From assembly GCF_008802405.1 (NCBI RefSeq), contig NZ_VZDO01000018.1, forward strand, positions 1-64,000: a stretch of 64,000 nucleotides of DNA, given 5' to 3'. The stretch comes from Plantimonas leprariae (GTDB taxonomy: Bacteria; Pseudomonadota; Alphaproteobacteria; Rhizobiales; Rhizobiaceae). Below, one piece after another: positions 1 to 64,000 of the stretch (position 1 is its first letter; each line of letters opens with the position of its first letter). The notes under the pieces are model-generated. The model searched no databases. It was not told the DNA's origin and was given only the letters and a program-made list of their open reading frames with translations. Both the position numbers and the translations under genes were made by a program.

Positions 1-1
1 G

Positions 2-31
2 GCCGCCGCCGACAGCTGGGAAGAGTTCTGA
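2..31 (+). CDS. C-terminal end of a probable methyl-accepting chemotaxis protein (5' part outside window)
   Basis: Reading from base 2, the codons give AAADSWEEF followed by TGA at 29-31. A tail ending in W-x-x-F after a short flexible linker is the form of the C-terminal pentapeptide (NWETF type) that tethers CheR and CheB to chemoreceptors. Only nine residues are inside the window, so the family call rests on this tail alone. A hairpin terminator lies about 65 bp downstream, consistent with a gene ending here. Confidence 0.45.
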   Translation, partial: AAADSWEEF

Positions 32-94
32 CACGGGCAGCGACAGCACCAAGCCGCGGCCACCCGCCGCCGGCACATCATCGCACCCAACCCG

Positions 95-129
95 CGAAGG
101 CCGGCCCCCAACGCCGGCCTTCGGCGTTT
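95..129 (+). terminator. Hairpin terminator after the left-edge gene
   Basis: An 11-bp perfect stem (CGAAGGCCGGC at 95-105 with GCCGGCCTTCG at 113-123) encloses a 7-nt loop and is followed by GCGTTT. The T-run is short, but the position between the left-edge gene end and the next start fits an intrinsic terminator. Confidence 0.6.
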
Positions 130-262
130 CGGATGGAACTCGCACCACCCGACAGCGGCGTTGTCCACTGCCTTCGCGAAAGCTGTGGATGCATCTCGTC
201 GCACCCGGATCGCGCCGGCCCGCCGGGCGTTCCGCTTGGCCAGTCAGGCAATGCGAGGGTCC

Positions 263-3200
263 ATGCTGCAGTCCGTGACGATCGAGAACGCCGAGGCCTC
301 GGCCGAACGTCTGTCGCCGCTCCGGCCGGTCGGCGCGGTGGCGGCCGCGATCGCCCGGCGGCTGCGCGAGGAGGCGGGCGACGGGCTGCCGCTCCTCTAC
401 GTCGCCGAGACGTCGCGCCGCATGCGCGACATCGCGGCCCTCGTGCGGCTGCTCGGCGGCGAGGGGCGCGTCGCGGAGTTCGGCCCGGTCGACGGCCTGC
501 CCGGCGACGGCGTACCGCCCGGCACCGCGGCGATGGGCGGGCGCATGGCGACGCTGCGCTGGCTGCTCGACAAGCGGAAGCGGCCGGCGGCGGTGATCGC
601 CACCGCGGCGGCGCTCATCCGCCGCGTGCCGCCGCGCGCCGCTTGGCAGAAGGCGCATCTCGAATTCCGGGTCGGCGAGCCGGTCGATCCGGAAAAGGTC
701 GCGGCAGATCTCACCCGGCTCGGCTACCGGCTCGACCTTCGCGTCGACGAGCCCGGCGAAGCGGCGCTGCGCGGCCGCGTCGTGGAAATCTTCCCCGCCG
801 CGGCGCCGCGGCCATGTCGGATCGAGCACGAGGACGGCCGCATCGTCGCGATCCGCTCCTTCGATCCGGCGACGCAGCGCTCCGTCGCCGAAACCTGTCA
901 TCTCATCGTCGATCCGGCCAGCGAGTTCCTGCATCCCGGTCGTGGCAAGGGCGAGCCGTCGCCGGAGGAAGCCGGGCTCGCCGCCCGCTACGGCAGGCTG
1001 GAAACGCTGTTCGACTACCTGCCGGACGGCGCGGCTACGATCATCGAGGCAGGCGTCGAGCGCCGGGCCGACACGGTCTTCGCCGCGATCGAGGAAGCGG
1101 AGGCAGGCGTGCGCAAGCCGACGCCGGCGCAACGCGACCATCTCGGCCGCAAGGAGTGGTCGAGGCTCGTCGGCAGCCGCCTCGCGGCCGTGGTGGAGGA
1201 GGGCGACGAGCCGGCCGGCGTGCCCCGCTTCGCCGCCGAGCCCGATCCCTTCGCGGCCCTCGCTACATTCGCCGCGCCGCTGGTCGAACGGGGCTTCCGC
1301 ATTGCCGTCGCGGGTATCGGCCGAAACGAAGTGCGCCGCGCCGCCCGCCGGGCGGCCCGCACGCTCGACGCGCCGGTCGATGCGGTCGAAGACTGGGCCG
1401 GCGTCCTCGCGGCCCCAAGCGGCGGCGTCGTCGCCTTCGAGGCGGCGATCGCGGAGGGCTTCGTCGCGCGCGACGACCGGGTGGCGGTGGTCACCCTGCG
1501 CGACCTCGTCGGGCAGCGCGCCGGGCGCGGGCCCCTCGCCGCGGCAGTTCCGTCCGGCTTCGCGCGCGGCGACGACGCGTTCCGCATCGGCGACGCGGTG
1601 GTGCACCTCGACCACGGCGTCGCCCGGCTCGAAGGGCTGGAAACGGTGGCGGCGGCGGGAGCCGGTACGGTCGCGACGGAAGCGCTGCGTCTCCGCTATG
1701 CCGGCGACGATACGCTGCTCGTTCCGACCGCCGAGATCGGCGCGCTCTGGCGCTACGGCGGACCGGAGACCGACGTGAAGCTCGACCGGCTGAAAAGCGG
1801 CAACTGGATCGCGAAACGCGACGCGGTGGTGGCCGCGGTCTCGGACACGGCGCGCCGGATGGTGCAGTTCCTCGCGGCGAAGGACGAGGCGCGAGCCCCC
1901 GAGCTCCAGCCGGACCGCGCGGCGTTCGAGCGGTTCTGCGCGCGCTTCCCCTTCGAGATGACGGCGGATCAGAGCGAAGCGACGGAGGCCGTCCTCGCCG
2001 ACCTCGCCTCCGGCCGGCCGATGGACCGGCTCGTCTGCGGCGACGTCGGCTTCGGCAAGACCGAGGTCGCGCTCCGCGCCGCGGCAGCGGCGGCGTTCGC
2101 GGGGGCGCAGGTCGCGGTGGTCGCGCCGACGACGGTGCTGGCCCAGCAGCATTTCCGCCTGTTCACGGAACGCTTCGCGCGGGCCGGCGTCAGCGTCGCG
2201 CGCCTGTCGCGGCTTGCCGATCCGGCCGAGATCGAGGCCGCGAAGGCAGGGCTCGCCGACGGCAGCGTCCGCATCGTCGTCGGCTCGCACGCCGTTCTCG
2301 CCAAGGACGTCTCCTTCGCCGAACTCGGGCTCGTCGTGATCGACGAGGAACAGCGCTTCGGCGCCGGGCAGAAGGGGAAGCTCCGGGCGCTGGGGGAGGG
2401 GGTGCACGTCCTCGCGATGACCGCGACGCCGATCCCGCGCACGCTCCAGGCCGGCTTCGTCGGCCTCCACGAGATCAGCGTCATCGCGACGCCGCCCGGC
2501 CGGCGGCGGGCGGTGCGCACCACGGTCGCGCCGATCGAGGAAGACGCGCTGCGGGACGCGCTTCTCGCGGAAAAGGCGCGCGGCGGGCGGAGCTACGTCG
2601 TGTGCCCGCGCATCGAGGACCTGGAGCCGATGGCGGCGAGGCTCCGGCGCCTCCTGCCGGACCTCGCCCTCGCCGTCCTGCACGGCGGGATGGATGCCGA
2701 CGCGATGGACGACGCGATGCTCGCCTTCGCGACGGGCGAGGGCGACGTGCTTCTCGCCACCAGCATCGTCGAGAGTGGGCTCGACGTTTCGAACGCCGAC
2801 ACGATGGTGGTCTGGCGGGCGGACCGGTTCGGCCTCGCCCAGCTTCACCAGCTTCGCGGCCGGATCGGGCGCGGCAGCCGCCGTGGCTTCGCCTTCCTCC
2901 TCACCGACCCGGAAGCCGAGCCGACCGCGGAAGGGCGGCGACGCTTGGAAACGCTTGGCCGCCTGTCGGACCTCGGCGCCGGCTTTGCGATCGCCGCCCG
3001 CGACCTCGACCTTCGCGGCGCGGGCGAACTCCTCGGCGAGGAGCAGGCCGGCCATCTGGCGCTGATCGGCCTGTCCTTTTACCGCCGGCTGCTGGAGCGC
3101 GCGCTGGCGCAGGCGCGCGGGCAGGCCGCGCCCGAGGACTGGCGCACCGACCTGAACCTCGGCTTCGAGGGCGGCGTCCCGGCCGACTACGTGCCGGAAG

Positions 3201-3559
3201 CGGACTTGCGGATCGAGCTCGTCGCAGCGCTCGACCGGGCCGAGGACGAGCTGGCGCTGGATGCGCTGGGGGCGGAGATCGCCGATCGGTTCGGCCCGAT
3301 GCCGGAGGCGGTCGCGGCGGGCTTCGCGCTCGCCCGGCTCAGGTTGCGCTGCCGCGACCTCGCCGTCCGGCGGCTCGACGCCGGGCCGAAGGCGGTCGCC
3401 GCGACGCTGTCGAAGCCGGCCGCGGCGGCGCTGCGCGAACGCCTGAAGCCAAGGAAGAGCCTGCGCTGGCGGGACGACAGGCTGGTGCTGGAGCGGCCGT
3501 CCGGAAGCGCGGCGGAGCGCCTCGCCGCGGCGGAGGCGCTCCTCGAACTGATCGAGTGA
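263..3559 (+). CDS. Mfd-like transcription-repair coupling factor / DNA translocase
   Basis: A 1098-residue protein with the complete Mfd layout. It has an N-terminal UvrB-like region (about residues 20-270) and an RNA-polymerase-interacting domain with VVHLDHGVARLEGL near residue 450. The two RecA-like motor domains carry Walker A GDVGFGKTE (about 595), DEEQRFG (about 694), MTATPIPRTL (about 720) and the TRG-type segment QLHQLRGRIGRG (about 860). A C-terminal TRCF domain begins at NLGFEGG. Mfd displaces stalled RNA polymerase and recruits UvrA. Housekeeping Mfd usually has HKE after the DEEQRFG motif, whereas here it is GAGQKGK, so this may be a divergent second copy. Start: ATG 263 has GAGGG just upstream; ATG 251 and ATG 161 are in frame alternatives. 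Confidence 0.8.
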   Translation: MLQSVTIENAEASAERLSPLRPVGAVAAAIARRLREEAGDGLPLLYVAETSRRMRDIAALVRLLGGEGRVAEFGPVDGLPGDGVPPGTAAMGGRMATLRWLLDKRKRPAAVIATAAALIRRVPPRAAWQKAHLEFRVGEPVDPEKVAADLTRLGYRLDLRVDEPGEAALRGRVVEIFPAAAPRPCRIEHEDGRIVAIRSFDPATQRSVAETCHLIVDPASEFLHPGRGKGEPSPEEAGLAARYGRLETLFDYLPDGAATIIEAGVERRADTVFAAIEEAEAGVRKPTPAQRDHLGRKEWSRLVGSRLAAVVEEGDEPAGVPRFAAEPDPFAALATFAAPLVERGFRIAVAGIGRNEVRRAARRAARTLDAPVDAVEDWAGVLAAPSGGVVAFEAAIAEGFVARDDRVAVVTLRDLVGQRAGRGPLAAAVPSGFARGDDAFRIGDAVVHLDHGVARLEGLETVAAAGAGTVATEALRLRYAGDDTLLVPTAEIGALWRYGGPETDVKLDRLKSGNWIAKRDAVVAAVSDTARRMVQFLAAKDEARAPELQPDRAAFERFCARFPFEMTADQSEATEAVLADLASGRPMDRLVCGDVGFGKTEVALRAAAAAAFAGAQVAVVAPTTVLAQQHFRLFTERFARAGVSVARLSRLADPAEIEAAKAGLADGSVRIVVGSHAVLAKDVSFAELGLVVIDEEQRFGAGQKGKLRALGEGVHVLAMTATPIPRTLQAGFVGLHEISVIATPPGRRRAVRTTVAPIEEDALRDALLAEKARGGRSYVVCPRIEDLEPMAARLRRLLPDLALAVLHGGMDADAMDDAMLAFATGEGDVLLATSIVESGLDVSNADTMVVWRADRFGLAQLHQLRGRIGRGSRRGFAFLLTDPEAEPTAEGRRRLETLGRLSDLGAGFAIAARDLDLRGAGELLGEEQAGHLALIGLSFYRRLLERALAQARGQAAPEDWRTDLNLGFEGGVPADYVPEADLRIELVAALDRAEDELALDALGAEIADRFGPMPEAVAAGFALARLRLRCRDLAVRRLDAGPKAVAATLSKPAAAALRERLKPRKSLRWRDDRLVLERPSGSAAERLAAAEALLELIE

Positions 3560-3571
3560 CGGCGGAGAGGG

Positions 3572-3760
3572 TCAGTCCTTCTCCGTCGACAGGTCCTCGA
3601 CGGCGTCCTCCAGCTTCTCTTCCTCCGACAGCCCGGCCTGATCGTCGACGACGGCCGGGCCCTTTTCGGCGAAATCGGCTTCCTTGCCGTCCGGGACGGA
3701 ACGCTCCGGGCCCGGCTCGCCGTTGTTCGCGCGCTCGCGCGGATCGCTGTTCGTCGGCAT
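3572..3760 (-). CDS. Small acidic hypothetical protein (62 aa)
   Basis: A short, highly charged protein rich in Asp, Glu and Pro, with no hydrophobic segment and therefore probably cytosolic and disordered. It begins MPTNSDPRERANNG and ends in a Glu/Asp-rich helix-like stretch. The ATG at 3760 is preceded by AGGAGA at ideal spacing, which is the main reason to believe in it. It converges with the Mfd-like gene 12 bp away. I do not recognise a family. Confidence 0.55.
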   Translation of the reverse strand: MPTNSDPRERANNGEPGPERSVPDGKEADFAEKGPAVVDDQAGLSEEEKLEDAVEDLSTEKD

Positions 3761-3916
3761 GCGTCTCTCCTGTTGTTCGGGCAGGAAAGCGTCGGCGCCG
3801 CCACCGGTTCCCTCCGGCCGCGCCGCTTCGCGCTCGCGTCGCTTTGCCGCCGGCCCTGTTCGCCGGCGCCGGGCGCCGCAGTTCCCGCCCTCCCGCATGG
3901 CTCAACGGAGATTCCG

Positions 3917-4582
3917 ATGCCCGCCGCCGACACCACCGGTCCGACCCGCCTCCTCGTCGTCTACTATTCCCGCAACGGCTCGGTGGAGAAGCTGGCCGAG
4001 GCCGCGGCGGCGGCAGCGCGCGAGGCCGGCGCGGAGGTGCGCGTGCGCCGCGCCCGCGAGGTCGCCGACGCCGAGACGATGCGGAAGGTGGAGGGCTGGG
4101 CGGAAAGCGCCGCCCGGCAGAACGCGCTCTACGAGGCGCCGAGCGAGGACGACGCCGAATGGGCCGACGCGATCCTCTTCGGCACGCCCTCCTATTTCGG
4201 CGCGATGGCGACGGAACTGAAGAACTTCCTCGACCGGCTCGGGCCGCAATGGAAGAAGGGCTCGCTCTCGGGCAAGGTCGGCGGCGCCTTCGCCACCGCC
4301 TCGTGGCCGCATGGCGGCTCGGAGGTCGTCACCCTGTCGCTCTATGCGCCGATGGCGCATCTCGGCATGGTGATCCTGCCGACCGGCTACACGGACGAGG
4401 CGATGCTGGAGGCCGGCTCGCCCTACGGCGCGTCGGCGATCGTCGGTGCCGAGCACGACGATCCGCGCGAGGCGGACTTCGAGGCGGCGCGGCACCAGGG
4501 CCGGCGCACCGTCGCGATCGCCGCGGCGCTGGTCGCGGCCGGCGAGATGCCGAGCCGCAAGCCGAAGGAGGAAAAGGAATAG
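3917..4582 (+). CDS. wrbA: NAD(P)H:quinone oxidoreductase, WrbA type flavoprotein
   Basis: A 221-residue flavodoxin-fold protein. The FMN phosphate loop is seen as YYSRNGSVEKLA near residues 17-28. The FGTPSYFGAMATELKNFLD segment and the SWPHGGSEVVTLSL segment are the WrbA signatures around the flavin. The enzyme reduces quinones by two electrons in the cytosol, avoiding semiquinone radicals, and is typically induced by stress. The length is close to the usual 200 residues, with an extended charged C-terminus (KPKEEKE). The ATG has GGAG six bases upstream. Confidence 0.9.
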   Translation: MPAADTTGPTRLLVVYYSRNGSVEKLAEAAAAAAREAGAEVRVRRAREVADAETMRKVEGWAESAARQNALYEAPSEDDAEWADAILFGTPSYFGAMATELKNFLDRLGPQWKKGSLSGKVGGAFATASWPHGGSEVVTLSLYAPMAHLGMVILPTGYTDEAMLEAGSPYGASAIVGAEHDDPREADFEAARHQGRRTVAIAAALVAAGEMPSRKPKEEKE

Positions 4583-4606
4583 GGGCGGGACCCGCGGCCC
4601 CGCCCC
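4582..4606. terminator. GC-rich hairpin between convergent wrbA and stress-protein gene
   Basis: GGGGCGGG (4582-4589) pairs with CCCGCCCC (4599-4606) across a 9-nt loop in the 45-bp space between two convergent genes. There is no T-run on either strand, so this is a weak terminator candidate. Confidence 0.35.
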
Positions 4607-4627
4607 ACCTCGCTTAGATCGAACTCG

Positions 4628-5470
4628 TCAAAGCGTGCCGCCGGTGCGCCGGGTGAGGTCGTCGGCCCGATCCCGGCGCTCGTCCTCGAGCTCGACGTCG
4701 GTGCGCCGGACCTGATCCGATACCGGCTGCGCCTGATCCACGGCCGACAGGCCGTCGTCCAGCCGGTCGTCGTCAGAGAAGTAGGAGCGGACCCGCGCGC
4801 GGCCGCTGCTCATGTCGCGGCGGCCGAAGCGCTCGTCGCGAGCGGGCATGACACCGTCCTCCGTCACCAGCGGATCCTGGCGGTCGTAGGCGCCGGCCGG
4901 CTCCGTGGCATTGAGACCCGTCGCGTCGGCGGGGTTCGAGGCCGTGCCGGTGCGAAGGCCGGTCGTGCCGCCGATCGGCATCGCGCCGGCCGTGGCGGCG
5001 CTCGCCGCGGCGTCGGTCGCGAGACCCCCGGTGGCCGAAGCCGGCCGGCCGAAGGCCTGCGAGCCGATGTCGTCGTCGCGGCCGGCCTGATAGCCTTCCC
5101 AGCCCTCCGCGCGCCAAGACGCCTCGCGCGCGTCCATGTCGACGGTGCCCTCGTCGTCGAGGATGTCGAGGATGCGGTCGTGGTTCGCGGCGCTCGTCGC
5201 GACGCTGACGAAATAGCCGCCGCGGCTGAGCCCTTCGGCATAGGCGTAGCGGTCCTCGTTCGGCAGGAAGAAGTCGCTGAGTGACTCCCAGAACCCTTTC
5301 TTCTCGCCGCGCGTCTCGGACGTCCCGAGATCGCTCTCCCCGGCGACGATGCGGATGTCGGCGTCGGAAACGCCCTCGGCGCGGATGCGGGTCGCCGCCG
5401 CGTCGGCGTCGGACCTGGAATCGAAGAACGCGGTGACGCTCTGCTTGCTGGATGGCTGCAGACTGGACAT
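4628..5470 (-). CDS. Stress-response protein with general stress protein 17M-like N-terminal domain
   Basis: A 280-residue protein. The first ~100 residues (SVTAFFDSRSDADAAATRIRAEG, then a Gly-rich YFVSV strand) resemble the YflT/17M general stress domain, an alpha/beta module seen in heat-, salt- and starvation-induced proteins. The rest is low-complexity, rich in Ala, Gly, Thr, Arg and Asp, and ends in an Arg/Asp-rich tail. No signal peptide or membrane segment is visible. The start at 5470 has GGAGG eight bases upstream; a longer in-frame reading upstream looks non-coding. The precise role is unknown. Confidence 0.7.
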   Translation of the reverse strand: MSSLQPSSKQSVTAFFDSRSDADAAATRIRAEGVSDADIRIVAGESDLGTSETRGEKKGFWESLSDFFLPNEDRYAYAEGLSRGGYFVSVATSAANHDRILDILDDEGTVDMDAREASWRAEGWEGYQAGRDDDIGSQAFGRPASATGGLATDAAASAATAGAMPIGGTTGLRTGTASNPADATGLNATEPAGAYDRQDPLVTEDGVMPARDERFGRRDMSSGRARVRSYFSDDDRLDDGLSAVDQAQPVSDQVRRTDVELEDERRDRADDLTRRTGGTL

Positions 5471-5727
5471 GGAAATCCTCCGTGAAGGCTGGGTCCGCCC
5501 TCCCGTGGCGGCCCGGCAGCTGTTTCGATCGAACGAGCGCGGCTCGGCGGTGCCGGCGGCGGCTCTCGCGGGATACGCGACACGATGCGGAACCAGCCGT
5601 TCGGCACGCTCCGCTTCCGCGACCAAACGGCGCGATCGCCCGCGCAGTTCCGGCGGCGGGCTCCGCCGCTTAAGGTTTGATCAACCCTACGGGCGGAAAA
5701 TCGTCGATGTCAGTCTGGAGCATGGCG

Positions 5728-6015
5728 ATGCGGTCGATCGAACTGGAACAGGGTCTGAAGGTGCGGTTTCCCGGCCAGGACGCGTCGTTCGCCGACGGCG
5801 TCGAGATCGGCGTGCTCGCGGCGCTGATGACCGCCAAGCACCCGGAATTCGATCGCGAGATCGCGCTCGGTAACCTGGAGCAGGCGCGGGCGCTCGGCCG
5901 CAAGCTCGGCTACCACCTCGCCGACCAGGAACTGGCGGCGGTGGACCGCGTCCGCGTCACCTTCCGGGCGCGCAGCCTCGCGCCGAAGCTCCGGCTGGTC
6001 GCCTCCGCCGGCTGA
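5728..6015 (+). CDS. Hypothetical protein (95 aa)
   Basis: A small soluble protein starting MRSIELEQGLKVRFPGQ. GGAG lies seven bases before the chosen ATG; in-frame ATGs at 5707 and 5722 are possible alternatives. The sequence looks globular, with alternating helices (LGNLEQARALGRKLGYHLAD) and a beta strand (RVRVTFRAR). No family recognised. Divergent from the stress-protein gene and convergent with the RND adaptor gene 19 bp downstream. The 257-bp divergent space (5471-5727) contains a TTCGATCGAA palindrome at 5524-5533 and nothing else that I can support. Confidence 0.6.
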   Translation: MRSIELEQGLKVRFPGQDASFADGVEIGVLAALMTAKHPEFDREIALGNLEQARALGRKLGYHLADQELAAVDRVRVTFRARSLAPKLRLVASAG

Positions 6016-6034
6016 GAGACGGCTGCCGCGATCC

Positions 6035-7222
6035 CTACTTCGCGGCGGTCTCGGTCGGCAGCGGCTGCACCGGCGCGCCGGGACCGATCTTCTGCAGGTT
6101 GCCGGTGATCACCCGGTCGCTTTCCTTGATGCCGGCGGCCGCGACGAGGTCACCCTCCGTCGGGCCGAGCGTCACGAGCCGCTGTTCGGCGGTGCCGGTG
6201 TCGCCGATGACGTAGACGTATTTCCCGAGCTGGCCGGAGCCGACCGCCGCCTGCGGCACCATCAGGACATCGGGCTGCTCCGCGACGACGAGCCGGGCGC
6301 GGACGTACTGGCCGGGCAGCAGCGCGAAGTCGGCGTTCGGGATCGTGGCCCGCGCCGTGATCGTGCCGGTCTGCGGATCGACGGCGTTGTCGATGAAGGT
6401 CAGGTCGCCGCGATGCGTCTCGCCGTCCGTGCCGGGCAGGGTGACCTCGACCTTGACCTCGCTCTTCCGCTTGGCCTTCGCGATCGCGGCGAGGTCCCGC
6501 TCGCTCGGGTTGAAGGTCACGTAGACGGGGTCGAGCTGGACCAGCGTGTTGAGGGTCGTGGTGTTGGCGCCGACCAGCGTTCCGACCGGCGCGCGGTCGC
6601 GGCCGAGCCGGCCGGCGAAGGGCGCCCGCACTTCCGCGTAGCCGAGATTCAGCTCCGCCGTCTTCACCGTCGCGCGGTCGAGCGCGACGGCGGCCTCGGC
6701 CTGCGCCCGGGCGCTGGTGTTCTGGTCGAGCGCGTCCTTGGCGGTGGAGCCGGTCCTGACGAGCGAGGACGAGCGCTGTTCCGCCGCCCGCGCGTAGGTG
6801 AGCGCCGCCTCGTCGCGCTGGACGGCGGCGCGCGCCTGTTCCAGCGCCGCCTCGAAGTCGCGCGGATCGAGCTTGTAGAGGAGATCGCCGCCCTTCACGT
6901 CCGCGCCGTCCGCCATCGGCTGCGACGCGACGAAGCCGGTGACCTTGGTCTGGAGCGACACGGAGCGGATCGCTTCCGTCCGCGCCGAATAGTCGAGCCA
7001 GGTCGGCAAGGTGCGCTTCACGACCTTCGCGACCGGCACCGGCATGGCGGGCGGCGCGCCGCCGCCGCCCGGCGCGGGGGCGGCCTGCGCTTCCGCTTCG
7101 GGCTTCGCCCCGCCGCCGCCCATCTCGGCCATCAGGAAGGCGCGGTTGCGCCAGGCCATCTCGCCGCCGGTGGCGAGAGCGAACACCGCCACGGTCGCGA
7201 GCGCGATCTTCAGGACACGCAT
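6035..7222 (-). CDS. RND efflux system periplasmic adaptor (membrane fusion protein)
   Basis: A 395-residue HlyD/AcrA-type adaptor that bridges the inner-membrane RND pump and an outer-membrane channel. Visible are an N-terminal hydrophobic anchor (residues 5-22), a Pro/Gly-rich linker, the lipoyl half-motifs (VKGGDLLYKLDPRDF and YAEVRAPFAGRLGR) flanking an Ala/Glu-rich alpha-hairpin, and a C-terminal beta-barrel. It lies 16 bp downstream of the permease gene and is presumably co-transcribed. The order is inverted relative to most acrAB-type operons, and no outer-membrane factor gene is adjacent, so a channel encoded elsewhere must be used. Confidence 0.9.
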   Translation of the reverse strand: MRVLKIALATVAVFALATGGEMAWRNRAFLMAEMGGGGAKPEAEAQAAPAPGGGGAPPAMPVPVAKVVKRTLPTWLDYSARTEAIRSVSLQTKVTGFVASQPMADGADVKGGDLLYKLDPRDFEAALEQARAAVQRDEAALTYARAAEQRSSSLVRTGSTAKDALDQNTSARAQAEAAVALDRATVKTAELNLGYAEVRAPFAGRLGRDRAPVGTLVGANTTTLNTLVQLDPVYVTFNPSERDLAAIAKAKRKSEVKVEVTLPGTDGETHRGDLTFIDNAVDPQTGTITARATIPNADFALLPGQYVRARLVVAEQPDVLMVPQAAVGSGQLGKYVYVIGDTGTAEQRLVTLGPTEGDLVAAAGIKESDRVITGNLQKIGPGAPVQPLPTETAAK

Positions 7223-7238
7223 GGGAAACTCCGAAAGG

Positions 7239-10200
7239 TCATTCGGCCGGCACGGGGTGCGCGCCGCCGGCCGCGGCGGGGGCGTCGTGCGCCCGTTCCG
7301 GGGCCGGCGAGGCGCCGCGCCGCTCGCGCCAGCTCTCGATCGTGGCGTAGAACACCGGCACGAAGAGGAGGGTGAGGACGGTGGCGGCGAGCATGCCGCC
7401 GAAGACGGTGGTGCCGAGCGACTGGCGGCTCGCAGCGCCCGCGCCCGTCGCCTTCATCAGGGGCACGACGCCGAGGATGAAGGCGAAGGCGGTCATCAGG
7501 ATCGGGCGGAGCCGCAGGCGCGCCGCGTCCTTCGCCGCCTGCACGATCGACTCGCCTTCCAGCCGCCGCCGCTTGGCGAACTCGACGATCAGGATGGCGT
7601 TCTTCGCCGCGAGGCCGATCAGCATCACGAAGCCGATCTGCGAATAGACGTCGATCTGAAGCCCTCGCAGCGTCAGGGCCCCCACCGCGCCGAAGAGCGC
7701 CAGCGGCACCGCAAGCAGCACCATGAACGGCATCGACCAGCTCTCGTACTGCGCGGCGAGGATCAGGAACACGAAGACCAGCGCCAACGCGAAGATGACG
7801 CTCGCCAGCGAGCCGGCCTTGATCTCCTGATAGGTGATGCCGGTCCATTCGTAGGAGAAGTCGCGCGGCAGGACGGCGTTCGCCGCCCGCTCCATCGCCG
7901 CCGTCGCCTGCGCCGAGGAGAAGCCGGGGGCCGCCGCGCCGTTGATGAGGGCGGAGGCGTAGTTGTTGTAGTGCGGCACGGTCTCCGGCCCGGCCATCGG
8001 CTTCAGGGTGCCGAGCGTCGAGAGCGGCACCATGCCGCCTTCGGAGTTCCGCACGTAGAGGCGCGACAGGTCGGACGCCGCCGCCCTGGCCTGTTGTTCC
8101 GCCTGGAGCGTCACGCGGAAGGTGCGGCCGTAGAGGTTGAAGTCGTTGACGTAGAGCGAGCCGAAGAAGATCTGCAGCGTGTTGAACACGTCCGGCAGGT
8201 CGAGGCCGAGGAGCTTGGCCTTGTTGCGGTCGAGGTCGAAGTCGAACTGCGGCGTCGAGGTCGAGAACGATGAGAACAAGGCGTGCGGGTTCAGTTCCGG
8301 CTGCTTCCGCGCCTCGCCGAGCACCGCCTGCACGGCGTCGTTGAGGGCGGCGCTGCCGCGGCCGGCGAGGTCCTCGACCTGGAACTCGAAGCCGCCCGTC
8401 GCGCCGAGGCCGGGGATCGAGGGCGGGTCGAAGGCGAGCACGATCGCCTCCGGCATCTGGATGAGCTTCGCGCCCATCTCGGCGACGATCTTCGAGGCCT
8501 GCAGGTCGGGGCCGCGCTCGTCCCAGGGCTTCAGGATCACGAACTCGACGGCCGAGTTCGACTGCGCCGCGTTGGTCAGGAAGTTGAGGCCCGAGATCGA
8601 GCCGACGATATCGACGCCGGGATGCGCCTGGAGCGTTTCCTTGACCTTGGCCGCCACCTTGTCGGTGCGCTCCAGCGAGGCGCCGTCGGGAAGCTGCACC
8701 ACGACGAAGAAGTAGCCCTGGTCCTCCACGGGAAGGAAGGTCGAGGGGATCTTCGACCAGATCATGTAGGTGCCGCCGAGCGTCACGACGAACAGAAGCA
8801 GCACCAGGTAGCGGACCCGGATCAGCCCGCCGACGAGCCGCGCATAGGCGTTGGCCGACCAGTCGAAGACGGCGTTGAACCAGCGGAACAGGAAGAAGGG
8901 CTTGGCGTGCCGGTGCGTCAGGAAGGCGGCGGACAGCGCCGGCGACAACGTCAGCGAGTTGAAGGCCGAGATGCCGACCGAGATCGCCACGGTCAGCGCG
9001 AACTGGTTGTAGAGCTGCCCCGCGACGCCCGGAATGAAGGCGACGGGGATGAACACGGCCATCAGGACGGCCGTCGTCGCGATGATCGGTCCCGTCACCT
9101 CGCGCATGGCGCGGCGCGTCGCCTCCAGCGGCGGGTGGCCCTCCTCGAGCTGGCGCTCGACGTTCTCGACCACGACGATCGCATCGTCCACCACGAGGCC
9201 GATCGCGAGAACCATGCCGAGGAGGCTCAGCATGTTGAGCGAGAAGCCGAGGAGGTACATCACCACCAGCGTCGCGACGAGCGAGACGGGGATCGCGATC
9301 ACCGGGATCAGCGTGGTGCGCCAGCTCTGCAGGAAGACGTAGACGACCAGCACGACGAGGAACAGCGCCTCGCCGAGCGTCACCACGACGTCGTGCATCG
9401 AGGCCGACACGAAGCGCGTCGTGTCGTAGTGCATCGCGTATTCGATGCCCTTCGGGAAGCGCTGCTTCAGCTCGTCCATCTTGGCGTGGACGTTCTTCTG
9501 CAGGTCGAGCGCGTTCGAGCCCGGCATCTGGAAGATGCCGAGCACCACGGTCGGCCGCTCGCCGAAATAGGCGGTGGAAGCGTATTGCAGCGCGCCGAGC
9601 TCGGTCCGCGCGACGTCCTTCAGCCGCACCACCGAGCCGGCGGCCGGGTTGGCGCGCACGACGATGTTGTCGAACTCGGCCGGGTCCGACAGGCGGCCAA
9701 CGGCGTTGACCTGCATCTCGAACGGCGTGCCGGCGGGGGCCGGCGACTGGCCGATCTTGCCGGCCGCGACCTGGACGTTCTGCTCGGCGACGGCGTTCTG
9801 CACGTCGACCGCGGTGATGCCGAGATTGGCCATCCGGTCCGGGTCGAGCCAGACGCGCATCGAATAGCGCCGCTCGCCGAAGATCTGCACGTCGCCGACG
9901 CCGGGCACGCGCTTCAACGGGTCGGCGACCTGCAGGAAGGCGTAGTTCGACAGCGACACCGGGTCGACCGAGCCGTCCGGCGAGGTGAGGTCGACGATCA
10001 GCGCGAAGTTCGGGTTCTGCTTCTTGACCGTCACGCCGCCCTGGTTGACGATCGCCGGCAGCGACGGAGAGGCCTGCGAAACGCGGTTCTGGACGTCGAC
10101 CGCCGCGATGTCGAGCGGATAGCCGACCTCGAAGGTGACGGTGACCGTCGCCGAGCCGTCGTTCGAGCTCGTCGAGGACATGTAGGTCATGCCCTGGACG

Positions 10201-10412
10201 CCGTTGATCTCCTGCTCGAGCGGCGTCGTCACCGTGTCGGCGACGACCTGCGCGCTCGCGCCGGGGTAACGGGCGCTCACCACCACCTGCGGCGGCGTGA
10301 TGTCCGGAAACTGCGAGACGGGCAGCAGGAAGTAGCAGATCGCCCCTGCGAGCACCATGACGATGGCGACGGCCGACGCGAAGATCGGCCGCCGCGTGAA
10401 GAACTCGACCAT
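7239..10412 (-). CDS. RND efflux permease, AcrB/HAE1 family
   Basis: A 1057-residue inner-membrane proton/drug antiporter. It opens with MVEFFTRRPIFASAVAI, the standard HAE1 start, and has two repeats of one plus five transmembrane helices separated by large periplasmic loops. Proton-relay residues are present: the Asp pair in GLVVDDAIVVVENV (TM4) and the Lys in GLAAKNAILIVEF (TM10). The length matches AcrB (1049). Hydrophobic compounds, dyes or antibiotics are the usual substrates; the actual substrate cannot be read from sequence. It is the first of two coupled genes and probably lies under the TetR regulator encoded divergently upstream. Confidence 0.93.
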   Translation of the reverse strand: MVEFFTRRPIFASAVAIVMVLAGAICYFLLPVSQFPDITPPQVVVSARYPGASAQVVADTVTTPLEQEINGVQGMTYMSSTSSNDGSATVTVTFEVGYPLDIAAVDVQNRVSQASPSLPAIVNQGGVTVKKQNPNFALIVDLTSPDGSVDPVSLSNYAFLQVADPLKRVPGVGDVQIFGERRYSMRVWLDPDRMANLGITAVDVQNAVAEQNVQVAAGKIGQSPAPAGTPFEMQVNAVGRLSDPAEFDNIVVRANPAAGSVVRLKDVARTELGALQYASTAYFGERPTVVLGIFQMPGSNALDLQKNVHAKMDELKQRFPKGIEYAMHYDTTRFVSASMHDVVVTLGEALFLVVLVVYVFLQSWRTTLIPVIAIPVSLVATLVVMYLLGFSLNMLSLLGMVLAIGLVVDDAIVVVENVERQLEEGHPPLEATRRAMREVTGPIIATTAVLMAVFIPVAFIPGVAGQLYNQFALTVAISVGISAFNSLTLSPALSAAFLTHRHAKPFFLFRWFNAVFDWSANAYARLVGGLIRVRYLVLLLFVVTLGGTYMIWSKIPSTFLPVEDQGYFFVVVQLPDGASLERTDKVAAKVKETLQAHPGVDIVGSISGLNFLTNAAQSNSAVEFVILKPWDERGPDLQASKIVAEMGAKLIQMPEAIVLAFDPPSIPGLGATGGFEFQVEDLAGRGSAALNDAVQAVLGEARKQPELNPHALFSSFSTSTPQFDFDLDRNKAKLLGLDLPDVFNTLQIFFGSLYVNDFNLYGRTFRVTLQAEQQARAAASDLSRLYVRNSEGGMVPLSTLGTLKPMAGPETVPHYNNYASALINGAAAPGFSSAQATAAMERAANAVLPRDFSYEWTGITYQEIKAGSLASVIFALALVFVFLILAAQYESWSMPFMVLLAVPLALFGAVGALTLRGLQIDVYSQIGFVMLIGLAAKNAILIVEFAKRRRLEGESIVQAAKDAARLRLRPILMTAFAFILGVVPLMKATGAGAASRQSLGTTVFGGMLAATVLTLLFVPVFYATIESWRERRGASPAPERAHDAPAAAGGAHPVPAE

Positions 10413-10471
10413 GTCCGGCCGTCTACCCCTTGGAGATTACCAAATCTGACCCTGTAGCCGTTTCCGCCGCG

Positions 10472-10729
10472 TCAGCACCAGCAATGGCGCGCGGCGCCGG
10501 CGGAACGGCCGAAGCCCGCTACGAGGGGAAGGAGGCGTTTGGAAGCGTCGACGGCGTCGTCCGTCTGCCGCTCCGCCGCGGCCGAGGGCGTCCGGCGGAT
10601 GCTGCGCGCGAAGCCGCGCAGCTTCGCTTCGAACTTGACGACGTCCACGCGATCGGCCCGCATCAGCGCACGGACCGTCGGGTCGCGCATGATCTCGTCG
10701 ATCGTCGGTTCGTCGTTTTGACGGAACAT
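10472..10729 (-). CDS. Small hypothetical protein leading the RND operon (85 aa)
   Basis: Starts MFRQNDEPTIDEIMRDP with a strong AGGAG ribosome-binding site at proper spacing, which supports a real gene. The protein is hydrophilic and helical with many Arg/Asp residues (MRADRVDVVKFEAKLRGF) and a short C-terminal Gly/Ala stretch ending CWC. No family recognised. It lies 60 bp before the RND permease on the same strand, and between the permease and the putative TetR operator, so it probably shares the promoter. Confidence 0.6.
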   Translation of the reverse strand: MFRQNDEPTIDEIMRDPTVRALMRADRVDVVKFEAKLRGFARSIRRTPSAAAERQTDDAVDASKRLLPLVAGFGRSAGAARHCWC

Positions 10730-10820
10730 CGTCGCTCCTTTCCCCCGGAACGCCGGAACCGGCGGCGGGATTTTTGCTTGTGAGCCAAAGCGACTGAACA
10801 CTTGCCAGCCGACTCAGTGG

Positions 10821-10865
10821 ATGTTACGGGTCGGTAACATGCATTACGTGACAGACCGGTAACAT
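10821..10865. promoter_or_regulatory. Tandem palindromic operator in the TetR/RND divergent region
   Basis: ATGTTACGGGTCGGTAACAT (10821-10840) is an inverted repeat of ATGTTAC around a 6-bp centre. The half-site CGGTAACAT recurs at 10857-10865, exactly 25 bp after its first copy (10832-10840), with an imperfect partner GTGAC. The arrangement suggests two adjacent regulator sites covering the divergent promoters of the TetR gene and the RND operon. Inference: this is the TetR autoregulatory operator. Confidence 0.65.
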
Positions 10866-10904
10866 GGCGTCAAGCGCAATCGTATTTCGGAAGCCGGCCA
10901 TCCG

Positions 10905-11495
10905 ATGACGGATGCAACACTCGAGCGGGTCCGCCCGCGGGACCGGATCCTCGGCACGGCGCGCAGCCTGTTCCGGCAATGCGGCATCCGGGGGGCGGGG
11001 GTCGACGCGATCGCCGAGAGCGCCGGCACCAACAAGATGACGCTCTACCGCCACTTCCATTCGAAGGACGACCTGATCGTCGCCTGCCTTCGGGAAGCCT
11101 CGGTGGATGCCGACAAAGGCTGGGGTGAGATCCTCGCCTCGCACCCGGACGATCCCCGCGCCCAGCTCGACGCCTGGGTCCTCCTGATCGACCGCTACAT
11201 CCAGGACGGCATGTGCTGCGAGGTGGCGAATGCCGCGGTGGAGCTGCCGGAAGCCGCGGCGGAAGTGCGCGCCACCATCGCGGAGTTCAAGAACCAGCAG
11301 CGCGAGCGGCTCGTGCGCCTCTGCTTCAGCGCCGGCATCCGGCGGCCGGAAGCGCTCGCCGACATGCTCTACCTTCTCGTGGAGGGCGCGCGCGTAAGCC
11401 GGCAGGCGGTCGGCGTCGGCGGCCCGAACCGCAGCTTCGTCGAATGCGCCCGCTCGGCGATCGCCCTTTTCGCCGCCGAGGGCGGCAGCGCCTAG
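10905..11495 (+). CDS. TetR/AcrR family transcriptional regulator
   Basis: A 196-residue regulator. The N-terminal helix-turn-helix is seen at residues 12-58 (DRILGTARSLFRQCGIRGAGVDAIAESAGTNKMTLYRHFHSKDDLI, the canonical TetR pattern), and the C-terminal two-thirds form the ligand-binding helices. Such proteins repress adjacent efflux genes and release DNA when a ligand binds. It is divergent from the RND operon, and a perfect palindrome lies in its upstream region. The stop codon overlaps the end of the convergent 60-aa gene by 4 bp. Confidence 0.9.
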   Translation: MTDATLERVRPRDRILGTARSLFRQCGIRGAGVDAIAESAGTNKMTLYRHFHSKDDLIVACLREASVDADKGWGEILASHPDDPRAQLDAWVLLIDRYIQDGMCCEVANAAVELPEAAAEVRATIAEFKNQQRERLVRLCFSAGIRRPEALADMLYLLVEGARVSRQAVGVGGPNRSFVECARSAIALFAAEGGSA

Positions 11496-11674
11496 GAGGT
11501 TTTCGAGCCGGGCTGCCTCCGGGTCTCGTCCGCCGCGGTTTCGCGCGGAGGCGTCCCGACCGGCGTCGGCGGGTCGGAGATCGCGAGATCCGCCGAAGTC
11601 CGCGGCGCGTCCTGCTGGCCCTGGCCCTTCAGCGTCTCGGCCGCCTTGGCGAGCTTGTCCCTGTCCGTCCCCAT
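11492..11674 (-). CDS. Small hypothetical protein (60 aa)
   Basis: Starts MGTDRDKLAKAAETLKGQ, followed by a Pro/Thr/Arg-rich, probably disordered tail. A GGGAGG ribosome-binding site seven bases before ATG 11674 supports it. It is hydrophilic with no membrane segment. It converges with the TetR gene, the two stop codons overlapping by 4 bp. No family recognised. Confidence 0.5.
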   Translation of the reverse strand: MGTDRDKLAKAAETLKGQGQQDAPRTSADLAISDPPTPVGTPPRETAADETRRQPGSKTS

Positions 11675-11826
11675 CGCCAGCCTCCCGCTTCGCTTCCGAT
11701 CCGGCTCGAACGGCGGGGGTACGGGGTTCGGTTCCATCCGGGCTTGAGCACGGCGCGCGGCTGCGAGATGCTGGCGGCACGCCCGCCCCGACCGCCCGGC
11801 CGACCGGCAGAGAACGAAAACGCACG

Positions 11827-12738
11827 ATGACCGTCTATCAGGTCCGGCACGCGACGATCTACCGCTACCGGCGACCCGTTTCCTTCGGCGAGCACCGCCT
11901 CCTGTTCCGCCCGCGCGACTCCTACGATCAGCGCCTGATCGAGGCCGTGCTTCGCGTCGAGCCGGAGCCGGCTTCCGTGCGCTGGATCCACGACGTCTTC
12001 GGCAACTGCGTCGCGCTGGTGCAGCCGGCGGGCAAGGCCACGGCGCTGCGCTTCGAGACCCGCATCCTCGTCGACCACTCGCCGCAGGCCGCGCCCGAAT
12101 TCGTGACGATCGACGCGGCGCGGACCTATCCGTTCAGCTACGACCGCGAGGACGCCGTCGACCTCGCCCGCCTCATCGCGCGCCACTATCCCGACGACGC
12201 CGACGAGATCGGCCAGTGGGCGCGGCGCTTCGCGCCGGCCGGGCGCTCGGTCGACACCGGCCACGTCCTGATGACGCTCTGCTACGCCATCCGCGAAAGC
12301 TTCTCCTATGCGCGGCGTTCGGAAGCCGGCACGCAGCCGCCGCTCGGCACGCTGCATCTCCGGCGCGGCACCTGCCGCGACTTCGCGCTATTCATGATGG
12401 AGGCGGTGCGCGCGCTCGGCTTCGCCGCCCGGTTCGTGTCCGGCTACATCTACGTCGCCGACCGCGACGGCAACGAGACGCTCGGCGGCGGCGCGACGCA
12501 TGCCTGGTGCGAGGTGTTCGTGCCCGGCGCCGGCTGGGTCGAGTTCGACCCGACCAACGGCATCGTCGGCAGCCGCGACCTGATCCGCGTCGCGGTGGCG
12601 CGCGATCCCTCGCAGGCCATCCCGCTCGCCGGCACCTACAACGGCTCCGCCTCCGACGACGACGGCATGACCGTGCAGGTGAACGTCACCACCCGCGACG
12701 AGATGCCGGACACGGCCTGGGTCGCCCGGCTCGCCTGA
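11827..12738 (+). CDS. Transglutaminase-like family protein (with N-terminal transglutaminase_N domain)
   Basis: A 303-residue cytosolic protein. It begins with a bacterial transglutaminase N-domain (MTVYQVRHATIYRYRRPVSFGEHRLLFRPR) and is followed by the papain-like core. The catalytic triad is readable: Cys in RRGTCRDFA (about 183), His in GATHAWCEV (about 225) and Asp in WVEFDPTNG (about 241). Bacterial members act as peptidases or amidases of unknown substrate, often in tandem copies as here. A second family member follows 97 bp downstream. Confidence 0.88.
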   Translation: MTVYQVRHATIYRYRRPVSFGEHRLLFRPRDSYDQRLIEAVLRVEPEPASVRWIHDVFGNCVALVQPAGKATALRFETRILVDHSPQAAPEFVTIDAARTYPFSYDREDAVDLARLIARHYPDDADEIGQWARRFAPAGRSVDTGHVLMTLCYAIRESFSYARRSEAGTQPPLGTLHLRRGTCRDFALFMMEAVRALGFAARFVSGYIYVADRDGNETLGGGATHAWCEVFVPGAGWVEFDPTNGIVGSRDLIRVAVARDPSQAIPLAGTYNGSASDDDGMTVQVNVTTRDEMPDTAWVARLA

Positions 12739-12835
12739 GCGAAATTTGGGCCGAGGGCGATTCTGCCTCTGGATTCCGCAGGTCCGGCTTTAATTAATAG
12801 CGGCGGGAGGCGGGTTCGCGCGCTGGAGCTGGTTC

Positions 12836-13642
12836 TTGAAGATACGTGCCGGGTTCAATCTCGCCTACGAGTGCTGGCAGCCGACGCCGATGCTGCTCGT
12901 GCTGAACATCCATCCCTCGCGCCGGGTGGACCTCCTAACGCCGCAGGTCGTCGGCTTCGACCGGCCGATCGAGGCGCGCGACTACGTCGACGGCTTCGGC
13001 AATGCCTGCACGCGGATCACCGCGCCGCCGGGCATCACCACGATCTCGACGCTGTTCGACATCCACGACACCGGTCGCCCCGACCCCGTCATGGCGGAAG
13101 CGGCACAGCACGACATCAAGGACCTGCCGGACGAGGTGCTCGTCTACCTGCTCGGCAGCCGCTACTGCGACACCGACCGGCTCGGCGACGTCGCCTGGAA
13201 TCTCTTCGGCAACACGCCGACCGGCTGGGCTCGGGTGCAGGCGATCTGCGACTACGCGCACCAGCAGATCGCCTTCAACTACCAGAACGCCGACGCGACC
13301 CGGACGGCGTTCGGGGGATACACGGACAGGACGGGGGTGTGCCGCGACTTCGCGCATCTCGCCATCACGCTCTGCCGCTGCATGAACATCCCGGCGCGGT
13401 ACTGCACCGGCTATCTCGGCGACATCGGCGTGCCGCCGGTGCCCGATCCGATGGACTTCTCCGCCTGGTTCGAGGCCTATCTCGGCGGCCACTGGTACAC
13501 GTTCGACGCGCGCCACAACAAACCGCGCATCGGCCGCATCCTGATGGCGACCGGGCGCGACGCGACCGACGTCGCGCTGTCCACCAGCTTCGGCGCCTCG
13601 CGCCTCGCGAAGTTCGAGGTGATCACCGAGGAGATTTCCTGA
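12836..13642 (+). CDS. Transglutaminase-like family protein, second copy with altered triad
   Basis: A 268-residue relative of the preceding gene product. The core Cys is present in TGVCRDFAHL (about 169) and the Asp in YTFDARHN. Where the first copy has the catalytic His in HAW, this one has Ser in SAWFEAY, so activity is uncertain or uses another residue. Translation is placed at TTG 12836, with GGAG seven bases upstream. The 97-bp space before it is locally A+T-rich (TAATTAATAG at 12791-12800), which may hold a separate promoter. Confidence 0.85.
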   Translation: MKIRAGFNLAYECWQPTPMLLVLNIHPSRRVDLLTPQVVGFDRPIEARDYVDGFGNACTRITAPPGITTISTLFDIHDTGRPDPVMAEAAQHDIKDLPDEVLVYLLGSRYCDTDRLGDVAWNLFGNTPTGWARVQAICDYAHQQIAFNYQNADATRTAFGGYTDRTGVCRDFAHLAITLCRCMNIPARYCTGYLGDIGVPPVPDPMDFSAWFEAYLGGHWYTFDARHNKPRIGRILMATGRDATDVALSTSFGASRLAKFEVITEEIS

Positions 13643-13680
13643 TAGGAGGCGGCGCGCCCACGAGCCTTCGAGGAAATCCC

Positions 13681-14577
13681 ATGCAGCGCCGCTTCCGGAC
13701 CGTCGACGTCTTCACGCGGACCCGCTTCGGCGGCAATCCGCTCGCCGTCGTGCTCGACGCGGAGGGCCTTTCCACGGACGCGATGCAGGCGATCGCCCGC
13801 GAGTTCAACTATTCCGAGACGAGCTTCGTCCTCTCGCCGAAGGACGCCGCGAACACCGCCGAAGTGCGCATCTTCACGCCCGACCGCGAACTGCCCTTCG
13901 CCGGCCATCCGAACGTCGGCACCGCCTTCGTGCTCGCCGACGAGGCGCGGCGGCGGGGCGAAGCCGTGCCGGAGCGCTTCGCCTTCGAGGAGCGGGCCGG
14001 GCTGGTACGGATCGGCGTCCTCACTGAGGCCGGCGCGGCGGTCGGCGGGGAGATCGCCGCGCCGGAAGCCCTGTCCCGGCGCGGCACGGTGTCGGCGGAG
14101 AAGGTCGCCGCCTGCCTGTCGCTCGACCCCGCCGACATCGCGACGGAGCGCCACGCGCCCGAGGTCGTCTCGGTCGGCCTGCCGTTCCTCGTCGCGGAAC
14201 TTCGCTCGCGCGAAGCGCTCCGCCGCATCCGGCCGACACCCGCCTCCTACGACGACGCGCTTCCGGCGGAGGGCGCGCACTCGCTTTACGTCTATACGCG
14301 CGACGCCGGCGCGGAGGGCACCGACATCCAGGCCCGGATGTTCAACCGGCAGCTCACCGCCGAGGACCCGGCCACGGGCAGCGCCACGGCCGCGGCGGCG
14401 GCCCTTCTCGCCGAGCTCGACGGCGCGGCGGGGGAAGTGCGACGGCTGTTCGGCCAAGGCTTCGACATGGGCCACCCGAGCCTCCTCGAAACCCGCGCCG
14501 AGCGAACCGCGGGCGGCATCCGCGCCTTCGTCGGCGGCCGCTGCGTGTCCGTGTTCGAGGGCACGTTCGAGCTCTGA
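13681..14577 (+). CDS. PhzF family isomerase-like protein
   Basis: A 298-residue protein with the PhzF two-lobe diaminopimelate-epimerase-like fold. Key segments are [24 protein letters not shown] at the start, the catalytic Glu in NYSETSFVL (about 46), [18 protein letters not shown] in the first lobe, and [16 protein letters not shown] in the second. Despite the name, these proteins are widespread outside phenazine producers and mostly uncharacterised. No other phenazine genes are near. It follows the second transglutaminase gene by 38 bp with a GAGGAAA ribosome-binding site. Confidence 0.9.
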
Positions 14578-14637
14578 AGTTGCGCCGTTCGCCTCGGCGC
14601 GCCCGATCCGCCGTTTCGTCGGCGCTTCCGGCCGCCG

Positions 14638-16119
14638 CTACCCTCGCGCCGGCCGGAACGCCAAGCGGCGGAACAGGCCGCGCCGCGAGAACGGCTCGAA
14701 CATCTCCTCCGGTCCTTCCGGGTCGAGCACCTCGTTGTCGGCGAGCCACTTCTCGACCGTGCCGAGGTCGGGCACCTCGTAGGGGCGGAGCGAGCGTCCG
14801 TCGCCCCTGAGCGTCTCGACAGCCTCGATCAGCGAACCGGCCTTCTCGATCGCCTCCCGCACCGCTTCGATGCTCGTGCCCAGATGCTCGGCCATAAGGC
14901 CGTCGCGGATCGCCGCGATCTCGCGCGCCGCCGCCGCCTCGTCCCCGGCCGCCCCGGCATCCACCGTCACGTCGCATTCGGTGTCGAGCCGCATCGAGCG
15001 GTTGTTCATGTTGGAGGAGCCGATACGCAGGATCCTGTCGTCGGCGATCAGGATCTTGGCGTGGACGTAGATCGGCTCGCCGCCGCTCGTGTAGGGGTGG
15101 TAGATGCGGAAGCGCCCGTACCGGTCGCGCCGCTTCAGCGCCTCGTGCAGCCGGGCGCGCGCCGTGTCCATCGCCACCGGCTCCAACCAGCCCTGCGCGG
15201 TCAGCGGGTTGACCAGGACGAATTCCGGCCCCTCCGGTTCCTCGAGCCGGCGCGCGATCGCCTCCGCGATGCGGCGCGAGGCGAAGTACTGGCTTTCGGC
15301 GTAGACGAACCGCTTCGCCCGCGCGATGAGGTCGAGATAGAGCGTCTCGATCTCGGTCACCGCGTCCTGATCGGCCATCACCGGCACGGAGCGGGACACG
15401 GCGACCGGGACGTCGCGGAAATGCGCCTCCAGCCCGTCCGGCCAGGGCGAGGCACCCGCGGACTGCGGGAGCAGCGCTTCCAGCGGATCGCCGCCGCTCC
15501 GCCGCCAGCGGTCGCGCGCGATCGCCGAGACGGCTTCCGCCATCGGCCCCTCGATCGCGGTGGTGGCGTCGTGCCAGGGCTTGTAGGGCTTGCCGTTCGG
15601 CTGTTTCCGGCGCGGGTCGGCGTGGCGATGCTCGCGCGTGTCCCAGCGGTCGCCGGTCATGTCGATGCCGCCGCAGAAGGCGAGCGCGTCGTCGATGGTG
15701 ACGATCTTCTGGTGATGCGAGGCTCCGGTCGGATGGTGGCCGTCGAGCCGCGTGTGGATGCGCGGATGCCGCAGCCAGCGGGCGAGGGTCAGGAGCGTCG
15801 AGCCGCGCGCCAGCGTCTTCACGGCCCCGACGTCCCAGCGCAGGAGGTGGATGTCGAGTTCGGGGTTGCGGTTGGCCAGCCAGAGCACGAACTCGCCGAG
15901 GTTCTCCGGCCCCTCGTCCGCCTCGCCCTGCCGGCCAAGGGTGATGCGCGCGTCGAAGTCCCAGCCGATCAGCATGATGCGGCGTCGCGCCTTCAGCATC
16001 GCGGCGCGCGCGTGGGCGAAATAATCGTCGGCATCGATGACCACCGCCATGCGCGTCGCGGTCTCGACGCGCCAGCAGTTCCGCCCCGGCCGGAAGATCG
16101 GCCCCGCCGTCTCGCTCAT
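14638..16119 (-). CDS. Phospholipase D-like protein
   Basis: A 493-residue enzyme with two HKD motifs: HHQKIVTIDDALAFCGG near residue 133 and HAKILIADDRILRIGSSN near residue 351. Both catalytic histidines and lysines are present. It lacks a signal peptide and cardiolipin-synthase-like transmembrane helices, so it resembles soluble bacterial/eukaryote-type phospholipase D acting on membrane phospholipids (hydrolysis or head-group exchange). Its start overlaps the stop of the MpaB-like gene by 4 bp, indicating translational coupling at the end of a six-gene run. Confidence 0.85.
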   Translation of the reverse strand: MSETAGPIFRPGRNCWRVETATRMAVVIDADDYFAHARAAMLKARRRIMLIGWDFDARITLGRQGEADEGPENLGEFVLWLANRNPELDIHLLRWDVGAVKTLARGSTLLTLARWLRHPRIHTRLDGHHPTGASHHQKIVTIDDALAFCGGIDMTGDRWDTREHRHADPRRKQPNGKPYKPWHDATTAIEGPMAEAVSAIARDRWRRSGGDPLEALLPQSAGASPWPDGLEAHFRDVPVAVSRSVPVMADQDAVTEIETLYLDLIARAKRFVYAESQYFASRRIAEAIARRLEEPEGPEFVLVNPLTAQGWLEPVAMDTARARLHEALKRRDRYGRFRIYHPYTSGGEPIYVHAKILIADDRILRIGSSNMNNRSMRLDTECDVTVDAGAAGDEAAAAREIAAIRDGLMAEHLGTSIEAVREAIEKAGSLIEAVETLRGDGRSLRPYEVPDLGTVEKWLADNEVLDPEGPEEMFEPFSRRGLFRRLAFRPARG

Positions 16120-17003
16120 GCGGAGACGCGCCGCCGGGCCCGCATCGCCGAGCCGTCGCGCAGCGCCCAGCGCGCCACCCGCCCGACGCCGGAAACGCCG
16201 GCGCGGACCCCGAGCCGGCGCGGCTCGGACAGGTCGAGGCCGTGCATCCGCGCCGCCCAGCGCGGCAGGAGGTCGATCCCGGCCTCCATCGCGACCTCGC
16301 GCAAGGGCCCGAGCAGCGCGCTCGGCGCGGGTTCGGCGAGGAGCGCCCCCGCCACTTCCCGCGTGCGCGCGTCGACCCGCAGCGCCGGCCGGATCGCGGC
16401 GAGGTAGCCGTCCACCTCGCGCTTCGTCTTCGGCACGTCCTCCGCCCCGAGCCGCTCCGCCACCACGGCGTATTCACGGAGGTAGCGGTCCTGCTCGGGA
16501 AGAGGCATCAGCGGCTCGCGGTAGCGCAGGTGCGCGGCGAGGAACGAGGACACCTCCGCCACGTGGACGAAGGTGAGGAGCGCCGGGTCGTTGGCCGAAT
16601 AGGGCGTCCCGTCCGGCAGGCGCCCTTGGACATGGTCATGGATCATGCGGACACGGGCGATGAGCCGCTCCGCTTCCGTGCTCGGGCCGAAGGTCGTGCC
16701 GGAGATGAACTGCGCGGTGCCGCGCAGCCGCTTGGCCATGTCGCGCCGGAAGTCGGAATGGTCCCAGACGCCGGCGAGGGCGCCCGGGTGCAGCATCTGG
16801 AGGAAGAGCGCCGCGATGCCGCCGATCAGCATCGCGGTGAAATCGGCGTGGACGCGCCAGGCGGCGGATCCGGGGCCGAACAGACCCGGATCGCCGCGCG
16901 GCGAGTCGAGTTCCACCCGGCCCTCGCCGAAACCGACGAGACCGTGAACCTGGCGCTCGATCCTGTCGCGCAGGCCGAACAACGGCGCGTCGCCCCGTTT
17001 CAA
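16116..17003 (-). CDS. MpaB-type oxygenase family protein (DUF2236)
   Basis: A 295-residue all-helical protein of the latex-clearing/MpaB-like family. The recognisable stretch is LFGPGSAAWRVHADFTAMLIGGIAALFLQMLHPGALAGVWDHSDF near the N-terminus; the conserved HP and the later HVAEVSSF region belong to the proposed haem pocket. Some relatives are haem b oxygenases that cleave terpenoid chains or polyisoprene; the substrate here is unknown. Start TTG 17003 is the only convenient start after the previous gene. Overlaps the phospholipase D start by 4 bp. Confidence 0.8.
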   Translation of the reverse strand: MKRGDAPLFGLRDRIERQVHGLVGFGEGRVELDSPRGDPGLFGPGSAAWRVHADFTAMLIGGIAALFLQMLHPGALAGVWDHSDFRRDMAKRLRGTAQFISGTTFGPSTEAERLIARVRMIHDHVQGRLPDGTPYSANDPALLTFVHVAEVSSFLAAHLRYREPLMPLPEQDRYLREYAVVAERLGAEDVPKTKREVDGYLAAIRPALRVDARTREVAGALLAEPAPSALLGPLREVAMEAGIDLLPRWAARMHGLDLSEPRRLGVRAGVSGVGRVARWALRDGSAMRARRRVSA

Positions 17004-17007
17004 GCCT

Positions 17008-17445
17008 TCAGGGCGTGACCTCGCCCTCTTCCGTGCCGTTCCAGTAGGTGATGCGCTTCGCCGCGACCTTGATCAGCACGAGATCCGGCGTGTCGACGCC
17101 CTGATCGAACCAGCGGTCGAGGTCCGAGATCCAGTGCTCCTTGAACGCCGCCTTGTCGCGGATCAACTCGGCGTGACCCTCCACGGCGATGAAGAAGGGT
17201 TTCGTGGCGAGGAGGCCCTTCTTGTCCTGGAAGGCGAGCGAGACCTTCGGGTCGCGCTCGATGTCGGAGACGGTGCGGGCGCTGCCGTGGCTGAAGAAGA
17301 ACGAGTCGCCCTTGTACGCAACGTCGCGGTTGTTGCTCATCGGACGTCCGGCGATCTCGCCGTTGTCGGTCTTGGTCGAGAGCACCGCGAAGTCGATGTC
17401 GCGCATCGCCTCGGACAGGTCGGAAAGGGTCATGGTGCCGGCCAT
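17008..17445 (-). CDS. Pyridoxamine 5'-phosphate oxidase-fold protein (general stress protein 26 type)
   Basis: A 145-residue split-barrel flavin-binding protein. Visible are MTLSDLSEAMRDIDFAVLSTKTDNGEIAGRPM at the start, NRDVAYKGDSFFFSHG in the first barrel strands and RDPKVSLAFQDKK, all typical of the GsiB/YdaG-like PPOX group. These are thought to bind FMN or F420-like cofactors, with poorly known substrates. GAGG precedes the ATG by eight bases, and the stop of the upstream 62-aa gene is only 4 bp away. Confidence 0.85.
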   Translation of the reverse strand: MAGTMTLSDLSEAMRDIDFAVLSTKTDNGEIAGRPMSNNRDVAYKGDSFFFSHGSARTVSDIERDPKVSLAFQDKKGLLATKPFFIAVEGHAELIRDKAAFKEHWISDLDRWFDQGVDTPDLVLIKVAAKRITYWNGTEEGEVTP

Positions 17446-17449
17446 CGGT

Positions 17450-17638
17450 TCAGACCTCGTCCGCGGCTTCGGTGGTGTCGAGCAGATCGTCGATCGCGTC
17501 CGCGATGACGTCGAGCTGCTCGCGGGTGGCGCGCAGCACCAGTTCGCCGCCGCCTTCGTCGGCGATGTGGAGGGTCGCCTCGTCGCCGCCCGCCACGGCC
17601 CGCACCTCGAAGGTCTTCAACTGCTTCTCGTCGGCCAT
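17450..17638 (-). CDS. Small hypothetical protein (62 aa)
   Basis: Starts MADEKQLKTFEVRAVAGGDEATLHIADEGG, suggesting a small beta-sheet followed by a helix (REQLDVIADAIDDLL). Acidic and cytosolic. It fits exactly between the GMC oxidoreductase gene (4 bp gap) and the PPOX-fold gene (4 bp gap), and has GGAG eight bases upstream, so it is very likely a real member of this operon. No family recognised. Confidence 0.65.
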   Translation of the reverse strand: MADEKQLKTFEVRAVAGGDEATLHIADEGGGELVLRATREQLDVIADAIDDLLDTTEAADEV

Positions 17639-17642
17639 GCGT

Positions 17643-19202
17643 TCAGCTCCGTCTGTCTGCCAGATAGGCATCCGCCGTGCGAAGGGCGAGTGCCATGATG
17701 GTGAGGGCCGGGTTCGCGGCGAGCGAACTCGGAAAGACGGAATTATCGCAGACGAGGAGATTGGGAATGTCGAAAGATCGGCCGAACGGGTCGACCACGG
17801 CTTCCCGCCCGTGCGTTCCCATGCGGCAGGTGCCGATCGTATGGGCGGTGCGCTCCAAGACCCAGATGTCGGTCGCTCCCGCCGCTTCCCAGATGCCGCG
17901 CATGAAGCGGACGGCGTGCCGCTTCATCGCCGTCTCGTTCGGCCCGTAGGCGAAGCGGATCAGGGGTTTCCGCATCCCCGTGTCGTCGGTCTCGTCGGCG
18001 AGCGTCAGACGATTGTCGTCGGAGGGCAGGCCCTCGCCGTTGATGCCGATGCCGGCGACGAAGTTGTAACGCTCCAGGTAGTCCGTCAGCGCCCGGCCCC
18101 AGAGGCCGCGGCCGCGCGCCACCTGATCCGCGAAGGTCTGGAGCACGACGCCGAGGCTCTGGACGAGGTAGCCGCCGGCGAAATCGGCGTCGGGCGGGCG
18201 GATCATGTCCTCGGTGATCAGCGCCGACGGATAGCCCTTGTTCATCCGCACCGGCTCGGCGAACGTGCCCCAGACCTGCGTCGCGACATGGGCGGTGTAG
18301 TTCCGCCCGACCTGGCCGGAGGAATTGGCGAGGCCGGTATGGAGGAGGAGGCGCGGGGTCTCGACCGCTCCGGCGCAGAGGAAGACGGCGCGGCAGCGCT
18401 GCTTCCGGTCCACCCCGTCCCGGTCGCGGTAGACGACGGCTGTGATCCGGCCCTCGCCATCGCGCTCGAAACCGTGGGCGAAGCATTCGGGGCGGATTTC
18501 CGCGCCGTGCGCGAGGCCAAGCGGCAGGTAGGTGACGTCCGGCGTCGCCTTCGCACCGTTGCGGCAGCCCTGATGGCAGAAGCCGCAGTTCACGCAGGCG
18601 TAGCGGGTGCCATGGCCCTCCTGCTCGAAGCGGCGCGACGTCACCGCCACCGGCCCGTCGCTCCAGCGATGGCCGAGGCGTTCGCAGCCGCGTGCCATGA
18701 GTTCGGCCGGCGCGTTGCGCTTCACCGGCGGCAGCGGGTAACGGCGCGAGGGGTCCCACGGATAGGGGGAGGGGCCGGACACGCCGATGAAGCGCTCGAC
18801 CTCCTCGTAATAGGGGAGGAGATCGTCGTATTCGAGCGGCCAGTCCGCGCCGACGCCCGTCTCGGTCCGGAGCTTCAGGTCGCGCCGGTCGGCGCGCGGC
18901 GCATAGGCGCCCCAGTGCAGCATCGAGCCGCCGACGCCGGTGCCGCTGGTGTTCGCGCCGAAGGCTTCCGGCGTCTCGCCGCCGCTGATCCGCTCGCGCA
19001 TCCAGTAGATGTCGGTGGACATCGCCTCGTCGGCGGCGAAGTCGGTCGCCGGGTCGTGGTTCCGCCCAGCCTCCAGCGCGACGACGCTGAGGCCCTTTTT
19101 CGCCAGCCGCGCCAGGATCGGCGCGCCGCCGGCGCCCGTGCCGATCACCACCGCGTCGACCACCTCGTCCGCCGGGTAGCGCTTCATCCGGTCGAGGTTC
19201 AA
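17643..19202 (-). CDS. GMC family FAD-dependent oxidoreductase
   Basis: A 519-residue flavoprotein of the glucose-methanol-choline group, closest in layout to the large subunit of gluconate 2-dehydrogenase-type enzymes. The FAD dinucleotide fold is at residues 13-42 (DAVVIGTGAGGAPILARLAKKGLSVVALEAG). The C-terminal GMC signature runs through HTIGTCRMGTHGREAVVDPFGRSFDIPNLLVCD. A CVNCGFCHQGC segment near residue 205 adds a Cys-rich loop typical of this subgroup. It likely oxidises a sugar or alcohol. TTG 19202 overlaps the stop of the small-subunit gene (ATG 19187 is an alternative). Confidence 0.88.
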   Translation of the reverse strand: MNLDRMKRYPADEVVDAVVIGTGAGGAPILARLAKKGLSVVALEAGRNHDPATDFAADEAMSTDIYWMRERISGGETPEAFGANTSGTGVGGSMLHWGAYAPRADRRDLKLRTETGVGADWPLEYDDLLPYYEEVERFIGVSGPSPYPWDPSRRYPLPPVKRNAPAELMARGCERLGHRWSDGPVAVTSRRFEQEGHGTRYACVNCGFCHQGCRNGAKATPDVTYLPLGLAHGAEIRPECFAHGFERDGEGRITAVVYRDRDGVDRKQRCRAVFLCAGAVETPRLLLHTGLANSSGQVGRNYTAHVATQVWGTFAEPVRMNKGYPSALITEDMIRPPDADFAGGYLVQSLGVVLQTFADQVARGRGLWGRALTDYLERYNFVAGIGINGEGLPSDDNRLTLADETDDTGMRKPLIRFAYGPNETAMKRHAVRFMRGIWEAAGATDIWVLERTAHTIGTCRMGTHGREAVVDPFGRSFDIPNLLVCDNSVFPSSLAANPALTIMALALRTADAYLADRRS

Positions 19203-19870
19203 GCGGCGGTCTCCGCTTTCGTCGCCGGCTCGAAGGGCTCGCGCTCGCCGAGGCCGATCCGCTCGAAGCCGGCGAAGGCCGCGCCCGCCGCTCCGCCGTT
19301 GGCGATGCCGGAATAGCCGAGCCGCGCCATCGTGGCGGGGTGGGCGACGTAGAGCCGGGCCGCGTCGGAGCGGACCTCCTCGAACCAGAGCGCGAGCTGG
19401 GCCGCATCGAACGGCGCGCCCGGCGCGTCGAACGGCTCTTCGGCCGCCGCCGCTTCGAGGATGCGGTCGCGCTCCGCCCCGGAGAGTTCGGCGAAGGTCC
19501 GGCCGGCATGCCCGGCGCCGGCGACGGCGTTCAGCGTGTCGAGGCCGCGATTGTAGGCTTCCGGGTCGGTCGGCAGCGCCTCGTAGCGCCAGCCGTTGCC
19601 CTCGCTCGTCGCCATCATCCGGTCGAGCCGGGCGGCGAGGTCGATGCGCACGGGCGCGCCGTCCTGCGGGATCACCCGGTCGACGAGGGCCCGGAGCGCG
19701 GCGAACTGCGCGGCCGTCATCGTCTGCGGCCGGTAGTCCGGGTCGTCCGGCCGCGCCCGGTCGAGGAGTTCGCGCCGCAGCTGCTCGCTGACGCGGTCCG
19801 AGCGGATCAACGCTGGATAGTCCGCGTCGAGGAATGTAAGGTGGCTATCGATACCGGGGGCGTCGGCCAA
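19199..19870 (-). CDS. Gluconate 2-dehydrogenase subunit 3-like protein
   Basis: A 223-residue partner subunit. The core TMTAAQFAALRALVDRVIPQDGAP is the standard opening of the gluconate_2-dh3 domain. No Tat or Sec signal is visible from the chosen start. The reading frame is open further upstream, but TTG 19870 has AAGGA seven bases before it, whereas upstream ATGs lack one. It overlaps the GMC gene by 4 bp, which supports a complex of the two. No cytochrome c subunit gene is present. Confidence 0.75.
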   Translation of the reverse strand: MADAPGIDSHLTFLDADYPALIRSDRVSEQLRRELLDRARPDDPDYRPQTMTAAQFAALRALVDRVIPQDGAPVRIDLAARLDRMMATSEGNGWRYEALPTDPEAYNRGLDTLNAVAGAGHAGRTFAELSGAERDRILEAAAAEEPFDAPGAPFDAAQLALWFEEVRSDAARLYVAHPATMARLGYSGIANGGAAGAAFAGFERIGLGEREPFEPATKAETAA

Positions 19871-20019
19871 GCGCGGGTCCTTCGATGCTTTCGGCGATCG
19901 GCTGTCTGAAATGGGCCCGGCGTGGTTCGGAACAAGCGAAGCGGCTGAGCCAAGTCGCCGCAGCGAGCGTCCCGAGGCCGACGGCGGGCCGGGCATGGTC
20001 AGGTCCGCACAGTCCCGAA

Positions 20020-20229
20020 ATGCTCCTTGAGCGCGAGAAACGCCCGGGCCGGCTGGAAGAGATGAAGGCGCAGGACATGATGCTCGAACAGGTTCTCGAT
20101 CTGCACGAGTCGCTGGCGGCGCTGGCCGCCATGATGTTCGGCGATGCCGGTCGCGAGCCGCAGACGGCGGACGCGCGCGAGGCGCCGGCCCCCGCCGGGC
20201 CGGCCGACAAGATCCCGAGCGCCGCCTGA
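20020..20229 (+). CDS. Possible small protein (69 aa)
   Basis: An open frame in an otherwise gene-free 440-bp stretch between the divergent subunit-3 and maiA genes. The product MLLEREKRPGRLEEMKAQDMMLEQVLDLHESLAALAAMMFGD contains a convincing amphipathic helix, then a Pro/Ala-rich tail. No clear ribosome-binding site precedes the ATG at 20020; ATG 20062 or 20077 could serve instead. Existence is uncertain. Confidence 0.4.
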   Translation: MLLEREKRPGRLEEMKAQDMMLEQVLDLHESLAALAAMMFGDAGREPQTADAREAPAPAGPADKIPSAA

Positions 20230-20310
20230 GCCGGCCGGTTTGATCTTTTCCCGCCGCGCGGCATTTCCCGCGCGGGGCCGCGGCGGCCCGTCGACCAAGG
20301 GAGGCGAACG

Positions 20311-20994
20311 GTGCCCGACGACCATGCGGCGGCGATGGAGCTCTTCGGCTACTGGCGGACCTCCGCCACCTACCGGGTGCGGGTGGCGCTCGCGCTGAAG
20401 GGGCTGGAGGCTGCCGAGCGGAACGTCGACATCGACAAGGGCGAGAACCTCGGCCCCGACTTCCTCCGGCTCAACCCGATGGGCGCGATCCCGGCGCTGG
20501 GCGTCGCCGGCGTGGCACAGCCGCTGACGCAGTCGCTGGCGATCCTCGAATATCTGGAGGAGACCACGCCGGAGCCGCCGCTCCTGCCGCGCGATCCGCT
20601 CGGCCGGGCGCGGGTGCGCTCGCTGGCGCTGATGCTGGCGGCCGACACCCATCCGCTGGTCGTGCCGCGGGTCCGCAAGTATCTGACCGAGAAGGAAGGT
20701 TTCGACCCGGCGCGCTGGAAGGCCTGGCAGGTGCAATGGTTCACCACCGGCCTCCTCGCCTTCGAGCAGCGCCTCGCGGCGGACGGCGAGGCCGGGCGCT
20801 TCTCGCACGGCGATCAGGTGACGCTCGCCGACATCTGCCTCGCCAGCATCCCGGCCGTGATGCAGGTGTTCGGGGTGCCGGTGCCGGACGAGGCGCCGAC
20901 GGTGAAGCGGATCGTCGCCGCCTGCAACGAACTGCCGGCCTTCGCCAACGCCGACCCCTACCGGCAGGCCGGCGCCCCGGCGAAGCCGGCTTAA
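20311..20994 (+). CDS. maiA: Maleylacetoacetate isomerase (zeta-class glutathione transferase)
   Basis: A 227-residue GST-fold enzyme. The zeta-class active-site motif is in YWRTSATYRVRVALALKG (Ser/Thr near residue 16), and NPMGAIPAL plus QSLAILEYLEE form the thioredoxin-like glutathione site. It isomerises maleylacetoacetate to fumarylacetoacetate in tyrosine/homogentisate breakdown. No homogentisate dioxygenase or fumarylacetoacetase gene is nearby, so it is encoded apart from the pathway. GTG 20311 has GGGAGG six bases upstream. It is convergent with denD; the stops share TTAA. Confidence 0.88.
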   Translation: MPDDHAAAMELFGYWRTSATYRVRVALALKGLEAAERNVDIDKGENLGPDFLRLNPMGAIPALGVAGVAQPLTQSLAILEYLEETTPEPPLLPRDPLGRARVRSLALMLAADTHPLVVPRVRKYLTEKEGFDPARWKAWQVQWFTTGLLAFEQRLAADGEAGRFSHGDQVTLADICLASIPAVMQVFGVPVPDEAPTVKRIVAACNELPAFANADPYRQAGAPAKPA

Positions 20995-21980
20995 GGGATC
21001 CGGCCGCCCATCTCGTCCTCGATATGGGCGCGGACGATCTCGTCGAAGCTCGTCTCCGCCCGGAAACCGAGGTCGCGGGCCCGTTTCGCCTCGATGTCGG
21101 TCGCCCAGCCGCCGACGATCCGCCGGATCGTCTCGTCCGGCTCGCGGCGGATGAGCCCGACCGCCTTATCGCCGGCCGCCCGGCGCAATGCCTCGATCTC
21201 CTCGGCCACCGTCGCCGACAGGCCCGGCATCGCGAGGTTGCGCCGCGGCCCGACCGGCCCCGTGTCGAGCCTCGCCGCGTGCAGGAAGAAGCCGACCGCC
21301 GCGCGCGGGCTGGCGAAGAAGTGCCGGACGCTTTCCTCCACCGGCAGGACGGCCTCCTCGCCGGCCAGCGGCTCGCGCAGGATGTTGGAAAAGAAGCCCG
21401 ACGCCGCCTTGTTCGGCCGGCCCGGCCGGATGCAGATCGTCGGGAGGCGGAGGCCGAGGCCGTCCAGGATGCCGCGCCGCGAGAAGTCGGCGAGCATCAG
21501 TTCCCCCATCGCCTTCTGCGCGCCGTAGCTGGTCAGCGGGGCGAGCTGGAAGTCGTCGCCGATCCGCGCCGGGAAAGGCGCGCCGTAGACGGCGATCGAC
21601 GAGGCGAAGACGACCCGCGGCACGTAGCTCGGCTCGCGCTCGTGCTCGGCGCGGATCGCCTCGAACAGGTGGCGCGTGCCGTCGAGATTGACGCGGTAGC
21701 CCTTCTCCAGATCCGCCTCCGCCTCGCCGGATACGATCGCCGCGAGGTGGAACACGAGGTCCGGCCGGTCCGTGACGAGACCGGCGACGGCGCCCGGGTC
21801 GGAAACGTCGAGCGCGAGCGTCCGCACCGTGCCGATCCGGCCCGCCGGCCGCCGCGGCTCCACGACGTCGGCGAGCGTCAGCGCATCGACGCCGCGTTCT
21901 CCGATCGCGCTGTCCGCCGCGAGCCGGCTTGCCAGCTTCGCGCCGATCATGCCGGCCGCGCCGACGATCAGAACCTTCAT
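20991..21980 (-). CDS. denD: D-erythronate dehydrogenase-like NAD-dependent epimerase/dehydratase
   Basis: A 329-residue extended SDR protein. The NAD site is MKVLIVGAAGMIGAKLA, HLAAIVSGEAEADLEKGYRVN follows, and the catalytic pair is in SYGAQKAMGE (Tyr and Lys). The SGEAE and RPTICIRPGRPNKAASGF regions match the DenD group, which oxidises D-erythronate to 2-oxo-tetronate for return to central metabolism through OtnI and OtnC. The kinase and aldolase partners are not adjacent. An OtnI/Hyi-like isomerase and a LtnD-like dehydrogenase occur about 31 kb away in this window. Confidence 0.8.
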   Translation of the reverse strand: MKVLIVGAAGMIGAKLASRLAADSAIGERGVDALTLADVVEPRRPAGRIGTVRTLALDVSDPGAVAGLVTDRPDLVFHLAAIVSGEAEADLEKGYRVNLDGTRHLFEAIRAEHEREPSYVPRVVFASSIAVYGAPFPARIGDDFQLAPLTSYGAQKAMGELMLADFSRRGILDGLGLRLPTICIRPGRPNKAASGFFSNILREPLAGEEAVLPVEESVRHFFASPRAAVGFFLHAARLDTGPVGPRRNLAMPGLSATVAEEIEALRRAAGDKAVGLIRREPDETIRRIVGGWATDIEAKRARDLGFRAETSFDEIVRAHIEDEMGGRIP

Positions 21981-22169
21981 GCCACCATCCTCCCCGGCGC
22001 CATATCTGACGTTTCGAGCCGCCGTGCCAACCCTCTGCCCCGATGTCGCTTGCGACGGTTTGCGACAGGCTGAAACGAATCGTTTCTGGCTCCGGGTCGC
22101 GGCAGACCGTATCGCGCTCGTCAAGCGCGCCGGCACGAACCGGCGCTTTCCCGAGGCAGGACCGAAGCG

Positions 22170-23246
22170 ATGAATGCGGACGCGATCGCGGCGAAGGACG
22201 GCGCGAAGCTGATCGGCGAGGCGCACAAGCTCTGCGCCGACCTGACGGCGGCGCGCCCGCGCACCTACTGGACCGATCTCGCGCTCACCGCGCTCGCCGC
22301 CTATGCCGGGCTGGCGGCGATGCTCGTCGCGGATGCCGCCCTCGTCCGCATCCTCGGCGGTGTCGCGGCGGTGCTCGCGATCTATCGCGGCATCTCCTTC
22401 GTCCACGAGGTCTCGCACCTTCGCAAGGACGACGTGCCGGGCTTCAAGGCCGGCTACAACGCGCTGATCGGCGTGCCCTTCCTCGTGCCTTCCTTCATGT
22501 ACGAGGGCGTCCACAACCTCCACCACGCGAAGTCGCGCTATGGGACGGTCGCCGACCCGGAATACCTGCCGCTCGCCCGCCAGACGCTCTGGCACGTCGC
22601 GGCCTTCGTCGCGGTGTCGGCGCTCGCTCCCGTCGGCCTCCTGATCCGCTTCGCCGTGCTGGCGCCGCTCTCGGCGCTGGTGCCGGCGCTGCGGCGCGCG
22701 ACGCGCGAGCGCTTCTCGGCGCTCGCCATCAACCCCGCCTTCCGGCGCGAGCCGCTGACGGAAGCGCAGGCGAGGCTCTGGTTCCGGCTGGAGATCGCCT
22801 GCGCGGCATGGGCGATGCTTTTCGTCGGGGCGACGCTCGCCGGCCTGATCTCCTGGACCTCGTTCGGCCTCGTGCTCCTCGTCGGGGCGGGCGTCGGCAC
22901 GCTGAACCAGGTCCGCACGCTCGCCGCCCATCACTGGGAGAACGAGGGCGAGGAGATGAGCGCGGCCGAGCAGTTCCTCGATTCGGTGACGGTGCCGCCG
23001 CCGGCGACGCTGCCGGTGCTCTGGGCGCCGGTGGGCCTGCGCTACCACGCGCTGCACCACCTCCTGCCGCGCCTGCCCTATCACAATCTGGCGGCGGCCC
23101 ACGCCCGGCTCTGCGAGCTCCTGCCGGAAACCTCGGCCTACCACCAAGCCTCCGCCCCGAGCTTCCGCTCCGTGATGGACCGCCTGTTCGGCGAGCTCGC
23201 CAAGCGCCGCGCCGAGCGGCAGGCGGCGGGACAGCCGGCGGAGTAG
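22170..23246 (+). CDS. Fatty acid desaturase family membrane protein
   Basis: A 358-residue di-iron membrane enzyme. The three histidine boxes are visible: HEVSH (about 77), HNLHH (about 117) and HALHH near residue 296. Hydrophobic helices flank each box. It could desaturate or hydroxylate an acyl chain or other lipid. It sits just outside the sphingolipid cluster, so action on a sphingoid base or ceramide acyl chain is possible, but this is inference. AGGA precedes the ATG by about eight bases. Confidence 0.85.
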   Translation: MNADAIAAKDGAKLIGEAHKLCADLTAARPRTYWTDLALTALAAYAGLAAMLVADAALVRILGGVAAVLAIYRGISFVHEVSHLRKDDVPGFKAGYNALIGVPFLVPSFMYEGVHNLHHAKSRYGTVADPEYLPLARQTLWHVAAFVAVSALAPVGLLIRFAVLAPLSALVPALRRATRERFSALAINPAFRREPLTEAQARLWFRLEIACAAWAMLFVGATLAGLISWTSFGLVLLVGAGVGTLNQVRTLAAHHWENEGEEMSAAEQFLDSVTVPPPATLPVLWAPVGLRYHALHHLLPRLPYHNLAAAHARLCELLPETSAYHQASAPSFRSVMDRLFGELAKRRAERQAAGQPAE

Positions 23247-23250
23247 CAGG

Positions 23251-23997
23251 TCAGAACAAGCCGCGCTCGATCCAGCCGGCCGTCACCGCCCGGTTGCGCA
23301 CCAAGTCTTCCGGGAAGTCGAGCTCGCCCCATTCGAGCCCCTCGATCGAGCGGGTGCCGACGATGCCCTCTTCGCGCGCGATGCGGTCGATGGCCGAGAG
23401 GTACCAGGATTTGAGGCCGGTCTCGGCCTTCATCACCGCCTCGATCGTCTGGACGAAGGCGCGCCCGCCCTCGGTCGTGAAGCGGTGGAAGCCGATCGAC
23501 TCGCCGTTCACCACTTCCGGCTCCAGCGTCTTGCCGACCGCCAGCAGCCGGTCGCCATCCAGCGAGACCTTCATGTCGTCCGGGTCGTAGGAGGGTTTGC
23601 GGTCGATCGTGACGGCGATCGGCGCGGCGGGTTCGCCGCCCAGCACGCGCCGGGCGATCTCCGGCTCGACGATCGTGTCGCCGTTGAGGATCGAGAAGTC
23701 GCCGACCATCTGGCTCCGCGCGATCCAGCAGCTCGCCAGGTTGTCGGCGAGCGCGAAGAACGGGTTGTGGACGAGCCGCATCCCGGCCCGCGCCGGCATC
23801 GCGGCGACCGCCGCCTCGACCTTCTCCGCGCCGTAGCCCGTCACCACGACGATCTCGGAGACGCCGGCAGCATCGAGCGCCGCGACCTGCCATTCGAGCA
23901 CGGTCCGGCCGTTGATCTCGACGAGGCATTTCGGCCGGTCGGCGACGAGCCCTTGCAGGCGGCTGCCGCGCCCGGCGCTGAGGATGATGGTCTTCAT
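23251..23997 (-). CDS. Nucleotidyltransferase (phosphocholine cytidylyltransferase/LicC-like)
   Basis: A 248-residue single-domain NTP-transferase. It starts MKTIILSAGRGSRLQGLVADRPKCLVEINGRTVLEWQ, the classic nucleotide-binding signature with catalytic Arg and Lys. Later NGDTIVEPEIA holds the metal-binding Asp, and SWYLSAIDRIA and WGELDFPEDL resemble LicC-type enzymes that make CDP-choline-like activated alcohols. It marks the left end of the sphingolipid region, where it could supply an activated head group; that role is inferred. No good ribosome-binding site is seen before the ATG. Confidence 0.75.
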   Translation of the reverse strand: MKTIILSAGRGSRLQGLVADRPKCLVEINGRTVLEWQVAALDAAGVSEIVVVTGYGAEKVEAAVAAMPARAGMRLVHNPFFALADNLASCWIARSQMVGDFSILNGDTIVEPEIARRVLGGEPAAPIAVTIDRKPSYDPDDMKVSLDGDRLLAVGKTLEPEVVNGESIGFHRFTTEGGRAFVQTIEAVMKAETGLKSWYLSAIDRIAREEGIVGTRSIEGLEWGELDFPEDLVRNRAVTAGWIERGLF

Positions 23998-24154
23998 GGG
24001 CGGTGACGCACGCGCTTCCCGAAAGCGGCCTCGCTTACAGGAGGGGCGGGAGAGGCGCAATCGAGGCATGAGACCCGGTGGAACCTGTGCCGGACGTCGA
24101 CGCACCTCGCGAAAAATCTGGAACGACCGTGCTTGGGCGCGCTATATCCGGCGA

Positions 24155-24355
24155 ATGAGCAAGGTTCGGGCGAAAGACGGCGACAGGATCGTTCGCGATT
24201 CGAAATCGGGGCGTTTCGTCACCGTGCGCGGCGTGGGTGCCCTCAAAGGGCGTCTGGCGATTCGAAAGGATGTCGATCTCACGGAGCCGATCGCCTCGCA
24301 GGCAGCGGATCAATCCGGGAAACCAGCGAGCGGGGCCGCGCGAGCCAAGTCCTGA
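24155..24355 (+). CDS. Type II antitoxin (partner of PIN-domain toxin)
   Basis: A 66-residue protein reading MSKVRAKDGDRIVRDSKSGRF, then GALKGRLAIRKDVDLTEPI, a pattern repeatedly found in small antitoxins paired with PIN toxins. It ends in a hydrophilic tail. It lies 3 bp before the PIN gene, which is the usual antitoxin-first order. A poor ribosome-binding site precedes ATG 24155. The pair is probably autoregulated through the antitoxin. Confidence 0.72.
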   Translation: MSKVRAKDGDRIVRDSKSGRFVTVRGVGALKGRLAIRKDVDLTEPIASQAADQSGKPASGAARAKS

Positions 24356-24358
24356 TCC

Positions 24359-24796
24359 TTGGTCGGCCTGCTGCTTGATACGCACGCGCTCTACTGGCTC
24401 GTCAGCGGAGAGGAGGAACTCTCCGAAGAGGCTCTCGTCGCCATCGGCGAACGCCAGGAAATTCGCGCTCTGTTCGTTTCGCCGATCAGCGCATGGGAAA
24501 TTTCCATCGCCGTCGGCAAGAATCGCGTCGCCGATCGTCCGCGGCTCTGCGACGATCCACCGGATCGCTGGTTTCGAAAGGCAATGCGCGTCGCGGCGGC
24601 GCGGATCGCACCCATCGGACAGGCCGTCGCGGTCGAAGCCGCCGAAGTCGCTGCCTATACCGGTCACCGGGATCCCGGCGACTGCTTCCTGATCGCGACG
24701 GGGCGCGTCAAGCGGCTGTCCATCGTCACGCGCGACCGGACGATCCAGTCGATCTCGGCCGGCGAGCCCGGCTATCTGGATGTGGTCGCATGCTGA
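24359..24796 (+). CDS. PIN-domain toxin, VapC-like
   Basis: A 145-residue PIN-fold ribonuclease. LLLDTHALYWL supplies the first acidic residue, SPISAWEISIAV the conserved Glu region, and GHRDPGDCFLIATGR the C-terminal Asp pair, so all main acidic active-site positions are present. VapC-type toxins cleave RNA (often initiator tRNA or rRNA) when the antitoxin is lost. Start TTG 24359 immediately follows the antitoxin stop. The pair interrupts the space between two lipid-cluster genes and may be a recent insertion. Confidence 0.85.
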   Translation: MVGLLLDTHALYWLVSGEEELSEEALVAIGERQEIRALFVSPISAWEISIAVGKNRVADRPRLCDDPPDRWFRKAMRVAAARIAPIGQAVAVEAAEVAAYTGHRDPGDCFLIATGRVKRLSIVTRDRTIQSISAGEPGYLDVVAC

Positions 24797-24900
24797 GCGG
24801 CGGCGGCGCCTCGCCGATCGAAGCCGCGCTCGCTCCGGCGGTTCCCATCTGGGGGCGCTTCGGATAGGAACGCGCTCTTTCGTCCCGAACGAGCGGGTGC

Positions 24901-26031
24901 ATGAAGGTCGTCTTCCCCTATCTGGCGCAGATCCACCAGATTCCGCACACCCTGCCGATCGCGATGGAGATGGCGCGGGGCGGCGGGGTCGAGGTCCATC
25001 TCGCCGCCTCGACCGAAGGGCACCTCGCCTATATGCGCCAGCTCGCGGCGGCCGCCTATCCGGGCGTGCCGGTGACGTTCAAGCGCCTCTACCTGCCCTG
25101 GGCGGTGCATGCCGTCGCCGATGCCGGCGGCTGGACGATCCGGCCGAAGAAGCTGACGCTGCTCCTGAACCTTTCCTACCTCCGCTCCTTCAACGCGATC
25201 GTCGTGCCGGAGCGCACCTCGCTGTTCCTCCGCCGCTTCGACATGGGCAGGACCAGGCTCGTCTGGACCGGCCACGGCGGCGGCGACCGCGCCAGCGGCT
25301 ATACCGACAATGTCGGACAGTTCGACTTCGTGCTCCTGCCGGGCGAAAAGCTCGCGACCCGGCACAAGGCGGCCGGCAATATCCGCGACGGGCACTACGG
25401 CATCGGCGGCTACGCCAAGTTCGACCTCGTCGGCAGGCTCGCCGCCGGTCGTAAGCCCTTGTTCGACAACGGCCGGCCGACCGTCGTCTACAACCCGCAT
25501 TTCTGGCCCTCGCTGTCGTCCTGGCACCTCGTCGGTTTCGAGGTGCTCGACTTCTTCGCGAACCAGTCCGACTACAACCTCGTTTTCGCGCCGCACATGC
25601 GCGTCTTCGACCCGCCGACGGCGAAGAAGTACGAGCCGTTCCGCCGCTACATGGACCTTCCCCACATGCGGATCGACCTCGGGAGCGCGGCGTCCACCGA
25701 TATGACCTATACCGGCGGCGCCGACATCTATCTCGGCGACGTGTCGAGCCAGATCGCCGAGTTCACCCTCCGCCCGCGGCCGCTGGTCTTCCTCGACCCG
25801 CGCCGGACGGCGTGGCGGGACGACCCGAACTACCGCTCCTGGCAGCTCGGCATCGTGGCGGAAACCGTGGCGGAGCTGCCGGAAGCGCTGAAGCGAGCGC
25901 GGGAAACGCACCGCGAGTTCCGGCAGCTCCAGGCCGACTATTTCGCCGAGACCTTCGACGTCGATCCGACCGTTCCCTCCGCGCCGCGCGGGGCGAAGGC
26001 GATCCTCGACTACCTCCGTACGCAAGCCTGA
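24901..26031 (+). CDS. CDP-glycerol:glycerophosphate glycerophosphotransferase-like protein
   Basis: A 376-residue soluble glycosyltransferase-B-like enzyme. VWTGHGGGDRASGYTDN, YNPHFWPSLSSWH and TGGADIYLGDVSSQIAEF correspond to the nucleotide-binding and active-site regions of TagB/TagF-type glycerophosphotransferases, with the second-domain His and Asp/Ser present. It could add glycerophosphate or a similar group to a lipid or polymer. Its stop TGA overlaps the next ATG (TGATG), so it is coupled to the flippase-ligase gene in the sphingolipid cluster. Confidence 0.75.
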   Translation: MKVVFPYLAQIHQIPHTLPIAMEMARGGGVEVHLAASTEGHLAYMRQLAAAAYPGVPVTFKRLYLPWAVHAVADAGGWTIRPKKLTLLLNLSYLRSFNAIVVPERTSLFLRRFDMGRTRLVWTGHGGGDRASGYTDNVGQFDFVLLPGEKLATRHKAAGNIRDGHYGIGGYAKFDLVGRLAAGRKPLFDNGRPTVVYNPHFWPSLSSWHLVGFEVLDFFANQSDYNLVFAPHMRVFDPPTAKKYEPFRRYMDLPHMRIDLGSAASTDMTYTGGADIYLGDVSSQIAEFTLRPRPLVFLDPRRTAWRDDPNYRSWQLGIVAETVAELPEALKRARETHREFRQLQADYFAETFDVDPTVPSAPRGAKAILDYLRTQA

Positions 26032-29000
26032 TGTTTCACGTGAAACATCGCCGGCCGCGTCCCGAGGGCGCGGCGCGCGAGCCCTTCCGCGCGATCCTCG
26101 GCAACACCGCGATGCTGGTCGGCGGGCGCGGCGTCACCGGCGTCCTCAGCCTCGTCTACGTGGCGCTCGCCGCCCGCTCGCTCGGCGTCGAGGGTTTCGG
26201 CCTCCTGACGCTCGTCCACACCTATGCCCAGACGATCGGCGACTTCGTCGAGTTCAACTCCTGGCAGGCAACGCTGCACTACGGCGTGAAACCCTTGCGT
26301 GACGGGCGGATCGGCGACCTCCACCGCGTGATCCGCTTCTCGCTGCTGCTCGACGCGCTCGGCGCGGTCGGCGGCGCGCTCGCGGCGGTGCTCCTGGCCT
26401 ACTTCTTCGCCGCCGCGCTCGGCCTGCCGGAGGATCTCGTCGGGGCGGCGATGCTCTACGCCACCTCGATCCTGTTCATGTCGACGACGACGCCGCTCGG
26501 CATCCTGCGCCTCCTCGACCGCTTCGACCTCGTCGCGGTGCAGACGACGATCTCGTCGGTGACGCGCTTCGCCGGCTCGCTTCTCGTCTTCGCGGCGGGC
26601 GGCGGCCTCGCCGAGTGGCTCCTCGTCTGGTACCTCTCGACCCTCGCCGCCTTCCTGTTCATGGTCGGGGCATCGGCGACGGTGATGCGCCGCCACGGCA
26701 GCACCGCCGGCGGCGGCGCGTTCTTCGCCTGGCGGGATCTCCGGCCGTTCACCAAGGACATGCCGGGGGCCTGGGCCTTCGTCTGGAACATCAACGTCTC
26801 GTCGGCGCTCGGCCTCGTCACCGGCAAGGCGGCGCTGCTCGCGGTCGGCTTCTTCCTCGGGGCCCGCGAGGCGGCCTTCTTCCGCATCGCCAAGCAGCTC
26901 GCCGACGCCGCGACGCGGCCCGCCAAGCTGCTCGTCCCCTCGCTCTACCCGGAACTCGCCCGGCTCTGGCTGGAACGCGACATGAAGCGGCTCGTGCGGC
27001 TCTGCGTCCAGATCGCGCTCACCGCCGGCCTCGTCGCGACGACGGTGCTCGTCGTCCTCGCCGTCTTCGGCGACCCGCTGATCCGCCTGTTCGTCGGCCC
27101 GGACTTCCTCGGCGCCAACGCGATCATCCTCTGGCTGTTCGGCGCCTCCGTCGTCACGATCTGGGCGTTGCCGCTGGAGCCGCTTCTGGTCTCGACGGGC
27201 CGTTCGGGGAGCGCGCTGCGCGTCCGGGCCGCGGTGGCGGTGGCCTATCTCGCGGTGCTGTTCCCGCTGATGGACCGCCTCGGCCTCGCGGGCGCGGGCA
27301 TCGCGGCGCTCGGCGCGGCAGTCCTGCAGCTCGTCCTGCAGCTCGTCGCGGCGGCGCGCGCCAAGCCCGGCGCGGCGACCGCCGCGCCGGAGCCGGAGGA
27401 CCTCGCGTTGCCCTTCGAGCCGACTCTTGGTAACGGACCCGCCATTCTGACAAGCGGCGAGCCGCCGGACCGCATGAACCAAGAAGAGCAGTCTCAACGA
27501 GGAGCGGTGCCGGACGGGCGGCCGGAGCGGGTTCTGACGGAGGCGCTCGAAGCGGCCGCCGCGATCCCCGGCGCCGGCTTCGACTTCTATTCGAACAAGG
27601 GCGCGCTCGCCGAATCGCTGCCCTACCCGAAGCTCCGCGACGAGGCGAAGGCGCTCGCTCGCCGCCTCCTCGCGCTCGGGCTGAACCACGGCGACCGGGT
27701 GGCAATCCTGGCGGAAACCGAGGGCGACTTCCCGCGCGCCTTCTTCGCCTGCCGCTATGCCGGCCTCGTGCCGGCGCCGATGCCGCTGCCGGCCGCCTTC
27801 GGCGGGCGGGCGAGCTATATCGAGCACCTCCGGCGGATGATCGGCGTCGCCGAAGCGCGCGCCGCGATCGGGCCGGCGGCCTTGCGCGACTGGCTGCTGG
27901 AGGGAGCGGACGGGCTCGGCCTCCGGTTCGCCGGCCCGCTCGCCGACCTGCCGGACGCGGGCGACCACGACCTGCCGCCGCCGGCCGGCCCGGGCGACCT
28001 CTGCTACCTGCAGTTCTCGTCCGGCTCGACGCGTTTTCCGATGGGCGTCGCGGTGACGGAAAGGGCGCTTGCCGCGAACGCGGAAGCGATCAGCCGCCAC
28101 GGCCTCCGGGCCGGCGAGGGGGATCGCTGCGTGTCCTGGCTGCCGTTCTACCACGACATGGGCCTCGTCGGCTTCCACCTCGTCCCGCTTTTCGCCGGTC
28201 TGTCCGTCGACTATCTCGCGACGCGCGACTTCGCCCGCCGGCCGCTGCTCTGGCTCGACCTCATCTCGCGCAACCGCGGCACGATCTCCTATGCGCCGAG
28301 CTTCGGCTACGACCTCTGCGTCCGACGCCTGGGCAGCGGCGGCGCGCCGCCGGAAGGGCTCGACCTCTCGTCCTGGCGCGCGGCCGGGATCGGCGGCGAC
28401 ATGATCCGGCCGGAGATCCTCGCGCGCTTCGCCGACGCCTTCGCAGCCGCAGGCTTCCGCGACACCAGCTTCGTCGCCAGCTACGGCATGGCGGAAACGG
28501 TGCTCGCCGTTTCCTTCGCGCCGCTGGACCGGGGCATCCGCGCCGAGCGGCTGGACCTCCGGCATCTGGAGACGCAAGGCGAGGCGCGGCCGGCGGAAGG
28601 CGCGGCGGAAGCGCGCGCCTTCGTGCGCTGCGGCCCGGCGCTGCCCGGCCACGCGCTGGAGGTGCGGGGCGAGAAAGGCGGCCCGCTCGGCGAGGGCCGG
28701 GTCGGCCGGATCTTCGCCCGGGGGCCCTCGACCATGGAGGGCTACTACCGCAACGAAGGCGCGACGGCCGAGGTGCTGTCGCCGGACGGCTGGCTCGACA
28801 CCGGCGACCTCGGCTATCTTCACGGCGGCGAGATCGTCATCACCGGCCGCGCCAAGGACCTCATCATCGTCAACGGCCGCAACATCTGGCCGCAGGATCT
28901 CGAACTCACCGCCGAAAGCGAGGTCGAGGGCCTGCGCAGCGGCGACGTCGCGGCCTTCTCGGTGGATTCGGACGGCGAGGAGCGCGTCGTGGTGCTGGTG

Positions 29001-29204
29001 GAATGCCGGCCGAGCGACGGCGACGCGCGGGCGCGCCTCGCGGACAACGTCGAGAAGCTGCTGCGCTCGCGGCACGGCATCGATGTCGAAGTGGCGCTGG
29101 CGAGGCCGAACTCGCTGCCGCTGACCTCCTCCGGCAAGCTCAGCCGGGTGCGGGCGCGCGAGCTCTACCACCGGCTGCGGAGCGAAGGCGCCGCGCTTGC
29201 CTGA
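26031..29204 (+). CDS. Fused lipopolysaccharide-type flippase and acyl-AMP/acyl-ACP ligase
   Basis: One uninterrupted 1057-residue frame. Residues 1-455 form a 12-14 helix MATE/Wzx-like flippase (AILGNTAMLVGGRGVTGVLSLVYVALAARSLGVEGFG). A Pro/Glu-rich linker (about 455-500) follows. Residues 500-1057 form an acyl-adenylating enzyme of the FAAL type, with FSSGSTRFPMGV (about 662; the usual Lys is Met), YGMAET (about 818), WLDTGDLGYL (about 922), GRAKDLIIVNGRNIWPQDLE (about 940) and the catalytic Lys in SSGKLSR (about 1034). In Caulobacter, similar functions are needed for ceramide synthesis as separate proteins. ATG 27474 could start the ligase independently. The first codons encode MFHVKH because a parS site overlaps the start. 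Confidence 0.78.
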   Translation: MFHVKHRRPRPEGAAREPFRAILGNTAMLVGGRGVTGVLSLVYVALAARSLGVEGFGLLTLVHTYAQTIGDFVEFNSWQATLHYGVKPLRDGRIGDLHRVIRFSLLLDALGAVGGALAAVLLAYFFAAALGLPEDLVGAAMLYATSILFMSTTTPLGILRLLDRFDLVAVQTTISSVTRFAGSLLVFAAGGGLAEWLLVWYLSTLAAFLFMVGASATVMRRHGSTAGGGAFFAWRDLRPFTKDMPGAWAFVWNINVSSALGLVTGKAALLAVGFFLGAREAAFFRIAKQLADAATRPAKLLVPSLYPELARLWLERDMKRLVRLCVQIALTAGLVATTVLVVLAVFGDPLIRLFVGPDFLGANAIILWLFGASVVTIWALPLEPLLVSTGRSGSALRVRAAVAVAYLAVLFPLMDRLGLAGAGIAALGAAVLQLVLQLVAAARAKPGAATAAPEPEDLALPFEPTLGNGPAILTSGEPPDRMNQEEQSQRGAVPDGRPERVLTEALEAAAAIPGAGFDFYSNKGALAESLPYPKLRDEAKALARRLLALGLNHGDRVAILAETEGDFPRAFFACRYAGLVPAPMPLPAAFGGRASYIEHLRRMIGVAEARAAIGPAALRDWLLEGADGLGLRFAGPLADLPDAGDHDLPPPAGPGDLCYLQFSSGSTRFPMGVAVTERALAANAEAISRHGLRAGEGDRCVSWLPFYHDMGLVGFHLVPLFAGLSVDYLATRDFARRPLLWLDLISRNRGTISYAPSFGYDLCVRRLGSGGAPPEGLDLSSWRAAGIGGDMIRPEILARFADAFAAAGFRDTSFVASYGMAETVLAVSFAPLDRGIRAERLDLRHLETQGEARPAEGAAEARAFVRCGPALPGHALEVRGEKGGPLGEGRVGRIFARGPSTMEGYYRNEGATAEVLSPDGWLDTGDLGYLHGGEIVITGRAKDLIIVNGRNIWPQDLELTAESEVEGLRSGDVAAFSVDSDGEERVVVLVECRPSDGDARARLADNVEKLLRSRHGIDVEVALARPNSLPLTSSGKLSRVRARELYHRLRSEGAALA
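26032..26047. other. parS: parS centromere site (ParB binding)
   Basis: TGTTTCACGTGAAACA is a perfect 16-bp palindrome identical to the bacterial parS consensus bound by ParB. It overlaps the start codon of the flippase-ligase gene, whose first six residues are therefore MFHVKH. parS sites are normally clustered close to the replication origin, so this window probably lies in the origin-proximal region. Confidence 0.93.
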
Positions 29205-30147
29205 CGGCGGGGGCGGCGGGCGGCCACTCGTCGCGCTGACCGGCGCGACCGGCTTCCTCGGCATCCACCTGACCGCGGCGCTCGACGCGGCCGGCTTCCG
29301 GGTGCGGGCGCTGGCGCGGAACGGCCGGCCGGTCGCGGGGGCGGCGGAAACGGTCGCCGGCGATCTCGCCGACGCGGTCGCGCTCCGCCGGCTCGTCGCC
29401 GGGGCAAACGCCGTGGTCCACGCGGCCGGGCTGACGAAAGCCCGAAGCGCCGCCGAGTTCGACGCGGTGAATGCCGGCGGCACCGCGCGCCTCCTGGACG
29501 GTCTCGGCGGCGCCGCGCCGGATGCGCACGTGGTGCTGATCTCCAGCCTCGCCGCCCGCGAGCCGCAGCTCTCGCCCTATGCCGCCTCGAAGCGCGCCGG
29601 CGAGCGGGAGGCCGGAGCCCGCGTGCCGGAGGATCGTCTCGCGGTCGTCCGGCCGCCGGCGCTCTATGGCCCGCACGACCGGGCGACGCTCGCCGTCTTC
29701 CGGGCGGCGCGCTCCGGCCTCTGTCCGCTGCCCGGCGGCGACCGGGGCGAGCGGATCGCGCTTCTCGACGGGCGGGACGCGGCGGACGCGGTGGCGCGTC
29801 TCCTCAAGGAGCGTCGGCGTGGCACCTTTGCACTAGCCGACAGCCGGCCCGGCGGCTACGGGATGCACGAGATCTTCGAGGCGGCCGCGCGCGCACAAGG
29901 GCGAACGGCCCGCTTCGTGGCGATCCCGGCGCCGGCCTTCCGCCTCCTCGGCCGGGGCGGGGCGGTTCTCGGCCGGCTCGCCGGGCGCGCGCCGCTCCTG
30001 TCGCCCGGCAAGGTGCGCGAGATGCTGCATCCCGACTGGTCGGTCGACCCCGCCGACATGCCGCCGGGCCTCGCCGGCAGCGCTCGCAGTATAGGCCGCG
30101 GCTTCGCCGAAACAGTCGCATGGTACAGGCAAGCCGGCTGGCTTTAG
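29197..30147 (+). CDS. cerR: NAD(P)-dependent epimerase-like ceramide reductase
   Basis: A 316-residue extended SDR protein. The nucleotide fold is PLVALTGATGFLGIHLTAALDAAGF, and the catalytic Tyr and Lys are in SPYAASKRAGE (about residues 128-132). In Caulobacter an epimerase-like protein at this position of the spt cluster reduces the keto group of oxidised ceramide. The same gene order here (ligase, reductase, ACP, spt) supports that role. TTG 29197 has GAAGG upstream and overlaps the preceding stop by 8 bp; the frame has no better start. Confidence 0.78.
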   Translation: MPDGGGGGRPLVALTGATGFLGIHLTAALDAAGFRVRALARNGRPVAGAAETVAGDLADAVALRRLVAGANAVVHAAGLTKARSAAEFDAVNAGGTARLLDGLGGAAPDAHVVLISSLAAREPQLSPYAASKRAGEREAGARVPEDRLAVVRPPALYGPHDRATLAVFRAARSGLCPLPGGDRGERIALLDGRDAADAVARLLKERRRGTFALADSRPGGYGMHEIFEAAARAQGRTARFVAIPAPAFRLLGRGGAVLGRLAGRAPLLSPGKVREMLHPDWSVDPADMPPGLAGSARSIGRGFAETVAWYRQAGWL

Positions 30148-30258
30148 CTGTTATCGGAACTGTCACACTCGGAAACTTTAATTGAGTCGTATTGGCTCGA
30201 AGCTCGTCTATTTCTTCGTCACCGTCTTCCGCTGACGAACCGTTCGTTGGAGGTCCTG
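30148..30258 (+). promoter_or_regulatory. A+T-richer spacer, possible acp-spt promoter
   Basis: The 111 bases between the ceramide reductase stop and the acp start are visibly less G+C-rich than the surroundings (for example AAACTTTAATTGAGTCGTATT at 30172-30192). This break in an otherwise overlapping operon is the best place for an internal promoter. No confident -35/-10 pair can be named. Confidence 0.3.
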
Positions 30259-30516
30259 TTGGATCAAAGCTTTTCCGCCGCGTCGCCGAGCGTCATCGGG
30301 GAGATCACCAGCGTCCTGCAGTCCATGCTCGGCCGCCCGGTCTTCCTGCAGCCCGATACCAACATCGTCGCCGACCTCGGCCTCGACTCGCTGGCGATCA
30401 TGGATTTCTGCATGGAGCTGGAGGACCGGCTCGACATCTCCATTCCCCTGCATCAGCTGGCCGACGTGGTGAGCGTCGGCGATCTCGCCGGCGCCATCGC
30501 CCAGTTGCGTAACTGA
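30259..30516 (+). CDS. Acyl carrier protein
   Basis: An 85-residue ACP. The phosphopantetheine attachment Ser is in DLGLDSLAIMDF (about residue 44), followed by helix ELEDRLDISIPL. It is presumed to receive the fatty acyl chain activated by the neighbouring ligase and hand it to serine palmitoyltransferase, as the dedicated ACP does in Caulobacter. The start is TTG 30259, with GGAGG five bases upstream; TTG 30247 would add four residues but lacks such a site. It is followed by spt after 10 bp. Confidence 0.85.
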   Translation: MDQSFSAASPSVIGEITSVLQSMLGRPVFLQPDTNIVADLGLDSLAIMDFCMELEDRLDISIPLHQLADVVSVGDLAGAIAQLRN

Positions 30517-30526
30517 GTTCCGTTCC

Positions 30527-31783
30527 ATGTCGATTCTCGAGAAGTTCAAGCCGCTTCGCGCTGCCCATGACCGGCTGAAGGCGCTGGGCCGCGACCCGTT
30601 CTCCGTCACCTTCGACGACATCGTCTCGCCCACCGAAGGCATCCTCGACGGCCGGCGCACCGTGCTTCTCGGGACCAACAACTATCTCGGCCTGACCTTC
30701 GACGACACCTGCATCGAGGGCTCGATCGACGCGATCGTGCGGCACGGCACCGGCACCACCGGCTCGCGCATCGCCAACGGCTCCTACGACGAGCACGAGA
30801 ACCTCGAGAAGGAGCTGGCCGCCTTCTTCGGCCGCCGGCACGGCATGGTGTTCTCCACCGGCTACCAGGCCAATCTCGGCATCCTGTCGACGCTGGTCGG
30901 CAAGGACGACCACCTGATCATCGACGCCGACAGCCACGCCTCGATCTACGACGGCTCGCGGCTCGGCCACGCGCCCGTGATCCGCTTCCGCCACAACGAT
31001 CCGGAGGATCTGGCGAAGCGCCTGCGCCGCCTCGGCGACGCGCCGGGCGCGCGGCTGATCGTCACGGAAGGCATCTACTCGATGCTCGGCGACATGGCCC
31101 CGCTTCGCGAGATCGCGGCGGTGAAGCGCGAATACGGCGCCTATCTCCTCGTCGACGAGGCCCATTCGATGGGCGTCCTCGGCGCCAGAGGCCGGGGTCT
31201 GGCCGAAGAGGTCGCGGCGGAAGCCGACGTCGACATCATCATCGGCACCTTCTCGAAATCGCTCGGCAGTGTCGGCGGCTTCTGCGTCTCCGATCTCGAG
31301 GACTTCGACATCGTGCGCCTCGCCTGCCGGCCTTACATGTTCACGGCCTCGCTGCCGCCGGCGGTGATCGCCTCGACCCGATTCGCCCTGAAGAAGCTGC
31401 AGCAGGAGCCGGGCCTGCGCGCCCAGCTCACCAGCAACGCCCGCCAGCTCTACACGGCCTTGCAGGCGCAGGGGTTCCAGGTCGGCCCGCAATGCTCGCC
31501 GATCGTCTCGGTGATCCTGCCGGACCCGCAAAAGGCGATGGTGCTCTGGAACGCGCTCCTGGAGAACGGGCTCTACATGAACCTCGCGCTGCCGCCGGCG
31601 ACGCCGAGTTCCTCGGCCTTCCTGCGCTCCAGCGTCTCGGCCCGCCACACGCCGGAGCAGATCGCCTTCGCGGCGAACTTGATGGGCCGGATGGCGCGCG
31701 AGCTCGGCATCCTCGAGGCCGCCGAGCCGGAGCCGATCTTCAATCGGAAGCGCGCCGCCGGCGGCGCCAGAGCCGCCGGATAA
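30527..31783 (+). CDS. spt: Serine palmitoyltransferase
   Basis: A 418-residue alpha-oxoamine synthase. It carries TNNYLGLTFD, HGTGTTGSRIANGSYDEHENLE and the PLP-binding DEAHSMGVLG, with the Schiff-base Lys in GTFSKSLGSVGGF (about 244). The TFSKSLGSVGG form, an N-terminal extension, and the adjacent ACP, acyl ligase and ceramide reductase point to condensation of serine with an acyl thioester rather than KBL, BioF or HemA activity. It is the committed step of sphingolipid synthesis. The last 44 bp overlap the convergent TAM41-like gene. Confidence 0.9.
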   Translation: MSILEKFKPLRAAHDRLKALGRDPFSVTFDDIVSPTEGILDGRRTVLLGTNNYLGLTFDDTCIEGSIDAIVRHGTGTTGSRIANGSYDEHENLEKELAAFFGRRHGMVFSTGYQANLGILSTLVGKDDHLIIDADSHASIYDGSRLGHAPVIRFRHNDPEDLAKRLRRLGDAPGARLIVTEGIYSMLGDMAPLREIAAVKREYGAYLLVDEAHSMGVLGARGRGLAEEVAAEADVDIIIGTFSKSLGSVGGFCVSDLEDFDIVRLACRPYMFTASLPPAVIASTRFALKKLQQEPGLRAQLTSNARQLYTALQAQGFQVGPQCSPIVSVILPDPQKAMVLWNALLENGLYMNLALPPATPSSSAFLRSSVSARHTPEQIAFAANLMGRMARELGILEAAEPEPIFNRKRAAGGARAAG

Positions 31784-32684
31784 GCGGCACGGCGACGAGG
31801 AGCGGCCAGCGCCGCTCCCGGTCCGTGACCACGAGCGCCTCGCCGCTGTGGCGCTCGACCTTCCAGGCGATGTAGTCGGCTCCGCCCTTGAAGGTGAAGG
31901 CCGCTTTCGCGAGGCGCGCGACGTTCAGCGGTTTCGCCAGCCGCGCCCGCCGTTGCCAGTCCCGCTCCGCGCGGCTCTTTTCGTCGATGGTTTCGGCAAG
32001 GCGCGGCCGGACGTTTCCGTCCGCCAACTCCTCCAGTGTGATGCCCTTCGCTGCCGCCGCGGCGCGGAACGCCCGCTCATAGCGCGGCTCCGCCTGATCG
32101 ACGATCCCGTCGGCGCGGCTCGTCTTCTCCACCCGAAGCTCGGAGGCGTAGGTGCGGCGGAACAGGCCGCGCCAGTAGTCGGCGGGGCGCGCCTCGGCGG
32201 GACCGAGACGGACCGCCCAGATCACCGCCGTCGCGACCGCTTCCGCCACAGCCGCCGCGACCGTCGTTGCCGCCGCTTCGTCGCGCGCCCATGCCAGCGC
32301 CGCGACCTGCGAGAAACGCGCCCAGACCGTGGTGTCGAGGCTGTCCGTCCGTACCAGCCGCCGGAACTGCCGAAGCGACAGGATCGCGACCTTGCCTCTG
32401 ATCGTGCGGCCGTCCAGCGCGACTTCATGGTATTCGACGTTCGGCGGCAGCATCGCGTTGGCGCGGGCTGCGAGGGACCCGTGGCTCCAGTCGGCGAGCC
32501 GGTCGACGATCACGTAGAAGTCGAGGATGCCGTCGAGGTCGCCGGCCCGGAGCCCCGAGCCGTAGAACAGGACGGCGACGGGGGGCCGGCGCGCGCCTGC
32601 CGCGAGGTGGGCGGCGAAGGCGCGGGCTTCCGGGCGGACGGGTGCGCCGAGTTCGGCGGCGACGAGCCGTTCGAGTTCCGTCAT
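31740..32684 (-). CDS. TAM41-like cytidylyltransferase domain protein (probable sphingolipid head-group gene)
   Basis: A 314-residue protein. LFYGSGLRAGDLDGILDFYVIVDRLADW (about 39-66) matches the GSG...LDF nucleotidyltransferase signature of TAM41, the mitochondrial-type phosphatidate cytidylyltransferase, and GRTIRGKVAILSLRQF resembles its next block. In Caulobacter a gene at this position is one of three needed to make ceramide phosphoglycerate. A CDP-ceramide-type intermediate is therefore conceivable here (inference). Its ATG overlaps the lipid kinase stop; its 3' end overlaps spt by 44 bp. Confidence 0.65.
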   Translation of the reverse strand: MTELERLVAAELGAPVRPEARAFAAHLAAGARRPPVAVLFYGSGLRAGDLDGILDFYVIVDRLADWSHGSLAARANAMLPPNVEYHEVALDGRTIRGKVAILSLRQFRRLVRTDSLDTTVWARFSQVAALAWARDEAAATTVAAAVAEAVATAVIWAVRLGPAEARPADYWRGLFRRTYASELRVEKTSRADGIVDQAEPRYERAFRAAAAAKGITLEELADGNVRPRLAETIDEKSRAERDWQRRARLAKPLNVARLAKAAFTFKGGADYIAWKVERHSGEALVVTDRERRWPLLVAVPLIRRLWRRRRRASD

Positions 32685-33631
32685 GGCGAGACGAACTCCA
32701 CCGCCGGGCCGGCCGCGATCGAGACCAACCCGCCCTCGCCGGGGTCGTAGGCCTCGCCGTCGAGCACGAAGCGCTCGCGGAGCTGAAGGACGATGCGCGC
32801 CGCGGAGCCGCTGCGGTAGCCGGCCTCGCGCATCCACGGCGCCGGGCGGCCGCGAAGGGCGGGCAGGAGCGCGGCGGCGAGGCGCTGCGGCGGCGCGTCG
32901 ACGGCGAGGAAGCGCAACGGGTGCCTGGTCTCGCCGTCCCAGAACGGCCAGACGCCCAGCGTGAAGCGCCGGAGCGTCGTCGCGAGGAAGATCAGCCGCG
33001 GGCGCGAGGGTTCCGCCGATGCCCCGCCGTCGAGGGCGAGGCGCATCGGCGCGCCGGCGAGCCAGCGCGCGCGCTCCTCGCCCTTCGCCAGCGCCATGAT
33101 CCCGCGCCCGATCCCGGCCGCGACGCGCGCCGGTCCGAAGGAGATGCGGTCGGCGAGACCGTGGTCGGCGAGCGCGATGGCCCGCGCATAGGCGCCGGCG
33201 CCGAGCACGAAGCCGGTCAGCCGCCGGTCTCCAGACACGACTTCCAGCGTCGATACCGGGCGCCGCGGCAGCGTAGGAGGGAGGCCGGCGGCGGTCGCGC
33301 CGGCGAGCCGTTCGAGGCCGCTCTGGCCGGTGCCCCAGTTGCCGCTCGTGCCGGCGAGGATGTTGGTCTTGCCGGAGGCGAGGAAGGCCATCGGCGGCAG
33401 GGTGGCGAAGGAGCCTCGCGCGGCGGACAGGACGTCCCGCACCGTGCCGTCGCCGCCGTCGACCGCGAGGAGGCCGACGCCGCGCGCCGCGAACTCGGCG
33501 AGGACGGCGTCGAGCTCGGCATGCGAGCGCGGCTCGCGCAGGAGCGTATCGCTCCCGAGGCGGCCGGCATCGATCGCCGGCCGGTCGCGGTTGCGTCGGC
33601 TGCGCGGGTTGCGGACGATGCCGAGCAGCAC
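32681..33631 (-). CDS. Diacylglycerol/ceramide kinase family lipid kinase
   Basis: A 316-residue DAGK-catalytic fold protein. GIVRNPRS at the start is followed by the ATP site LLAVDGGDGTVRDVL (about residues 55-68) and FLASGKTNILA. A second lobe ends the protein. The bacterial ceramide kinase of Caulobacter lies in the equivalent cluster and is of this family; here it would phosphorylate ceramide. The GTG at 33631 is used as start because the next gene's stop is at 33640; the ribosome-binding site is weak, so the start is uncertain. Confidence 0.72.
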   Translation of the reverse strand: MLLGIVRNPRSRRNRDRPAIDAGRLGSDTLLREPRSHAELDAVLAEFAARGVGLLAVDGGDGTVRDVLSAARGSFATLPPMAFLASGKTNILAGTSGNWGTGQSGLERLAGATAAGLPPTLPRRPVSTLEVVSGDRRLTGFVLGAGAYARAIALADHGLADRISFGPARVAAGIGRGIMALAKGEERARWLAGAPMRLALDGGASAEPSRPRLIFLATTLRRFTLGVWPFWDGETRHPLRFLAVDAPPQRLAAALLPALRGRPAPWMREAGYRSGSAARIVLQLRERFVLDGEAYDPGEGGLVSIAAGPAVEFVSP

Positions 33632-33639
33632 CGGAACGC

Positions 33640-34773
33640 TCAGGCCTGCAGCCAGGAGCGGATCGGCCCCTGCCGCGTGGCGCTCGCAGCCTGGACGATC
33701 TGGGCGAGGTGGACGAGGAAGCAGAGCGCCGTCCAAGCCGCGACGAGGAGCATGCCCCAGTCGGGGCGACCGACGAGCGTCAGGACGGTGAGGATCAGGA
33801 GATTCGGGTTGCGCCGCGCCGTGATGCCGCGGAACCAGGAATCGAACGGCCGCCAGATGTGCATCTCGATGCCGAAGGCCTTGATGAACACGCCCTCCTC
33901 GATCCGCTGCGCGACGTAGCCGCCGACCACCACCGCGGTGACGAGGCCGGGATGGGCGAGGGGCAGGCCGACGGCGGGCAGGCCGACGATCCAGGCCCAC
34001 CACCAGAAGGGCGGGTGAACGAGGTCGATGCCGTGGTCGAGCGCGTCGCCGGCCTTCGAGAAGGTCATGGTGACGCGCGCCAGCTTGCCGTCGACCGTGT
34101 CGAGGAAGGTCATCATCCAGGCGGACAGGAGACCGAGCCCAAAATAGCCGTGCCAGAACAGCCAGAAGGAGAGGATGACGAGCGCGAGGCTGAGGAGCGT
34201 CACCTGGTTCGGCGTGATGCCGGCGCTGGCGCACCAGCCGGTGACGAGCTTCGCGGGTGGCGGCCAGACGTGCTTGGTGATGAAGTCGGTGACGCCCTTG
34301 TAGGACGCGCCGAAGGTGCGGTCGCGGATCGCCGCCAGGTTCTCGCGGGTGAGGGGGAGGAGGAACGGCTCCTCGCGCTTCCGGAGCTTGTTGTTGTAGG
34401 AGCCGGCGAGCTCCACCGGCGTCTTCACGGCGCAGCCGGGCGGGACGACGAGGCGGCCCTCGCCCGCGAGCGCGGCCGCCGCGTCCGCCGTGTGGACGGC
34501 GACGATCTCGCCGCCGCTGGTGGCGAGCGCGGTCTCCGGCGACTTCGCCAGCGCCTCGACCAGCCGCTGGTCGAAGACGTGGTCGGCGCGGATCAGGATC
34601 GCCGGGCGGCCCGCGGGCGGCGCGTCGCCCGCGCCGAAGGCGACGTCGCGGAGCCCCAGCCGCGCGAAGGAGCGCCGCAGCCGCTCGGCGGCGGTCATCC
34701 CCCAGATCGGCACCGGCCCGTCGCCGATCACGATGACGGCCGGAGCGATGGTCGGGGCAGGGGCGTTCGGCAA
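33640..34773 (-). CDS. CDP-alcohol phosphatidyltransferase with N-terminal nucleotidyltransferase-like region
   Basis: A 377-residue membrane enzyme. The family signature DTVDGKLARVTMTFSKAGDALDHGID (about residues 221-246) is intact, with all four metal-binding Asp residues. Several hydrophobic helices follow. The first ~150 residues form a soluble region (VIVIGDGPVPIWGMTAAERLR), resembling the N-terminal part of inositol-phosphate bifunctional enzymes. It probably transfers a phospho-alcohol from a CDP-activated lipid or head group in the sphingolipid pathway. The annotated start is TTG 34773 with a weak ribosome-binding site; an internal start is possible. Confidence 0.78.
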   Translation of the reverse strand: MPNAPAPTIAPAVIVIGDGPVPIWGMTAAERLRRSFARLGLRDVAFGAGDAPPAGRPAILIRADHVFDQRLVEALAKSPETALATSGGEIVAVHTADAAAALAGEGRLVVPPGCAVKTPVELAGSYNNKLRKREEPFLLPLTRENLAAIRDRTFGASYKGVTDFITKHVWPPPAKLVTGWCASAGITPNQVTLLSLALVILSFWLFWHGYFGLGLLSAWMMTFLDTVDGKLARVTMTFSKAGDALDHGIDLVHPPFWWWAWIVGLPAVGLPLAHPGLVTAVVVGGYVAQRIEEGVFIKAFGIEMHIWRPFDSWFRGITARRNPNLLILTVLTLVGRPDWGMLLVAAWTALCFLVHLAQIVQAASATRQGPIRSWLQA

Positions 34774-34883
34774 GCGGCGCGGCTTTCGCTGTTGATCTAG
34801 GCGCGGTTATCGGGCGCTGTGTAGAGGCTGTCATGGACCGGACACAAGCCGTCCGCCCCGCTGGCGTCCGCGAGCCAACTCCT

Positions 34884-34919
34884 CTACAGGTCGGCGGTTC
34901 GAGTCCAGCCGGGTCCGCG
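34884..34919 (+). other. tRNA T-arm-like sequence (remnant?)
   Basis: AGGTCGGCGGTTCGAGTCC followed by AGCCGGGTCC looks like a variable loop, T-arm and 3' acceptor strand. GGACCGG at 34835-34841 can pair with six of seven acceptor positions. However, the T-stem has two mismatches, no D-arm or anticodon loop is recognisable, and no CCA follows, so I do not call a functional tRNA. Confidence 0.25.
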
Positions 34920-34921
34920 AG

Positions 34922-35359
34922 ATGGCCAATCCGACGATGGCGAAGTTCGGCTATCCCGCCAGCCTCGTCGCCGAAACCGCGCACTGGAGCGTGCTCCTGC
35001 GCCCGCAGGCGCCGACCCTCGGCTCGCTGGTGCTCGTCTGCCGCGAGGCGGCGCGGAGCTTCGCCGACCTGTCGCCGGACGCTTTCGCCGACCTGAAGCT
35101 CGCGGTCACCGGGATCGAGCGGGTCCTGCGGGAGTTCGTCGCCTTCGAGCGCATCAACTATCTGATGCTGATGATGGTGGACCCGGACGTGCATTTCCAC
35201 GTGATCCCGCGCTATGCGGGCGAGCGCCGGCACGGGGAAACGCGCTTCCCCGACGCCGGCTGGCCGGGGCCGCCGGCGCTCGGGGAAGCCGTGGCGCTCG
35301 GCGAGGCGGACGTCGGCGCGATCCGCGATCGCCTCGCGGCGCTCTGGAACGCGGCCTGA
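34922..35359 (+). CDS. HIT family hydrolase/transferase
   Basis: A 145-residue protein whose VHFHVIPR segment near residue 90 is the HxHxH core of histidine-triad nucleotide-binding proteins, with the usual preceding hydrophobic strand. HIT proteins hydrolyse or transfer nucleotide-linked phosphates. Located between the head-group module and the LptFG pair, it may process a nucleotide by-product of sphingolipid head-group synthesis; this is a guess. It is divergent from the CDP-alcohol enzyme. The start at 34922 has no strong ribosome-binding site (ATG 34937 is an alternative). Confidence 0.75.
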   Translation: MANPTMAKFGYPASLVAETAHWSVLLRPQAPTLGSLVLVCREAARSFADLSPDAFADLKLAVTGIERVLREFVAFERINYLMLMMVDPDVHFHVIPRYAGERRHGETRFPDAGWPGPPALGEAVALGEADVGAIRDRLAALWNAA

Positions 35360-35378
35360 GCCGGGGATCAAACCGTTC

Positions 35379-36602
35379 ATGTCCGGCAGGCGCAGCTTCG
35401 GCGTTCCGACGATCCTCGACCGTTACCTGCTCGGGCTCGTCCTGAAGCCGCTCGGGCTCGGCGTCGGCGTGCTCCTCGTCGGCCTCCTCCTCGCGCGGGT
35501 CCTGCGCCTCCTCAACGTCCTCGCCTCCTCCGGCTCGACCGAGCTCGGCATCCTCGCCGCGCTGACGGCCAGCCTCGTGCCGCACTATCTGGGCCTCGCG
35601 CTCACCGCCGCCTTCGTGATCGCGGTGTTCGTCGCGATGATCCGGCTCGGCGACGGCTCCGAGCTCGACGCGCTGCTGTCCAGCGGCCTGTCGCTCGGCC
35701 GCATCGCCGTGCCCTTCGTCGCGCTGGGCGCGGTGCTCGCCGTGTTCTCCTTCGTGCTCTACGGCTGGCTGAACCCGCTGTCGCGCTACGACTACCGCAG
35801 CGTCCTCTATTCGGCGACGGCGGTGGTCGCCTACCGCACCGACATCCGGCCCGGCAGCTTCGTGAATGCCGGCCGCGGCGCGACGATCACCGCCGACGAC
35901 GTCGACGCCGGCTCGAAGCGCGTCCGCGGCGTGTTCATCCACCAGATCGACGAAGGCGGCCGCGAACGGATCACCACCGCGACGAGCGGCGAGATCGCGC
36001 CGGGACCCGACGGCGTCCACCTGAAGCTGATCCTCGAGGACGGCGTCTCGATCATCCAGGACCCGAACGGGCCGCCGCTGCGCACGCAGTTCCGGCACCT
36101 GAACTTCCAGACCGAGATCGAATATGCCGGGCGGCCCTACCGCCCGCGCGGCAGCAACGAGCGCGAGATGACGCTCGGCGAGCTGTGGGAGGAACTGAGA
36201 GCCCCCACGACCGATCTCGGGCCCCGCATCGTCGAAGCCGAGCTGATCGACCGGATCATCCGGCCACTGGCGCTGGTGTTCATGCCGCTTCTCGCCATCC
36301 CGCTCAGCCTCGCCACCAAGCGCGGCTCGCGGGCGGCCGGGCTGGTCGCCGGCGCGATCGTGCTCCTGACGTTCAACAGCGCGCTGCAGTTCGGCAAGGA
36401 TCTAGCCGCGGCCGGCCACGGGCCGGTGCCGGTGACGGCGCTCGCGCCCTTCGCCGCCTTCGTCGCGCTGTCGCTGTGGCTGTTCCTGGCGAGCGCCCGG
36501 CATCCGACCGAGGCGCCGCTGTCGCGGCTGATCGGGCGGCTGTCGGACTTCGGCGGCGGCGTTTTCCGGCTCGTGCGGCCGCGCCGGCAGCGCGCCGAAT
36601 GA
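35379..36602 (+). CDS. lptF: LptF-like lipid export permease
   Basis: A 407-residue YjgP/YjgQ family protein. It has three N-terminal helices, a large periplasmic beta-jellyroll-like segment (about residues 110-270, including RPGSFVNAGRGATITADDV), and three C-terminal helices (PLALVFMPLLAIPLSLATKRGSRAAG). LptF and LptG form the membrane part of the ABC exporter that extracts lipopolysaccharide. Here the pair is embedded in the sphingolipid cluster rather than next to other lpt genes, so it may export a sphingolipid. It overlaps lptG by 4 bp (ATGA). Confidence 0.85.
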   Translation: MSGRRSFGVPTILDRYLLGLVLKPLGLGVGVLLVGLLLARVLRLLNVLASSGSTELGILAALTASLVPHYLGLALTAAFVIAVFVAMIRLGDGSELDALLSSGLSLGRIAVPFVALGAVLAVFSFVLYGWLNPLSRYDYRSVLYSATAVVAYRTDIRPGSFVNAGRGATITADDVDAGSKRVRGVFIHQIDEGGRERITTATSGEIAPGPDGVHLKLILEDGVSIIQDPNGPPLRTQFRHLNFQTEIEYAGRPYRPRGSNEREMTLGELWEELRAPTTDLGPRIVEAELIDRIIRPLALVFMPLLAIPLSLATKRGSRAAGLVAGAIVLLTFNSALQFGKDLAAAGHGPVPVTALAPFAAFVALSLWLFLASARHPTEAPLSRLIGRLSDFGGGVFRLVRPRRQRAE

Positions 36603-37681
36603 TCACGCTCGCCTCCTACCTGTCGAGCCGGCTGCTTCTCACCGCGCTCGGCACCGTCGCGGTGCTCGGCGCGCTGGTCCAGATCCTCGACCTCCTCGAC
36701 ACGACCGAGGACATCCTGGCGATGGGCGAGGGCGCCTCCGGCTTCCTGTTCTACGTCGCGATGCGCACGCCCTCGATCCTGCCGGAAGTGCTGCCGCTCG
36801 GCGTCCTCCTCGCGACGCTGTTCGTTCTCGCCCCGCTCGTCCGCCACGGCGAGATCGTCGCGATGCGCGCCGCCGGCATGCATGTCGGCCGGATCTTCCT
36901 CGCCATGCTGCCGGCGCTGGTGGTGATCGCGCTCGGCCACTACGCCATCGCCGACGGCATGCGCCCGCCCGCCGAGCGGCGGCTGGCGGAATGGTGGGCG
37001 GAGAACGGCGTCAAGACCAACAAGCCGGTCTGGCTGAAGATCGACGGCCGCATCGTCGAGGCCGGCCGGGTGCTCGACGGCGGCCGGCGGCTGGAGAACG
37101 TCCGGATCTTCGACCGCGACCTCCTCGACGCCGTCTCGACCCGCACCGTCGCCGGCGCGGCGCGCTATGCCGAGGGGCGCTGGACGCTGGACGACGCGAC
37201 GGTGACGGACCTGCGCCGCCAGGAGATCGGCACGGGCCGGCCGGCGGACGGCGTCTGGAACACCCGCCTCCGGCCGCGCGACGTGATCGAGGCCATGGCG
37301 CCGGACGCCAACGTCTCGGTCGGGGCGGCCTACGACGTCCTCGTCGGCCGGCGGCTGGCGGTCGCCGCGCCGTCCGTCTACGCCACCGCCCTGCAGCGGG
37401 CCTTCGCCGAGCCGGCGAGCGACTTCGTGATGCTGCTCCTCGCGCTGCCCCTCGCCTTCGCCTCCTGGCGCGACGGACGGAGCGGGCGCGTCTTCATCCT
37501 GTCGCTCGGCGCCGGTCTCGTGTTCCTCCTGACCGACGGCGTCGTCGCGACCCTCGGCCGCGCCGGCGTCATCCAGCCGGCGCTCGCCGCCTGGAGCCCG
37601 AGCGTCGGTTTCGCCATCCTCGCCTTTCTGCTGCTCCGCCGGCTGGAAGGCGTCAGGCACCCACGCGGAGGCACCGCTTGA
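36599..37681 (+). CDS. lptG: LptG-like lipid export permease
   Basis: A 360-residue partner of the preceding LptF-like protein. It begins MITLASYLSSRLLLTALGTVAVLGALVQILDLLD, typical of LptG, with a periplasmic domain (about residues 110-260) and C-terminal helices ending AFLLLRRLEG. The DTTEDILAMGEG segment is a family hallmark. No LptA, LptB or LptC gene is in the cluster, so the ABC ATPase must come from elsewhere. The stop overlaps the next TTG start by 4 bp. Confidence 0.85.
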   Translation: MITLASYLSSRLLLTALGTVAVLGALVQILDLLDTTEDILAMGEGASGFLFYVAMRTPSILPEVLPLGVLLATLFVLAPLVRHGEIVAMRAAGMHVGRIFLAMLPALVVIALGHYAIADGMRPPAERRLAEWWAENGVKTNKPVWLKIDGRIVEAGRVLDGGRRLENVRIFDRDLLDAVSTRTVAGAARYAEGRWTLDDATVTDLRRQEIGTGRPADGVWNTRLRPRDVIEAMAPDANVSVGAAYDVLVGRRLAVAAPSVYATALQRAFAEPASDFVMLLLALPLAFASWRDGRSGRVFILSLGAGLVFLLTDGVVATLGRAGVIQPALAAWSPSVGFAILAFLLLRRLEGVRHPRGGTA

Positions 37682-38793
37682 TCGACGTGACCCTAGTTGC
37701 CGGCAAGGGCGACCTCGAACGCTTCATCCGGCTCGGGCCCGAACTGCAACGCGGCGATCCCGCCTATGTCGCCCCGCTCCTGATGGAGCGCCGGCAGGCG
37801 CTGTCGCCGAAGCACAACCCGCTTTTCGCCCAGGCCGAGATCGCCTTCTTCCTGGCGCGGCGGGACGGGCGCGTCGTCGGGCGGATCAGCGCCCAGGCCG
37901 ACCGCCGTACCGGCGAGACCGGCCATTTTGGGCTTCTCGCGGCCGAAGACGACCGGGAAGTCTTCGCCGCGCTCTTCCGGGCGGCGGAAAACTGGCTGCG
38001 GGAGCGCGGCCGCACCCGCATCCTCGGGCCGTTCGACCTGTCCATCAACGAGGAGATCGGCGTCCTCGTCGACGGCTTCGAAACGCCGCCGATGCTGCTC
38101 ATGCCGCACAACCCGCCATCCCTGCCGGCGCGGATCGAGGCCGAGGGCTACACGAAGGCCAAGGACGTCTTCGCCTATCTCTTCGACAATTCCACCCGGC
38201 CCGCCTGGGCGCGGCGGGTCGAGAAGCGGCCGCTGCCGCCGGGCGTGACGCTCCGCCCGCTCGACTGGAAGCGCTACGAGGCCGACCTCGCCGCCGTGGT
38301 CGACATCTTCAACGACGCCTGGTCCGGCAACTGGAACTTCCTGCCGCTGGAAGGCGCCGACCTCGACGCGATGGCGAAATCGATGAAGCCGCTGATCGTG
38401 CCGGACTTCGTCCAAATCGCCGAGGTGAACGGCGAGCCCGCCGCCTTCGGCATCTGCCTGCCGAACCTCAACGAGGCGATCCGGGACCTCAGCGGCAGCC
38501 TCGTCCCCCTTGGCTGGGCGAAGCTGCTGTGGCGGCTGAAGGTAAAGGGCGTTTCCACCGCGCGCATCCCGCTGATGGGCGTCCGCCGCTCGGTGGCCAA
38601 GGGCGCGACCGGCGCGTTCCTGCCGATGATCATCATGAGCCGCCTCGGCAACGAGGCCGCGAAGAAGGGCATCCGGCACATCGAGATGTCGTGGATCCTC
38701 GAGGACAACGCGCCGATGCGCCATTTCGGCCAGACCATGGCCGGCGATCCCTACAAGACCTACCGGATCTACGAGAAGGCGCTTCGCGCGTGA
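37678..38793 (+). CDS. GNAT-like acyltransferase resembling bacterial ceramide synthase
   Basis: A 371-residue protein starting (TTG) IDVTLVAGKGDLERFIRLGPELQRGDPAYVAPLLMERRQAL, a tandem GNAT-type pattern. GRISAQADRR, ILGPFDLSINEEIGVLVDGFETPPMLLMPHN and the C-terminal RHIEMSWILEDNAPMR (about 340-355) are the most conserved-looking parts. In Caulobacter a GNAT-superfamily protein in this neighbourhood acylates the sphingoid base, and this gene's place directly behind lptFG matches it. TTG 37678 has GGAGG six bases upstream. It overlaps genes on both sides, indicating tight coupling. Confidence 0.72.
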   Translation: MIDVTLVAGKGDLERFIRLGPELQRGDPAYVAPLLMERRQALSPKHNPLFAQAEIAFFLARRDGRVVGRISAQADRRTGETGHFGLLAAEDDREVFAALFRAAENWLRERGRTRILGPFDLSINEEIGVLVDGFETPPMLLMPHNPPSLPARIEAEGYTKAKDVFAYLFDNSTRPAWARRVEKRPLPPGVTLRPLDWKRYEADLAAVVDIFNDAWSGNWNFLPLEGADLDAMAKSMKPLIVPDFVQIAEVNGEPAAFGICLPNLNEAIRDLSGSLVPLGWAKLLWRLKVKGVSTARIPLMGVRRSVAKGATGAFLPMIIMSRLGNEAAKKGIRHIEMSWILEDNAPMRHFGQTMAGDPYKTYRIYEKALRA

Positions 38794-39578
38794 CGGGCGG
38801 CGGCGGTGGCCCGGTCGCCGCGCTGATCCTGGCGGGTGAGCGGCCGGGCGGCGACCCGCTGGCGCGCGAAACCGGCTCGCCGCACAAGGCGACGATCGAG
38901 ATATGCGGGCGGACGATGCTCGACCGCGTCGCGCAAACGCTGCTCGACTGCCCGCGGGTCGGGCGGATCGCGGTCTCGGCCGCCGAGCCGCTGCCGCTCC
39001 TCGATCCTGGCCGGATGGAGATGCTCGCGCCCGGGCCGACCCCGAGCCTCAGCGTCAAAGCGGCGATCGCGGCGCTCGGCACGCCGCTTCTCGTCACCAC
39101 CGCCGACCACCCGCTGCTGCGCGCCGAGTGGGTCGACCATTTCCTCGACCACCTGCCGGCCGGCGCCGACGCCGCCGCGGCGCTCGCCCGCGCCGAAACG
39201 GTGATGGCGGCCGAGCCCACCACCGAGCGCACCTTCCTCCGCTTCCGGGACGGCCGCTGGTCCGGCTGCAACCTGTTCTTCTTCGCGACGCCCGAAGCCG
39301 TCGGCGTCGTGGATTTCTGGCGTCGGATCGAGGCGTATCGCAAGCGGCCTCTCGTCATGGCGCGGATGATCGGCCTCGGCACGCTCCTCGCCTATCTCGG
39401 CCATCGCCTGACGCTGGACGGCGTCCTCGACCGCATCGGCGCTCGCGCCGGTGCCCGGCTTCGTGCGGTCGAGATGCCGTTCGGCGAAGCGGCGATCGAC
39501 GTCGACGACATGGACGACCTCGCCCTAGTGCGACGAATCATCGCGCGACGCGAAGACGCCAGTGAGCGCATGGCTTAA
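38790..39578 (+). CDS. MobA-like NTP transferase domain protein
   Basis: A 262-residue single-domain nucleotidyltransferase. The GAALILAGERPGGDPLARETGSPHKATIEICGRTMLDRV opening is a MobA/IspD-type signature, TTADHPLLRAEW gives the metal-binding Asp, and the C-terminus ends IDVDDMDDLALVRRII. It lies at the right end of the sphingolipid cluster. A role in activating a head group is inferred. GTG 38790 overlaps the preceding stop by 4 bp and has GAGAAGG upstream. Confidence 0.75.
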   Translation: MTGGGGGPVAALILAGERPGGDPLARETGSPHKATIEICGRTMLDRVAQTLLDCPRVGRIAVSAAEPLPLLDPGRMEMLAPGPTPSLSVKAAIAALGTPLLVTTADHPLLRAEWVDHFLDHLPAGADAAAALARAETVMAAEPTTERTFLRFRDGRWSGCNLFFFATPEAVGVVDFWRRIEAYRKRPLVMARMIGLGTLLAYLGHRLTLDGVLDRIGARAGARLRAVEMPFGEAAIDVDDMDDLALVRRIIARREDASERMA

Positions 39579-39629
39579 CCGGCTCGCAAGAATGCTGCGG
39601 CAAGATGCGCGGGATCAACGGACGCCGCC

Positions 39630-41189
39630 ATGTCGCTTCCCGCCGCGCCCTCGCTTGCCGAAGCAAGACCGCTCGCCAAGTGGCTGCGGGTCTTCAGCCT
39701 CGTCATCGCGGTCGCCGTGGTGGCGATGGCGGCCGCGAGCCAGTTCAAGGACCGGGAAGCACGCTTCGCCAAGAGCGAAGTCGATGCCGGCATGCTGGCG
39801 AGCTCGCTCTCGCAGCATGCGACCGACACGTTCGAGATCGCGAACGTCCTCCTGACCACCCTCGCGGAACGGTTGAGGACATCGCCCGGCCGGTCGCTCG
39901 ACGACATCTACCTGCTCGACACCGCGCTGGAAACGCAGCTCCGCAGCGTGATGCGCATCCGCAGCCTGATCGCCTTCGACCGCAACGGGCGGCAGTTCGT
40001 CTCCTCGCAGCCGCAGATTCCGGACTGGTTCGACCTGTCCGGCGACGCGGCCTTCCGCTTCCACGAGGAGAACTTCGGCGACGCGATCCATATCGGGAGC
40101 CCGGTCCGAAGCCCGTCGACGAACGACTGGCTGGTAACCGTCACGCGCCGCTGGGACGATGCGAACGGTCAGTTCGGCGGCGTGGTGATGGCGACGATCC
40201 GGGTCGACTACTTCTCCGGCTTCTACGACAACTTCAGCGCCGCGGGCGAGGTCGGCATCTCGCTCTTGCGCGGCGACGGCGTGCTCCTGGCGCGCTATCC
40301 GGTGAACGAGGCGGTCCTCGGCCGGAACCTGATCTATCCGCAGGACCGGGAAAGAACCGTCGTCAACAAGGTCGGGATCGTCCGTTCCCTCTCGCCCGTC
40401 GACGGCCTGATGCGTGTCTATGCCTTCGAGCGCATCGATGAGGTGCCGCTGGTGATGTATGCCGGCATCAGCGAGCGAAGCATCCTCGCCGGCTGGCTGC
40501 AGGACTGCGTCGCGACCGTGGCGGGGGCCTGCGTGCTGGCGGCGCTTCTCGGCTTCGTCGGCTGGCGCTTCGCCGCGCAGATCGATGCCCGCCAGGCGTC
40601 CGAGCGCAAATGGACCGATCTCGCGCTGACCGACGGGCTGACGGGCGTGCGCAACCGGCGCGCCTTCGACGAAGCGCTGGAGCGGGAGTCCGCTGCCGCC
40701 GGCAGCAACCGCCGGCCGCTGTCGATGATCCTCGTGGACGTCGACCACTTCAAGGCGTTCAACGACACCTACGGCCATCCGGCGGGCGACAGTTGCCTGA
40801 AGGCGATCGCGGGCGCGCTGGACCGCGCGCTGACCCGGCCCGGCGACTGCGTCGCGCGCTACGGCGGCGAGGAATTCGCCCTGCTCCTGACGGATACGGG
40901 ACCGGCAGGCGCCCTCGTGATCGCCGAACGCGTCCGTCAGGCCGTCCTGATGCTCGGCATCGCGCACAAGGCCAGCCGGACGCTGCCGCTGGTGTCGGTC
41001 AGCGTCGGGGTCGCGACGGAAGCTTCCGAGACGGACGAAGCCGCTGACGCCGTGCGCCTCCTGGATCGGGCCGATCGGGCGCTTTACCGGGCGAAGACAG
41101 CGGGGCGGAACCGCGTGGAGATGGCGTCTCCCGCCGCTACGGTGCGGGCGGAGGACGCGGCGGCCGCGACAGCGCCGGGCATGGCCTGA
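39630..41189 (+). CDS. Membrane-bound diguanylate cyclase
   Basis: A 519-residue sensor enzyme. A transmembrane helix (about residues 18-38) and a second one (about 285-310) enclose a periplasmic PDC/Cache-like sensing domain. The cytoplasmic GGDEF domain (about 340-495) has an intact GGEEF active site at residue 412, with the RPGD inhibitory I-site five residues earlier. It should make c-di-GMP and be product-inhibited. The ligand is unknown; it is not obviously linked to the neighbouring lipid genes. Confidence 0.92.
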   Translation: MSLPAAPSLAEARPLAKWLRVFSLVIAVAVVAMAAASQFKDREARFAKSEVDAGMLASSLSQHATDTFEIANVLLTTLAERLRTSPGRSLDDIYLLDTALETQLRSVMRIRSLIAFDRNGRQFVSSQPQIPDWFDLSGDAAFRFHEENFGDAIHIGSPVRSPSTNDWLVTVTRRWDDANGQFGGVVMATIRVDYFSGFYDNFSAAGEVGISLLRGDGVLLARYPVNEAVLGRNLIYPQDRERTVVNKVGIVRSLSPVDGLMRVYAFERIDEVPLVMYAGISERSILAGWLQDCVATVAGACVLAALLGFVGWRFAAQIDARQASERKWTDLALTDGLTGVRNRRAFDEALERESAAAGSNRRPLSMILVDVDHFKAFNDTYGHPAGDSCLKAIAGALDRALTRPGDCVARYGGEEFALLLTDTGPAGALVIAERVRQAVLMLGIAHKASRTLPLVSVSVGVATEASETDEAADAVRLLDRADRALYRAKTAGRNRVEMASPAATVRAEDAAAATAPGMA

Positions 41190-41223
41190 ACCGGAGCTTC
41201 GGCCGGCGCCGCGGCCGATGCCG

Positions 41224-42018
41224 TCAGTTCGCGCTGCCGGGCTTCGACATCTTTCGATGCTGCTCGGCGAGCATGCCGGACGGCAGGACGCTCGCGGCGG
41301 CGGTGATCAGCTTGTTCTTCCAGCCGCTGACCCGGTCGCCTTCGCCGTTCATCATCGCGTCGAAGCCGTCGCGCGCGACCTTGGCCGGATCGTCCTTCTC
41401 GGACGCGCCGACGCTCGTGTCCTTCATGTCGGCTTCGTCGAAGAACTCGGTCTCCGTCGCGCCCGGCATCAGGCAGGTGACGGTGACGTCGGTCTCCTTC
41501 AGTTCGTTGCGTAAGCCGAAGGAGAAGGAGTTCAGGAACGACTTCGTGCCGTTGTAGACCGCCTGGAACGAGCCCGGCATGAAGCCGGCGATCGAGCCGA
41601 CGATCATGATCCGGCCGGCGTTGCGCGCCCGCATGTCGCGGCCGATCGCCTGAACGAGGTAGATCGTGCCGACGATGTTGGTGTCGACGACCTTCCGCGC
41701 CTCGGCGAAGTCCTGGTCGAGAAAGCCGTGGCCGAGGCCGCGGCCCGCATTGGCGAGCAACGCGTCGACCGGCCGACCGATCTCCCGCACCTTCGCGAGA
41801 AGCGTGTCGACGCCCTCCGTGGTGGAAAGGTCCGCCTCGACCTCCTCGACCCGCGCGCCGAGACGCCGGAATTCCTCCGCGACGGTTCCGATGCGCGCGT
41901 CGTCGGCCGCGATCACGAGGTCGAAGCCCTCGCCGGCGCAGACCTTGGCGAGTTCGTAGCCGATGCCGGCGGAAGCGCCGGTCACAACGGCGAGCCGGCG
42001 TTCGGGGGATGCAGACAT
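41224..42018 (-). CDS. Short-chain dehydrogenase/reductase
   Basis: A 264-residue classical SDR. The nucleotide site TGASAGIGYELAK starts at residue 14, NAGRG follows, the catalytic Ser is in IVGSIAGFMPG and the Tyr/Lys pair in YNGTKSF (about 155-159). It resembles oxidoreductases of broad specificity; the substrate is not readable. It ends 17 bp upstream of the zinc alcohol dehydrogenase stop on the same strand and is likely co-transcribed downstream of it. GGAG precedes the ATG by nine bases. Confidence 0.85.
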   Translation of the reverse strand: MSASPERRLAVVTGASAGIGYELAKVCAGEGFDLVIAADDARIGTVAEEFRRLGARVEEVEADLSTTEGVDTLLAKVREIGRPVDALLANAGRGLGHGFLDQDFAEARKVVDTNIVGTIYLVQAIGRDMRARNAGRIMIVGSIAGFMPGSFQAVYNGTKSFLNSFSFGLRNELKETDVTVTCLMPGATETEFFDEADMKDTSVGASEKDDPAKVARDGFDAMMNGEGDRVSGWKNKLITAAASVLPSGMLAEQHRKMSKPGSAN

Positions 42019-42035
42019 GCTGGTTTCTCCGGGTG

Positions 42036-43208
42036 TCAGGGCTTCAGGACGACCTTAATGCAGCCATCCTTCTTGTCGCGGAAGGTCTTGTAGAGGTCGG
42101 GGCCGTCGTCGAGCGGCGCCGTATGGGTGATCACGAAGGACGGGTCGATGTCGCCCTTGACGATGTGGTCCATCAGCTTCGGCAGGTAGTGCTGCACCGA
42201 GGTCTGCGACATCTTCATCGTGATGCCGCGGTTGATCGCCGAGCCGAACGGGATCTTGTCGAGGAAGCCGCCGTAGACGCCGATGATCGCGACGACGCCG
42301 AAGTTGCGGCAGGAATGGATCGCCTGCCGGAGGACGTGCGGCCGGTCGGTGCCGAGGAAGGTCGCGGTCTTGACGCGGTCGAGGAGGGAGTCGGCGCTGG
42401 CGGTTGCGTCGGCCTCCGAGCCGACGGCGTCGATGCAGCCGTCCGCGCCGCGACCGCGCGTCAGCTTCATGATCCGCTCGTAGACGTCCTCGGCGTGGAA
42501 GTCGACCGTGATCGCGCCCGCGGCCTTCGCCATCGCGAGCCGTTCCGGCACGGTATCGATCGCGATGACGCGTTCCGCGCCGAGCAGGAAGGCGGAGCGG
42601 ATCGACATCTGCCCGACCGGGCCGCAGCCCCAGATCGCGATCGTCTCGCCGCCTTTGATGTTGCACATCTCGGCGCCCATGTAGCCGGTCGGGAAGATAT
42701 CCGACAGGAACAGCACCTGCTCGTCGCTCAAGCCCTCCGGCACCTTGATCGGCCCGACATCGGCGTAGGGCACGCGGATGAATTCCGCCTGCCCGCCGGG
42801 AAAGCCGCCGAGGATGTGCGAATAGCCGAAGAGTCCCGCCGGGGAGTTGCCCCAGAGCTTGGTGGCCATCTCGCGGTTCGGGTTGGAGCGTTCGCAGCCG
42901 GAGAAGTAGCCTTGTCTGCAGAAGAAGCACTCGCCGCAGGAGATGGTGAAGGGGATCACCACGCGGTCGCCCACCTTCAGCTTCGAGGCGGCGCCCGAGC
43001 CGACCTCCACGACCTCGCCCATCGTCTCGTGACCGACGACGTCGCCGTGCTCCATGCCGGGGATGACGCCGTCGTAGATGTGGAGATCGGAGCCGCAGAT
43101 GGCGCAGGACGTGACCTTGACGATCGCGTCGCGCGCATCCTGAAGCTTCGGATCGGGCACGCTCTCGCAGCGCATGTCGCCCTTGCCGTGCCACGTCAGC
43201 GCCTTCAT
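42036..43208 (-). CDS. Zinc-dependent alcohol dehydrogenase family protein
   Basis: A 390-residue medium-chain dehydrogenase. The catalytic zinc ligands lie in [11 protein letters not shown] and [12 protein letters not shown], and the structural zinc site is [15 protein letters not shown]. The NAD fold is [28 protein letters not shown]. The long form resembles glutathione-independent formaldehyde/threonine dehydrogenase-like enzymes. AAGGAGG precedes the ATG. It is divergent from the small secreted protein gene across 279 bp. Confidence 0.9.
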
Positions 43209-43424
43209 CGACCGTCCTCCTTCGCGTGTCCCGGACAAGACCGCGACGGCGACGATCGTTCCGGCTCCGGGGCCGGAGGGGAGGGCGCAGTTGCGTACCC
43301 GGCAAACCACCGGGGCCAGCGCGAGGGGCTCGCAGGACGAAACTGAAGGGCGGATAAAGCCGACGTTCAGAGCGGGTTAATCACGGGGCGCCCAGAACCG
43401 CGGATGTCCCCGGTCTTCCGGACC

Positions 43425-43440
43425 GTTCGGGGAACCGAAC
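43425..43440. promoter_or_regulatory. Inverted repeat in the divergent spacer
   Basis: GTTCGGGGAACCGAAC is a perfect 6-bp inverted repeat with a 4-bp centre, 48 bp before the start of the secreted protein gene. It could be a regulator site or a small hairpin in the leader. No regulator gene is adjacent. Confidence 0.35.
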
Positions 43441-43487
43441 GCCGGGAAGGCCATTTCAGACCCACCGAACCGAAAAGCGAGTTTTCC

Positions 43488-43736
43488 ATGCGTTATCTGA
43501 TCGTTGCCGCCGCCCTGGCCCTCACTGCCCCGCTCGGCCTCGGCGCCACCGCCGCCCAGGCGGACACCACCAAGATCATCGTCAAGGACGGTCATCGCGA
43601 CGGCTACCGCGACAGCCACCGCACGGTGCGCCGCGTCGTCGAGCGGCGCGACTACGGCCGCCATTGCATGACGAAGAAGGTGGTGACGCGCGTCCACGGC
43701 GAGCGGATCGTCAAGACCACCCGCGTCTGCCGCTGA
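43488..43736 (+). CDS. Small secreted basic protein (82 aa)
   Basis: Residues 1-25 form a clear Sec signal peptide (MRYLIVAAALALTAPLGLG, cleavage near AQA-DTT). The mature part is about 57 residues, rich in Arg, His and Asp, with two cysteines (CMTKK and the penultimate position), so a periplasmic disulphide-stabilised peptide is plausible. A strong intrinsic terminator follows. Family not recognised; metal-binding is suggested only by the His/Asp content. Confidence 0.7.
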   Translation: MRYLIVAAALALTAPLGLGATAAQADTTKIIVKDGHRDGYRDSHRTVRRVVERRDYGRHCMTKKVVTRVHGERIVKTTRVCR

Positions 43737-43759
43737 AACGTTTCTGAGCCGGCAAACGG

Positions 43760-43789
43760 AAAAGGGCGGCCCCCGGGCCGCCCTTTTTT
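43760..43789 (+). terminator. Strong intrinsic terminator
   Basis: GGGCGGCC (43764-43771) pairs with GGCCGCCC (43776-43783) around a 4-nt loop, extended by A/T pairs, and is followed by six T residues. It ends the secreted-protein transcript and, as it has A residues on the other side, may also serve the convergent DUF2778 gene. Confidence 0.9.
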
Positions 43790-43812
43790 GTGCCCGGTCG
43801 GCCCGGCTAGCC

Positions 43813-45015
43813 TCAGCTCCGGCGCCCGAACAGCGAGGCGACCCGCGACGAGGTGTCGTTCATGTGCGGCACGACCACGAGCCGGCGCACCTCGCCGCGC
43901 CGGAAGGCGGCGAGAAAGCGCTTGTAATCCTTGAACGAGACGCAACCGTTCGAGTCGCCGCGCGGACCCAGCATGTAGGTGTGGGCGAGAAGGCCGACGC
44001 GGTTGTAGATCCGCCGCTCGCCGCCGACCGGCGTCAGCCGGATCGCCGCGACGCCGTGGAACAGGCTCTCGCGCAGGCGCAGGTCGTAGGTGTGCGGCGG
44101 CGTCGGCCCGCGGTTCTTGGCGTGGACGAAACGCGGGTTGTCGCGCATCGCGCCGAGGCCCGAATGCGCTTCCAGCCGCTCGCCGTTCGGCAGGTACACG
44201 GTCGCTGCGCCGATGTCGTAGACCGCGACGCCGTTGCCGGCGCGGGGCTGGCGCGTAAACAGGCCGCCGAAGACCGGCTTCTCCGCCTCGTCGCTCCCGG
44301 CGTCCGGCCGCGCATAGGCGAGCGCCACCGGCGGCATCGCGCGGGTGCGCAGCGTCGCGACGGCCGGAGCGGCGTCCCGGTGCGGCCGGGCGCTCGGCGT
44401 CGGCACGAGCGCGGCTTCGAGCGCCTCTTCCGCCGTTTCCGGCGACGGCAGGACCGGAACCGCGGCGGCGACCTGGACGCCCGGGATCGGCGCGGCGGGA
44501 GCCGCCGGCCCGGCGGCCGCGACGGCGGTTTCGGGCGCGGCGGCTTCCGGGACGAAGCGATCGGTCTGCGCGAGTTCAGCCACACGGCCTCCGTCCGCCG
44601 ACGCGTCGAAGCCCGCGGCGGCGCCGAAAGCGGGACGGTCGAGGAGGTGGGCGGGGATCCAGGCCGTCAGGACGGGCGGCGGCATGCGGTGGCGCACCGC
44701 CGGCGCGGCGCTCGCATGCATCGCCGGACGCGCGGCGGCGGACTTCGGCCGCGACATCGGCGGCTCCACGACGCGCGGTGCGGGCCGCGCCGGGCCGGCA
44801 TCGGCGGTGCGGTGCTCGACGGCGGCCGGCGGGAACAGCCGAGTGGCGAGGTCGGTGGTCGCGAGGAGCACGCCCGCCGCCGCGAGGACGCCGCAGCCAA
44901 GGCCGAGCGACGCGGCGAGCCGGGAGCGTCCCGCCCCCCGGACGGCGTCCTTGCCGGTCCGGCGTGAGCCATGCCCGCGTCGGGAAGGCGGTGTCGTCGC
45001 GCCGGCGTTCGTCAT
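43813..45015 (-). CDS. DUF2778 (L,D-transpeptidase-like) membrane-anchored protein
   Basis: A 400-residue protein with one N-terminal membrane helix (about residues 33-52), a long Ala/Pro-rich periplasmic linker and a C-terminal catalytic-looking domain (about 275-390). HTYMLGPRGDSNGCVSFKDY carries the His, Ser and Cys arrangement of the DUF2778/Tlde1-like fold, related to L,D-transpeptidases. It probably acts on peptidoglycan. Unlike secreted effector relatives, it is anchored in the cell's own membrane, which favours a housekeeping role. No immunity gene is adjacent. Confidence 0.78.
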   Translation of the reverse strand: MTNAGATTPPSRRGHGSRRTGKDAVRGAGRSRLAASLGLGCGVLAAAGVLLATTDLATRLFPPAAVEHRTADAGPARPAPRVVEPPMSRPKSAAARPAMHASAAPAVRHRMPPPVLTAWIPAHLLDRPAFGAAAGFDASADGGRVAELAQTDRFVPEAAAPETAVAAAGPAAPAAPIPGVQVAAAVPVLPSPETAEEALEAALVPTPSARPHRDAAPAVATLRTRAMPPVALAYARPDAGSDEAEKPVFGGLFTRQPRAGNGVAVYDIGAATVYLPNGERLEAHSGLGAMRDNPRFVHAKNRGPTPPHTYDLRLRESLFHGVAAIRLTPVGGERRIYNRVGLLAHTYMLGPRGDSNGCVSFKDYKRFLAAFRRGEVRRLVVVPHMNDTSSRVASLFGRRS

Positions 45016-45095
45016 GGGCGGACCAGTCCTGCGTGGTAGAGAGTGGAAGCGCCGACGCGGCCGGGTTCCGTTCGTTCGAAAGAGGATCGCAGCTT

Positions 45096-46331
45096 ATGGT
45101 TACCGATCCGTATCGACTTCCGTATGGCGAGCGCTTGATTTCACGAGAGGAATCGGCGGCAAGCGAGGGGCGCATGCGAGGGCAGCCAGAGGAAGCGAGC
45201 GGCGAGCGGGCGGCCTTCCCCATGCCGCCACCGGAGGGCGCGGCCTCGGCGGTGATGGACCGCAATCCGCGCCTCCACCTCGCCGCGCGGATCGCGCTCG
45301 TCGTCGTCATGGCCCTGCTCGGCCTCTACATCCTGTCCGACTTCCTGAAGGCGCTGGCCTGGGCCGTCGTCCTCGGCATCGCGCTCGGGCCCCTGTTCCG
45401 GCGGGCGCGGCGGCGCTTTCCAGGCGGCCGGCACGGCATCGTCCTGCCGCTCCTCTTCACGCTCGCGGTGGCGCTGGCGCTGATTCTGCCTCTGGTGGCG
45501 CTCGGCGTCGAAGCGGCGGCCGAGGCGCGGAGCCTCCTCGAATACGCCCGCCAGGCCGAGCAGAGCGGCCTCGCGGTGCCGGACTTCGTCGGCCGGTTGC
45601 CCTTCGGCGCGGAGGCCGCGGCCGCCTGGTGGAACGCCAACCTCGCGCATGCCGGCTGGGCGCAGGAGACCCTGCAGCGGCTCGACACCTCGTCGAACCT
45701 CGACCTCGGCCGCCAGATCGGCGCGGACGTCGTGCACCGCGCCGTCCTGTTCGGCTTCGCTCTGCTCGCGCTGTTCTTCGTCTTCCGCGACGGCGACGCG
45801 CTGGTCGAGCAGGGGCGGGTCGCCGGCGAGCGGCTGTTCGGGCCGCGTGGCGAGCGCGTCGCCCGGCAGATGGCCGCCTCCGTGCACGGCACCGTCGACG
45901 GGCTCGTCCTCGTCGGCCTCGGCGAGGGCGTGGTGATCGGCCTCGTCTACTGGCTGGCCGGCGTGCCGCACCCGATCCTGTTCGGCGCGGTGACGGCGGT
46001 GGCCGCGATGATCCCCTTCGCGGCCGTCGCCGCGGTGTCGCTCGCCGGCGTGCTGCTGCTCTTCGCCGGCTCGGCCGAGGCCGCGGTCATCGTCACCGCC
46101 GCCGGCTTCCTCGTGATCTTCGTCGCCGACCATTTCGTGCGGCCGGCGCTGATCGGCGGCACGACGAAGCTGCCCTTCCTATGGGTGCTGCTCGGCATCC
46201 TCGGCGGCGTCGAGAGCTTCGGCCTGCTCGGCCTCTTCGTCGGGCCGGCGGTGATGGCGGCACTGATGCTGCTGTGGCGCGAGTTCACCGATGCGGGGGG
46301 CGGGACGCGCGCTACCCCTCCTGCCGCTTGA
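45096..46331 (+). CDS. AI-2E family transporter (PerM-like)
   Basis: A 411-residue polytopic membrane protein of the UPF0118/AI-2E group, with about eight helices. The late conserved segments LVLVGLGEGVVIGLVYWLAGV, FGAVTAVAAMIPF and HFVRPALIGGTTKLPFLWVLLGILGGVESFG...GLFVGPAVMA are typical. The group includes proposed autoinducer-2 exporters and Na+/H+ antiporters, so the substrate is open. ATG 45096 is preceded by AGAGGA; ATG 45174 is an alternative with GAGGGG. It is convergent, overlapping the next gene by 20 bp. Confidence 0.88.
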   Translation: MVTDPYRLPYGERLISREESAASEGRMRGQPEEASGERAAFPMPPPEGAASAVMDRNPRLHLAARIALVVVMALLGLYILSDFLKALAWAVVLGIALGPLFRRARRRFPGGRHGIVLPLLFTLAVALALILPLVALGVEAAAEARSLLEYARQAEQSGLAVPDFVGRLPFGAEAAAAWWNANLAHAGWAQETLQRLDTSSNLDLGRQIGADVVHRAVLFGFALLALFFVFRDGDALVEQGRVAGERLFGPRGERVARQMAASVHGTVDGLVLVGLGEGVVIGLVYWLAGVPHPILFGAVTAVAAMIPFAAVAAVSLAGVLLLFAGSAEAAVIVTAAGFLVIFVADHFVRPALIGGTTKLPFLWVLLGILGGVESFGLLGLFVGPAVMAALMLLWREFTDAGGGTRATPPAA

Positions 46332-47214
46332 TGCCGTTCAGCTCCGCCACGATGTCGGCGAGCATCGGCACGAAGTCGCCGCCCCGCCCGATCGCTTCGG
46401 CCGTCGCGAACGAGTTCTTCACGGCGGAGGCGACATGCGTCGCGATCCCGCCCTCGTTCGCCATGCCGACGAGATAGCGCGTGTCCTTGTGGGCGTTCTT
46501 CAGCGTGAACCGGTGCGCCTCGCGGTCGCCGCCGACCACGTATTTCATGAAGGTCTGGTAGAAGCCGCAGTCCATCCGCCCGCCGGACACCACCGAATGG
46601 AAAGTCTCGGCCGAGACGCCGGTCTTCGCGCCGATGGCGAGCGCTTCGGCATAGAGCGCGGCGTAGCCGAGCGACAGGAAGTTGTTGAGGAGCTTCATCG
46701 TGTGGCCGGAGCCCGGGCCGCCGGTGTGGAGGACGCGGCCCGACCAAGTGTCGACGATCGATCGCACGCGTTCGAAATCGGCGTCGCTCGCGCCGACCAT
46801 GGTGTCGAGCGTGCCTTCCCAGGCCTCCTTCGGCGTGCGGCTGAGCGGCGCGTCGACGAAGGAAACGCCCTTCGCCGCCGCGAGTTCGTAGAGCCGGCGC
46901 GTCGAGACCGGGTTCGAGGTCGAGGAGTCGATCACCATCGTACCGGGCTTGAGGTTTTCCAGCAGCCCGCCCGGCCCGGCGACGACCGCCTCGACCTGAT
47001 CCGATCCCGGCAGGCAGAGGACGACGGCGTCCGCGCTCTTGGCAAGATCGGCGAGATCGGCGGCCTCCTCCGCGCCGCGCTTCACGAGGTCGTCCAGCGC
47101 CTCGCGGCTGCGGTTGGCGAGGGTGCGGAGCCGGTAGCCCTTCTCCGCGATGTTCTTCGCCATGCCGTGGCCCATGAAGCCGAGCCCGACGAAGCCGATC
47201 GTTTCACCCGTCAT
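46312..47214 (-). CDS. 3-hydroxyisobutyrate dehydrogenase-like NAD(P)-dependent oxidoreductase
   Basis: A 300-residue beta-hydroxyacid dehydrogenase. The NAD fold is IGFVGLGFMGHGMAKNIAEKGY, the substrate loop is SSTSNPVSTRR with DAPLSRTPKEAWEGTL, and the catalytic Lys is in GHTMKLLNNFLSLGY (about residue 171). It lies downstream of the GntR regulator in the sugar-acid locus, on the strand opposite the importer ATPase, and probably oxidises a sugar-acid intermediate. AAGGA precedes its ATG. Confidence 0.85.
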   Translation of the reverse strand: MTGETIGFVGLGFMGHGMAKNIAEKGYRLRTLANRSREALDDLVKRGAEEAADLADLAKSADAVVLCLPGSDQVEAVVAGPGGLLENLKPGTMVIDSSTSNPVSTRRLYELAAAKGVSFVDAPLSRTPKEAWEGTLDTMVGASDADFERVRSIVDTWSGRVLHTGGPGSGHTMKLLNNFLSLGYAALYAEALAIGAKTGVSAETFHSVVSGGRMDCGFYQTFMKYVVGGDREAHRFTLKNAHKDTRYLVGMANEGGIATHVASAVKNSFATAEAIGRGGDFVPMLADIVAELNGIKRQEG

Positions 47215-47257
47215 GATTCCCGTTCCTTTTCGAGCCGGGGCTTCCGGCCATGCGGAG

Positions 47258-48058
47258 TCAGAGTTCCTTCGCCCGGCGCTCGATGACGCCGTCGGTGTTG
47301 GCGAGGAGCTTGCGGACGGCGCGCCGGGCCGCGTCCGGCCGCCGCGCCGCGATGCCGCGCGAGATCGCCTCGTGCAGGCTCTGCGCGCGGCTGAGATCGC
47401 CGATCTCGCGCCCGACGAAGTTGAAGAGCTGGTTCAGCGCCGCCTCGATGGTCGGCCCGAGCGGCACGAGGAGGTCGTTGCCGGAGGCGCGCAGCACCGC
47501 GAGATGGAACCGCGTGTCGGCTTCGGTCCGCTCGATCAGCGAGCGCGCCGCGCCCATGGCGCGGCAGGCGGCGTCGATCTCTTCCGCCTGCTCCTCGGTC
47601 CGCCGGAGCGCCGCGAAGGCGGTGGCTTCCGGCTCGATGATGTGCCGGAATTCCTGGACGGTCCGCAGGAACGCGCCGCGGTCCGGGGCCGCCGCGTACC
47701 AGCCGAGCACGTCGCGGTCGAGGAGGTTCCAGCGCTCCTTCGGCTCGACCCAGGTGCCGATGCGCGGGCGGGCGCCGAGCAGGCCCTTCGCCGTCAGCAT
47801 CTTCATCGCCTCGCGCACGCCCGAGCGGCCGACCTCGAAGGTCTCGGCCCATTTCGCTTCGTTGGGCAGGATGGTGCCGGGCGGATAGTCGCCGCGCACG
47901 ATGCGAAGGCCGATCTCCTCGGCGAGGCCTTCGTGGACGCTGCCTGAAAGCCGCCGCCCGCCGGAACGCCGGGGCGGGCCAAGGGTGGGGGCGGCGAGCG
48001 CCGCCGCACCGTCCGGCTGTCCGGACGCGTCCCGGTCCGCGTTCCCCCTGTCCACCAT
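47258..48058 (-). CDS. FadR/GntR family transcriptional regulator
   Basis: A 266-residue repressor-type protein. The winged helix is at about residues 45-110 (VHEGLAEEIGLRIVRGDYPPGTILPNEAKWAETFEVGRSGVREAMKMLTAKGLL). The all-helical FCD ligand domain follows, with the metal-binding Asp/His residues in TRFHLAVLRASGN and SLHEAI. FadR-type members usually sense sugar acids. Its likely targets are the divergent promoters 1.1 kb away, where a palindrome lies at 49406-49421. Confidence 0.9.
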   Translation of the reverse strand: MVDRGNADRDASGQPDGAAALAAPTLGPPRRSGGRRLSGSVHEGLAEEIGLRIVRGDYPPGTILPNEAKWAETFEVGRSGVREAMKMLTAKGLLGARPRIGTWVEPKERWNLLDRDVLGWYAAAPDRGAFLRTVQEFRHIIEPEATAFAALRRTEEQAEEIDAACRAMGAARSLIERTEADTRFHLAVLRASGNDLLVPLGPTIEAALNQLFNFVGREIGDLSRAQSLHEAISRGIAARRPDAARRAVRKLLANTDGVIERRAKEL

Positions 48059-48157
48059 CGCCCCGTACGACCTTTCGCCTCGGGTTGCGGGATGCCTCGA
48101 ACGGTCGCGCCGCGTCGGAAACGCGGCCGCATGGGCCGAAGGGGCGGGAGATGTGCC

Positions 48158-48191
48158 GGGGAGCGCCCGCGCGGTCGCGCGGGCGCTCCCT
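48158..48191. other. Long perfect hairpin between binding-protein and regulator genes
   Basis: A near-perfect inverted repeat with a stem of about 15 bp (GGGAGCGCCCGCGCG pairing with CGCGCGGGCGCTCCC) and a loop of 2-4 bases lies 10 bp after the binding-protein stop. No T-run follows on the minus strand, so it is more likely to block exonucleases or reduce read-through than to terminate fully. Confidence 0.65.
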
Positions 48192-48200
48192 CCGACGTTC

Positions 48201-49193
48201 CTACCGCTGGATGCAGGTGTCGACGGTGTCCTTGGTGCACTCGTCGAGACCGGTGAACACCGGGTCCTCCACCTTCTTGCCGGCGATCAGGTCGATCATC
48301 ACGGACGGGGCCTTGTAGCCCATCTCGAACGGCCGCTGCCCGACGAGCGCGTTCACCAGCCCTTCCTTGGCGATGTCGACCTCGGCGCCGATCGTGTCGG
48401 CCGCGCCGATCACGAAGTCGCTCGATGCGATGCGGTCCTTCAGGGGGCCGACCAGGTCGCGATAGGGCTGCGGCGCGCCGAATAGCGGCCAGCCGCCCAT
48501 GATGCCGAAGGCGTCGAGCTTCGGGTTGGCGGCGAGGATGTCGGTCATCGCCTGGACGCCCTTCGCGCCGTCGTCGTTGGTGAAGACCGGGCAGCCCGAA
48601 ACCTCGGTCCAGCCGCCTTCGCCGGCGAGCGCCGCGATGCCCTTCTGGCCGCTCAGCGCGTCGCGGAACCCTTGCGCGCGCCGGAGGATGTTGTCGGCGC
48701 CGGGATTGCCCTGGATCGTGCAGACCGTGCCGCCGTTCGGCTTGCCCTTCTTGACGTACTCGCCGATCTTGAAGCCCATCAGGTAGTTGTCGGTGCCGAG
48801 ATAGGTCTTGCGGAGCGAGGCGTCGTCGGGGCTGAGGTCGGCGTCGAGCGTCATCACCGGGATCGACGGCGCGGCGACCTTCAGCGTCTGCGCGATCAGC
48901 TTGGCGTTCGACGGCGAGATGGCGATCGCGGCGGTGTCGGCCTTGCCGAGCACGTCCTGCACGATCTGCGCCTCGCCGGCTTCGTCGGACGTGGAGGCGG
49001 GGCCGGTGTAGAAGCACTCGTATTCCGAGTCCTTGTTCTCGGAATTCCACTTCTGGCAGCCTTGGTTGATCGCCTCGAAGAATGGGTTGTCGAGGCCCTT
49101 CACCACGATCACCACCTGCTTCTTGGCGGCGAAGGCCGGGCCCGCGCTCATGGCGAGCGCCGCGGCGGCGGCGAGCAAGGCAAGCTTCTTCAT
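48201..49193 (-). CDS. Sugar ABC transporter substrate-binding protein
   Basis: A 330-residue periplasmic protein with a signal peptide (MKKLALLAAAAALAMSAGPAFA, cleavage about 22). The mature start KKQVVIVVKGLDNPFFEAINQGCQKW is the periplasmic-binding-protein-4 (ribose/fructose type) pattern. It has four or more Cys residues, unusual for this family (YECFY, GCPV, DTCIQR), perhaps forming a disulphide. It supplies the importer encoded divergently. GGGGAGG precedes the ATG. Confidence 0.9.
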   Translation of the reverse strand: MKKLALLAAAAALAMSAGPAFAAKKQVVIVVKGLDNPFFEAINQGCQKWNSENKDSEYECFYTGPASTSDEAGEAQIVQDVLGKADTAAIAISPSNAKLIAQTLKVAAPSIPVMTLDADLSPDDASLRKTYLGTDNYLMGFKIGEYVKKGKPNGGTVCTIQGNPGADNILRRAQGFRDALSGQKGIAALAGEGGWTEVSGCPVFTNDDGAKGVQAMTDILAANPKLDAFGIMGGWPLFGAPQPYRDLVGPLKDRIASSDFVIGAADTIGAEVDIAKEGLVNALVGQRPFEMGYKAPSVMIDLIAGKKVEDPVFTGLDECTKDTVDTCIQR

Positions 49194-49606
49194 GTTTCTC
49201 CTCCCCTTTTGGCAGGCGGGGCGCGGAATGCGCCAGCGTCCTGCCGAACCGATCGCGACGGCGCATTCCTTGCGGCGCGAAGCGCTGCCGGCCCGAAACC
49301 GTCGCATGCGGGCGATCCGCGTCCCGTTCCTCCGAACGGTCGCGACGGCGCCCTCATCTCCCGGCCGCGAGGTAAGCGCGGCCTCCCGTTCCGGTCAATG
49401 CTTTTGTCGGATAAATTCGACTTTCCCGAAGATCGGGCGCCTTTCGCGATTGACGCTTCGCCGGCCCGCGCGCTTAAATCGTGCCCGAGCGGTTCGCCCG
49501 GGAGGGAAGGGCGAATCGCGCCGGGGGCCCGCGTGGCCGTCGAACCGAGTTCCGGTCCGGCGGGCGGCCGGTCGTCCGGCAGGAGGGTGGGGAGGCAAGG
49601 CGACCG
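49194..49606. promoter_or_regulatory. Divergent promoter region of the sugar-acid locus
   Basis: These 413 bp separate the binding-protein gene (minus) from the ATPase gene (plus) and must hold both promoters. The segment 49400-49430 is notably A+T-rich and contains the palindrome listed separately. The remainder shows no further gene, RNA or riboswitch that I can support. Confidence 0.6.
49406..49421. promoter_or_regulatory. Candidate GntR operator
   Basis: GTCGGATAAATTCGAC consists of two 7-bp arms with one mismatch around a 2-bp centre, embedded in the most A+T-rich part of the divergent promoter region. Its size and position fit a FadR-type regulator dimer. Assignment to the regulator at 47258-48058 is inference. 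Confidence 0.45.
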
Positions 49607-50347
<741 letters not shown>

Positions 50348-50349
50348 AG

Positions 50350-51345
<996 letters not shown>

Positions 51346-51378
51346 TTTCCCCTCGACGTTTCACGAACCGAACGGGAC

Positions 51379-51400
51379 GGCCGGCGCGAGGTCGCCGGCC
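51379..51400. other. Hairpin between permease and catabolic genes
   Basis: GGCCGGCG and CGCCGGCC form a perfect 8-bp stem around a 6-nt loop in the 83-bp space after the permease gene. No T-run follows. It could set different mRNA levels for the transporter and enzyme parts of the operon. Confidence 0.45.
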
Positions 51401-51428
51401 GAAAAGCATGGCTGAGAAGGAACTACGC

Positions 51429-52328
51429 ATGGGCAAGCGCATCGTCTTCACCGGCGGCTCCGGCAAGGCGGGGCGGCACGTCGTCCCCTACCTCGTCGAC
51501 CGCGGCCACGAGGTGCTGAACGTCGATCTCGCCCCGCTCGATCATCCGAAGGTCAACACGCTTCTCGCCGACGTCGCCGATAGCGGCCAGGTGTTCAACG
51601 CGCTCTCGACCCATTTCGGCTTCGAGGGCTTCGAGAAGGGCGAGGTGCCGGGCACGCTCGACGCCGTGGTGCATTTCGCCGCCGTGCCGCGCGTCCTGAT
51701 CCGGCCGGACAACGAGACGTTCCGCATCAACGTGATGAGCACCTACAATGTCATCGAGGCGGCGATGAAGCTCGGCGTCCGCAAGGTCATCGTCGCCTCG
51801 TCCGAGACGACCTACGGCGTCTGCTTCGCGGAAGGCGACAAGGATTTCCGCTCCCTGCCGCTGGAGGAGGACTACGACATCGACCCGATGGACTCCTACG
51901 GCCTGTCGAAGGTGGTCAACGAGAAGACGGCGCGCGCCTTCGCGATGCGCTACGGCTCGGATATCTACGCGCTCCGCATCGGCAACGTCATCGAGCCGCA
52001 CGAATACAGCCGCTTCCCGGCCTTCCTCGACGACCCGATGAGCCGCAAGCGCAACGCCTGGAGCTATATCGACGCGCGCGACCTCGGGCAGATCGTCGAC
52101 CTGTGCCTCGAGAAGGACGGGCTCGGCTTCCAGGTGTTCAACGCCACCAACGACACGATCACGACGCGGGAACCGACCGCGGAGTTTCTGAAGTCGAACG
52201 TGCCGAACATCCCCGTTTCGCGCGAGCTCGGCGAGCGGGAGGCGCCGCTGTCGAACCGCAAGATCCGCGAGGTGCTCGGCTTCAAGGAGGAGCACGACTG
52301 GCGGAAATACGTCGACGCGGGCCGTTAG
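51429..52328 (+). CDS. NAD-dependent epimerase/dehydratase family dehydrogenase
   Basis: A 299-residue extended SDR. The nucleotide site is KRIVFTGGSGKAGRHVVPYLVDRGH, HFAAVPRVL follows, and the catalytic pair is in DSYGLSKVVNE (Tyr and Lys). The protein resembles the uronate/aldose dehydrogenase-like members found in sugar-acid operons, which oxidise the C1 aldehyde; it might perform the entry step here. AAGGA lies eight bases before ATG 51429; ATG 51408 is possible. Confidence 0.82.
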   Translation: MGKRIVFTGGSGKAGRHVVPYLVDRGHEVLNVDLAPLDHPKVNTLLADVADSGQVFNALSTHFGFEGFEKGEVPGTLDAVVHFAAVPRVLIRPDNETFRINVMSTYNVIEAAMKLGVRKVIVASSETTYGVCFAEGDKDFRSLPLEEDYDIDPMDSYGLSKVVNEKTARAFAMRYGSDIYALRIGNVIEPHEYSRFPAFLDDPMSRKRNAWSYIDARDLGQIVDLCLEKDGLGFQVFNATNDTITTREPTAEFLKSNVPNIPVSRELGEREAPLSNRKIREVLGFKEEHDWRKYVDAGR

Positions 52329-52344
52329 GCGGGGGCAGTCGGCC

Positions 52345-53118
52345 ATGCTCCCCCTGTCCGCCAATCTCGGCTTCCTGTGGACCGAGCTCGCGCTGCCCGA
52401 CGCGGTGCGCCGCGCCAAGGCCGCCGGCTTCGAGGCGGTGGAATGCCATTGGCCCTACGAGGTGGACGCGGACGCGGTGCGAGCGGCGCTGGACGAGACC
52501 GGTCTGCCGATGCTGGCCTTGAACACGCGGCGCGGCAATCCCAGCGAGAACGGCCTCGCCGCGCTGCCGGGGCGCGAGGCGGAAGCGCGCGCCGCGATCG
52601 ACGAGGCGTTTCGCACCGGCGCGCGGATCGGGGCGCGCAACGTCCACGTGATGGCCGGCGCGGCGAAGGGCGTCGCGGGGGCGGCGGAGACCTTCCTAGA
52701 GAACCTGCGCTATGCCGCCGTCCAGGCCGGCGAGTTCGGCATGGGCGTCCTGATCGAGCCGCTGAACCGGCGCGACGCCCCGAACTATTTCCATGGCACG
52801 GTGGAGGCGGCGGCGGAAATCGTCCGCGCCGTCGGGCGGCCGGAAATTCGGATCATGTTCGACTGCTACCATCAGCAGATCATGGGCGGCGATCTCCTGC
52901 GCCGCTTCGAGGCGCATCGGGACATCATCGGCCACGTGCAGTTCGCGGCCGCCCCCTCGCGGGCCGAGCCGGACGAGGGCGAGGTCGCCTTCGACCGGCT
53001 GCTGCCGGCGATCCGCGCTGCCGGCTACGACGGGTTCTTCGGCGCGGAATACAAGCCGCGTGCCACCACGGACGAAGGGCTCGGCTGGATGCGTGCCTAT
53101 CGCGGGGGCGGACTCTGA
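52345..53118 (+). CDS. Hydroxypyruvate isomerase/OtnI-like TIM-barrel protein
   Basis: A 257-residue xylose-isomerase-like TIM barrel. LPLSANLGFLWTELALPDAVRRAKAAGFEAVE is the typical start, the metal-site Glu is in VLIEPLNRRD, and FDCYHQQIMGGD and HVQFAAAPSRAEPDEGE carry the Asp/His/Glu ligands. Relatives isomerise hydroxypyruvate or 2-oxo-tetronates. With the LtnD-like gene immediately after, a four-carbon acid branch is suggested. The stop overlaps or abuts the next start. Confidence 0.85.
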   Translation: MLPLSANLGFLWTELALPDAVRRAKAAGFEAVECHWPYEVDADAVRAALDETGLPMLALNTRRGNPSENGLAALPGREAEARAAIDEAFRTGARIGARNVHVMAGAAKGVAGAAETFLENLRYAAVQAGEFGMGVLIEPLNRRDAPNYFHGTVEAAAEIVRAVGRPEIRIMFDCYHQQIMGGDLLRRFEAHRDIIGHVQFAAAPSRAEPDEGEVAFDRLLPAIRAAGYDGFFGAEYKPRATTDEGLGWMRAYRGGGL

Positions 53119-53135
53119 TGGAGGGAGAAGTGGGA

Positions 53136-54041
53136 ATGCGCGTCGCGGTTCTCGGCCTCGGCTCGATGGGCGCCGGCATGGCGGCGTCGCTGCGGCAGAC
53201 CGGGCACACCGTCACCGGCTTCGACGTGGTGGACGCGTCGCGAAATGCCTTCGCGGCCGGCGGCGGCACGGCGGCGACGAGCGCGGCCGAGGCGGCGAAG
53301 GGTGCCGACGCCGTGGTTTCGGTCGTGGTGAACGCGAGCCAGACCGAAGCGCTGCTGTTCGGCGAGGGCGGCGTCGCGGCTGCGATGCAGGCCGGCGCGG
53401 TCTTCGTGTCCTGCGCGACGATGGACCCGGACGCGGCGCGCTCGCTGGCAGCGCGGCTGGAGGCGTCGGGCCAACACTATCTCGACGCGCCGATGAGCGG
53501 CGGTCCGGCGCGCGCCGCGACGGGCGAGCTGACCGTCATGGCGTCGGGCAGCGCGGCAGCCTTCGGCCAGGCGCGGCCGGTGCTCGATGCCATCGCCGCC
53601 AAGGTCTACGAACTCGGCGACGCCGCCGGCGCGGGCGCGGCCTTCAAGATGATCAACCAACTCCTCGCCGGCGTTCATATCGCGGCGGCCTGCGAGGCGA
53701 TCAGCTTCGCGGCGAAGCAGGGGCTCGACCTGAAGCGCGTCTACGAGGTGATCACGGCCTCTGCCGGCAATTCATGGATGTTCGAGAACCGCGTGCCGCA
53801 CGTCCTCGACGGCGACTACGCCCCGAAGAGCGCCGTCGAGATCTTCGTCAAGGACCTCGGCATCGTGCAGGACATGGCGCGACGCGAGCGGTTTCCGGTG
53901 CCGGTCTCGGCCGCGGCGCTGCAGATGTTCCTCGCCGCCGCCGGCGCCGGCATGGGCCGCGAGGACGACGCCTCGCTCGCCCGCGTCTACGCATCGCTTT
54001 CGGGCGCGACCCTGCCGAAGAGCGATGGGACGAAGGAGTAG
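53136..54041 (+). CDS. L-threonate dehydrogenase-like NAD(P)-dependent oxidoreductase
   Basis: A 301-residue beta-hydroxyacid dehydrogenase. The NAD fold is MRVAVLGLGSMGAGMAASLRQTGH; DAPMSGGPARAATGELTVM is the substrate loop, and the catalytic Lys is in AAFKMINQLLAGVH. This arrangement is close to LtnD of four-carbon sugar-acid pathways. ATG 53136 has GGGAG at good spacing; ATG 53118, overlapping the previous stop, is an alternative that adds six residues. Confidence 0.83.
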   Translation: MRVAVLGLGSMGAGMAASLRQTGHTVTGFDVVDASRNAFAAGGGTAATSAAEAAKGADAVVSVVVNASQTEALLFGEGGVAAAMQAGAVFVSCATMDPDAARSLAARLEASGQHYLDAPMSGGPARAATGELTVMASGSAAAFGQARPVLDAIAAKVYELGDAAGAGAAFKMINQLLAGVHIAAACEAISFAAKQGLDLKRVYEVITASAGNSWMFENRVPHVLDGDYAPKSAVEIFVKDLGIVQDMARRERFPVPVSAAALQMFLAAAGAGMGREDDASLARVYASLSGATLPKSDGTKE

Positions 54042-54050
54042 GCTCGGAGC

Positions 54051-55325
54051 ATGACCACGATCACCGGCATGCGGGTGGTGGACCTGCGTTTCCCGACTTC
54101 GGCGCAGCTCGACGGTTCGGACGCGATGAATCCCGACCCGGACTATTCCGCCGCCTATGTCGTGCTGGAAACCGACGGGCCGCACGAGGGCCACGGCCTC
54201 ACCTTCACGATCGGGCGCGGCAACGAGGTGGTCTGCGCCGCGATCCGGGCGCTGGAGCATCTAGTCGTCGGGCTGGATATGGCCGTCGCCACCGCCGACA
54301 TGGGCGCGTTCTGGCGGCGGATGACCTCGGACAGCCAGCTCCGCTGGATCGGGCCGGACAAGGGGGCGATCCACCTCGCCACCGGCGCGGTGGTCAACGC
54401 CGTCTGGGACCTCTGGGGCAAGCTCGAAGGCAAGCCGGTCTGGCAGCTCGTCGCCGAGATGACGCCGGAGGCGATCGTCGCTTGCGTCGACTTTCGCTAC
54501 ATCACCGACTGCATCACGCCGGCGGAAGCGCTGGCGCTGCTGCGCGAGAAGGAGGCCGGCAAGGGGAGCCGCATCGAAACGCTCCGGCGCGAAGGCTATC
54601 CCTGCTACACGACCTCGGCCGGCTGGCTCGGCTACAGCGACGAGAAGCTTCGGCGGCTGGCGAAAGCCTCCGTCGATGCCGGCTTCCGCTACGTGAAGAT
54701 GAAGGTCGGGCGCGACCTCGATGACGACATCCGCCGGCTCACCGTCGCGCGGGAAGCGGTCGGGCCCGACGTCAACCTGATGATCGACGCCAACCAGGTC
54801 TGGGAGGTGGATCAGGCGATCGACTGGGTGGGCAAACTCGCCTTCGCCGAACCCTGGTTCATCGAGGAGCCGACCAGCCCGGACGATGTCGCCGGGCACC
54901 GCAGGATTCGAGCGGGCGTCGCGCCGGTGAAGGTCGCGACCGGCGAGATGTGCCAGAACCGCATCATGTTCAAGCAGTTCATCATGGAGGGCGCGATCGA
55001 CGTGGTGCAGATCGACGCCTGCCGGCTCGGCGGCGTCAACGAGGTGCTGGCGGTGCTCTTGATGGCGGCGAAATACGGCCTCCCCGTCTGCCCGCATGCC
55101 GGGGGCGTGGGCTTGTGCGAATACGTCCAGCACCTGTCGATGATCGACTACGTCGCGATCTCGGGGACGCGCGAGGGGCGGGTGGTGGAATATGTCGACC
55201 ACCTGCACGAGCACTTCAAGGAACCCTGCGTGATCCGGGACGCGGCCTACATGCCGCCGACCGCGCCCGGCTTCTCGATCGAGATGCGGCCGGAATCGCT
55301 GCGGGACTACGAGTTCCGGGGCTGA
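54051..55325 (+). CDS. L-fuconate dehydratase-like enolase-superfamily enzyme
   Basis: A 424-residue mandelate-racemase-subgroup protein. Its start TTITGMRVVDLRFPTSAQLDGSDAMNPDPDYSAAYVVLETD closely follows the L-fuconate dehydratase pattern. The active site is visible: the KxK-type base in YVKMKVG (about 223), metal ligands in MIDANQVW, FIEEPTSPDD and ATGEM, and the second base His in PHAGGVGL. It would dehydrate L-fuconate to 2-keto-3-deoxy-L-fuconate. It is last in the plus-strand operon, with GGAG just before the ATG. Confidence 0.85.
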   Translation: MTTITGMRVVDLRFPTSAQLDGSDAMNPDPDYSAAYVVLETDGPHEGHGLTFTIGRGNEVVCAAIRALEHLVVGLDMAVATADMGAFWRRMTSDSQLRWIGPDKGAIHLATGAVVNAVWDLWGKLEGKPVWQLVAEMTPEAIVACVDFRYITDCITPAEALALLREKEAGKGSRIETLRREGYPCYTTSAGWLGYSDEKLRRLAKASVDAGFRYVKMKVGRDLDDDIRRLTVAREAVGPDVNLMIDANQVWEVDQAIDWVGKLAFAEPWFIEEPTSPDDVAGHRRIRAGVAPVKVATGEMCQNRIMFKQFIMEGAIDVVQIDACRLGGVNEVLAVLLMAAKYGLPVCPHAGGVGLCEYVQHLSMIDYVAISGTREGRVVEYVDHLHEHFKEPCVIRDAAYMPPTAPGFSIEMRPESLRDYEFRG

Positions 55326-55335
55326 CAGCGGCGCC

Positions 55336-56880
55336 TCAGGACGCAGGCTCCGGCGCGGCATCGTAGGTGGCGTAGGTGCGGTCCTCGTCCGCTTCGACCA
55401 GCCGCACCTCGTAGCCCCAGAGGTTGGCGAGATGCTTCAGGACGCGCCTCGCGTCGCGCGGCTCCAGGCGGATGCCGTCCGCGACCTGATGGCGGATGAG
55501 GAGCCGCCGGTCGCCCTCGAGATCGACATCGACGATCTGGATGTCCGGGTCCTGCCGCGACACGTCGAACTGCCGGGCGAGCGAGGCTCGAACCTCCCGG
55601 AAGCCCCGCTCGTCGTGGATGGAGGCGACGGCGATCTCGTCCTCGTCCTCGTCGTCGACGATGCGGAACAGCCGGTGCTTCTTCATCAGGCGCGGCGACA
55701 GGAACTGCGTGAGGAAGCTCTCGTCGCGGTAGTTCGCCCAGGCGTCGCGCAGCACCGGATAGGGATCGCGGCAGCCGGCGAAGGCCGGGAACAGCCGCCG
55801 CTCCTCCTCGTCGGGGTCGAGGCAGATCCGCTCGATGTCCTCCATCATCGAGAAACCCAAAGCGTAAGGGTTGATGCCGCCGTAGCGCCGGTCGTCGTAG
55901 TCCGGCTGCATCACGACGTTGGTGTGCGAATGGAGGAACTCCATGAACGCCCCGTCGCCGATCTCGCCGGTCTGGTGGAGGCGCGTCATGATGCGGTGGT
56001 GGACGAAGGTGGCGCAGCCTTCGTTCATCACCTTGGTCTGGCGCTGCGGGTAGAAGTACTGCGCGATGAGCCGCACGATCCGGACGATCTCGCGTTGCCA
56101 GGGCGCGAGGCGCGGCGCGGTCTTCTCCAGGAAGTAGAGGATGTTCTCCTCCGGCAGGCCGAGAAGGGCGCGCCGCCGCTCGGCCTCGCCGGGTTTGCGC
56201 GCCGCCGCCTTCTTGCCCGGTACGGTGCGCCAGAGGTCGTTGAAGATCCGCTCGCCGTGCTCGCGCCGCTCGCGCTCGCGCTTCTCCTCGGTGCGAAGGT
56301 CGGTGTGGTGCCGGCCGTGATAGCGGTGGACGCCGTGGTCCATCAGCGCATGGGCCGCGTCGAGGACGCGCTCCACCGCTTCGACGCCGTAGCGCTCCTC
56401 GCAGGAAGCGACGTAGCTCTTGGCGAAGGCGAGGTAGTCGTGGATGCCCGACGCGTCGGTCCACTGCCGGAAGGCGTAGTTGTTCTTGAAGAAGTGGTTG
56501 TGCCCGAACCCGGCATGGGCGAGCACGATCGCCTGCATCGTCGCGGTGTTCTCCTCCATGATGTAGACGATGCAGGGGTCGGAATTGATGACGATCTCGT
56601 AGGCGAGGCTCTGCCAGCCCTTCCGGTACATGGTCTCGTCGCGCAGGAACCGCTTGCCGAAGCTCCAGTGCTTGTAGAACAGCGGCATGCCGGTGGAGGC
56701 GTAGGCGTCGAGCATCTGCTCGGAGGTGATGACCTCGATCCGGTTCGGATAGATGTCGAGGCCGAGCTCCTCCGTGCCGACGCGCTCCACCGCGCGGTAG
56801 ATGCGCTCCAGCGTGTCGAAGTCCCAGTCGGCGCCGGTGAAGAGCGGCGGGCGGGACAGGTCGGAGGGAAGCGCGCTCAT
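55336..56880 (-). CDS. SpoVR family protein
   Basis: A 514-residue protein. GADWDFDTLERIYRAVERVGTEELGLDIYPNRIEVI is the diagnostic N-terminus, with conserved KHWSFGKRF and NEGCATFVHHRIM (about residues 285-297) segments. In Enterobacteria the equivalent (YcgB) works with YeaG and YeaH in stress and nitrogen starvation; the biochemical role is unknown, and the name comes from a Bacillus spore-cortex phenotype. No sporulation genes are present here. The gene is third in the operon, overlapping yeaH by 4 bp. Confidence 0.93.
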   Translation of the reverse strand: MSALPSDLSRPPLFTGADWDFDTLERIYRAVERVGTEELGLDIYPNRIEVITSEQMLDAYASTGMPLFYKHWSFGKRFLRDETMYRKGWQSLAYEIVINSDPCIVYIMEENTATMQAIVLAHAGFGHNHFFKNNYAFRQWTDASGIHDYLAFAKSYVASCEERYGVEAVERVLDAAHALMDHGVHRYHGRHHTDLRTEEKRERERREHGERIFNDLWRTVPGKKAAARKPGEAERRRALLGLPEENILYFLEKTAPRLAPWQREIVRIVRLIAQYFYPQRQTKVMNEGCATFVHHRIMTRLHQTGEIGDGAFMEFLHSHTNVVMQPDYDDRRYGGINPYALGFSMMEDIERICLDPDEEERRLFPAFAGCRDPYPVLRDAWANYRDESFLTQFLSPRLMKKHRLFRIVDDEDEDEIAVASIHDERGFREVRASLARQFDVSRQDPDIQIVDVDLEGDRRLLIRHQVADGIRLEPRDARRVLKHLANLWGYEVRLVEADEDRTYATYDAAPEPAS

Positions 56881-58175
56881 GCCGATGCCTTCCGCGTGGC
56901 CTTGCGCTCGAAGAGGTCGCGGAAGACCGGATAGATGTCGCGCGCCTGGGCGACCTTCCGCATCGCGAGCGGCACCGCCTCGCCGAGCAGGCCCTCCAGC
57001 GCCCGCCAGAGTCCGGACTCCCGGCTCGGCAGGTAGGAGCGCCCCTCGTCGGCCCGGCCGACCTGCAGGTAGGCGTAGTACTGCGTGATCGGCAGGATGC
57101 CGGAACGAAGGAGTTCGGCGACGAGGGCGTTGTCGCCCGAGACGTTGTCGCCGTCGGAGGCCTGCGCGGCGTAGATGTTCCAGCGGTCCGCGGGGAAGCG
57201 CTCGGCGACGATCCGCTGCATCTCCTTCAGTGCGGTCGAGACGATCGTGCCGCCGCTTTCGCGCGAGCGGAAGAAGGTCTCCTCGTCCACCTCCTGCGCC
57301 TCGTGCGTATGGCGGATGAAGACGACCGAAACCTTGCTGTAGCGTGTGGTCAGGAACAGGTAGAGCAGCGAGAAGAAGCGCTTGGCGAGGTCCTTCATGT
57401 GCTCGTCCATCGAGCCGGACACGTCCATCAGGCAGAACATCACCGCCTGCGCCGTCGGCTCCGGCACTTGGGTCGTGCGGCGGTAGCGAAGGTCCACCGG
57501 GTCGATGAACGGGATCGAGCGGACGCGCCCGAGCAGCGCCTCCAGTTCGAGCTTCAGTTCGGCGAGCCGGGCGGGCTCGGTTCCCGAGCGCTCCAGCGTC
57601 TCGATCTCCGCTTCCAGCGCGCGCAAGCGCTCCTTGTCCGGCCGTTTCAGCGCGATGCGGCGCGACAGCGAGCGGCGGAGCGTGCGGGGCACGGACAGGG
57701 CGGCGGGCGAGCCGGTGGTGCGGAAGCCCGCCGGCAGGCGCTTCGCCTGCGCCTCGCCGGTGACCTCGCGCTTCGCCATGTCGGGAAGTTCGAGGTCCTC
57801 GAGGAAGAACTGCAGGAACTCGTCGCGCGTCAGGACGAAGGAGAACTGGTCCTCGCCGGAGCCGTCCTCCGCGCCTTCCGAGCCGGATCCGCCGCCTTCC
57901 GGCGGCCGGGAAATGCGGTCGCCGGCGACGTACTGCTTGTTGCCGGGAAGGACGTAGTCCCGGACGCCCCCCTCGCCCGAGCGGCGGAAGGTCGGCTCGT
58001 GGACGCTGTTCGCCGGGATCGACACCGCGCCGCCCTCGCCGACGTCCCGGATCGAGCGGGAGGCGACGGCGTCCCGCACCGCCTGGCGCACCACGCCGCG
58101 CGCCCGCCGGATGAAACGCTGGCGGTTGGCGATGCTCTTGCCGCTCGAATCCAGACGGCGGTCGACGATATGCAT
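56877..58175 (-). CDS. yeaH: YeaH/DUF444 VWA-domain protein
   Basis: A 432-residue DUF444 protein. It opens MHIVDRRLDSSGKSIANRQRFIRRAR, a strongly conserved basic segment. The central region is charged and variable, and the C-terminal half is a von Willebrand A domain with the metal site FCLMDVSGSMDEHMKD (about 255-270). YeaH partners the kinase YeaG/PrkA, encoded 31 bp upstream, in the general stress and starvation response. The stop overlaps spoVR. Confidence 0.93.
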   Translation of the reverse strand: MHIVDRRLDSSGKSIANRQRFIRRARGVVRQAVRDAVASRSIRDVGEGGAVSIPANSVHEPTFRRSGEGGVRDYVLPGNKQYVAGDRISRPPEGGGSGSEGAEDGSGEDQFSFVLTRDEFLQFFLEDLELPDMAKREVTGEAQAKRLPAGFRTTGSPAALSVPRTLRRSLSRRIALKRPDKERLRALEAEIETLERSGTEPARLAELKLELEALLGRVRSIPFIDPVDLRYRRTTQVPEPTAQAVMFCLMDVSGSMDEHMKDLAKRFFSLLYLFLTTRYSKVSVVFIRHTHEAQEVDEETFFRSRESGGTIVSTALKEMQRIVAERFPADRWNIYAAQASDGDNVSGDNALVAELLRSGILPITQYYAYLQVGRADEGRSYLPSRESGLWRALEGLLGEAVPLAMRKVAQARDIYPVFRDLFERKATRKASA

Positions 58176-58206
58176 GGCCTGACCATACTCCGGGGCGGCG
58201 GCGGTC

Positions 58207-60147
58207 TCAGCCGGCCTGCCGAACGCGCATGTACCAGTCGACGAGGCGCCGGACCTGGCGCTGGGTGAAGCCGCGCCGCATCATGCGCTCCACGAACTCG
58301 TCGTGCTTCTTCTCGCTGTCCGAGTCCTTCTTCGAGCCGAAGGAGATCACCGGAAGCAGGTCCTCGACCTGGCTGAACATGCGCCGCTCGACCACGTCGC
58401 GGATCTTCTCGTAGCTCGTCCAGGACGGGTTCCTGCCGCCGTTGGACGCTCTCGACCTCAACGAGAACTTCACGACCTCGTTGCGAAAATCCTTCGGATT
58501 GGCGATGCCGGCCGGCTTCTCGATCTTCGAAAGCTCGGCGTTCAGCAACTCCCGGTTCATCAGCTGGCCGGTGTCCGGGTCCTTATAGTCCTGGTCCTCG
58601 ATCCAGGCGTCGGCATAGGCGACGTAGCGGTCGAAGAGGTTCTGGCCGTAGTCGTTGTAGGATTCGAGATAGGCCTTTTGGATCTCGTTGCCGATGAACT
58701 CGGCATAGCGGGGCCCGAGCTCGGCCTTGATGAATTCGAGATAGGTGCTCTCGACCTCCTCGGGGAACTGCTCGCGCCGGATCGCCTGCTCCAAGACGTA
58801 CATGAGGTGGACGGGGTCGGCCGCGACCTCCTCGGTGTCGTGGTTGAAGGTCGCCGACAGGGTCTTGAAGGCGAACCGCGTCGAGATGCCGTCCATGCCC
58901 TCGTCGACGCCGGCCGCGTCGCGGTATTCCTGCATGGTGCGGGCGCGGGGATCCACCTCCTTCAGGTTCTCGCCGTTGTAGACGCGCATCTTCGAGTTCA
59001 AGGACGAGTTCTCATGGGCTTTGAGACGCGAGAGCACCGCGAACTTCGCCAGCATTTCAAGGGTCTCCGGCGCGCAGGGCGCGGCGGCCAGCTCGGAGTT
59101 CTTCACGAGCTTCTCGTAGATCTTCGTTTCCTCGTCGACGCGCAGGCAGTACGGCACCTTGATCACGTAGATGCGGTCGATGAATGCCTCGTTGTTCTTG
59201 TTGTTCTTGAAGGTCCGCCATTCCGCCTCGTTGGAATGGGCCATGATCATGCCGGTGAAGGGGATCGCGCCGATGTTCTCCGAGCCGACATAGGAGCCCT
59301 CCTGCGTCGCCGTCAGCAGCGGATGCAGCATCTTGATCGGCGCCTTGAACATCTCGACGAATTCGAGGACGCCCTGGTTGGCGCGGTTGAGGCCGCCGGA
59401 ATAGCTGTAGGCGTCCGGGTCGTGCTGGGCGTGCATCTCGAGCCGCCGGATATCGACCTTGCCGACAAGCGAGGAGATGTCCTGGTTGTTCTCGTCGCCG
59501 GGCTCGGTCTTGGCGACGGCGATCTGCCGGAGGCGCGAGGGGGTGAGCTTCGCCACCTTGAACTTCTTGATGTCGCCGCCGAACTCGTCGAGCCGCTTCA
59601 CGCACCAGGGGCTCATCAGGCCGGTGATGCGCCGGCGCGGGATGCCGTATTCGGCTTCGAGGATCGGTCCCATCGTCTCGGGATCGAACAGGCCGAGCGG
59701 GCTCTCGAAGATCGGGGAAAGCTCGTCGCCGGCCTTCAGGACGTAGATCGGCTGCTCCTCCATCAGGAGCTTGATCCGTTCGGCGAGCGAGGACTTGCCG
59801 CCGCCGACGGGGCCGAGGAGGTAGAGGATCTGCTTCCTCTCCTCCAGCCCCTGCGCCGCCTGGCGGAGGAAGGCGACGATGCGCTCCACCGTCTCCTCCA
59901 TGCCGTAGAACTCGGCGAAGGCCGGATAGGTGCGGATGGTGCGGTTCATGAAGATCCGCCCGAGCCGCGAATCCTTGGCGGTGTCGACGAACCGGGGCTC
60001 GCCGATCGCGGCGAGCAGCCGCTCGTGCGGCCCGGCATACATGAGGGGGTCAGTGCGGCAGCCGTCGAGATAGTCAGACAGGCTCATCGCCGTCTGCCGC
60101 CGCGCCTCGTAGGTCTCGGCATAGGACTTGAACAAGAGGTTCGACAT
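58207..60147 (-). CDS. prkA: PrkA family serine protein kinase (YeaG)
   Basis: A 646-residue protein. An AAA+ module occupies the N-terminal half, with Walker A YLLGPVGGGKSSLAERI (about 110-126) and a later sensor region. The C-terminal PrkA kinase-like domain includes RHLEF-type and FNHDTEEVAADPVHLMYVLEQAIRR (about 490) segments. YeaG-type kinases are expressed under starvation and stationary phase. GGAGG precedes the ATG. It leads the three-gene operon; the upstream 313 bp presumably hold the promoter. Confidence 0.93.
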   Translation of the reverse strand: MSNLLFKSYAETYEARRQTAMSLSDYLDGCRTDPLMYAGPHERLLAAIGEPRFVDTAKDSRLGRIFMNRTIRTYPAFAEFYGMEETVERIVAFLRQAAQGLEERKQILYLLGPVGGGKSSLAERIKLLMEEQPIYVLKAGDELSPIFESPLGLFDPETMGPILEAEYGIPRRRITGLMSPWCVKRLDEFGGDIKKFKVAKLTPSRLRQIAVAKTEPGDENNQDISSLVGKVDIRRLEMHAQHDPDAYSYSGGLNRANQGVLEFVEMFKAPIKMLHPLLTATQEGSYVGSENIGAIPFTGMIMAHSNEAEWRTFKNNKNNEAFIDRIYVIKVPYCLRVDEETKIYEKLVKNSELAAAPCAPETLEMLAKFAVLSRLKAHENSSLNSKMRVYNGENLKEVDPRARTMQEYRDAAGVDEGMDGISTRFAFKTLSATFNHDTEEVAADPVHLMYVLEQAIRREQFPEEVESTYLEFIKAELGPRYAEFIGNEIQKAYLESYNDYGQNLFDRYVAYADAWIEDQDYKDPDTGQLMNRELLNAELSKIEKPAGIANPKDFRNEVVKFSLRSRASNGGRNPSWTSYEKIRDVVERRMFSQVEDLLPVISFGSKKDSDSEKKHDEFVERMMRRGFTQRQVRRLVDWYMRVRQAG

Positions 60148-60460
60148 GCTGCCTCCGCTGGTAAAGCGTGCCACCGTCGTCGATCGGGCCGATCCGAACA
60201 GGACCGCCGTCACCATGCAACTGGGTCGTATCGACGCCGAACGCAAACCAAGACGGATAATATTGGCCGGCAGAAGGCTGCGCCGAGAGGCGGAAGCGGC
60301 AAGAGCCGGGAAGGCATGTCAAACTAAATTGATGCGCTTTTTCAACCTCTTGGGTTTCGGCTCGGCGTCGAGCCCGAACCAATTGAATTCACTGAGCGTT
60401 GCGCCAGCCTGACGTCGCGCGCCGCGGGCCGGCGTCCGGCCCTGCGGGGCGGCCTTGTCG
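60148..60460. promoter_or_regulatory. Intergenic region upstream of prkA
   Basis: These 313 bp lie between prkA and ilvE, both on the minus strand. Bases 60240-60390 are distinctly A+T-richer, and a TTGACA-like hexamer is on the minus strand at 60317-60322, without a convincing -10 at standard spacing. It probably contains the prkA promoter; I see no RNA gene in it. Confidence 0.4.
60422..60447 (-). terminator. Strong hairpin after ilvE
   Basis: GGGCCGG (60426-60432) and CCGGCCC (60436-60442) form a stem with a 3-nt loop, extended by CCGC/GCGG with one bulge. It sits 14 bp beyond the ilvE stop. A T-run is lacking, so the terminator call is moderate. Confidence 0.45.
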
Positions 60461-61555
60461 TCAGAACACTTTTTCCATCCAGCCGTAAGGATCGCTTGTT
60501 CGGCCCCGCTGGATGCCGATCAGCGCGTCGCGAAGCCGCATGGACAGGCGGCCGGGCGCGCCGTCGCCGATCGTGACGTCGCCGGCCTTCGAGCGCAGGC
60601 GTCCGATCGGCGTGATCACCGCCGCCGTGCCGCAGGCGAAGGCCTCGGTGAGGCGCCCGCTCGCCGCATCGGCCCGCCATGCCTCGATCGCGTAGGGTTC
60701 CTCGCGGACGCCGAGCCCCATGTCGCGCGCCAGCACCATCACCGATTCCCGCGTGATGCCGGGCAGGATGTCGCCGAGCGGCGGGGTGACGAGCGAATCG
60801 TCGTCCATGACGAAGAAGACGTTCATGCCGCCGAGTTCCTCGACGTAGCGCCGCTCGGCGGCGTCGAGGAAGACGACCTGGTCGCAGCCCATCGCCTGCG
60901 CCTCGGCCTGCGCCTTGAGGCTGGCGGCGTAGTTGCCGCCGCATTTCGCTGCGCCCGTGCCACCGGGCCCGGCGCGGCAGTAGTCGTCGGACACCCAGAC
61001 GGTGACAGTGCCGTTGCCGCTGCCCTTGAAGTAGCTGCCGACGGCCGAGGCGATCACGGCGAAGAGGTACTCCTGCGACGGCCGGACGCCGAGGAAGACC
61101 TCGCTCGCGATCATGAACGGGCGAAGGTAGAGGCTGCCGTCCGGCCCGTCCGGAATCCAGTCGCGGTCGGCCTTGACGAGCTGCCGCACCGCCTCGACGA
61201 ACAGGCGCTCCGGCAGCGGCGCCATCGCCATGCGGTCGGCGGAACGGGCGAAGCGCTCGGCATTGGCGAAGGGCCGGAACAGCGCCGCGCCGCCTTCCGG
61301 CGTGCGATAGGCCTTCATGCCCTCGAAGATCTCCTGCGCGTAGTGGAGGACGGCGGTCGCCGGATCGAGCGTCAGGGCGACGCGCGGTTGCACCGCCGCC
61401 TCGTGCCAGCCGACGCCCTCCTTGTAGCGGATCGTCACCATGTGGTCGGTGAAGACGCGCCCGAACCCCGGATTGGCCAGCTGCTCGGCCCGCTCGTTGG
61501 CGGGCACGAGATTGGCGTGCGGCCGGCGCTCGAAGGCGATTTCGCTCGTGTTCAT
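60461..61555 (-). CDS. ilvE: Branched-chain amino acid aminotransferase
   Basis: A 364-residue class IV aminotransferase. The PLP Lys is in GTGAAKCGGNYAASLKAQA (about 205), with FEGMKAYRTPEGG and the later EELGGMNVFFV and TPPLGDILPGITRE motifs. It interconverts valine, leucine and isoleucine with their keto acids in the cytosol. The length is typical of the longer BCAT group 2. ATG 61555 has GGAG seven bases upstream. It is not in an operon with other ilv genes. Confidence 0.93.
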   Translation of the reverse strand: MNTSEIAFERRPHANLVPANERAEQLANPGFGRVFTDHMVTIRYKEGVGWHEAAVQPRVALTLDPATAVLHYAQEIFEGMKAYRTPEGGAALFRPFANAERFARSADRMAMAPLPERLFVEAVRQLVKADRDWIPDGPDGSLYLRPFMIASEVFLGVRPSQEYLFAVIASAVGSYFKGSGNGTVTVWVSDDYCRAGPGGTGAAKCGGNYAASLKAQAEAQAMGCDQVVFLDAAERRYVEELGGMNVFFVMDDDSLVTPPLGDILPGITRESVMVLARDMGLGVREEPYAIEAWRADAASGRLTEAFACGTAAVITPIGRLRSKAGDVTIGDGAPGRLSMRLRDALIGIQRGRTSDPYGWMEKVF

Positions 61556-61682
61556 GCATGGCTCCGTTCGTCGCGGCCTCCGGCGCACCGGCGGCCGTCG
61601 CCCGAACCGTTCGGCGGATGGGCGTTCGCCGTCATCATCGCGCTGCCGGCGCGATCCGGCAAGGCGAGCGACACGATTCGCG

Positions 61683-62654
61683 TCAGTCGAACCGCACCGG
61701 GATGCGGGATTGGACGGACGAGCGACCGACGCCGGCCGGGATCGGGCCGACGGGACTGGCGCGCCGCACCATGGCGACGGCGGCTGCGTCGAGCGCCGGG
61801 TCGCCGGAACTCTTCGAGACCGAGATGCCGCCGAGCGCGCCGCTGGCCGAGATGGTGAAGCTCACCGTCGCGGTGCGCCCGCCGCCCTGGCCGGAAACGC
61901 TGCGCTCCTGCCGCATGATCGCGGCCCGAACGCCCGACATGAAGCGGGTGAGGGCGTTCTTGTCCGGCGCGCCGGCGCCCGAGGCGCGCTGCCCGGCGAC
62001 GGACGCGCGCGACGCCTGCTGTCGGCGCGGCGTCGCGGGCTCGGCGGTGCGGGCCGGCCGCGCCTCGCGGACGGGCGGCTTCGGCTTGGCAGGCGGCTTC
62101 GGACGCGGCTGGGCGCGGGGCTTCGGCGGCGGGGGCGGCGCCACCTCGGACACCACGACCTCGTCCGGTGGGACGGCTTCCACGGCCTCCGGCTCGGCCG
62201 CAGCCGCCAGTTCCTCCGCCGGCGTCTCGGGCAGCGCTTCCTCGGCGAGCGCCTCCACCTCCTCGGGCGGCGGCAATTCGCTGAGGTCGATCTCCGGCAT
62301 GTCCTCGACCGCTTCCGCCGGCGCATCCTCCGCCGGCGTTTCCACCGCATCGGGCGGCGGCGGTTCCGTCGCCTCCGGCGCCTCGACCTCCTCGGCGGCG
62401 CTGGAGGCGACGCTTTCGACGCTTTCCGCCGGCGGCAGGGCGAGTTCCGGCGGCAGGTCGATCATGATCGCGGCTTCCGGCGCCTCGTTCGCCGGCGGCG
62501 GCGTGTCGTGCGCGAGATAGCCGACCACGAGCGCGCCCTGGATCGCCGCCACCGCCGCGAAGCTGAGACCCCAGCGCATGAACTCGAAGCCGCGGTCGCG
62601 CCGCGCGAGGCCCGCCGCGCTCCGGCCGCCGTATATCCGCCCGCCTGCCGCCAT
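61683..62654 (-). CDS. tonB: TonB energy-transducing protein
   Basis: A 323-residue protein. One N-terminal membrane helix (about residues 27-47, GLSFAAVAAIQGALVVGYLA) precedes a long periplasmic spacer rich in Pro, Glu and Ala, then a Pro/Lys segment (KPPAKPKPP), and ends in a short TonB C-terminal domain (ATVSFTISASGALGGISVSKSSGDPALDAAAVAMVRRASP). It delivers inner-membrane energy to outer-membrane receptors. The start ATG 62654 lies 2 bp after the exbD stop; ATG 62580 would also retain the membrane helix. Confidence 0.88.
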   Translation of the reverse strand: MAAGGRIYGGRSAAGLARRDRGFEFMRWGLSFAAVAAIQGALVVGYLAHDTPPPANEAPEAAIMIDLPPELALPPAESVESVASSAAEEVEAPEATEPPPPDAVETPAEDAPAEAVEDMPEIDLSELPPPEEVEALAEEALPETPAEELAAAAEPEAVEAVPPDEVVVSEVAPPPPPKPRAQPRPKPPAKPKPPVREARPARTAEPATPRRQQASRASVAGQRASGAGAPDKNALTRFMSGVRAAIMRQERSVSGQGGGRTATVSFTISASGALGGISVSKSSGDPALDAAAVAMVRRASPVGPIPAGVGRSSVQSRIPVRFD

Positions 62655-62656
62655 CG

Positions 62657-63103
62657 TCAGGGCGTCGCCGCCGCTCCGACGCCGGAGCCGGGCAGGGTTT
62701 CGAGGCCGACGAGGGCGATCTTCAGGTAGCCGGCGGCGCGCAGGCGATTCATCACCTCCGTCAGGTCGCCGTAGGCGACGGTCTTGTCGGCGCGCAGGAA
62801 CACCCGCTGCGCCTTGTCGCCGCCGGTGAAGCTGTCGAGCGCGCCGGCGAGGCCGTTCGGCGGCACCGGATCGTTGCCGAGGTTCAGCGACAGGTCCTGT
62901 TTCACGGTGAGATAGAGCGGCTTCTCGGGCCGCGGCTGCGGTGCCGCCGTCGAGCCCGGCAGGTCCACCGCGACGTCGACGGTCGAGAGCGGGGCCGCCA
63001 CCATGAAGATGATCAGGAGCACCAGCATCACGTCGATGAACGGCGTGACGTTGATCTCGTGCGACTCGGTCAGGTCGTCGCCGCTGTCGAGCTTGGCTGC
63101 CAT
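62657..63103 (-). CDS. exbD: ExbD biopolymer transport protein
   Basis: A 148-residue protein with one helix, ESHEINVTPFIDVMLVLLIIFMVAAPLS, that contains the essential membrane Asp (about residue 24). The periplasmic remainder (LYLTVKQDLSLNLGN and VFLRADKTVAYGDLTEVMNRLRAAG) is the standard ExbD domain. It works with ExbB as the proton channel for TonB. 12 bp separate it from exbB; the three genes form one operon. Confidence 0.93.
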   Translation of the reverse strand: MAAKLDSGDDLTESHEINVTPFIDVMLVLLIIFMVAAPLSTVDVAVDLPGSTAAPQPRPEKPLYLTVKQDLSLNLGNDPVPPNGLAGALDSFTGGDKAQRVFLRADKTVAYGDLTEVMNRLRAAGYLKIALVGLETLPGSGVGAAATP

Positions 63104-63115
63104 GTGTCCGGTGTC

Positions 63116-64000
<885 letters not shown>

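Follow-up and report, generated by a model that had tools for sequence, protein, structure and literature searches.

The window, by which we mean the whole stretch of 64,000 nucleotides from Plantimonas leprariae contig NZ_VZDO01000018.1 that was analysed, carries at 23251-39578 a block of 15 genes (Table 1). Of these, 14 agree in family and place with the ceramide (di)phosphoglycerate (CPG/CPG2) cluster described in Caulobacter (PMC11324152), the HIT gene being counted among them by place only. The genes listed in the original prediction were found at or near the places it gave by means of Pfam, NCBIfam and reading of the sequence, from which the start codons were also taken, and the overlapping starts and stops are indeed present (for example ATGA at 36599-36602).

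Table 1. Genes of the putative sphingolipid block and its neighbour in the window
Feature	Position	Strand	Basis and remarks
DesA-type fatty acid desaturase/hydroxylase	22170..23246	+	PF00487, 87 bits; neighbour of the block; candidate ceramide acyl hydroxylase
CpgD-like CTP:phosphoglycerate cytidylyltransferase	23251..23997	-	PF12804, cytidylyltransferase relatives, glycerate-contact residues
Small ORF, possible antitoxin	24155..24355	+	Position before the PIN gene only
PIN-domain (VapC-like) protein	24359..24796	+	PF01850
TagF-like glycerophosphotransferase-family protein (Tag)	24901..26031	+	Weak PF04464, below cut-off; GT-B model
Flippase (CC_1166-type) + acyl-AMP ligase (AasR), one open frame, 1057 aa	26031..29204	+	PF01943, PF00501, NF006624
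CerR-like reductase	29197..30147	+	PF01370
AcpR acyl carrier protein	30259..30516	+	PF00550; TTG start and DSL motif read from sequence
Spt serine palmitoyltransferase	30527..31783	+	NF047599; solved SPTs
CpgC Tam41-like nucleotidyltransferase	31740..32684	-	Predicted structure matches Tam41
CpgB ceramide kinase	32681..33631	-	PF00781, 27.8 bits (cut-off 23.6); GGDGT motif
CpgA CDP-alcohol phosphotransferase	33640..34773	-	PF01066; intact DxxDGxxAR...GxxxDxxxD
HIT-domain protein (position of CC_1157)	34922..35359	+	PF01230
LptF2	35379..36602	+	PF03739
LptG2	36599..37681	+	PF03739
CerS-like GNAT ceramide synthase	37678..38793	+	PF00583, 21.1 bits (cut-off 20.7); conserved order
CofC/MobA-like nucleotidyltransferase (CC_1153 type)	38790..39578	+	PF12804

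Ceramide and head-group genes

The five ceramide genes aasR, acpR, spt, cerR and cerS stand together in the block, CerR and CerS being named by family and order and not by a specific model. Spt scored 667.9 bits against the NCBIfam serine palmitoyltransferase model NF047599 (cut-off 500) and stayed below the cut-offs of the alphaproteobacterial SPT model NF047603 (486.5 bits; cut-off 670) and of the BioF model (334.6 bits; cut-off 426). Solved serine palmitoyltransferases were also the closest in the PDB comparison (E 3e-132, versus 1.6e-65 for KBL). The best matches are SPTs and not the biotin or aminolevulinate synthases named in the original prediction as the outcome that would speak against it, though the cut-off of NF047603 was missed; on the NCBIfam scores and PDB matches, we rejected a biotin, aminolevulinate or KBL enzyme. 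CerR exceeded the cut-off of no NCBIfam model, so that its name rests on the PF01370 family and the conserved order. Its NAD-binding motif lies close to the N-terminus and no signal peptide is visible by eye. This is at odds with the CerR of Caulobacter, which was reported to be periplasmic (PMC11087976), and counts against the explanation that we favour.

CpgA, CpgB, CpgC and CpgD are all in the block with intact motifs, CpgC being recognised by predicted structure only. CpgC had no Pfam match; its model (pLDDT 92) has the Tam41 (CDP-DAG synthase) fold, all five PDB matches at E<=0.001 being Tam41 (query TM 0.50-0.54, E 3e-8 to 7e-7). The contact residues of the Caulobacter CpgD were taken from PMC13228409 and PMC12275187 and placed on the window protein by their spacing rather than by alignment with the Caulobacter sequence. 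All five glycerate contacts are kept in the window, while none of five nucleotidyltransferases used as controls has more than two. Counterparts of the CTP/glycerate residues Gly12, Arg16, Lys26, Asn90, Asn110, Gly111, Asp112, Met147, Lys161, Ser170 and Trp201 are identical, Thr93 is replaced by Ser and Thr88 (a backbone contact) by Ala, and the glycerate contacts are conserved across the cluster CpgD rows of the alignment. Therefore, the donor made by this CpgD is most likely CDP-glycerate too, as in Caulobacter, where CpgD is the CDP-glycerate synthase (PMC12275187).

The HIT protein keeps VHFHV in all 20 aligned rows, and its gene accompanies cpgA in counts over the 84 loci that we compared, which were chosen by CpgC and include the window. 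After kinship correction there were 5 independent pairs, on average 3.7 pointing the same way against 0.8 the opposite way, and the sign test was not significant. The Caulobacter gene at this position, CC_1157, was called 'probably unrelated' in print. The CofC-like gene was present in 68 of the 84 loci.

Transport genes

There are two LptFG pairs in the genome, LptF2-LptG2 in the block and a separate pair on contig C33. A single LptC gene (PF06835) was found in the whole genome; it does not lie in the block, and no second LptC was found. A CC_1158-type phosphoesterase was also absent from the window when sought there at E 1e-8. The cluster, called complete in the original prediction, thus contains nearly all of the genes and falls short by these two. 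The ligase predicted as a fusion does lie in a fused frame, its part starting at about 27474 and scoring 777 bits against NF006624 (cut-off 600), but its partner is the flippase (PF01943), and the two are separate frames in the related locus of Aureimonas psammosilenae. This separation would fit a sequencing or assembly error in the window, as would the dip of third-position G+C at the junction (0.83-0.86 versus 0.91-0.98 elsewhere), which is what a former intergenic stretch should show. However, the frame stays open across about 55 linker codons, and other merged genes occur in clusters of this type (LptF2 with LptG2 in A. psammosilenae and, as it appears, the flippase with Tag in L066), so an artefact instead of a true fusion seems doubtful to us, if worth bearing in mind.

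Comparison with related loci

By published description, the gene set and order are largely those of Caulobacter crescentus CC_1168-CC_1152 (aasR-cerR-acpR-spt, cpgC-cpgB-cpgA, lptF2-lptG2, cerS, CC_1153, cpgD), and the order also matches that of a Caulobacteraceae MAG locus, L106; the predicted conservation of the order is borne out by both. In contrast to C. crescentus, cpgD occupies the opposite end, the flippase and AasR share one frame, a linked LptC2 and the CC_1158-type phosphoesterase are missing, and a TagF-like gene beside the flippase (to which CC_1167 might correspond) and a DesA-like gene are linked.

CpgC was found in only 3 of 394 sampled genomes of the host's family. The host and A. 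psammosilenae belong to the same GTDB genus and both carry the block: the A. psammosilenae locus (L037, NZ_WEZG01000004.1) has the same 15 genes in the same order with 58-91% identity (best segment per gene). Since these genes keep their order there and many of them occur together in other loci, the block is not a chance assembly. The DesA-like gene adjoins cpgD in both (71%) and is absent from the other 82 loci. The A. psammosilenae locus differs in having LptF2 and LptG2 in one frame, and it has no exact parS site.

The Acetobacteraceae loci (Acetobacter, Gluconacetobacter, Asaia, Commensalibacter) have AasR, AcpR, Spt, CpgC, CpgB, LptF2, LptG2 and the CofC-like gene in 41 of 41 cases and the TagF-like gene in 28, whereas CpgA, CpgD, HIT, CerR and CerS were undetected at all 41; a calcineurin-like phosphoesterase is present in one of them (L061), as is a PF04116 hydroxylase. 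CpgB, CpgC and the CofC-like gene persist here without CpgA and CpgD, thus the CofC-like enzyme, judged by this distribution, probably acts beyond the CPG-to-CPG2 step alone. Among 14 chosen genomes, 8 had CpgA together with strong cluster-type CpgD matches, and the remaining 6, which are all Acetobacteraceae, had neither. CpgD was within reach in 14 of 24 loci with CpgA and in none of the 60 without it; after kinship correction 2.2 of 5 independent pairs pointed the same way and none against, which is not significant. That the two genes come and go together in the 14 genomes is in line with CDP-glycerate feeding CpgA.

A recent transfer from Acetobacteraceae was rejected, as the concatenated tree puts the window outside this family and groups it with A. 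psammosilenae and G485 as well as with two genomes from a different family of the same order. Two further genomes of the order (L144 and L146) are far off in the tree, so transfer and loss are indistinguishable. We looked for the right flank (39600-47500) in 6 genomes of the genus, the host's own included; its matches are scattered over contigs, thus no clean empty site was seen and insertion was not demonstrated.

Discussion

The gene families, their order, the conserved catalytic and pocket residues and the second LptFG pair are directly observed, and we consider it very probable from them that the block is of the Caulobacter type and directs the synthesis of an anionic phosphosphingolipid. 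At the level of genes, the predicted anionic phosphoglycerate-type lipid therefore holds. The published Caulobacter work provides the order and the lipids of mutants, that is, the requirement for the genes (PMC11324152). By analogy, AasR would load a fatty acid onto AcpR, Spt would condense the fatty acid with serine, and acylation by CerS and reduction by CerR would give ceramide, the acyl chain of which may be hydroxylated by the DesA-like neighbour, as the published text on CC_0202 suggests (PMC11324152). CpgB, which was reported to be a ceramide kinase in Caulobacter (PMC10331486), would form ceramide 1-phosphate. CpgC, with its Tam41 fold, would most likely activate it with CTP toward ceramide phosphoglycerate; CDP-ceramide, the transport steps and every lipid product of this strain are what we infer from the genes. 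CpgD would make CDP-glycerate, the phosphoglycerate of which CpgA would transfer to give the diphosphoglycerate lipid, and the CofC-like enzyme, perhaps with the HIT and TagF-like proteins, would belong to the head-group branch. CPG forms in Caulobacter without CpgA (PMC11324152), thus the transferase joining glycerate to the activated ceramide is still missing from this scheme. The original prediction counted three further genes for the Caulobacter head group; six from ceramide to CPG2 have been published. The flippase and LptF2-LptG2, with the shared LptC and other Lpt parts, would bring the lipid to the outer membrane, so that the cluster probably also exports its product. One might argue that LPS or some other polysaccharide lipid is what these transporters carry and that their linkage to the sphingolipid genes is incidental, as the flippase family comprises polysaccharide flippases and no transport experiment was found in the cited papers. 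However, a separate LptFG pair exists on C33, and LptF2 was present at all 84 loci and LptG2 at 83 of them (loci chosen by CpgC, the window row being set by definition), which makes such a role very improbable.

The prediction of a different head group finds no indication in CpgD with its conserved glycerate contacts, and it is the linked TagF-like gene that may leave room for it. On an otherwise Caulobacter-like pathway this protein could add further phosphoglycerate or phosphoglycerol units. Tag is present at 33 of the 84 loci, the cluster supplies CDP-glycerate, three of four class genomes with the Tag family also have CpgC, and the predicted structure (pLDDT 88) has the GT-B fold of the wall teichoic acid polymerase TagF, which is among its matches. 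However, UDP-GlcNAc 2-epimerases rank above TagF in this search, and the sequence similarity is marginal: PF04464 gave 10.6 bits (cut-off 22.1), and of 16 relatives 6 match it at E<=1, the best one with 3.6e-5. When the Tag alignment was searched against PDB sequences, just three weak, unrelated-looking matches came up. Moreover, 20 of 23 class genomes with CpgC lack Tag, a paralogue lies elsewhere in the same genome outside any sphingolipid context, and six Acetobacteraceae genomes keep Tag without cluster-type CpgD, so that Tag may use a donor other than CDP-glycerate. We thus regard an extended or different head group as unlikely. Also unlikely is the broader idea for Aureimonas-type clusters that the TagF-like enzyme makes the ceramide head group longer, drawing on CDP-activated phosphoglycerate or phosphoglycerol and giving a teichoic-acid-like anionic sphingolipid, or joins the first glycerate, while the HIT protein works in the CpgA/CpgD branch. 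Beyond PMC11324152, we found no literature on CC_1167 or on a glycerophosphotransferase in bacterial sphingolipid work. Conversely, the strain might make only ceramide or CPG, with the later head-group steps inactive or used otherwise. The missing CC_1158-type phosphoesterase and the Acetobacteraceae clusters with CpgB, CpgC and CofC but without CpgA and CpgD would agree with this, yet the CpgA motif and the CpgD pocket are intact and CC_1158 is dispensable for CPG2 in Caulobacter (PMC11324152), hence we find it quite improbable.

The Caulobacter-type cluster is of a kind already published, is rare in the sampled genomes of the family and contains one or two linked genes that are candidate parts of the pathway. 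By our data, an almost full set of phosphosphingolipid genes occurs in Aurantimonadaceae, for the sphingolipids of which nothing was found by title or abstract in the open-access papers searched, and the comparison turns two steps of the pathway into testable predictions. As for the PIN gene and the small ORF before it (24155-24796), the frame 24101-24352 containing the latter had no Pfam match, the pair has no counterpart in the A. psammosilenae locus, and the PIN-domain gene is probably a later insertion.

Gene content and gene order

All genes listed in the original prediction were confirmed by the open reading frames of the window, Pfam and NCBIfam, gene starts and overlaps being taken by reading the sequence. 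Spt passed NF047599 of NCBIfam (667.9 bits, cut-off 500), scored below the cut-off of the alphaproteobacterial SPT model (486.5 bits, cut-off 670) and matched solved serine palmitoyltransferases at E 3e-132, the best non-SPT match being KBL at 1.6e-65. The acyl-AMP ligase part passed NF006624 (777 bits, cut-off 600), and the reductase and the GNAT protein matched general families only. CpgC had no Pfam match, and its structure model (built on a 20-row alignment, pLDDT 92) matched exclusively Tam41 CDP-DAG synthase at E<=0.001 (5 of 5 matches). The alignment of CpgA shows an intact CDP-alcohol phosphotransferase motif.

The prediction that the order is largely conserved relative to Caulobacter holds when compared by description, since the window has the same series as the order in the available part of PMC11324152: LptC2, CC_1167, flippase, aasR, cerR, acpR, spt, cpgC, cpgB and cpgA, followed by CC_1158, CC_1157, lptF2, lptG2, cerS, CC_1153 and cpgD. 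The cluster had also been called complete; it is nearly so, LptC2 and CC_1158 of that published order being absent from its series. Further differences from this order are that cpgD lies at the opposite end, that the TagF-like gene adjoins the flippase, and that HIT occupies the place of CC_1157, a match by position only. The locus of a Caulobacteraceae MAG (L106) is ordered much as in Caulobacter, a phosphoesterase standing where CC_1158 would be and LptC adjoining the flippase; CpgB and the TagF-like gene were both undetected at this locus. A phosphoesterase of the calcineurin-like type seen in a Gluconacetobacter cluster was found in 70 of 86 sequences checked (E 1e-8; two of the 16 negatives are partial pieces) and is reported as missing from the six organisms that PMC11324152 compares. 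The locus of a Rhodospirillaceae MAG has a second, distant DesA-type gene (33%) between CpgC and Spt.

The same locus is carried by Aureimonas psammosilenae (NZ_WEZG01000004.1, contig C33 of genome G701), whose genome is listed as of the same genus; therefore, the window is from the GTDB genus of A. psammosilenae. The genes from DesA through CofC-like are all present there in unchanged order, the small ORF and PIN-domain gene excepted.

Coordinates of individual features in and around the compared clusters
Feature	Sequence	Position	Remarks
Small ORF and PIN-domain gene	window	24155-24796	between cpgD and TagF-like gene; no counterpart in A. psammosilenae
parS-like palindrome TGTTTCACGTGAAACA, exact	window	26032-26047	inside first flippase codons
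GGDEF diguanylate cyclase with dCache-like sensor	window	39630-41189	immediately after cluster
Second TagF-like copy	G000:C3 (locus L162)	107655-108767 (8101-9864)	587-codon frame (L162 coordinates), extra C-terminal part
PF04116 hydroxylase and calcineurin-like phosphoesterase	Gluconacetobacter cluster (L061)	4858-5637 and 7962-8855	

Head-group donor

Of 14 chosen genomes, eight carry CpgA, and these same eight match CpgD strongly (E 2e-57 or better). The six without CpgA, all Acetobacteraceae, have either no CpgD match (three) or only ones with 33-36% identity and E 1e-15 to 1e-7 (three). We also compared 84 loci by tblastn with the window proteins at E 1e-4, a search that remote homologues and genes off the locus escape; loci shorter than 14.5 kb were left out, and the window row was set by definition. 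Spt, CpgB, CpgC and CofC-like are kept in all 41 Acetobacterales loci of this set, and CpgA, CpgD, HIT, CerR and CerS were undetected at all 41 at this threshold. Of the 24 loci with CpgA, 19 have HIT, versus 1 of the 60 that lack CpgA; on the tree this link is not significant (five independent pairs, on average 3.7 agreeing and 0.8 against). The VHFHV stretch of HIT is conserved in 20 of 20 aligned rows.

The product of Caulobacter CpgD is CDP-glycerate (PMC12275187, available part), and in the CpgD structure Asn90, Asn110, Ser170, Met147 and Lys161 contact the glycerate and Trp201 contacts waters on the magnesium (PMC13228409, available part). Residue spacing was used to locate these contacts in the window protein, and they were followed in 15 cluster rows, in which A. 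psammosilenae and locus L139 are one gene. Asn86, Asn105, Met142, Lys156 and Trp198 (window numbering) are identical in all 15 rows, Ser167 is kept in 14, and the Gly9, Arg13 and Lys23 positions are missing from one partial row. One row, by input order the Caulobacteraceae MAG locus, supports the mapping: both 84 and 89 are Thr in it, which is also the case in Caulobacter. As controls we used five related nucleotidyltransferases of the genomes compared (six stretches taken, one without a match); the best matches of the three weak-CpgD Acetobacteraceae genomes served in this way. All five keep Gly9, Arg13 and Asp107; the counts for the other residues are N86 0/5, N105 1/5, M142 0/5, K156 3/5, S167 0/5 and W198 0/5. 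Because the glycerate contacts are kept in the cluster CpgD and mostly not in the controls, the donor is, judged by these residues, most likely CDP-glycerate as in Caulobacter.

The TagF-like gene, whose role in the cluster is putative, occurs at 33 of the 84 loci (28 Acetobacterales, the window, A. psammosilenae, genomes G485 and G175, and Panacagrimonas). Its family is present in 4 of 190 class-sample genomes, three of which also have CpgC (Fisher p about 0.006, by hand, kinship ignored); genome G058 has the two on different contigs. Six of the 16 relatives match PF04464 at E<=1, the lowest value being 3.6e-5, and the window protein lies below the cut-off of this family (10.6 versus 22.1 bits). 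The protein is modeled as a GT-B fold (pLDDT 88), for which UDP-GlcNAc 2-epimerases topped the fold search, with four TagF chains within the best 36 (TM 0.59-0.63). Around the second TagF-like copy all other cluster genes are absent within the 19 kb taken. The TagF-like and HIT genes are openings for new chemistry.

Transport and merged frames

The window's own genome has two LptFG pairs, on its contigs C8 and C33, and one LptC. In Caulobacter CerR is periplasmic, Spt and CerS are cytoplasmic, and as of 2024 the authors had named no flippase (PMC11087976, available part). The window CerR has its NAD-binding motif almost at the N-terminal start, and a signal peptide is absent by eye.

The flippase and AasR form a single frame of 1057 codons in the window, whereas in A. 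psammosilenae they are separate frames with 59 bases between. Residues 446-500 aligned to neither protein and have lower third-position G+C, and they look as if a former intergenic stretch had turned coding; the single frame could encode a genuine fusion protein or stem from an error in the sequence. LptF2 and LptG2 are merged in one frame of 778 aa in A. psammosilenae, and at locus L066 the flippase is apparently merged with the TagF-like protein (845 aa). The window's genome has 12 exact copies of the parS-like palindrome, seven of them on contig C39, and the A. psammosilenae locus has none.

Distribution

With the own genome counted throughout, CpgC relatives were found in 23 of the 190 genomes sampled from the class (two of these matches are weak, at E about 1e-4 and 9e-4), in 31 of 297 from the order, in 3 of 394 from the family and in 2 of 6 from the genus; the block is sporadic among the sampled family genomes. 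The genome-contig search for CpgC matched at least 594 stretches, of which 587 were confirmed and the best 80 retained. The available part of PMC7179689 states that sphingolipids in Alphaproteobacteria appear confined to Sphingomonadales, and no report on those of Aureimonas or Aurantimonadaceae was found in the open-access literature searched. This kind of cluster is already published; here it is nearly complete and in a family where it is rare in the sample.

The tree of six proteins (2247 columns, quick method, SH-aLRT support only) includes 54 rows out of 78 that were eligible; 24 Acetobacteraceae were thinned by hand, and further loci with fewer than five of the six proteins were omitted. 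It groups the window with A. psammosilenae (100), then with genome G485 (99) and then with two genomes of another family of the order (100), with warnings for composition, the window being among those flagged, and for one pair of long branches. Many Acetobacteraceae contigs (L038-L072) stop about 4-7 kb past CpgC on the AasR side, as if a repeat, for example an rRNA operon, bordered the cluster.
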